From: a virus
IMG/VR virus record: IMGVR_UViG_3300042988_000624
Location: 1 to 24,385 of that record
Reading direction: 5' to 3' (one strand)
DNA length: 24,385 nt
Part shown: positions 1 through 24,385 of the stretch, piece after piece
Numbering within the stretch: position 1 is the stretch's first letter
How the letters are laid out: the number at the start of each line of letters is the position of its first letter
Program-made: the position numbers and the translations under genes
Notes under the pieces: generated by a model
The model's database searches: none
Told to the model about the DNA's origin: nothing
The model's input: the letters and a program-made list of their open reading frames with translations, nothing else

Positions 1-713
1 CATGTCCTATCGGCAAGGGCGACCAGTTTGACATCCGTAAGATGCATGCAGACCACTCTGGTTGTTCTAACGGGTACATCTACGAGTTTGCCGGGGACAT
101 GACCTGTATCTTCGTAGGCAACTCCAAGCAGATCCAAGCCCTCGATGTCGGATTCTTGACCGGCTCCTCTGTCCAGATTAGCGTTCCCAGATATTACACC
201 GATGACCGAAGCAAGGAAGCCATCATCGCTGTCCTAGATCGCTTCTATCTCAAGCAACTCACCGCTACTGAGTCACCCGTCAACGTCATCGCTGCTCAAC
301 TCTTTGAGCACAACACTAGCGGCTTTGATCGGCTCAAGTACCCGGTCAACAAGGTCGAGACAGTCGTTGACTCCCACGGTATCCGCTATACGGAGGGTAT
401 CGACTTTGATGTGGTAAGCGGTCAGCTAAAGTGGAGAGGGACTCGCCAGCCAGGAATGGATCCCGAAACCGGCAAGGGCGAGGTTTGCTCCGTCAGATAC
501 CGTTATACCCCATACTGGTATGTCAGCAATTTGCTCCATGAAATCAGGCTAGTACGTAATGGTGACCAGACTGAACGTACTCCCATGACCGCAATCTTGC
601 AACGCGAGTATGTCTTTGAGAACGAGCAAAATGACCAAGGACAGCGCCCCCTTGGGAATAACAGCGCCCGCCAAGCCACGGCTCCCAGAGGACCGTCATT
701 TGGCCCACGATAG
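1..713 (+). CDS. Virion-cluster protein, 5'-truncated by window edge
   Basis: The reading frame is open from base 3 without a stop, so the gene begins before the window. An internal ATG at 42 exists, but the codons before it read sensibly and that ATG has no convincing ribosome site. At least 237 residues are present. The C-terminal half is beta-rich with aromatic residues and ends in a Pro/Arg-rich tail. I do not recognise the family. It is the first of a run of closely packed plus-strand genes leading to neck, sheath and tube genes, so a structural role (head-tail region) is inferred from position only. The AATCTT late-promoter candidate begins 5 nt after its stop codon. Confidence 0.75.
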   Translation, partial: CPIGKGDQFDIRKMHADHSGCSNGYIYEFAGDMTCIFVGNSKQIQALDVGFLTGSSVQISVPRYYTDDRSKEAIIAVLDRFYLKQLTATESPVNVIAAQLFEHNTSGFDRLKYPVNKVETVVDSHGIRYTEGIDFDVVSGQLKWRGTRQPGMDPETGKGEVCSVRYRYTPYWYVSNLLHEIRLVRNGDQTERTPMTAILQREYVFENEQNDQGQRPLGNNSARQATAPRGPSFGPR

Positions 714-717
714 TCAC

Positions 718-723
718 AATCTT
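718..723 (+). promoter_or_regulatory. Candidate late promoter element CAATCTT
   Basis: AATCTT preceded by C lies just after the stop codon at 713 and 57 nt before the next ATG (780). The same hexamer occurs before five other plus-strand genes and one divergent minus gene. If it acts like a -10 box, transcription would start near 730, right at the first of two small hairpins. Confidence 0.45.
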
Positions 724-728
724 GATTT

Positions 729-762
729 AGAACGGGGATAAGCCCCATAAAGAACGGGGATA
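729..762 (+). repeat. Tandem 12-bp repeat forming two small hairpins in a 5' leader
   Basis: AGAACGGGGATA occurs at 729-740 and again at 751-762, a period of 22 bp. Each copy starts a short stem-loop: GGGG/CCCC around ATAAG, and the palindrome GGGGATATCCCC. The second stem ends immediately before the AAGGAG ribosome site of the gene at 780. This could be a 5' mRNA-stabilising structure or a translational control element for that gene; the function is inference. Confidence 0.6.
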
Positions 763-779
763 TCCCCCAAGGAGATAAG

Positions 780-1577
780 ATGGCCCACAATTACAAGCAG
801 CAAGCAATCGCATCCGAGCTAGTTGCCCGCCTAGGGATTACTCTCAGCCCGCTCGTTACCAAGTACACCGAGGTCACTGACCCCGTTATTCTGATTGGCA
901 CCGGCGTTTCTGGTAGCTCTAGCGCATCGGTTCGTATTCAGGATCAGCGTGGAAGCTCTGACGCTGGTTGGGATAATATCGTCGGTACGATGCAGGCTGT
1001 ATACACCAGCGGCGTTTGCCAGATTCTTAGCGAGGCGCAGGGACCGGTTGGGGTGACCCCCGTCCAGGCGTCAGCTACCGCAACTCTCAACGCTGTTGTA
1101 GCAACCAACACGATTACCGTAGATGGTGTCGTCCTTACGGCTACTGCCGCCACTCAGGATGCTACCAACTTTGTTGTTGGAGGCAGTGATACTATCACGG
1201 CTGCCAACATCGTCACTACGATCAAGACCAACACCACCCTTAACAAGTACGTCACGGCCACCTCTGCCGCCAACGTCGTTACCGTTAAGGCTATGGCTCC
1301 GGGTCCGTTGGGCAACAAGATCACCCTCGCTGGTACGGCTGTCCGATTCGCTATAAGCGGCTCACCTCTTTCTGGTGGAGCCGGTGGCTCGTCCGCTTCG
1401 TACCTCCCCTTCGCCAGCTTCCTGCCCATCGTGGCTGAGCTAGGCAAGGCTGGATATCGAGTGGAGTTCTATCAGGTGGCCAGCGGTACCGATCCAGTGT
1501 TCGCCAACTTTGGTAGCGCAGCGTTCGTTTGTGGTTTCGACCCGAATCCCTACTGGCCTCTCTCTGGTCGCGTCTAA
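780..1577 (+). CDS. Virion protein with beta-sandwich module
   Basis: This 265-aa protein starts at ATG 780 with AAGGAG about 7 nt upstream. The middle (about residues 95-205) is Thr/Ala/Val-rich and has the layout of a common phage adhesion or decoration module: a strand reading TITVDGVVLTA, a segment with GGSDTITAANIVTTI, then VTVKAMAPGPLGNKITLAG, ending SGGAGGSSA. That pattern is known from extracellular and tail-associated beta-sandwich domains. The C-terminus (YRVEFYQVASG, GFDPNPYWPLSGRV) is unfamiliar. There is no signal peptide or membrane segment. Its strong ribosome site, private hairpin leader and candidate late promoter suggest an abundant virion component. Exact role unknown. Confidence 0.75.
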   Translation: MAHNYKQQAIASELVARLGITLSPLVTKYTEVTDPVILIGTGVSGSSSASVRIQDQRGSSDAGWDNIVGTMQAVYTSGVCQILSEAQGPVGVTPVQASATATLNAVVATNTITVDGVVLTATAATQDATNFVVGGSDTITAANIVTTIKTNTTLNKYVTATSAANVVTVKAMAPGPLGNKITLAGTAVRFAISGSPLSGGAGGSSASYLPFASFLPIVAELGKAGYRVEFYQVASGTDPVFANFGSAAFVCGFDPNPYWPLSGRV

Positions 1578-1586
1578 GGAGTTTTT

Positions 1587-2450
1587 GTGGATTCCAAGAA
1601 GTATGGATTCCTTAAGGCTGTATTGGGCCAGGATGGAGCGGCTGCTCTTAAAAAGGCAGCCGACCGTCTTGGGGGCCTAGAGGACGCCATTTTGCCACGC
1701 GCCGTACTGGCGTGGCTATCGGTCGCAGCTAGGGGTGACTACGAAGGTACCATCCCCGGTATCGATGACTCTTACTTGGACTTCAGCAAAAACCAAAATG
1801 GTAGCTACTCTGGCTCGATTGCCATGGGCGAAGGGGTAGTACCTTTCCACAACGCTACCGTGTTCAATCTCGCTGCCTCCATTGCTCTATCGTTGGGGGC
1901 AGAACAATTTTCCGATGACTTCAAGGACATGGACTTGGTAAAATTGGGGAAGTCCATAGACATCATGGCTAAAGCGAAGTTCGTTTCAAACGCTGATGAA
2001 TTAGCTAAGGGGGCACCTGGGCCAGCCCATCTTGGTACGAAAGACGAAGTGATCCAGGGGCCAAAGGGAACGCCAATCCCACAAAGCAAGCAGACGGCTA
2101 AAGGGGGGAAGCCCATCAAGACCCCGCCAGTACCCCGTAGGAGCGCCAAGCTGCCCCAGGCTAAGGTCCCGGCCAGCAAGGTGACCCTCCCGAGGGTTAA
2201 GGCCCCTGGTGCCACTCAGAAGTCATTTGCGCTCTCTGAGAGCGCGGGCAGGGAAGGCTGTGTAGAGTGCGGCCTACCCCTGATCAAAAACGACCGCTTT
2301 GTGGGCTGTATGTGCTTTAAGGATATGGCCCGACATGTCACCCTGTCCAAGAACCAGGGTAAAACCTATATCAGCTTTGGCCAATCCGTTGATGAAGACG
2401 GTATCGCCACCATTCTTGAAAGTTTGGGAGTAAATCATGGCGAAGGATAA
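1587..2450 (+). CDS. Virion-cluster protein with C-terminal zinc-binding Cys4
   Basis: This 287-aa protein starts at GTG 1587. AAGGAG (1576-1581) overlaps the previous TAA and supports that start. Residues 1-125 look globular and helical. Residues 130-215 form a Lys/Pro/Ala-rich, probably disordered linker. A compact Cys cluster follows from about residue 225: CVECG, then about 12 residues, then CMC, a likely zinc knuckle. I do not recognise the family. It sits 9 nt after the previous gene and overlaps the next by 14 nt, so it belongs to the late transcription unit. Disordered linker plus zinc knuckle recurs in the large proteins at 8596 and 12444. Confidence 0.72.
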   Translation: MDSKKYGFLKAVLGQDGAAALKKAADRLGGLEDAILPRAVLAWLSVAARGDYEGTIPGIDDSYLDFSKNQNGSYSGSIAMGEGVVPFHNATVFNLAASIALSLGAEQFSDDFKDMDLVKLGKSIDIMAKAKFVSNADELAKGAPGPAHLGTKDEVIQGPKGTPIPQSKQTAKGGKPIKTPPVPRRSAKLPQAKVPASKVTLPRVKAPGATQKSFALSESAGREGCVECGLPLIKNDRFVGCMCFKDMARHVTLSKNQGKTYISFGQSVDEDGIATILESLGVNHGEG

Positions 2451-3963
2451 GAGCTATTGGGAGACAGGTGGCAACCGTCGATACGTCCTAGACCCTGATG
2501 ACGTTGGGGAGCTAGAGCGTGAGAGCGGTGTACATGAATTCGTTGATCGCAACCCCCGTGATAAGGCGGAAGACCTAGCTTACGGTGACTACACTAGGAA
2601 GCATCACATGCAGGCTGCTGCTCACCACCTTGCCCACATGCGAGCCTCCCAGGCTAACGGGAACTATAGCGATGCTAAGCGCCACAAGATTCTATACGAC
2701 ATGCATCTCAAGGAGCTTGGCCTCGATTCATCCAGCGGCAAAGTACCTGAAGAGATCGCGCAGCACATGAATAACCCGGACGCTCCCCGGCCTATGAAGT
2801 TCAAGCCGCACAAGGCTGACTCCTTCTTCCTCAACGATAAGACAAGCCAGCATGATGATAGCCCCCAGGAGTTATCTAAGGCAGAGGTGGGCGCTCAGCT
2901 TGCCAAGATGCTTAATCGAGTGCTGGCAAAATCTACTGCTGTCGCCACCGGCCCGCAAGAGCCAGCACCGGGAGTTACGAAGCCCAAGGAGCATGTCGCC
3001 CAGGCTTACGCTCCAACTATCCCAGGCAGGCGTAAGGCTAGTCTAAATGAACGTCGTCGTGGGCTACTTGTGCCATGGCAGATCGATGGTAGTAACGTTT
3101 CTAAGCCTTCTGGTCTAAAGCAAAGCGAACTAGATAAGGCCAGCGTCGTAGACCATAAGGCAGGCCAGCAAGCCGCCCCCGGTATCCTTACGCATCCAGA
3201 GGACGTAGACGATACGGTCGATACCTCACAGGCAAGCGGGGTACAGCCCAAATTTGGATACAGCGAAGCTCGATATGACCCTAGAGCCATAGGGCGAGTA
3301 GCGGCCATACGCGCGCGGGCTCGTCGTGGTGGGTTGGTAAAGAAGGACATCAGCCCAAGCGATTTGGAAGAGGGCAGTGCGGACGAGCAAGAGGAACATA
3401 AGCTAGGTCCGATTATCTCTACCAAGATTGCCGGGGACCACCTTAACAAAGACCCAGACTATTACAAGAAGTCCGACCTTAACAAGCTTTCCGATGACGA
3501 AGCGAATGTCAGGGGTAGCCGGGATTACGTAGACAAAGAACTAGCGGACATCCCCCTTCGCGATCCTGCTAAGGGCAAACCCGCGCAGGCTCCCGGTTTT
3601 GTGCCAAGCGTTGCTGAGCAAAAGAAAAAGGACGGATTAGCTAAAGCTGGATTCCGCTACCGTAGCTCCCGTGAAGATCCAGACGATCACGGCAATCCGA
3701 AAGAGATCGCCCAGGACAAGAGCGACGATCTCAGAGAGAAGGCTGCACAGGAAGCTCGCGAGAAGGCTCGACCGGGCTATGTTTCTGACGAACCAACCTA
3801 CAAGGCTGAGAAGAAGCCTTACATGGGGCGTGATGAAGGCATCCGCCGCTCCAAGCTTCCGCCAGGAGCCCCCGGTTCATCCAAGGACGGAGTAGGCGTT
3901 CATGTAGACAAGAAGAAGGAAGCCAACAAGAAGGCTGCTCGCGGCAAGGTCAAGGGGGACTAA
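2437..3963 (+). CDS. Large charged, mostly disordered virion-cluster protein
   Basis: This 508-aa protein starts at ATG 2437 inside the end of the preceding gene (14 nt overlap), with GGGAG 6-7 nt upstream. It is rich in Lys, Asp, Glu, Ala and Pro and has few hydrophobic stretches. A short helical, His-rich N-terminal part (about residues 30-90) is followed by long low-complexity linkers. Short hydrophobic-x-Lys segments recur along it (LSKAEV, LAKML, LAKST, LDKAS, LVKKD, YKKSDL, LAKAG). No enzyme motif is visible. A scaffold-like or processed virion protein is possible but unproven. Confidence 0.7.
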   Translation: MAKDKSYWETGGNRRYVLDPDDVGELERESGVHEFVDRNPRDKAEDLAYGDYTRKHHMQAAAHHLAHMRASQANGNYSDAKRHKILYDMHLKELGLDSSSGKVPEEIAQHMNNPDAPRPMKFKPHKADSFFLNDKTSQHDDSPQELSKAEVGAQLAKMLNRVLAKSTAVATGPQEPAPGVTKPKEHVAQAYAPTIPGRRKASLNERRRGLLVPWQIDGSNVSKPSGLKQSELDKASVVDHKAGQQAAPGILTHPEDVDDTVDTSQASGVQPKFGYSEARYDPRAIGRVAAIRARARRGGLVKKDISPSDLEEGSADEQEEHKLGPIISTKIAGDHLNKDPDYYKKSDLNKLSDDEANVRGSRDYVDKELADIPLRDPAKGKPAQAPGFVPSVAEQKKKDGLAKAGFRYRSSREDPDDHGNPKEIAQDKSDDLREKAAQEAREKARPGYVSDEPTYKAEKKPYMGRDEGIRRSKLPPGAPGSSKDGVGVHVDKKKEANKKAARGKVKGD

Positions 3964-3964
3964 T

Positions 3965-4063
3965 ATGTGGATGAAGATTCTTGGCGTGTCGGTTGTCCTT
4001 CTATTCGGTGGTGGCGCATGCTTCCTAGCTTGGAAGTTTAGCAAGGCCCGCCCTAAGCAGTAA
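3965..4063 (+). CDS. 32-aa single-span membrane peptide
   Basis: ATG at 3965 follows the preceding TAA by one base, and an AAGGGGG ribosome site sits 7-8 nt upstream. The peptide has a hydrophobic core (ILGVSVVLLFGGGACFLAW) and then a Lys/Arg-rich tail (KFSKARPKQ). That fits a one-pass inner-membrane peptide with its basic end in the cytoplasm. Its last 11 nt overlap, tail to tail, with the convergent radical SAM gene. The role is unknown; small phage membrane peptides can affect lysis or exclusion. Support comes from the ribosome site, spacing and composition only. Confidence 0.6.
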   Translation: MWMKILGVSVVLLFGGGACFLAWKFSKARPKQ

Positions 4064-4622
4064 CCAACCTATAAAGCGTTTCGTTAGGCGGCAGTGGACA
4101 CTTCCCTTCGGGAATCCACGGCTTGATTTCCAGGCGCGACCACAGGTAGGGGACAACCGGGATGTAATTCTTGATGTCTGGCGCGATGTAAGCCCGGAAG
4201 CTCTTGTCTCCTGTGCCGTACTTGCGGTGTTCTTCGATGGCTGCCTGCAAGCTAGTAAATCCCTCGATGTCCTGCGAGGTAGTCTTGGCGTGCAGGGTGA
4301 AATGGATACCGTCAACAAGAGGGATGAAGTCACGTAGAGACTTCTGGAAGTCCGGGGACCAGTACGATGCGCTGTAGAGATAGATTTTCAGGTTGGGCTG
4401 GCCCATCATCATGGTGCCGCCCTTTAGGCTGTAGATAATCCTTTCCAGCTTGTCCGGGTAAAGCATCGGCTCCCCACCCGTCAGGCAGACCACATCGCTG
4501 TCGAGGATGGGGTCCAGGGTGGTGATGTCGATAGCCTTCCCGATAAGGCTGTCGTACTTGTTGCAACAGTAGTCGCAACTACGGTTGCAAGCCATGGTCG
4601 TAATGAGTCGAGCAATCTTCAT
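4053..4622 (-). CDS. Radical SAM domain protein
   Basis: This 189-aa protein carries the canonical CX3CX2C iron-sulfur motif: Cys12, Cys16 and Cys19 in CNRSCDYC, with an extra Cys20. The LTGGEP segment (about 47-52) is the glycine-rich SAM-binding motif. Known members use a 4Fe-4S cluster to cleave S-adenosylmethionine into a 5'-deoxyadenosyl radical. The protein is short, a minimal partial barrel like activase or QueE-type members, but no substrate motif identifies the reaction. It is the third gene of ligase, Cys4 protein, radical SAM, starting with a 4-nt overlap. Base modification (for example deazaguanine-type) and activation of another enzyme are both possible; neither is shown. Confidence 0.85.
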   Translation of the reverse strand: MKIARLITTMACNRSCDYCCNKYDSLIGKAIDITTLDPILDSDVVCLTGGEPMLYPDKLERIIYSLKGGTMMMGQPNLKIYLYSASYWSPDFQKSLRDFIPLVDGIHFTLHAKTTSQDIEGFTSLQAAIEEHRKYGTGDKSFRAYIAPDIKNYIPVVPYLWSRLEIKPWIPEGKCPLPPNETLYRLVTA

Positions 4623-4834
4623 CTTTTAAAGTCTCCGCAAGAGCTATGGTCGTTGACTACAGGCCAAGTGCCGCTAAGGGTGAAGGGAGCATGCCTGCGG
4701 CACTCCCCTCTTGTTAGATTCCATTGCCGTTTCATTGCCGTAAATCCCTTGGCAGCCCACTTTGGGTCATCGTCTTTCACCATTTCCTCAACGCCCCGGC
4801 TGAAGTATTTGCAGCTACCACACTGATTACTCAT
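4619..4834 (-). CDS. Small Cys4 protein
   Basis: This 71-aa protein begins CGSCKYF and later has GECRR and SSCGDF, giving four or five conserved-looking cysteines with a WPVV segment before the last. This CxxC...C...WP...CG-F layout is one I know from many small uncharacterised bacterial and phage proteins, presumed to bind zinc or an iron-sulfur cluster. The gene overlaps the DNA ligase stop by 8 nt and the radical SAM start by 4 nt, so the three are probably cotranslated. A metal-delivery or partner role for the radical SAM enzyme is possible but rests on neighbourhood alone. Confidence 0.75.
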   Translation of the reverse strand: MSNQCGSCKYFSRGVEEMVKDDDPKWAAKGFTAMKRQWNLTRGECRRHAPFTLSGTWPVVNDHSSCGDFKR

Positions 4835-5945
4835 AGTCGCGCACTGCCTTTCCGACCGGGAACCGGGGGATGCCGTACTTGGTGAGGTTCTGGTACTTGA
4901 CGGTCAGCTTCTTGCCCTCCCAGAGCGCCGGGTTGGTCAGGTACCGGATAAGCCCTTCCAGAGCGCCCTCCATCTTCACCTTGAAGGTTTCGCCGTTCTT
5001 CGCCTTGCAAACGAAGATCGCCTTGCCAGCCATCTTGCCGCGACCGGCCTCGACTCCCACGATGGGGAATTCCTCGTCCACAAACTCCTTGACCTTCTGC
5101 AAGTCGTAGGACCGCTTGCCCTCTGCGTACTTGCCATCGGCATTGCGGACCATCAGGCCCTCGTAGCCCTGCTCCATGAATTCCTCGTACTTCTCCATCA
5201 ACTCTTCCTCGTCGCCAACCGAGTAGGTGTTCACCATGATGATGGGGTTGCTGTTGGGGTGATTCTGAATGAGCCAGTGCAGCCGGTCCCCGAAAGTCCC
5301 AGGCATGACAACATCGTAGGTGTGGTACTGCACCTTCTCATGGCCCTCGACGGGAAGCGCAGGACGCACAAGAGCCATCAGGCCCTCAAAGTTGTTGTGG
5401 AAGGCATGAGCATAAAGCTCGCCATCCAGCGTCACGGTGTGGCCCCGGAAGTTGTGCTCAAGGGCTGCGATGATGTGGGGCATGGACGTAATGGGCTTGC
5501 GAGTCCGGGTCCACAGGGTCGCCTTGCCGTTCTTGATGACGGCAATGGCGCGGCTGCCGTCGAGCTTCTTCTGGACGTAAGCCGGGTAGACGATCTTCTC
5601 TGCATGCTTGGCATAGGACTGAGCCAGCATGGGGAACGCCCCACCCTCGATGACCTCGCCGTCCACGTAACCGGCGCTGGCGTCTGCCAGAGTCTCGACG
5701 TAGCCCTTCTTCTTCTGCTTCATGTACTTGGCATCGGCCTCTGCCTTGGCCTGCTCAAGCACAGAAGTCTCGTTGGCCTTGCCAATGTTCTTGCCCTCCG
5801 AAATGACATCCTGGGAGGTCTGCTGCTTGCCACCGTTCTGTCCATGGGTGGTGACGATAGCGTAAGTGCCGTCGCCAAGCGCACGCACGCCAATCTTCCA
5901 TTCCTGCACCTTGCCACTGCTTGTCCGCTTATAGAGTGTTCTCAT
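4827..5945 (-). CDS. ATP-dependent DNA ligase with N-terminal WGR-like domain
   Basis: This 372-aa protein seals DNA nicks through a covalent lysyl-AMP intermediate. Motif I is K127-L-D-G with Arg132 (KLDGSR); motif III is LDGELYA with Glu176; motif IV is EGLMVR (262-267); motif V is LQKVK (282-286). An OB-fold follows, ending in GIPRFPVGKAVRDYE, typical of small viral ligases. Residues 1-85 resemble a WGR module (YKR, GQNGGKQQ, KKKGYV), a DNA-end-binding fold found in some ligases and PARPs. The ATG at 5945 lies 9 nt after a TATAAT box, so its mRNA has almost no leader. It heads the operon with the Cys4 and radical SAM genes. The likely role is phage DNA replication or repair. Confidence 0.93.
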   Translation of the reverse strand: MRTLYKRTSSGKVQEWKIGVRALGDGTYAIVTTHGQNGGKQQTSQDVISEGKNIGKANETSVLEQAKAEADAKYMKQKKKGYVETLADASAGYVDGEVIEGGAFPMLAQSYAKHAEKIVYPAYVQKKLDGSRAIAVIKNGKATLWTRTRKPITSMPHIIAALEHNFRGHTVTLDGELYAHAFHNNFEGLMALVRPALPVEGHEKVQYHTYDVVMPGTFGDRLHWLIQNHPNSNPIIMVNTYSVGDEEELMEKYEEFMEQGYEGLMVRNADGKYAEGKRSYDLQKVKEFVDEEFPIVGVEAGRGKMAGKAIFVCKAKNGETFKVKMEGALEGLIRYLTNPALWEGKKLTVKYQNLTKYGIPRFPVGKAVRDYE

Positions 5946-5954
5946 TGAAAAGCC

Positions 5955-5983
5955 ATTATAGCAGAGTTAAGGGTTAAAGTCCA
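5955..5983 (-). promoter_or_regulatory. Promoter for DNA ligase operon (nearly leaderless)
   Basis: On the minus strand: TGGACT, 17 nt, TATAAT preceded by TGC (extended -10). The -10 ends 9 nt before the ligase ATG. The expected start point is about 3 nt upstream of the ATG, and no Shine-Dalgarno site is present. Confidence 0.75.
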
Positions 5984-6263
5984 GATCGTCAGACCAGCGA
6001 ATTTCTTTAAAGGTTCCAACAGCTTTGCCGTGGATAAACAGCGTGCCCTCTGTGGGGTACTTGAGGAAGTGGACTTCCCGGCACCCCTGCTTGATCCATT
6101 GCAGGACGGCATCCTCCGCTTGCTGCTGCGCCTGCTTCCACCGGACGAGCAGGCTGAGAGAGCCGGATAGGGATTCGTCCCCATGCACAGCCTTGTGCGC
6201 GTAATAGTGGTCCCTGGCAAGCTGCGATAACTCACGTAACTGGTTCAGTCGTTCTCTGGTCAT
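5967..6263 (-). CDS. Small hypothetical protein
   Basis: I place the start at ATG 6263 (98 aa, beginning MTRERL) because TAAGGAA lies about 6 nt upstream. The longer GTG start at 6290 lacks a ribosome site and overlaps the previous gene. The protein has a helical N-terminal half with Arg, Gln and Leu, then a short beta-like part (VHFLKYP, TLFIHGKAVG). I do not recognise the family. It is the last gene of a four-gene early operon, 11 nt after the upstream stop codon. Confidence 0.7.
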   Translation of the reverse strand: MTRERLNQLRELSQLARDHYYAHKAVHGDESLSGSLSLLVRWKQAQQQAEDAVLQWIKQGCREVHFLKYPTEGTLFIHGKAVGTFKEIRWSDDLDFNP

Positions 6264-6274
6264 TGGATTCCTTA

Positions 6275-6586
6275 CTACTTCAAGAGCCACTCATGGTGGC
6301 GGTTGAGCGAGTGGTACTCCTGCTCCCAGTGCTCAGCTTTATCCTGGGCGACCCATAACTGCTTCTCGATGTCACTCTTCTCGATGCGAAGGTCGTCGGC
6401 CTCACCCTGAAACTTGGCGGCAAGAGTTTGCAAACGCTCAGCTTCAGCCTTCTGCTTCTCAAGTTCGTCCTTGAGGCTTTCGTTCTCGTTGGACAGTTCT
6501 CCAAGAAGTTTCTTAAGATGCTCCGCAAGGGCGGTCTTCGCCTGCGACAGTTCGTAGTAATACTTGGCGATTGCTCCGTTAGCCAT
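6275..6586 (-). CDS. Coiled-coil protein
   Basis: The chosen start is ATG 6586 (103 aa, MANGAIAKYY), which has GGAGGAA 5-6 nt upstream. The TTG at 6598 is less likely. From about residue 15 to the end the sequence is a continuous charged heptad pattern (repeats of Leu/Ala with Glu, Lys, Gln), so a long coiled coil is expected. There are no cysteines or enzyme motifs. It overlaps the preceding coiled-coil gene by 8 nt. The two may pair with each other; that is inference from adjacency and similar composition. Confidence 0.72.
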   Translation of the reverse strand: MANGAIAKYYYELSQAKTALAEHLKKLLGELSNENESLKDELEKQKAEAERLQTLAAKFQGEADDLRIEKSDIEKQLWVAQDKAEHWEQEYHSLNRHHEWLLK

Positions 6587-6893
6587 TGCTTCCTCCAATG
6601 CCAGCCTTCCATCGATTACGAAGTTCCTGAGCGATCAGCACCGTATACTTGCTGCCTTCAAGGTCTTTGGCAAACTTTTCCACGATCTCGCGGGCGTTGC
6701 GGAAGTCCTCCTTAGCTTCCAGCAGCTTAGTGCTGAGCCGCGCCTGCTCGTCCCGCCCCTCGTCAATGGCGTCATACAGCCCCTTGATCTGCTTATTCAG
6801 GCTGATGCTATCCATTTGAAGCTTGTGGATTTCTGCTTCAAGCTCTTGCTTCTCTTTGGCAAACTGATCGATAGCCATCTGAACGGTAGTCAT
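6579..6893 (-). CDS. Coiled-coil protein
   Basis: This 104-aa protein starts at ATG 6893, which overlaps the upstream stop by one base (TAATG), a coupled arrangement. Residues 5-85 are a long amphipathic heptad region rich in Glu, Lys, Leu and Gln. A short basic C-terminus (LRNRWKAG) follows. No catalytic motif is visible. It is the second gene of the operon starting at 7210 and is followed by a second coiled-coil gene with 8-nt overlap. Confidence 0.75.
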   Translation of the reverse strand: MTTVQMAIDQFAKEKQELEAEIHKLQMDSISLNKQIKGLYDAIDEGRDEQARLSTKLLEAKEDFRNAREIVEKFAKDLEGSKYTVLIAQELRNRWKAGIGGSNG

Positions 6894-7210
6894 TACTTAA
6901 CCCCCAGAAGAAGGACGGTGGCACTACGCTTTTCCTTGTAATAGCCATTCTTGTGGACCCAGGTCTTGCCCATCTTGATGGCGTCGTCGTCATCCAGCGA
7001 CTTCCAGATGGCGCGAGCAATGACCCGCTTCTGGACGGTGGAAAACTCGTCGTTGACATCCCAGAACGACTTGCCGCCGCCCAGGTAGGGCGATGTATTG
7101 GCCAGACGAGCCCGGAAAGGGACGGAGCCGACCGTACCGTAGGCGATCCTGCGGTCGATGATGACATCCACGTTAACATCGTTCATCGTGATCTTCTCAT
7201 TCGCTCGCAT
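6893..7210 (-). CDS. Small hypothetical protein, first SD-led gene of early operon
   Basis: This 105-aa protein starts at ATG 7210 with GGAG 5-6 nt upstream. The sequence looks globular, with alternating beta and helical segments (VDVIIDRRIAYGTVG, VIARAIWKSLDDDD, ATVLLLGVK). I do not recognise the family. Its transcript should start near 7296, giving an unusual leader of about 85 nt that contains a possible 32-codon leaderless reading frame overlapping this start. It heads a four-gene operon of small proteins. Confidence 0.75.
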   Translation of the reverse strand: MRANEKITMNDVNVDVIIDRRIAYGTVGSVPFRARLANTSPYLGGGKSFWDVNDEFSTVQKRVIARAIWKSLDDDDAIKMGKTWVHKNGYYKEKRSATVLLLGVK

Positions 7211-7295
7211 TGTATCTCCGGGTTAGAGGAAGGATGGGGCGGGTGGTCAGCAGGCCGGTCTTGCGACCGTTGTCCCCGCATTGCAGCGGCCCCAT
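7197..7295 (-). CDS. Possible leaderless 32-aa leader peptide
   Basis: ATG 7295 lies 7 nt after the TATAAT box, the spacing seen for the leaderless genes around it. The frame runs 32 codons (start MGPLQCGDNG, end RRYNASE) and stops at TGA, 11 nt past the start codon of the SD-led gene at 7210. Arg and Pro are frequent. It could be a translated leader that couples to, or controls, the downstream gene, or a chance frame in a leader. Only the position supports it. Confidence 0.35.
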   Translation of the reverse strand: MGPLQCGDNGRKTGLLTTRPILPLTRRYNASE

Positions 7296-7302
7296 CCAAA
7301 GC

Positions 7303-7331
7303 ATTATAGCAGGTTGTGGTTTAACTTGCAA
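7303..7331 (-). promoter_or_regulatory. Promoter for the four-gene early operon
   Basis: On the minus strand: TTGCAA, 17 nt, TATAAT with an upstream TGC. The -10 is 7 nt before ATG 7295 and about 92 nt before the SD-led gene at 7210. It closely matches the other minus-strand promoters. Confidence 0.78.
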
Positions 7332-8039
7332 CTACCACTTGGCCAGCACCTTCTCCATGTCCTTGAGATGCTTGGCAGCCTTGGCGACGACCTTGGTCTG
7401 CCACTCAATCGCGTTCGCCTGATCCTTGTGGGCTTCGGCGGCGAAAGTTTCCTGGGTCTTCGCCTGACACTCAGCCAGCGACTCAGTGTGATGCTTGACA
7501 TCCCACTCGTAGGAGGTCATGGTCTTGTTCTCGTAGCTCTTTTCGGCGGTGTACCGCATGAGGGATTCGGCTTCCCAGTTGCGGATAGCAGCCACCGGCG
7601 TCCCGACAGCGGCGTTCCGAATATCCAGAAGGCGCTGAGCTTCGGCAGCCTTGGCGTGCGAAGCAGCAAGCTCGCGGGTATGGTACTCGATGGAGTGCAG
7701 ATTGCTCTCCGCACGGTCGTTCAGAAGCTTCTGGTAGTACGCCTCGCTGGCGTAGTCGTTGAGGGTGGCCTGAAGCTTGATCAGGCTCGTCATGGCCCGC
7801 TCCACCACCTTCTCCATCATGTCCTTAGCGAAGGACGTATCCCGACCCGGGAGGGCAGCCAGGGCCGCACGGGCGTCGTTGGTGCCCATGTTCTTGCCAG
7901 CCTTCCAAGAAGAGATGTTGGACGGGGTGACGCCGATGACGGCAGCGACCTCCGCAGGCTTCCAGCCCTTGGCAAAGACGCCCTCCATGATGTCCTTCAT
8001 CTCGCGGCGCTTCCGGTCGTTCGTCACTTTGCTTGCCAT
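7332..8039 (-). CDS. HTH protein with long helical tail
   Basis: This 235-aa protein has a helix-turn-helix in residues 10-50: a first helix (REMKDIMEGVFAKG), then PAEVAAVIGV-TPSNISSWKAGK, matching the phage-repressor/terminase-small-subunit type of HTH. Residues 70-235 are almost entirely helical, rich in Ala, Glu, Lys and Gln, likely a coiled coil for oligomerisation. ATG 8039 lies 6 nt after a TATACT box, so the mRNA should be leaderless. A DNA-binding regulator of early genes is most likely. A terminase small subunit is an alternative, but no large subunit is in the window. Confidence 0.75.
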   Translation of the reverse strand: MASKVTNDRKRREMKDIMEGVFAKGWKPAEVAAVIGVTPSNISSWKAGKNMGTNDARAALAALPGRDTSFAKDMMEKVVERAMTSLIKLQATLNDYASEAYYQKLLNDRAESNLHSIEYHTRELAASHAKAAEAQRLLDIRNAAVGTPVAAIRNWEAESLMRYTAEKSYENKTMTSYEWDVKHHTESLAECQAKTQETFAAEAHKDQANAIEWQTKVVAKAAKHLKDMEKVLAKW

Positions 8040-8045
8040 TTGAGT

Positions 8046-8074
8046 AGTATACCTGGGTATGGGTTAAAATGCAA
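8046..8074 (-). promoter_or_regulatory. Leaderless promoter for the HTH gene
   Basis: On the minus strand: TTGCAT, 17 nt, TATACT, then exactly 6 nt to ATG 8039. The predicted transcription start coincides with the A of the start codon. This one lacks the TGC extension. Confidence 0.75.
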
Positions 8075-8075
8075 G

Positions 8076-8276
8076 CTACATATCGAGGGCGTTTTCAGCA
8101 GCAACTACGGCAGCATGCGTGCGCTCCCAATCCTTCTTCGCCTGCTCAAAGGAGATGCCCTCAAAGGAACCGGCCACCCTGGCGTGAGCCAGTACCTTGT
8201 CGGCCCTCCACCAGAGGGCGTAGGCGTTATCGTATTCCTTCTCCAACCGCTTCTGCTTCTGGGTCTTTTTTGCCAT
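8076..8276 (-). CDS. Small basic helical protein
   Basis: This 66-aa protein starts at ATG 8276, exactly 6 nt after a TATAAT box and with no ribosome site. It is Lys/Ala-rich and helical: a basic N-terminus (MAKKTQKQKRLEKEY), then amphipathic helices with two tryptophans. No family is recognised. It has its own strong promoter and is flanked by other separately promoted small genes. That arrangement is typical of phage early host-takeover genes; this role is inference. Confidence 0.72.
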   Translation of the reverse strand: MAKKTQKQKRLEKEYDNAYALWWRADKVLAHARVAGSFEGISFEQAKKDWERTHAAVVAAENALDM

Positions 8277-8282
8277 GCGAGT

Positions 8283-8311
8283 ATTATAGCAAAGCGAAGG
8301 ACTTAAGTCAA
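8283..8311 (-). promoter_or_regulatory. Strong leaderless promoter for the 66-aa gene
   Basis: On the minus strand: TTGACT (5 of 6 to consensus), 17 nt, TGC-TATAAT (perfect extended -10), then 6 nt to ATG 8276. This is the best -10/-35 pair of the set, and no Shine-Dalgarno site can fit. Confidence 0.82.
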
Positions 8312-8315
8312 CCCC

Positions 8316-8525
8316 CTAAGAACACTCGCAAAATCCCTGACAGACGGGACAGTCGCACTCGCCCCAGTTCGCGTTGCAGTGGGAAATGCGGTTAAAAGCC
8401 TTGCAATACCGGCACTGCTTGGCGGGCGGGGCCACGTAGGGCTTCGGCTCCTTGACGAACTCGATGAAGTCCGCGATAGGGTCAACCGGCTTTTCGGCAT
8501 CGGCTTCATTGGGGAAATCGACCAT
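8316..8525 (-). CDS. Small acidic Cys-rich (zinc-binding) protein
   Basis: This 69-aa protein starts at ATG 8525, 6 nt after a TAGACT box. The N-terminal half is acidic (NEADAEKPVDP). The C-terminal third holds seven cysteines: CRYCKAF, HC, ECDCPVCQGFCEC. Pairs of CxxC and CxC suggest one or two zinc sites or a metal cluster. There is no further domain. It is the first minus-strand early gene next to the divergent late region that starts at 8596. A host-targeting or regulatory protein is possible; the function is unknown. Confidence 0.72.
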   Translation of the reverse strand: MVDFPNEADAEKPVDPIADFIEFVKEPKPYVAPPAKQCRYCKAFNRISHCNANWGECDCPVCQGFCECS

Positions 8526-8531
8526 GAACAG

Positions 8532-8560
8532 AGTCTAACATGCCTCAAATACTGTGTCAA
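8532..8560 (-). promoter_or_regulatory. Leaderless promoter for the Cys-rich gene
   Basis: On the minus strand: a perfect TTGACA, 17 nt, TGT-TAGACT, then 6 nt to ATG 8525. Its -35 box lies 9 bp from the divergent AATCTT element at 8570, so early and late regulators could meet here. Confidence 0.75.
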
Positions 8561-8569
8561 GTCCGACCC

Positions 8570-8575
8570 AATCTT
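8570..8575 (+). promoter_or_regulatory. Candidate late promoter element CAATCTT
   Basis: AATCTT preceded by ACCC lies 20 nt before ATG 8596. Transcription starting about 7 nt downstream would give a short leader holding the AGAGGA ribosome site. The motif matches those before 780, 11434, 12444, 16241 and 21204. Confidence 0.5.
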
Positions 8576-8595
8576 GTCTCTAGAGGATTTTCTGA

Positions 8596-10266
8596 ATGTC
8601 CAGTGAGAACGTGTACCTCATAGCGGCTGCCGATCACCTTGCCGGGGCGGTCAAGCATTCCGTCCAGCATGATCAGCCCCGTAAGCTATCTCAGCTAAAG
8701 CAGGATGTCGAGCGAGGTCTACGCATCTTTGAGTCTTGGATGGAAGACCACGGCGGGCGCGTCCTTTTGTTCCAGGGCGATAAAATCTTTGCGGAGATCC
8801 CGGGTGAAAACCTAGCCGACCTCCCAGACCTTCATGCCCAGGTGCAGGATGCTTGGGGCGATACTATTACTGTCGGGGTTGGTCTTGACCTTACAGAAGC
8901 ACACAAGGCGTGTGACAATGGTCGCAAACGTGGCGGCAAGCGCATAGTCTTTTATGCTCCTGAAGTAGAGCAGCACCTTAACGACGAGGCGTCCGCTAGC
9001 GAGTCTCACGATGCCACCACTCCTGACAGCGACCCCGACGAGCTAAAGTCGATGGCGTTGAATAAGGCAAATACTCCTTCTCCTGGCCCCCCGACCCCCA
9101 ATGAACAGCAATCATTTTCCATGGGTGCAGCACCTTCCCCACAGTCAGCCCCGTCACCGTTTGCCGCTGGACAGGCACAGCCGTCAGGCGCAGACATGCC
9201 TCCTACTCCGTCATCTACTAATGCGGCTGCCGGATTGTCCCCTGTCGAGGCTCAGATGCGCCAAATGGCAAGTCAGGGCGAAGCACAGGGTGCCCGCGCA
9301 GAAAATCAAGCAGCAGCAGCAGACGACGGCACTACCGGACCAGACCAGTTAAAGCAGGGCATCTCCCGCATTCTTCTCAAGGTAAAGGAACAAGCCCAGA
9401 TTCTTGAACAGCTTAAAGAACAAGCACCGGAAGCCTATAAGGCAATTCTGGGTATGGTTCAGATCGTAGCCACCATTGGCAAGCAGTTGGTACCGCCCAA
9501 GGGTGAGGGGCAAGACCAGGGGCAGGAAGAAGGGGCACCCATCGCTAAGGCATACATCATCGAGAGCGATGATGATATCCACCAGCTTCGTAGGAGCTAT
9601 GAAGTAGGAGGACCGGAGACGGCACCGCTCAAGAGCACCGGGATCAACCAGCAAGTCAATGTGCAGGATCATGTGTATCCTACCAACAAAGAGGAGCTTG
9701 CTCCCAATCAGCCTCTCCCTCCACCCGGACGCCTAAGCAAGATTCGTAAGGCTGCTATGGCTAAGAAGGCTACTGGCGATGCGGTCACGGCTGCTCCTCC
9801 TGGCCTTGACGTTACGGCTGGCATTCGTAAGGACGAGTGGAAGCCTACCCATTGTGAGACTAAGGACTGTCCTAATCCCCCGGAAGAGGATAGTCACCAG
9901 TGTAAGGAGTGCCGCAAGAAGTACCCATTCCCGTATCGTTCACCCGGCGATCCCGACGAAGAACTAGGCAAAGCCCTACCTATGCCAGAGGAGGGCGCTA
10001 AGAAGCGCCTCCCAAAAGCAAGCGGGTCGCTCCTCTCGCGTTTACGGGGCGACTCGTCCCCCCAGGCACATAAGTATTTCCACCAGACCCCCGGTGAGGC
10101 CGCTCACGTAGGTATGGACGGCAAGCCAGAGGGTAAGAACGTTGTTCGTCAGTATCAAAGCGGTATGGTCAAGCCTATTAACAACCGAGCCGAGACAGAC
10201 ACGGGACAGTCGCACCCAGTGTCCGCTTTGAATCCTACCGACAGCGAGGGTCGCGGAGGTCAGTAA
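8596..10266 (+). CDS. Virion-cluster protein with N-terminal palm (Cas10/GGDEF-like) domain
   Basis: This 556-aa protein starts at ATG 8596 (AGAGGA about 9 nt upstream). Residues 1-121 resemble the nucleotidyl-cyclase/polymerase palm fold of the mCpol/Cas10/GGDEF group: a first strand with AAADHLAG (Asp13), a helix, GGRVLLFQGDKIF (53-65) at the position of the GG-DD hairpin, then ITVGVGLDLTEAHKA and GGKRIVFY (91-120), the usual closing helix and strand. The second hairpin Asp is Lys63, so catalysis may be lost. Residues 130-400 are Pro/Gln/Ala-rich linker with a short coiled coil. A Cys4 knuckle lies at about 420-439 (C-x4-C, C-x2-C). The gene sits among neck genes, which is unusual for such a domain. 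Confidence 0.75.
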   Translation: MSSENVYLIAAADHLAGAVKHSVQHDQPRKLSQLKQDVERGLRIFESWMEDHGGRVLLFQGDKIFAEIPGENLADLPDLHAQVQDAWGDTITVGVGLDLTEAHKACDNGRKRGGKRIVFYAPEVEQHLNDEASASESHDATTPDSDPDELKSMALNKANTPSPGPPTPNEQQSFSMGAAPSPQSAPSPFAAGQAQPSGADMPPTPSSTNAAAGLSPVEAQMRQMASQGEAQGARAENQAAAADDGTTGPDQLKQGISRILLKVKEQAQILEQLKEQAPEAYKAILGMVQIVATIGKQLVPPKGEGQDQGQEEGAPIAKAYIIESDDDIHQLRRSYEVGGPETAPLKSTGINQQVNVQDHVYPTNKEELAPNQPLPPPGRLSKIRKAAMAKKATGDAVTAAPPGLDVTAGIRKDEWKPTHCETKDCPNPPEEDSHQCKECRKKYPFPYRSPGDPDEELGKALPMPEEGAKKRLPKASGSLLSRLRGDSSPQAHKYFHQTPGEAAHVGMDGKPEGKNVVRQYQSGMVKPINNRAETDTGQSHPVSALNPTDSEGRGGQ

Positions 10267-11075
10267 TGCTGACCGTCAAGCTCAGTATCAAACCGCTTGT
10301 AGACGCAACCGACCGCTTGAAAATCAAAGCGGACGTTCTGTTGGAACATGCCGTTGCCGATCTGGCCGCTCAGACCCACGCTCACATTGTCGAGCAGGCC
10401 CATCTGAAACTGCACTCTACCCGTCAGAAGTATGTTGATGCCCTATCTTACGAACAGGTAAGTGCGGGGGCGTGGACGGTCACACTAAACAACAGCGCCA
10501 TGTGGATTGAGGAGGGCATGCCTCGCCATGAGATGATTGACGACCTTCTCAAGAACGGTGCCCAGGTTAGCAAGAAGACGGGCGCACGCTATCGCGTCAT
10601 CCCCCTCCCTATCAAGGGCAAGACCCAGACACCCGCTTCCGGTCAGGCTATCCGGGAGGCAGCCATGAAGGCGCTTCGGGCAGCCAAAATTAACATGAGT
10701 GCTATTGAAAAAGAGGTGGACGGTCGAGTGAAGCTGGGGATGCTTCACAAGCTCGATGTGACCGGCGACCCACTTAAGACCGCTGAAGGGGCAGGCCAAG
10801 GCCACGGTCCCATCGGTCACGTTCGTCAGGGAATGACGGGTATGCCATTTCTTAAGGGGATGCGCGTAATGCAAAGACAGGTTAACTCTGCCCCTCCCGT
10901 CATTCAACGCACAGCTATGACATTCCGAGTGGTGTCATCGTTGATGAAGGGGACGGGAAGGTGGGTTCACCCAGGTATCAAGGCTGTGAACCTGATGGAT
11001 GAAGCAAAAGCCTGGGCCGACAAAGAGTTTGAAACTAGGATAAAGCCTGAGATTGAGTCGGCTCTAGGGATGTAG
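10266..11075 (+). CDS. Neck / tail-completion protein, HK97 gp10-like
   Basis: This 269-aa protein starts at ATG 10266, overlapping the previous TAA by one base, with GGAGG 6 nt upstream. The N-terminal half has the layout of HK97-gp10-like neck proteins: a long helix in which a His-rich stretch handles the region (LAAQTHAHIVEQAH), then a strand (WTVTLNNSAMWIEEGMPRHEM) and a basic loop. The C-terminal part is Gly/Met-rich and ends in a helical segment with FETRIKPEIESAL. Family members join the head connector to the tail tube. The position four genes upstream of the sheath fits. Its last 41 nt overlap the convergent gene at 11035. Confidence 0.7.
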   Translation: MLTVKLSIKPLVDATDRLKIKADVLLEHAVADLAAQTHAHIVEQAHLKLHSTRQKYVDALSYEQVSAGAWTVTLNNSAMWIEEGMPRHEMIDDLLKNGAQVSKKTGARYRVIPLPIKGKTQTPASGQAIREAAMKALRAAKINMSAIEKEVDGRVKLGMLHKLDVTGDPLKTAEGAGQGHGPIGHVRQGMTGMPFLKGMRVMQRQVNSAPPVIQRTAMTFRVVSSLMKGTGRWVHPGIKAVNLMDEAKAWADKEFETRIKPEIESALGM

Positions 11076-11394
11076 GCTTGTTGTTGTTGAGAGCACTCGA
11101 CAATAAGTTGCTGGCAGTAGAAAGCATGTCCAACATGTCTATGATGGATGCCTGATCTGTACTGTGGGTATCGTTAAACCGTTCTGCGATATCTCGCAAC
11201 AGCCCGACCACTTCATGGGCGCTTTGTTTAATCCACATGGGTCTGTACCCGGTAAGGGGCAGGCCCTTTTCCATTTCATCCAGCATCTTGGCTCGTAATT
11301 CAGACCCTACACGAAGCCGGGTGGGGGTATCTGCGACTAAACTCAATAATACCCCGGCTGCCCAATCCCTCTCTAGCTTAGAGTGCTTGACCAT
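11035..11394 (-). CDS. Hypothetical helical protein encoded against the late genes
   Basis: This 119-aa frame fills a gap of over 300 nt between two plus-strand genes and reads as a plausible soluble helical protein (KLERDWAAGVLLSLVAD, HEVVGLLRDIAERFND, IIDMLDMLSTASNLL). It has no cysteines and no recognised family. ATG 11394 has no ribosome site. The hexamer AATCTT on the minus strand ends exactly 6 nt before it, the mirror image of the plus-strand gene at 11434. It therefore may be a leaderless late gene. It overlaps the end of the neck gene by 41 nt. Confidence 0.6.
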   Translation of the reverse strand: MVKHSKLERDWAAGVLLSLVADTPTRLRVGSELRAKMLDEMEKGLPLTGYRPMWIKQSAHEVVGLLRDIAERFNDTHSTDQASIIDMLDMLSTASNLLSSALNNNKPTSLEPTQSQALS

Positions 11395-11400
11395 GCAAAA

Positions 11401-11427
11401 AAGATTGGGTCTGAAAGAGACAATCTT
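11401..11427. promoter_or_regulatory. Palindromic bidirectional AATCTT element
   Basis: Arms AAGATTG (11401-11407) and CAATCTT (11421-11427) form a 7-bp perfect inverted repeat with three more inner pairs. Each arm presents AATCTT exactly 6 nt before a start codon: ATG 11434 on plus and ATG 11394 on minus. This suggests two back-to-back leaderless late promoters, or an operator. Confidence 0.5.
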
Positions 11428-11433
11428 GTAGTC

Positions 11434-12429
11434 ATGGCAAGAGATTACATGACGACCCCGATTCCTGTCCTGCCTGAAGATATGCGGACGGTCGAAGGCA
11501 TCCCTCAGACGGACATTATTGTTCGTACCGCCATAATCGCCGGATTAGAGGATCTGCGAGCAAACCCTAATTTGCTAGACTACGTGTTCGCCTCTCTCCC
11601 CCGAGATGCCTTGACCTATCGCCAGTATGGCGAGGAACAGGTTTCCTTAGCTAAGGAATGGTTCCTATCTCAAGACATCCCCGTGTTTATGAACACTCGC
11701 TTGGATGATTCCAAGCTTCCCTGTATCACCATTGCCATGACGGGCTCCTCAGAAACAGAGGAAGCTTTGGGCGATGTTAGCGCCCCGGTGATCGAAGAGG
11801 CTATCCACCAGCCCACCCTGGTCTATTCTGGCCCATTTACCCCAACTCGATACGATGCGGTGACGGGCTACCTTTACCTCCCCTCCAATTTTGACTTCGA
11901 TGTCTTCCCAGGCATGAGCCTCCGCGACGGGGTGGGGGTTATCCATACGATTGAGGATGTCGTAGACAACACCACCATTCAGCTAGCTACCGGGCTAAAT
12001 ACCGATTTCCGTAATAGCGCCATAGTAAATCACGGTTCAATCAGGGTTACAGTGGAGAGCGTCAACTTCAAGGAGACTTTTGAGATTGGCTGCCATGCCT
12101 TGGCGGAATCAGCCCAATTGACCTACCTACATTCGATTGTGGTTTTCATCCTTCTCCGCTATAAGGAAGAATTGCTGGAAAGTCGCGGACTTGAGCGTAC
12201 TACCATCTCTTCTGGCCCAGTTACCCTAAACACCAGTTTCCAGGTTTCTGAGCCGGTATTTACGCGAATCATCAACTTTACCGGCTTTGTCTCCGCATCC
12301 TGGCCCAAGTTCATTCGAGCCCCCGTCGAAGGGCTTACGGTCGAGGTCACGACTACTCCTGATTATGCCTATGGCAGACGAGGCATTATCCCGGCTGCGT
12401 ATCCCGGGATTATCGCTGGAGGAACCTAA
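11434..12429 (+). CDS. Probable neck/connector or tail-terminator virion protein
   Basis: From ATG 11434 the protein has 331 residues. A GTG at 11383 and an ATG at 11449 are alternatives; 11434 is preferred because AATCTT ends 6 nt before it. The sequence is a mix of helices and beta segments, with strands such as LPCITIAMTGSS, SIRVTVESVNFKETFEIGCHA and LHSIVVFILLRYKEELL. This looks like the tail-terminator type of fold (a strand, an accuracy loop, then a helix facing a ring), but I cannot name a family. It lies between the gp10-like gene and the sheath, so a head-tail joining role is likely. Confidence 0.65.
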   Translation: MARDYMTTPIPVLPEDMRTVEGIPQTDIIVRTAIIAGLEDLRANPNLLDYVFASLPRDALTYRQYGEEQVSLAKEWFLSQDIPVFMNTRLDDSKLPCITIAMTGSSETEEALGDVSAPVIEEAIHQPTLVYSGPFTPTRYDAVTGYLYLPSNFDFDVFPGMSLRDGVGVIHTIEDVVDNTTIQLATGLNTDFRNSAIVNHGSIRVTVESVNFKETFEIGCHALAESAQLTYLHSIVVFILLRYKEELLESRGLERTTISSGPVTLNTSFQVSEPVFTRIINFTGFVSASWPKFIRAPVEGLTVEVTTTPDYAYGRRGIIPAAYPGIIAGGT

Positions 12430-12433
12430 TCTT
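12428..12433 (+). promoter_or_regulatory. Candidate late promoter element TAATCTT
   Basis: AATCTT overlaps the TAA stop of the preceding gene and lies 10 nt before ATG 12444. Only a short leader (GGGTTAAGAG) separates them. This is the same hexamer as at 718, 8570, 11422, 16216 and 21189. Confidence 0.42.
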
Positions 12434-12443
12434 GGGTTAAGAG

Positions 12444-15400
12444 ATGGATAATACACAGCACACACATCCCACTTTGACGGGGGGCCAATTTGCTGTGATC
12501 GGCGGCTCTGGGCCTAAGTATGCACCTGAAATTCAGGGTGGACATAAAGGATTGGAGCAATATCTTGCGGAACGAGGGTTCAAGTATGAACAGACTCACG
12601 GTAAGTATGAGCCCAGTTTTATCGTCCATAACATCCCGCGTGACCAAGCCATGGAAATTGGCCGCAAAGCGGGGCAAGAGTCTATCGTCCACTCCAACAT
12701 TGGTCAGCATGAGCTTGTGTATGTCAATGGTCCCCAAGCGGGCAAGCATCACCCTGGCACCGGACACCAATTCTTCCAGCACCCTCCTCAAGACAGTGGT
12801 GCCTTCCTGCACATCCCCAATGCCGGGTATGTGCGGTTCGGCTTTGATACCTCCAAGCTTTTAGATGTTCCGAAAAAGGGCCAGGACATGCTCCATACCA
12901 AAAACGAAGTGACCGTAGCAGACTTCAAGAAAGCTCTGGCCAAGTCTCTTCAGAAGCAGATTGACAAGTATTCCGCATCTCTTGTGGAGCTAGCAAAGAC
13001 CGAAGTGGCTAATAGCAATGGTCGTCCGACTGTTGGGGATCTCCGTCTAACCAAGTCCGATTTCTCTATCGAGATTCCCGATACTGTCTGCCCTACTTGC
13101 TTCCAAGAGGATTCGCCCGAAAGCTGTGCCTGCCTATCCGCTACCGGTCTTACCAAGTCAGCATTCGGGTTGACCGTTGCAGCCGCCATGAAGCGTGTGT
13201 ACGATTCGTACCACCGGAACGTTGCTTTGCCAATGTTCCCCAATGAACCACAAAAGGCCCATGAGATTGCTATGCAAGTGGCAACTGATTGGGCTACTCG
13301 CGTTAAGGACCCCCGAGCTATTCAGACCATGGCGCTAGGGCATGCCGCTAACGATTACGGCGCTAGCGAGCACACCACTACTCCCACCGATCCAGACTCC
13401 ATGAGCCTCGCTCCAATTCCTCCTAAGCCTCCTGGGTACGCATTAGTAGATGAAGCAACGGCTGCCAAACTGGGCGTTCCATTCAAGGGCGGGAACTATG
13501 CTGTCCACGGCCAGCACGGCAACGTGACGACTAATCCAGGCGCTACGCTTCACACCCCCGACACCGAGCCGAGCCTTGAGCCAGTTCACGAAGATCGCCC
13601 AGCCCGCGATAATTGGAATAAGAACGAGCTTGACAAGAACGATAATTTTAAGGCTAAGACCTGTCCTACTTGTGGCGACCCCAGTTCTATTCACCGTAAG
13701 TACCGTCCTCACTGCACCTCCTGTGGTTCTGCTAAGGAAGAGGATCACTACGATGCTCGCCGTGAGGAAGCTCGCGAGCGTGCCAAGGAAGATATGGGCA
13801 AGGCTGAGTTAGGTAAGAGTTTTAAGAGCAAGGCCGTTGCAGTGGGTGCCGCCGCCGCTCTTGGTGCCGCCGCTCTGGCTGGCGGTACTGCTTCGACTCC
13901 CAGTGATAAGGAAATCAAGGCGCATACTTCAAAGTTTACGCAGGATAAGGAAAATCAGCCACCGGTTAACCCGCGTGAGCATCACAAAACAGAAGGCGAG
14001 CCAGAAATGTGTAAGACCTGTAAGAGCGAGATGTGCAAGTGTATGGGTAAGGGCGAGAAGAAACCCGTTAAGCCTGTCAAGGGCAAGGACTATACTCGCG
14101 CCAACACTCCTGAAAACCTTGCTAATCGCCGCAAGGTAGATGACGCAAAAGACGATGCCAAGCGTGAAGAGTGGGCCAGCCAGGGATATGACACCACCAT
14201 CAAGAACATCGATTGGAAGGCTGAGCTAGACAAGAGTGATGATTGGATGAAGAAGTCCCTTCCTCCTGGCTTTGATGGCAATACCATGGTTAAGCTTGAG
14301 GTCAAGTATGGTGCTGAGCTAGCTAAGACTATTGCCTGGGCAGCTTATGAGAAGAAGCACCACCTTGCAAAAGGGGAGATTGCAGGACGTAAGACTTGTC
14401 CTAACTGCAAGGGGTATGAAGTATACGTTGATTCCACAGATTCTACAGCAAGCTCTTGCAACGATTGTGGCCACAAGTGGGATCTGACATACCCTGGTTC
14501 GACTAAGCCTGCGCCCAAGTCTAAGGCCAAGGGCAAGCTAAAGAAGGGCGCAGAGGAATATGCAGACCTAGACATTGGGAACAGCCCCCACTACAAGAGC
14601 TTCTACGATTTGGCAATTAAGCACGGCTATCCGCACAATATCGCGCATCTAGAAGCCGTCGATTGGATGAAGCACGTAGAGGCTCGTCAAACCTGGGGTG
14701 ATGGTTGGGCAGCCACTCCGACGCATGGCATGGAGCGGGCTGCTTATCGCGCAACCCCCAACCCCAAAGAAGGATTTGGTTGGAACAACCAGATTAAATC
14801 ACCCGACGCTTTCGGTGGCGCACACAAGCCCGCTATTCAGGACATCGAAGAAACCGTCAACACGTTGCCCGGTCGAGAGCATCTAGTTCCAAGAATGTTT
14901 GGATCTGGCCGACGCAAAGCCCCTGAGTGGCCCCAGGAGCGCCCACCGCAGCATCTTTCAGAAACCTACACAGCAATGCCAAAGGGCGGCACTTACGCGA
15001 AAGATGCCTACGGTAAGGCCGAAATGGTCATCGATGGAAAGAACGCCGGTGCTCGCCCCACCTCTACCGATCAAGCCAAGACGGGCGCTCCTCGCCTCAA
15101 GAACGAGGGCTACGAGAATGACAAGCCTGCTGAACCCACCAAGCCTATCAAGGGTAAGGTGGACGAAGGCTCTGGTGGAGATGTCACCAAGGGCAAGGGG
15201 ATGAAAAAGGACGAGTTAGCAAATTTTAACGCCCCAGGTGGCGGGCGCGACAGCTTCGTCCAAAGCCATAATCGTGCTGGGCAGCAAGCTCACTTACAGG
15301 GTCAAAAAGCGGCTTATCACGATAAACAGATGCAGACTCACGCTGGCGGGCCTACTAGAGTAACCCATGTAGAGACTCCACAAGGCAACCGTCTACATGC

Positions 15401-16217
15401 CAGCGTACAGCCGAGCCCCGAGTTACATGTCACTACCGGCACGCCACTATATGGGCATGGATATCGTACAGACTCGATGGCGGCGGCTCCACAGCGTGGC
15501 CAATTAAACCCCTTGGGACCTACAACGTGGCCGTTAAAGAATTCTGAGATGCCTGCTGGGCGTCCCTCCGTTCAGGAGCTTCGCATGCGAGCCCATAACG
15601 CGGCTCTCAATCGGGCAAAGCCCCCTCTAGATACGCCTATCGGTCGTGCTGAAACCCAGGAGGTAGGTTCAGAGCAGATTGTTCCTCCGTCCATGCCTAC
15701 TACACAGAAGAGCATGGCTAAGGCCGGTCCTCCTATGGCTCAGCCACCCGGAGGCGGGACCGGGCTCACGCCCCCGATGCCTAAACAGTCTAAGCCGGGA
15801 GCAGCAAAGCCTATCGCTACGGCTCCTACGATTGCTAAGCCACCCAAGCCGGGAGCAGCCCCCCAGGTTGCCGGTGCAGCTAAGTCTGAGATGGTTAAGG
15901 CTGATGTGGTTGGCGCTGCTCGTATCGATCAGGCCAGCAAGCAACCTATCACTCCTACTAAGGCAGGCACCGCCGTTCCTCACACCCTCTCACCCGGCGT
16001 TCAAGCTGTGGCCGGAAAGGGAAATTCGGGGTTGGCTCTAGACACTAAGCCTAAGACATTTGGCCAGGGCCATGTAGCCCCCACCATGGCTGGGAACCCC
16101 GTTCCGCAGGCTCATTTTCAACGTTCCGAATCACAGTTCCCCGACCTTAAAAAGAGCCTGGGCTCTTGCCTAAATTGCGGCAAATCAGAGCATCCCGGCG
16201 TTTGTAACGCGACATAA
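12444..16217 (+). CDS. Giant multi-zinc-cluster virion-region protein
   Basis: This 1257-aa protein starts at ATG 12444. Residues 10-125 look like a DUF3293-type domain (FAVIGG, a helix ending EQYLAERGF, GKYEPSFIVHNI, GQESIVHSN, HELVYVNG). The rest is mostly low-complexity Lys/Pro/Ala/Gly linker broken by small modules. Five Cys clusters are visible: from about 216 (CPTCFQ), 407 (CPTCG and CTSCG), 523 (CKTCKSEMCKC), 652 (CPNC and CNDCG, a zinc ribbon) and 1240 (CLNCG and GVC). An Ala/Gly-rich hydrophobic run sits near 465-482. Short hydrophobic-x-Lys motifs recur. It directly precedes the sheath gene. The role is unknown; a virion-packaged or ejected protein is possible. Confidence 0.72.
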   Translation: MDNTQHTHPTLTGGQFAVIGGSGPKYAPEIQGGHKGLEQYLAERGFKYEQTHGKYEPSFIVHNIPRDQAMEIGRKAGQESIVHSNIGQHELVYVNGPQAGKHHPGTGHQFFQHPPQDSGAFLHIPNAGYVRFGFDTSKLLDVPKKGQDMLHTKNEVTVADFKKALAKSLQKQIDKYSASLVELAKTEVANSNGRPTVGDLRLTKSDFSIEIPDTVCPTCFQEDSPESCACLSATGLTKSAFGLTVAAAMKRVYDSYHRNVALPMFPNEPQKAHEIAMQVATDWATRVKDPRAIQTMALGHAANDYGASEHTTTPTDPDSMSLAPIPPKPPGYALVDEATAAKLGVPFKGGNYAVHGQHGNVTTNPGATLHTPDTEPSLEPVHEDRPARDNWNKNELDKNDNFKAKTCPTCGDPSSIHRKYRPHCTSCGSAKEEDHYDARREEARERAKEDMGKAELGKSFKSKAVAVGAAAALGAAALAGGTASTPSDKEIKAHTSKFTQDKENQPPVNPREHHKTEGEPEMCKTCKSEMCKCMGKGEKKPVKPVKGKDYTRANTPENLANRRKVDDAKDDAKREEWASQGYDTTIKNIDWKAELDKSDDWMKKSLPPGFDGNTMVKLEVKYGAELAKTIAWAAYEKKHHLAKGEIAGRKTCPNCKGYEVYVDSTDSTASSCNDCGHKWDLTYPGSTKPAPKSKAKGKLKKGAEEYADLDIGNSPHYKSFYDLAIKHGYPHNIAHLEAVDWMKHVEARQTWGDGWAATPTHGMERAAYRATPNPKEGFGWNNQIKSPDAFGGAHKPAIQDIEETVNTLPGREHLVPRMFGSGRRKAPEWPQERPPQHLSETYTAMPKGGTYAKDAYGKAEMVIDGKNAGARPTSTDQAKTGAPRLKNEGYENDKPAEPTKPIKGKVDEGSGGDVTKGKGMKKDELANFNAPGGGRDSFVQSHNRAGQQAHLQGQKAAYHDKQMQTHAGGPTRVTHVETPQGNRLHASVQPSPELHVTTGTPLYGHGYRTDSMAAAPQRGQLNPLGPTTWPLKNSEMPAGRPSVQELRMRAHNAALNRAKPPLDTPIGRAETQEVGSEQIVPPSMPTTQKSMAKAGPPMAQPPGGGTGLTPPMPKQSKPGAAKPIATAPTIAKPPKPGAAPQVAGAAKSEMVKADVVGAARIDQASKQPITPTKAGTAVPHTLSPGVQAVAGKGNSGLALDTKPKTFGQGHVAPTMAGNPVPQAHFQRSESQFPDLKKSLGSCLNCGKSEHPGVCNAT

Positions 16218-16221
16218 TCTT
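16216..16221 (+). promoter_or_regulatory. Candidate late promoter element for sheath and tube
   Basis: TAATCTT overlaps the stop codon of the preceding gene and lies 19 nt before ATG 16241. The leader would contain the AAGGAG ribosome site. The transcript could run through sheath and tube to the terminator at 19259. Confidence 0.45.
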
Positions 16222-16240
16222 TACTTGCAAGGAGTTAACA

Positions 16241-18751
16241 ATGGCTCGTCAATACAATGACCCTATCGGTGGCACGCTGATTATCCCTGCCGCTTACGCC
16301 TCAATCACCGTGGCCCCGTCGTCTGGCGGGCTTAGCACCACGGGAGTTTTGGCTATCGTCGGTGAGGCTGACGCTGGTGCCGATTGGAGTGAGGAAGCTG
16401 CCAATGGCGAGCTTCAGGATAACGCCTACGGCCCTGATGAATTCCAGGCTGTGATCGACAAGTACAAGTCGGGTCGCATTGTGGACGCCTTCCGGGCGGC
16501 TGCATCTGCGGCAGTAGACCCGGCCATTAACGGCTCGTTCACCTCCTGCATCATCGTCAAGACCAACGTCGGCACGACCTCGACGGCGGCTCTGACTGAC
16601 CTCGACGGCGTTGCGTACCCCAACCTTGTGGCAAAAGCCGCAGGCGCGGTTGGCAACCTGATCTACTTCAATGTGACCAACCCCACCGCTACTGTTCAGC
16701 CCACGGTTACCGCTACGTGGATTGCTCCAGTTAGCAATGCCAAGGTCATCAACCTATCCGCTTCAGGTACCAAGGCTGCTGCTGTTACTGCCACTACGGC
16801 ATACACTCCTGCCCAGGCACAGGCCGCAATCCACGCACCCACGGTTAGCGGCGTCACTTGTACCGGTGGCGGATCACGCGCCATCTCTACCGGCGCTCCT
16901 ACCGTAATCGTAGCATTGGTGAGCGGCAAGACCGCCAGCTTTACTACCAACGGCACTTGGCCTGCGGCTGTGGCTGTCGGTGACTCCCTATGGGTTCCCG
17001 CTGGAAGCTCAATCGCTGGGGCAGGTAACATCAACGTTGGTTACTACCAGATTCTCACCAAGAACAACACCGTCATTACCGCTATCAAGCTTTCCGATGC
17101 GGATAAGGCCGGTGCAGTGGCCGGTACTGTCACCACTCCCGGTGCAGCGAACGCAGCCATCGATGCTGACCTAACCGATTTGGTTGCCTACGCTCCGCTA
17201 GTTATCTCGTACAGCCCCTCGACCATTCTCCCTACTGCTAAGGCCCAGGCTGGTCTTGCCACCACTCTGGAAATCTCTGAGCCAAGCGTTGTAGAAGAAG
17301 TGTTCTACAGTGCGGGCGGGGTCAAGGCTACTTGGGTGTCCACGGCTAGCTCTCCCTACGCTATCAAGGGTGCTGCTGAAGTGTCAGCCAGCATTAACGT
17401 CAACCGTCAGAGCGATAACATCAGCGAGACTATCATCGCTGGTGGAGAAGTCGCCCTAGAGGTTGGCTGTACGGCTGCTACCGCTACGGTGACCATCAAC
17501 GCCACTCAATGCATTCTAAACGATGGGGCGCTCACCACTACGCTAAATCTAGCGGATTACCCAACCATTGCAGACCTTAGCAACTACATCAACAGCCTCG
17601 CCACTTGGTCTGCGGCTCCGTTTACCGCCATCCTAGGCAACCTCTCCACTCTTGCATTGGACGAGGGCGTCTTCACTTGCGCCAGCTACCAGGGTGCCAA
17701 GGTCGCTCGTATCAAGACTGACGCATACCGAATGGGCCTAGCTATCGCTAACTCTCAGCTAGTGGAATTTGCCAGTGCTCCTAGCGCCAGCTTGCCGTTG
17801 GCGGTTCCCACCTATACCTACCTTGCTGGTGGGACCAAGGGCGCAACGACCGCTAGCGACTTTGCTGCGGCTATCGATGCCCTACAGCAAGTACGATGCA
17901 ACTTCGTCGTCCCGCTTATTTCCCGGGACGCTAGCGAAGACATTGTAGACGGCCAGACGGATGCTGCTTCGACTTACGAGATCGACGCAGTGAACGCTTA
18001 CGTCAAGAGCCATGTGCATGCCATGTCTACCATGAAGGTAAAGCGCAATCGCCAGGGGTTCATCTCCAAGCGAGATACCTTCGCCGTAGTCAGCAACGCA
18101 GCGGCTAACATCGCTTCCTACCGCTGCGCCATGGTCTTCCAAGATGTGAAGTCCGCTGTCAGCGGTTCAGTCGTCCAGTACCAGCCCTGGTTGGGTGCTG
18201 TGCTTGCGGCTGCCACTCAGGCCGGTGCCTTCTACAAGTCCCTCGTCCGTAAGCAGGTTAACACCTCTGGTGTGCTACAGGCTGCTGGCGATTGGTCATA
18301 CAACTACGATTCCCAGGTCGAGAATGCCCTGATCGCTGGCCTCAACCCGATTCGTCGGGCCGAGGAAGGTGGCTTTGTGTGGGTGTCAGACCAGACGACC
18401 TACGGCAAGGACACCAACAACGTCTACAACTCAATCCAGATGGTATACGCTGCTGACACCGTGGCTCTCACCACTGCTCAGCGCATGGAGCGAGCGTTCG
18501 TTGGTCAGTCGGTCGCTGATGTGACCGCTGCGGTGGCTCTCAGCTACCTCGACGGCATCATGTCCGACTTCCTCCGGTTGAAGCTAATCGCTACGTCCAC
18601 CGACGCGCCTCTAGGCTACAAGAATGCTAGAATCGTTATCCAGGGACCAGTGATGCGCGTCAGCGTAGAAGTCAAGATCGCCGGTTCTATCTACTTCATC
18701 CCCATCGCCTTCTACGTGACCGAGATCACGCAGTCGGCTGCTGGGGTCTAA
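16241..18751 (+). CDS. Tail sheath protein
   Basis: This 836-aa protein starts at ATG 16241 with AAGGAG 7 nt upstream. The N-terminus (YNDPIGGTLIIPAAYASITVA, then GVLAIVGEADAG) and the C-terminal part (NAYVKSHVHAM, FAVVSNAA, SVADVTAAVALSYLDGIM, ARIVIQGPVMRVSVEVKIAG) are typical of contractile-tail sheath subunits. The C-terminal fold makes the inner contact with the tube. The protein is longer than the 659-aa T4 sheath. Residues of about 150-330 are Thr/Ala/Val-rich beta structure, probably an outward-facing domain insertion. The tube gene follows after 13 nt. Confidence 0.92.
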   Translation: MARQYNDPIGGTLIIPAAYASITVAPSSGGLSTTGVLAIVGEADAGADWSEEAANGELQDNAYGPDEFQAVIDKYKSGRIVDAFRAAASAAVDPAINGSFTSCIIVKTNVGTTSTAALTDLDGVAYPNLVAKAAGAVGNLIYFNVTNPTATVQPTVTATWIAPVSNAKVINLSASGTKAAAVTATTAYTPAQAQAAIHAPTVSGVTCTGGGSRAISTGAPTVIVALVSGKTASFTTNGTWPAAVAVGDSLWVPAGSSIAGAGNINVGYYQILTKNNTVITAIKLSDADKAGAVAGTVTTPGAANAAIDADLTDLVAYAPLVISYSPSTILPTAKAQAGLATTLEISEPSVVEEVFYSAGGVKATWVSTASSPYAIKGAAEVSASINVNRQSDNISETIIAGGEVALEVGCTAATATVTINATQCILNDGALTTTLNLADYPTIADLSNYINSLATWSAAPFTAILGNLSTLALDEGVFTCASYQGAKVARIKTDAYRMGLAIANSQLVEFASAPSASLPLAVPTYTYLAGGTKGATTASDFAAAIDALQQVRCNFVVPLISRDASEDIVDGQTDAASTYEIDAVNAYVKSHVHAMSTMKVKRNRQGFISKRDTFAVVSNAAANIASYRCAMVFQDVKSAVSGSVVQYQPWLGAVLAAATQAGAFYKSLVRKQVNTSGVLQAAGDWSYNYDSQVENALIAGLNPIRRAEEGGFVWVSDQTTYGKDTNNVYNSIQMVYAADTVALTTAQRMERAFVGQSVADVTAAVALSYLDGIMSDFLRLKLIATSTDAPLGYKNARIVIQGPVMRVSVEVKIAGSIYFIPIAFYVTEITQSAAGV

Positions 18752-18764
18752 ATAGGAGACTACA

Positions 18765-19229
18765 ATGGCTACTTCCAAGATTATGCATGGCGCACGGGCG
18801 CAAGTGATCCTCAACGGTGTTACTGTTGGATTGTTCACTAACGTCAGCTACGGCATGCAGTACAACCTCACCCCCGCCTTCGTTCTAGGCCGCTTCTCTG
18901 CTGTTGAGCTAGCGTATACGGGTGCAGAGCCTATCGGCATTCAGGCAAGTGGCTGGCGGGTCATTGACCAGGGGCCATTCACTGCTTCGGGTGGAAACAT
19001 GCCCAAGTTGCAGGACTTGCTCGTAGCCGAAGACATGGAGTTTTCTCTCTACGACCGTCAGACCGATAAGCTGATCATGAATGTCGTTGGGGTTCGTCAC
19101 CAGGGATTCAACTCAAGCGTGGCTCCCAAGGCCCTAGAGGAGATGTCTCTCAACTTCATGGGCCTCCGTCTAAGCGACGAAAGCGCAGAGAATAACGAAG
19201 CTCCGGGCGCATCAGAGCTTCCTACGTAA
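18765..19229 (+). CDS. Tail tube protein
   Basis: This 154-aa protein starts at ATG 18765 with AGGAG 7-8 nt upstream. Its beta-rich sequence (AQVILNGVTVGLFTNVSYGM, EPIGIQASGWRVI, MEFSLYDRQTDKLIMNVVG) and its size, about that of T4 gp19 (163 aa), fit the inner tube subunit of contractile tails. Sheath followed at once by tube is the conserved order. The C-terminal 15 residues are an acidic flexible tail. The gene ends 30 nt before a strong terminator. The assignment rests on position, size and beta pattern rather than a diagnostic motif. Confidence 0.82.
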   Translation: MATSKIMHGARAQVILNGVTVGLFTNVSYGMQYNLTPAFVLGRFSAVELAYTGAEPIGIQASGWRVIDQGPFTASGGNMPKLQDLLVAEDMEFSLYDRQTDKLIMNVVGVRHQGFNSSVAPKALEEMSLNFMGLRLSDESAENNEAPGASELPT

Positions 19230-19258
19230 GATCGGGGCAGCCCTTTAAGCTGCCTCCT

Positions 19259-19307
19259 GGCTGGTTGTCGGGCTCCCTGCTCCCCCGATGACCAGCCTCT
19301 TTTATTT
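19259..19307 (+). terminator. Intrinsic terminator after sheath-tube unit
   Basis: A 14-bp stem with two wobble pairs (arms 19259-19272 and 19284-19297) and an 11-nt loop is followed by TCTTTTATTT. A smaller GGCAGC/GCTGCC hairpin precedes it (about 19234-19253). The T-run overlaps the last codons of the convergent gene at 19302. Confidence 0.85.
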
Positions 19308-19511
19308 CTGGCTGCACTCTGGGCAGTCGATATCGTGCGACTCCTCCCTGCTTTCGCCTGTCCCGCCGCACCGTTTACACCGTGGCTGCGCGTCCATCAG
19401 GGCTTTTCGGCAATCCATGAGCAGATCGCGCACCGCATCGTGGTTCGCCATCTCCGGGTTAAATAGCCCGCCACCTTGTAGATACGCATTGATGCGATCA
19501 ATGAGCGTCAC
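19302..19511 (-). CDS. Small protein with DnaJ-like zinc motif
   Basis: I choose GTG 19511 (69 aa), which overlaps the upstream TGA in a GTGA coupling with GAGGC 8-9 nt before it. A GTG at 19532 is the longer option. The C-terminal part has CKRCGGTG and CPEC about 15 residues later, the DnaJ-type CxxCxGxG zinc motif seen in many small phage proteins. The N-terminal half is helical (LIDRINAYL, HDAVRDLLMDCRKALMD). It is the last gene of the eight-gene minus operon and ends in the terminator of the late genes. Confidence 0.7.
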   Translation of the reverse strand: MTLIDRINAYLQGGGLFNPEMANHDAVRDLLMDCRKALMDAQPRCKRCGGTGESREESHDIDCPECSQK

Positions 19512-19780
19512 GGCTTTTGCCTCATTTCCCACATGGTTTCGCGGATTGCTTCCTTGATGCGTCGGAGGTCTTCCTCTCGCTGGGCTCGCCGGTATTCAGC
19601 ATAGCTATTGAACACTAGAACAACTGTGGCAAAGCCCGCGACTACCGCAATGATTACGTCCCTGTGCTCTGGCTCTGCTAACCAGAAGATGCTGGCAGTT
19701 AGCAGTACCATCCCTGTTACGATTGCCAGTACAAACACAAGAGTACGGAGCTTCTTCAGGTGAGGCATTAGCTGTTTCAT
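19508..19780 (-). CDS. Two-span membrane protein
   Basis: This 90-aa protein starts at ATG 19780, overlapping the upstream TGA (ATGA). Two hydrophobic helices are clear: about 13-34 (LVFVLAIVTGMVLLTASIFWL) and about 41-58 (VIIAVVAGFATVVLVFNS). A charged helical tail follows (YRRAQREEDLRRIKEAIRET). The basic N-terminus and charged C-terminus suggest both ends are cytoplasmic. The size and topology resemble small phage inner-membrane proteins, including some holins, but the early operon context argues against a lysis role. Function unknown. Confidence 0.75.
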   Translation of the reverse strand: MKQLMPHLKKLRTLVFVLAIVTGMVLLTASIFWLAEPEHRDVIIAVVAGFATVVLVFNSYAEYRRAQREEDLRRIKEAIRETMWEMRQKP

Positions 19781-19989
19781 AGAGCCCGTCCCGTTCTGCG
19801 GATCATCATGTCGTAAATCTCTATCCCGTCTTTTGTGCCCAATAGCAGCACCATGGAGTCGCCAGACATTGTGATGGAGTGCTCCCCAAGCCCCGGGGGG
19901 CTGACGTTAAGGTGGCTCTCGATCCACTCGTCACGGTACTTGGTTTCAACGGGTACTCCCGTCCAATCGCGCATCTTAGCTTTGGTCAT
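19777..19989 (-). CDS. Small hypothetical protein
   Basis: This 70-aa protein starts at ATG 19989, overlapping the upstream TGA (ATGA), with GGGAG about 7-8 nt before. It has an N-terminal helix (KYRDEWIESHLNVS) and a beta-rich remainder (SITMSGDSMVLLLGTKDGIEIYDMMI). No cysteines, membrane segment or known motif. Tight stop/start coupling on both sides makes it a real operon member. Confidence 0.7.
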   Translation of the reverse strand: MTKAKMRDWTGVPVETKYRDEWIESHLNVSPPGLGEHSITMSGDSMVLLLGTKDGIEIYDMMIRRTGRAL

Positions 19990-20180
19990 AGTTTCTCCCA
20001 GAAACAGTTTTCACAAAGGTCATGCGGATACTCGCTAAGGAGCGGTGCCTCAAAATGCGTAGCTGATTCACCTTTTTTGCCGCAGCGGGTGTCCATGGCG
20101 TTAGGATAGGAGGCTGTCGTTAAATGCCACAGGCCGTCACGGGTAGCTCTACCCCAGATGTCCCTAAGCAGAGTGCTCAC
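19986..20180 (-). CDS. Small Cys/Trp protein, possible zinc site
   Basis: This 64-aa protein starts at GTG 20180, overlapping the deaminase TGA (GTGA), with a GGAGAAG site about 10 nt upstream. It contains LWHLTT, DTRCGKKG and a C-terminal CENCFWEKL. Three cysteines and nearby histidines suggest a small zinc site. The pattern of a cysteine after the first third and CxxC at the end is common among tiny phage proteins. No function is assigned. Confidence 0.68.
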   Translation of the reverse strand: MSTLLRDIWGRATRDGLWHLTTASYPNAMDTRCGKKGESATHFEAPLLSEYPHDLCENCFWEKL

Positions 20181-20497
20181 AGTGACATCTTCTCCATCTG
20201 ACCCTGGTAATTGCTATAGGTCACAGACTTAACGCCAGCCGCGCGAAGCATGGCCTCGCACTTAGGGCAGGGCTTAGCCATCCCAAGCTCCCCGTTCTTG
20301 CGGAGGCGAATGGACACCACCCTGGTCCCCACTCTGTGGTCAGGCCACAGCTTGCCAAGGGCAACCTGCTCAGCGTGAATTTCGCCGTGATTGTACCCTG
20401 TAGCTACAAGGGCACCTCCTCGATAGACAAGGACGGCGTGCTTGTGCTGCTTGTGGTTGGACTTCTTGACAAGTCGTCGGATATTTTCAGTTACCAT
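20177..20497 (-). CDS. Cytidine/deoxycytidylate deaminase-fold protein
   Basis: This 106-aa protein has the zinc-deaminase signature: HAE at 41-43 (EIHAEQVAL) and PCPKC at 76-80, giving the His, Glu and two Cys of the catalytic site. All catalytic residues are present. The length is short compared with dCMP deaminases of about 150-190 aa and closer to minimal cytidine-deaminase or guanine-deaminase-like folds. The substrate could be dCMP, cytidine, a purine base or a nucleic acid; the sequence does not decide. It overlaps the MazG-like gene upstream by 7 nt, so the two probably act on the nucleotide pool together. Confidence 0.85.
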   Translation of the reverse strand: MVTENIRRLVKKSNHKQHKHAVLVYRGGALVATGYNHGEIHAEQVALGKLWPDHRVGTRVVSIRLRKNGELGMAKPCPKCEAMLRAAGVKSVTYSNYQGQMEKMSL

Positions 20498-20868
20498 CGG
20501 GTGTCTTGTGGGGGTAGGCGTCCATGAACAAACTTGATCAAGCCTAGCAGATTTTGGTAGTTTGTCAATAGGTCATTGGGTAGCCCCCAGTGGTTCTCGT
20601 CGCTATTCTCGTAAATGTGCTGGCGCATATAGTTGGCAGCATCGAGAAGCTCTTGGTACAAGTCCATCATAGCGGAACGTCCATTAAAAGGCTGTAGGGG
20701 CGTCCCATACTTCTTCATCCCCTCTGCCTTGCGAGCCATGACATCCCTACAAATGGCTCCCCCGCCTAGAAACAGACCGATATCGTTACGAACCATGTCC
20801 GCAATATGCGGGAGGTCTGGACGCTCTTGTAGCGGCGCAGGCTCATGCTTGGAAGCTGAACTAGCCAC
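20491..20868 (-). CDS. MazG-like nucleotide pyrophosphohydrolase (dATP/dGTP diphosphohydrolase type)
   Basis: This 125-aa protein starts at GTG 20868 (GAGAGG 6-7 nt upstream). It matches a phage all-alpha MazG-like group: KAEGMKKYGTPLQPFNGR, then MMDLYQELLDAANYMRQ with the metal-binding Glu73 and Asp76 (ExxD). Known relatives hydrolyse dNTPs to dNMP and pyrophosphate; the named member MazZ works in the 2-aminoadenine pathway of cyanophage S-2L. No PurZ is visible here, so base replacement is not implied. It overlaps the 24-aa membrane peptide by 8 nt and the deaminase by 7 nt. Confidence 0.75.
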   Translation of the reverse strand: MASSASKHEPAPLQERPDLPHIADMVRNDIGLFLGGGAICRDVMARKAEGMKKYGTPLQPFNGRSAMMDLYQELLDAANYMRQHIYENSDENHWGLPNDLLTNYQNLLGLIKFVHGRLPPQDTRW

Positions 20869-20935
20869 GGCTGACCTCTCTCATAAACCCTACAAGGAGT
20901 ACGAACGCAAATAGAAACGCAAGAATGAGTCCCAT
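20861..20935 (-). CDS. 24-aa membrane peptide
   Basis: ATG 20935 follows the winged-helix stop by one base. AAAGG lies about 8 nt upstream. The peptide is a near-continuous hydrophobic helix (GLILAFLFAFVLLVGFM) followed by REVSRG. Its TAG overlaps the MazG-like GTG start by 8 nt. The only other content of this 68-nt gap is this frame, which supports it. Very short genes are hard to prove from sequence alone. Confidence 0.55.
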   Translation of the reverse strand: MGLILAFLFAFVLLVGFMREVSRG

Positions 20936-20936
20936 G

Positions 20937-21161
20937 TCATACCTTTCTGATCGTGCTGGTAGCTGCCCAAAGAAACGTCTTACGACCCGCCTTAGTTTTC
21001 CCTAAACCTATTGGAATTACAAGCCCTTCCTGTTCTAGCTCGCATCTGCGCGTCCTAGCAGAACTTGGGTTCATATCCAACGAGGACGCAATTTCTTCAT
21101 CTGTTAAGCCTAACCGTGAATCGTTGGCAAGTAGCAAAAGAATGCGGTCTTTAGCCTTCAT
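20937..21161 (-). CDS. Winged-helix DNA-binding protein
   Basis: This 74-aa protein has the winged-helix layout: helix 1 (KDRILLLLAND), helix-turn-helix (TDEEIASSLDMNPSSARTRRCELEQEGLV) and a basic wing (GLGKTKAGRKTFLW). Relatives are MarR/ArsR-like regulators and small phage transcription factors. It heads the eight-gene minus operon, so it may regulate its own promoter at 21175 and the divergent late gene at 21204. The start ATG 21161 is 13 nt after the TATACT box and has a weak AAGGGA site. Confidence 0.82.
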   Translation of the reverse strand: MKAKDRILLLLANDSRLGLTDEEIASSLDMNPSSARTRRCELEQEGLVIPIGLGKTKAGRKTFLWAATSTIRKV

Positions 21162-21174
21162 AGTGTCCCTTTTT

Positions 21175-21180
21175 AGTATA
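21175..21180 (-). promoter_or_regulatory. Extended -10 promoter for the eight-gene operon
   Basis: On the minus strand: TGC-TATACT, 13 nt before ATG 21161. The -35 at 17-nt spacing is poor (GGTACT), so this relies on the extended -10. The expected leader is about 7 nt, and it lies 9 bp from the divergent AATCTT element at 21189. Confidence 0.65.
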
Positions 21181-21188
21181 GCAGAGCC

Positions 21189-21194
21189 AATCTT
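21189..21194 (+). promoter_or_regulatory. Candidate late promoter element CAATCTT
   Basis: AATCTT preceded by GCC lies 9 nt before ATG 21204. No ribosome site precedes that ATG, so the mRNA would be nearly leaderless. It shares the short intergenic gap with the divergent TATACT promoter. Confidence 0.45.
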
Positions 21195-21203
21195 AGTAGT
21201 ACC

Positions 21204-21734
21204 ATGGACCCAATCGAAACTTTAGCTAAACCCAACATCTTAGAACACTTGCCCATCTTCTTGGGACTTGGCGCTGTCATTTTCGGAGCCCTGTACTTTA
21301 TCATCCGTAAGGTGTTTGCTCTCTATAATACCGCGAAGGAATTTATCGCACACGCAGTGGACGAGAAGATGCCCGCTTCCATCGTTACTGCGCTGGAAGA
21401 CAGAGCCCCCGCTATCTTTGATAAGGTTGTGGCAGAACGACTAGCCAAGCATGAAGAGGTTGAGGAGTTAAAGCTTGAGAAAGCTTTGCATGCCCTCAAG
21501 GAAGAGTTTGACATCGACCGCGAAAAGCGCGACGAGAAAATCGCCAGTAGTCTTGCAGACCGCACCACTACGCTCGATAAGGGGCAGGCTGCCATCATGG
21601 AGAAGTTAAGCGGAGTGGATAACCGAGTCCAAGTTGTGCAGCTTAGGCTGGAAACCCATGAGGCTCGTATCAGCGCAGTAGAACAGGTTGTACGGGGGCC
21701 ACTGAAGGCGGCATCCAAGAGGCGAAAGAGGTAA
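21204..21734 (+). CDS. Membrane-anchored coiled-coil protein
   Basis: This 176-aa protein starts at ATG 21204. One membrane helix is seen at about 17-36 (IFLGLGAVIFGALYFIIRKVF). Residues 60-165 form a long charged helix with heptads (EEVEELKLEKALHALKEEF, MEKLSGVDNRVQVVQLRLETHEARISAVEQ), and the end is very basic (ASKRRKR). The topology is type II- or III-like, with the coiled coil probably in the cytoplasm. It heads a three-gene plus-strand membrane cassette. A lysis role (holin partner or spanin-like) is possible; a membrane scaffold is an alternative. Confidence 0.75.
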   Translation: MDPIETLAKPNILEHLPIFLGLGAVIFGALYFIIRKVFALYNTAKEFIAHAVDEKMPASIVTALEDRAPAIFDKVVAERLAKHEEVEELKLEKALHALKEEFDIDREKRDEKIASSLADRTTTLDKGQAAIMEKLSGVDNRVQVVQLRLETHEARISAVEQVVRGPLKAASKRRKR

Positions 21735-21737
21735 GTC

Positions 21738-22022
21738 ATGTGGAAGATAGCACAGACCATCCTTGCCCCACCAGAGCGTAAGCTGTACGTGGCGTCAGTC
21801 ACCGCTTTATGCATCCTAATCATCTTTGGTGTAACGGTTTATCACCCGCCAGCGATTGAAGCGATGAAAGTCGCTTGCGAATGGCTTGTGTTTTTGGCTG
21901 CCAGCTTCATGGGCGGTAACGCTCTTACCGCTTTTGCGAATCGTGGACAGACTGTATCTAGAGTGAATACAGTCAAGACCACTACAAGTAGAGTGAATAC
22001 CGACAGCGGAGAAAACGGATAA
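21738..22022 (+). CDS. Two-span membrane protein, holin-like size
   Basis: This 94-aa protein starts at ATG 21738, 3 nt after the previous stop, with AGAGG upstream. Two hydrophobic helices are visible: about 17-35 (YVASVTALCILIIFGVTVY) and about 45-66 (VACEWLVFLAASFMGGNAL). The C-terminal tail is Thr-rich and contains SRVNT twice. The size and two-span topology are those of class II holins. No endolysin is in the window, so the lysis assignment stays tentative. Confidence 0.7.
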   Translation: MWKIAQTILAPPERKLYVASVTALCILIIFGVTVYHPPAIEAMKVACEWLVFLAASFMGGNALTAFANRGQTVSRVNTVKTTTSRVNTDSGENG

Positions 22023-22441
22023 TGACCAAAGAAGAAATGAATTTCTGGACCGGCGTTGTCTTGATGTCCACCGGCGCTATTTGGCTTGCGTGGGAGATCA
22101 TCCTGATCGTTGGTCGCGGTAAGGGCCAGGATTGGGACACCATCTCTATGTTCACGACCAATGGTGCCCTGCACCTGTCCGCGCTCCCCGTATTCTGGGG
22201 AATCCTAGCCGGTCACCTGTTCCTCAACACCCCTATGAATAACGATCCGCCCCTAGGCTTTCAGTCATGGTGGATCTGGGTTGTCGTCCTAGCTCTATTC
22301 GGGGTGTCTGACGCCTTCTTCTATAACACTCCTAGAGAGAATCTGCCTGGGTTCTTCCGCCTTGTCCGCACTCCGTTCTTCGGGCTGATGGTAGGGCTTG
22401 CCAGTGGGTTCCTTAGCTGGCCACAGCGCATCTCATGGTAG
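22022..22441 (+). CDS. Four-span membrane protein
   Basis: This 139-aa protein starts at ATG 22022, overlapping the previous TAA by one base. Four hydrophobic segments are visible: about 9-31 (WTGVVLMSTGAIWLAWEIILIV), 47-66 (ALHLSALPVFWGILAGHLFL), 84-102 (WWIWVVVLALFGVSDAFFY) and 116-134 (TPFFGLMVGLASGFLSW). It is Trp-rich. No family is recognised. It closes the membrane cassette and ends one base before the convergent gene at 22442. Confidence 0.72.
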   Translation: MTKEEMNFWTGVVLMSTGAIWLAWEIILIVGRGKGQDWDTISMFTTNGALHLSALPVFWGILAGHLFLNTPMNNDPPLGFQSWWIWVVVLALFGVSDAFFYNTPRENLPGFFRLVRTPFFGLMVGLASGFLSWPQRISW

Positions 22442-22636
22442 TTAAGTGCTGATGGGAATGCGGATTCCGCACCGGTACGCCAGTGCGGCCTCTCTAGCTA
22501 AATAGACTGAGCCTGGGTCGTTCATATTGAGGGCGCGACAAACCTGATAGGCTACCTCTTTAGCCTCGACACACTTGGGGCAGAGTGTAAGCCACGCCTC
22601 CTTAACTTCGCCGCATTGGCATTCGGTATCGCTCAA
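22442..22636 (-). CDS. Small zinc-ribbon-like protein
   Basis: This 64-aa protein starts at TTG 22636, overlapping the upstream TGA (TTGA), with AGGGGG about 6-7 nt before. N-terminal cysteines CQCGE and LCPKC form a CxC-x9-CxxC zinc knuckle. A helical segment follows (EVAYQVCRAL, YLAREAALAYRCG). No in-frame ATG is available, and the TTG is supported by the ribosome site and overlap. It is the last gene of the RNA-ligase transcription unit. Confidence 0.68.
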   Translation of the reverse strand: MSDTECQCGEVKEAWLTLCPKCVEAKEVAYQVCRALNMNDPGSVYLAREAALAYRCGIRIPIST

Positions 22637-22809
22637 AACTTGCCCCCTCTGATCTGGAAGATCAGGGCGTCGATGATGGTGTCGGCCTCCTTGACAGCTT
22701 TGGTCAGCCTAGTGTTGGTTTCTCTGGCATGAACAACGTCTGCCTCAAGCTGACGACACAGGCCGCGCAGTGTCTCTACCTCTTTACAAAGGCTGTCGTA
22801 GTCTCTCAC
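22633..22809 (-). CDS. Small coiled-coil protein
   Basis: The chosen start is GTG 22809 (58 aa), which overlaps the RHH stop as GTGA and has a GGGGG site 5-6 nt upstream. The longer ATG at 22899 would overlap the RHH gene by 94 nt. The sequence is a helical heptad pattern (CKEVETLRGLCRQLEADVV, RLTKAVKEADTIIDALIFQI). No motif is recognised. It probably cotranslates with the RHH gene and may oligomerise. Confidence 0.65.
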   Translation of the reverse strand: MRDYDSLCKEVETLRGLCRQLEADVVHARETNTRLTKAVKEADTIIDALIFQIRGGKF

Positions 22810-22979
22810 TTGACCCCCGGAAACTGCTGTACTGTGGGCAGCGCAATACCCCATGACTTCTGGATCAGCCAGGACAGGCTGCGATCCTGACGGACGCACT
22901 CCTGCTCCATGATCTCTCTCATGTCGCTGGGGATGTAGATTGAAACCTTCCGCTTAGAGCCTCGCGTCTTGACTGTCAT
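22806..22979 (-). CDS. Ribbon-helix-helix DNA-binding protein
   Basis: This 57-aa protein starts at ATG 22979 with AAGGAA 5 nt upstream. It has an RHH layout: a basic strand (KRKVSIYIPSDM), helix 1 (REIMEQECVRQ) and helix 2 (SLSWLIQKSWGIAL). The DRSLSW..QKSW pattern resembles a small family I associate with Myxococcota and related bacteria. It would dimerise through the ribbon to bind an operator. It lies 22 nt after the RNA ligase stop, so it is probably a cotranscribed regulator of this unit or of early promoters. Confidence 0.75.
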   Translation of the reverse strand: MTVKTRGSKRKVSIYIPSDMREIMEQECVRQDRSLSWLIQKSWGIALPTVQQFPGVK

Positions 22980-23001
22980 GTTCTTCCTTTCGGTGTTGGT
23001 A

Positions 23002-24093
23002 TTACTTCTCTAGGTAAGCCATCAACTGATCGATTTGCATGTCTGCGAGAAACTGACGAGCCGTGTCCACGCGGTTATCGAGCTTCTGGAACAGGAAGGC
23101 GGGACAAGCACCATCCTTGGCATAGACCGCAAACTGCTTGCGGCTCAATAGGTACCCCAGGTTCCGCTCCCGGTCTTTGATGCAATCCCACTCGTACTCC
23201 ATCTGCTCCACAAGACGGGTGTATTTCTCCTTGAGAGCCAGGAACCGCTCCTTAAACTCAGGGAAGTAAGTAAGGAATTCCTCGCTCTCGTTCTTGCGGA
23301 TAATCTCCACCAGCCGCTTCGGGCTGGCCCCAACGGAATCCTTAAGATGGTGCAGGGCGACGTACTGGGGATGCTTCACCTTCACCCGGTTGTACTTACC
23401 ATCGACCACCACGTAGCCCTCAAACCGCTGGCCGTCCAGCTTATCGAAGGACGCCAGGACATCCTCAAAGGAGGACATCGGGAAGGTCTGGGCCAAGGGA
23501 AAATTCTGGCCGTCATAGGCAGGGTTAAACTCCTGGCCACTCTCTACATGACGCACGCCAATCAGCGTGAGCTTGGGCTCCATGTGAGGCACGACCACCA
23601 TGTTGTAGGGGGACGTAAGCTCAAACATGTAATTGAAGTTGGGGTCGAGGTACTTACCTTGCAGCTTGGTGGCGTGGAACGTATCCCAGAAGAGGGTGGC
23701 GAAATCCATGGGCCACGCATTGACGTTGCCAGCCGCGTCAGGGTTGCCAGAAGAGGAGACATGCCAATCGTCCTGATAGTAGTACATCGTCATCAGGGAG
23801 CCGTCCAGCTTCTCCTGAATGCGGGCCGTAGACCAATCGATGGGCGCAGCCAGTTGCTCGCCCAGGTTGAAAAACTTGTCGAACGGACGGCACACCACGT
23901 TCCAGCCATTTTCAGAGTCGAGAATAACGCCACGGCACTCGCGAACCAGTGGCTCCGTAAAGGGGCTGTTGATCTGGTCGTACTTGAAAAGGTAGAGGCT
24001 GGACAGCCGCTCAGATCGGGTGACCTTGATAGCGTACTGGTTGGTCAGGCCCTCAATGGTGCCGCCGTTGCGGAGATAAGCTTGAAGGAGCAT
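23002..24093 (-). CDS. RNA ligase, T4 Rnl1 type
   Basis: This 363-aa ATP-dependent RNA ligase joins 5'-phosphate and 3'-OH RNA ends. The motifs lie where they do in T4 Rnl1 (374 aa): motif I EKLDGS with Lys95, motif III FELTSPYN with Glu158, motif IV EGYVVV with Glu225, and motif V VKVKH with Lys238 and Lys240. ECRGVIL (52-58) is also typical. The helical C-terminal domain is present. I place the start at ATG 24093: the promoter occupies 24101-24129, so the upstream in-frame start at 24129 cannot be on the transcript. Only 7 nt separate the -10 box and this ATG. It may repair tRNA cut by host defence nucleases. Confidence 0.92.
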   Translation of the reverse strand: MLLQAYLRNGGTIEGLTNQYAIKVTRSERLSSLYLFKYDQINSPFTEPLVRECRGVILDSENGWNVVCRPFDKFFNLGEQLAAPIDWSTARIQEKLDGSLMTMYYYQDDWHVSSSGNPDAAGNVNAWPMDFATLFWDTFHATKLQGKYLDPNFNYMFELTSPYNMVVVPHMEPKLTLIGVRHVESGQEFNPAYDGQNFPLAQTFPMSSFEDVLASFDKLDGQRFEGYVVVDGKYNRVKVKHPQYVALHHLKDSVGASPKRLVEIIRKNESEEFLTYFPEFKERFLALKEKYTRLVEQMEYEWDCIKDRERNLGYLLSRKQFAVYAKDGACPAFLFQKLDNRVDTARQFLADMQIDQLMAYLEK

Positions 24094-24100
24094 ACAGAGG

Positions 24101-24129
24101 AGTATAGCAAACCAAAGTGAAAAGGGCAA
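24101..24129 (-). promoter_or_regulatory. Leaderless promoter for RNA ligase, overlapping a terminator
   Basis: On the minus strand: TTGCCC, 17 nt, TGC-TATACT, then 7 nt to ATG 24093. The -35 hexamer is the distal arm of the terminator hairpin of the upstream gene. Confidence 0.72.
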
Positions 24130-24147
24130 GGACCGAAGTCCCTGCCC
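24117..24147 (-). terminator. Intrinsic terminator with C(UUCG)G tetraloop
   Basis: On the minus strand, a 10-bp stem (one G-U pair) closes a UUCG tetraloop with a C-G closing pair, followed by TTTTCACTTT. Arms are 24124-24133 and 24138-24147. It begins 3 bp after the stop codon of the nucleotidase gene. Confidence 0.88.
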
Positions 24148-24149
24148 TC

Positions 24150-24385
24150 TTAAGCCACTTCCTTGATTAGCGCGGCTTCGATCTGTTCCCAGGCACCGGT
24201 AAGGTTCTTGTAGTCTTCGCCCCGGATATCCGCAGCGTAGTCCCCGTTATAGGGATAGGTCACGGTCACCGTCTTGCCCTGCGGGTGCCGCTCCTTCCAC
24301 GCCTTGAGGTTCTTGATGGCGTCGTCAATGAAGACATCGCCATGCACCATCCCCTTGTGGTAAACGAACGACTGATGCTTCCGGT
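24150..24385 (-). CDS. HAD-family nucleotidase, C-terminal part (gene runs off the window)
   Basis: The frame is open to the right edge, so the N-terminus (with the DxD motif) lies outside. The visible 77 residues contain GDVFIDDAIKNLKAW, the acidic motif IV of HAD phosphatases, followed by a strand and TYPYN, as in 5'(3')-deoxyribonucleotidases. These remove phosphate from deoxynucleoside monophosphates. A 3' phosphatase of an RNA-repair enzyme is a weaker alternative, prompted by the neighbouring RNA ligase. An internal ATG at 24350 is not the true start because the frame reads sensibly upstream of it. Confidence 0.72.
   Translation of the reverse strand, partial: RKHQSFVYHKGMVHGDVFIDDAIKNLKAWKERHPQGKTVTVTYPYNGDYAADIRGEDYKNLTGAWEQIEAALIKEVA

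Follow-up and report, generated by a model that had tools for sequence, protein, structure and literature searches.

In an uncultured contractile-tailed soil phage, a set of non-structural genes lies behind host-type promoters whose −10 elements end 6–9 nt (N6–9) before the AUG, an arrangement that very probably yields leaderless mRNAs, translated from the 5′ AUG without a Shine-Dalgarno (SD) site. In the mechanism we propose, strong promoters of the host-housekeeping type (TTGACA-17-TGnTATAAT) would drive the non-structural genes, often one by one. The geometry would place +1 on the AUG or within ~3 nt of it, so the mRNAs would be leaderless and the first gene would be translated through 5′-AUG recognition without SD pairing, and SD sites would serve the genes inside each unit as well as the structural genes. 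Early expression of the set is plausible, given the host-type promoters and a gene content that includes ligases and a helix-turn-helix protein.

The window, that is, the whole stretch of DNA analysed, comprises 24,385 bases (GC 55%) of an IMG/VR record. The tail sheath gene and the other large plus-strand ORFs around it identify the phage, by gene content, as contractile-tailed, and a dCMP-deaminase-like protein is also encoded on the minus strand, beside the DNA ligase, RNA ligase and helix-turn-helix genes. The 235-aa helix-turn-helix protein is a candidate regulator, and its use as a query yielded 0 relatives in viral contigs. The window contains no tRNA and no Rfam family, and no near relative of it was found among 50,697 phage records. 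The genes in question are:

16241–18751, plus strand: tail sheath gene (phrog_279, E 7.5e-23; SD AAGGAG, ΔG −8.0)
4827–5945, minus strand: ATP-dependent DNA ligase, predicted leaderless or with a 1–3 nt leader (phrog_114, E 3.6e-70; Pfam DNA_ligase_A_M)
7332–8039, minus strand: helix-turn-helix protein, 235 aa, predicted leaderless (HTH_3, E 1.3e-4, slightly under the Pfam cut-off; weak PHROG regulator matches)
8076–8276, minus strand: 66-aa ORF, predicted leaderless (without SD, ΔG +1.8)
8316–8525, minus strand: 69-aa Cys-rich ORF, predicted leaderless (without SD, ΔG −2.0)
23002–24093, minus strand: RNA ligase (T4 Rnl1-like), predicted leaderless (phrog_562, E 7e-56; RNA_lig_T4_1, E 3e-16)

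Base-by-base reading located all six minus-strand promoters that an earlier note on this DNA had described, each with a 17-nt spacer, and the gaps it gave are correct as a set, the distance from the −10 end to the ATG being 9, 7, 6, 6, 6 and 7 nt at 5955, 7303, 8046, 8283, 8532 and 24101 (each coordinate is the final base of the −10):

5955–5983, minus strand: TGGACT-17-TATAAT with a TG-extended −10, N9 to the DNA ligase ATG (14.1 bits)
7303–7331, minus strand: TTGCAA-17-TATAAT with TTAAACC inside the spacer, N7 to the ATG of a 32-codon ORF (16.7 bits)
8046–8074, minus strand: TTGCAT-17-TATACT, N6 to ATG, with a TTTAACCCATA box adjoining the −35 on its 3′ side (12.4 bits)
8283–8311, minus strand: TTGACT-17-TATAAT, N6 to ATG, the top-scoring site of the window (18.4 bits)
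8532–8560, minus strand: TTGACA-17-TAGACT, N6 to ATG (15.5 bits)
24101–24129, minus strand: TTGCCC-17-TATACT, N7 to the RNA ligase ATG (11.8 bits)

The 17-nt spacer in six of six sites and the scores of 11.8–18.4 bits identify these as promoters of the housekeeping (σ70/σA) type. The scores come from an independent scan of both strands with a generic E. coli-type weight matrix. The six sites are among the top seven σ70-type sites of the window, and all lie on the minus strand; the best plus-strand site is lower, at 11.5 bits, and intragenic, and the structural (plus) strand is without comparable promoter sites. With the threshold set to 11.5 bits, seven sites remain, and in five of them an ATG that opens an ORF of ≥45 aa lies at N6–9; the density of such ATGs predicts 0.16 (P = 1.1e-7). 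Site 7303, whose downstream ORF has only 32 codons, is the sixth leaderless-type site. The weak point of the set is 5955, with its poor −35 (TGGACT) and 9-nt gap; its −35 falls within the 3′ end of the upstream gene and has a TTTAACCC box at its edge. At 24101, a terminator-like hairpin shares part of its 3′ arm with the −35. Some leaderless-type genes could also be read, with a leader, from upstream promoters.

Relatives were sought with the tail sheath as query. L021/L023 is the same virus as the window (99.8%), and IMGVR 3300045974_000209 (L031) is 76–81% identical to it in aligned DNA. The nucleotidase/RNA-ligase gene pair is orthologous in the window and L031; the L031 RNA ligase is 83% identical in an alignment that starts at residue 1, and an ortholog of the window's 24150–24350 gene lies in front of it. 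A rough global alignment shows that the region between the two genes has strongly diverged through substitutions and indels, yet the promoter-to-start spacing is conserved, with TTGCCC-17-TATACT-N7-ATG in the window and TTGCAC-17-TATCAT-N6-ATG in L031. In total, L031 has four leaderless-type starts, at the RNA ligase (N6), a 63-aa gene (N7), a DUF2786-like gene of 227 aa (N6) and the nucleotidase (N6, weak promoter), although only two of the four exceed the scan threshold. N7 sites also occur in G003 and G004, which are more distantly related, and three further contigs (L036, L038 and L039) have one N4–N7 site each, too few in any of the five for significance singly. Such sites were not found in far relatives at GC 38–50%.

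The start codons of the window and L031 support the same reading. ATG is the start codon in 10 of 10 predicted leaderless cases, and the DNA ligase and RNA ligase starts agree with those of homologs, the alignments beginning at residues 1–4. SD pairing, computed as anti-SD duplex energy over the 20 nt upstream of each start, is missing at the leaderless-type starts and present at most others, with a median of −2.3 kcal/mol for the 10 leaderless-type starts versus −7.0 kcal/mol for the 29 other starts (Mann-Whitney P = 9e-5); in the underlying table the starts of the 32-aa ORF and of 6262 are offset by 1 base, which leaves the comparison unaffected.

Myxococcus phage Mx1, which belongs to the same tail-sheath family as the window phage (sheath identity 44%), provides a contrast. 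Like the window phage, Mx1 has many one-gene units, each with a TTGACA-type promoter. Unlike it, Mx1 keeps ordinary SD leaders and lacks the leaderless geometry: none of its 43 promoter sites has an ATG at N6–9, the distances peak at N25–31, the sites are mostly 21–41 nt from the ATG, and most of the examples listed have an SD. The leadered Mx1 and the leaderless-type window lineage thus place both kinds of lineage in one sheath family, a split that may follow the host. The claim of the earlier note that first genes would be leaderless is backed by the geometry, the missing SD pairing and the spacing kept at different genes in a relative; with the Mx1 contrast added, leaderless transcription of the gene set is well supported.

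The short gaps could instead be a mere by-product of genome compaction, with +1 further upstream or the translation start further downstream, such that the mRNAs carry leaders. In its favour, phages pack their genes tightly, the end of the gene upstream contains the 5955 promoter, and a single longer transcript could span the three small genes in succession. We consider this explanation improbable: Mx1, also with many one-gene promoter units, keeps its 21–41 nt and SD sites, the spacing is sharp at 6–9 rather than broad, homologs establish where the ligases begin, and the SD is missing. Still less probable is a general rule of very short leaders (~6–15 nt) with cryptic ribosome sites, in which leaderless translation is unused. 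GGGA or GGGGGA precedes the ATG at N12–13 at window 21180 and L031 9647, as such a rule would predict, but N6–7 leaves the transcript without room for an SD, and in Lactococcus measured leaders of 4–14 nt are absent, lengths being either <5 nt or > about 14 nt (PMC10986495), a gap that fits the N6–9 of the window promoters.

The earlier note had also proposed that leaderless translation is confined to the genes that head early transcripts. This stands in part: the leaderless-type genes are first genes, but leadered or SD-led cases occur at 21180, at L031 9647 and 2600 and probably at 7303. One counter-example in the window has an ortholog in L031 (9647), with N12 and AAAGGGGGA:

21175–21180, minus strand: TGC-TATACT, ATG 13 nt downstream, short SD-like GGGA

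Furthermore, the DUF932-type gene at L031 2600 has an ordinary N39 leader with the SD AAAGGAG. As judged from these sites, the leaderless-first-gene rule is not absolute, with at least two promoters of the lineage being leadered with an SD.

The unit downstream of the 7303 promoter is probably a structured leader, not a leaderless gene, and comprises:

7205–7302, minus strand: probable structured 5′ leader, a long hairpin GGAUGGGGC...GCCCCAUCC followed by GGAGAUACA-AUG (fold −37.6 kcal/mol, z −2.0)
6893–7210, minus strand: 105-aa ORF, the first real gene of the unit (SD GGAGA, ΔG −6.6)

We read the unit as a structured leader because the transcript would start with a long hairpin followed by an SD-led gene. 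The hairpin segment also contains the 32-codon ORF, which starts 7 nt past the −10 and ends overlapping the start of the next gene. Both its ATG at N7 and this overlap suggest a leaderless leader peptide coupled to the next gene in place of a structured untranslated leader, a reading we hold possible but doubtful, given that the ORF folds as a long hairpin with its ATG region base-paired and that the next gene has its own SD.

As for the host, the geometry fits a leaderless-tolerant bacterium and singles out no phylum. For a positive control, 50-kb stretches of D. radiodurans and Granulicella plasmids were scanned with the same matrix and showed no enrichment, which indicates that the E. coli-type matrix is not a general leaderless detector; host phyla were therefore compared by pattern counts with two kinds of control. 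Specifically, TTG-17-TATAMT-N6-ATG has 283 matches in 151 whole genomes of Chloroflexota, versus 145 at N11 (a control used for this phylum only) and 12 for the backward pattern, and 164 matches in 99 whole genomes of Acidobacteriota, versus 22 for the backward pattern, concentrated in some genomes. The clue to Deinococcota or Actinomycetota in the earlier note is thus too broad, the same geometry being enriched in Chloroflexota and some Acidobacteriota. Leaderless genes are reported at 39% in Deinococcus-Thermus, 26% in Aquificae, 19% in Actinobacteria, 13% in Acidobacteria and 16% in delta-Proteobacteria (8/33 genomes) (Zheng et al., PMC3160421, Table 2). Alignment of the tail sheath against genome contigs found no relative.

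In Deinococcus-Thermus and Actinobacteria, leaderless genes have a −10 box ~6–9 nt upstream of the start codon (PMC3160421, PMC12340547), and survey data place TANNNT boxes ~10 bp upstream of leaderless gene starts (PMC3160421). The −10 adjoins the ORF there as in the window, although those genes are chromosomal. High-GC groups have TAnnnT with little information in the middle, whereas the window promoters have TATAAT and a clear −35 at 17 nt and are closer to the medium-GC groups of that survey, e.g. Chloroflexi.

Leaderless phage mRNA is already known, and a general remark on it has been made (PMC5312081); the window is a new, well-supported example and not a new kind. Most middle and late mRNAs of the Thermus phage phiYS40 are described as leaderless (PMC3594737, citing Sevostyanova 2007), so that most of one kinetic class is leaderless there; the window, known by sequence, belongs to an uncultured myovirus unrelated to phiYS40 and has host-type promoters at replication-type genes. 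The mRNAs of PY54 cI and cro begin at the AUG by RACE (PMC4488713), and these genes, like lambda cI, have a strong promoter immediately upstream of the start codon, but in each case only one or two regulators of a temperate phage are concerned, in contrast to a gene set. One phage lineage with a leaderless-type non-structural gene set and a relative in its sheath family with ordinary leaders raise the question of by what route, and for what reason, a phage changes its start mechanism, perhaps when it changes host. In practice, gene finders that require an SD site would misplace such starts.

Beside the −35, at a fixed position, TTTAACCC (or CTAACCC, TTAAACC) occurs in six of the ten promoters of leaderless type in the window phage and L031, namely at window 5955, 7303 and 8046 and L031 1316, 1544 and 6787; the genes behind them are non-homologous. 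A search of IMG/VR for TTGNNNTTTAACCC-N9-TATAMT, with no ATG requirement, found 48 distinct sites, 40 of them non-coding on both strands, with an ATG at N5–9 in 14 and at N10–45 in 18. By comparison, a composition-matched control box gave 41 distinct sites, six non-coding and one with an ATG at N9 or less (Fisher P = 4e-11 for non-coding position and 6e-4 for a close ATG). The box thus appears to be a genuine promoter element enriched in phages, although relatedness among contigs, base composition and the sampling of hosts are only partly controlled in this comparison.

Two simpler origins of the box were rejected. A looser form with TATNNT matched one of 301 Chloroflexota, none of 36 mixed and none of 249 Pseudomonadota genomes (one match in 586 bacterial genomes), which rejects a host feature for the phyla tested, and the presence of the box in many unrelated viral contigs rejects a feature special to this phage clade. 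Among the matches listed in a literature search, only unrelated eukaryotic or chance matches appeared. Tentatively, a TTTAACCC box directly after the −35 may mark a phage-enriched promoter class, served by a phage or phage-co-opted factor and often leaderless in unrelated phages; if real, it would be an undescribed promoter element of many phages.

Several promoters carry a TTTAACCC(ATA) box adjoining the −35 element, and the genes downstream of these promoters are non-homologous:

Window, 5978-5971, 7324-7318 and 8068-8058: TTTAACCC(ATA) box beside −35
L031, a relative of the window phage, 1300, 1527 and 6770: TTTAACCC(ATA) box beside −35

The box is nearly absent from the 586 bacterial genomes searched, and in many viral contigs that are unrelated to one another it looks like a marker of genuine promoters. 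In other phages (L151, L199, L211, L157 and L175), TTTAACCC promoters of the leaderless type lie upstream of replication-type genes, some of which encode 337-aa proteins with a Cys motif. Judged only by the appearance of their sequences, these proteins look like T4-type primase and other products in the set look PIN/FEN-like.

Myxococcus phage Mx1 (L027 and L029) contains many small genes, each under a separate TTGACA...TAGTAT/TAGAGT-type promoter and with a leader of ~25–31 nt; a GGATCT motif recurs in the spacers of several of these promoters.

In the window, a probable long hairpin leader with a GNRA-type loop (GGTC-GCAA-GACC) occupies 7205-7302 (−), followed by an SD-led gene, and is a possible attenuator or stability element. 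Another hairpin, terminator-like, overlaps the −35 element of the RNA-ligase promoter, so this one stretch may have a dual use, serving both ends:

24150-24124 (−): GGGCAGGGAC-TTCG-GTCCTTGCCC-TTTT

The minus-strand unit of the DNA-ligase gene includes, downstream of that gene and separated from it by a 71-aa ORF:

4053-4622 (−): gene for a short protein of radical SAM-like type, matching phrog_31524 (E 2.4e-18)
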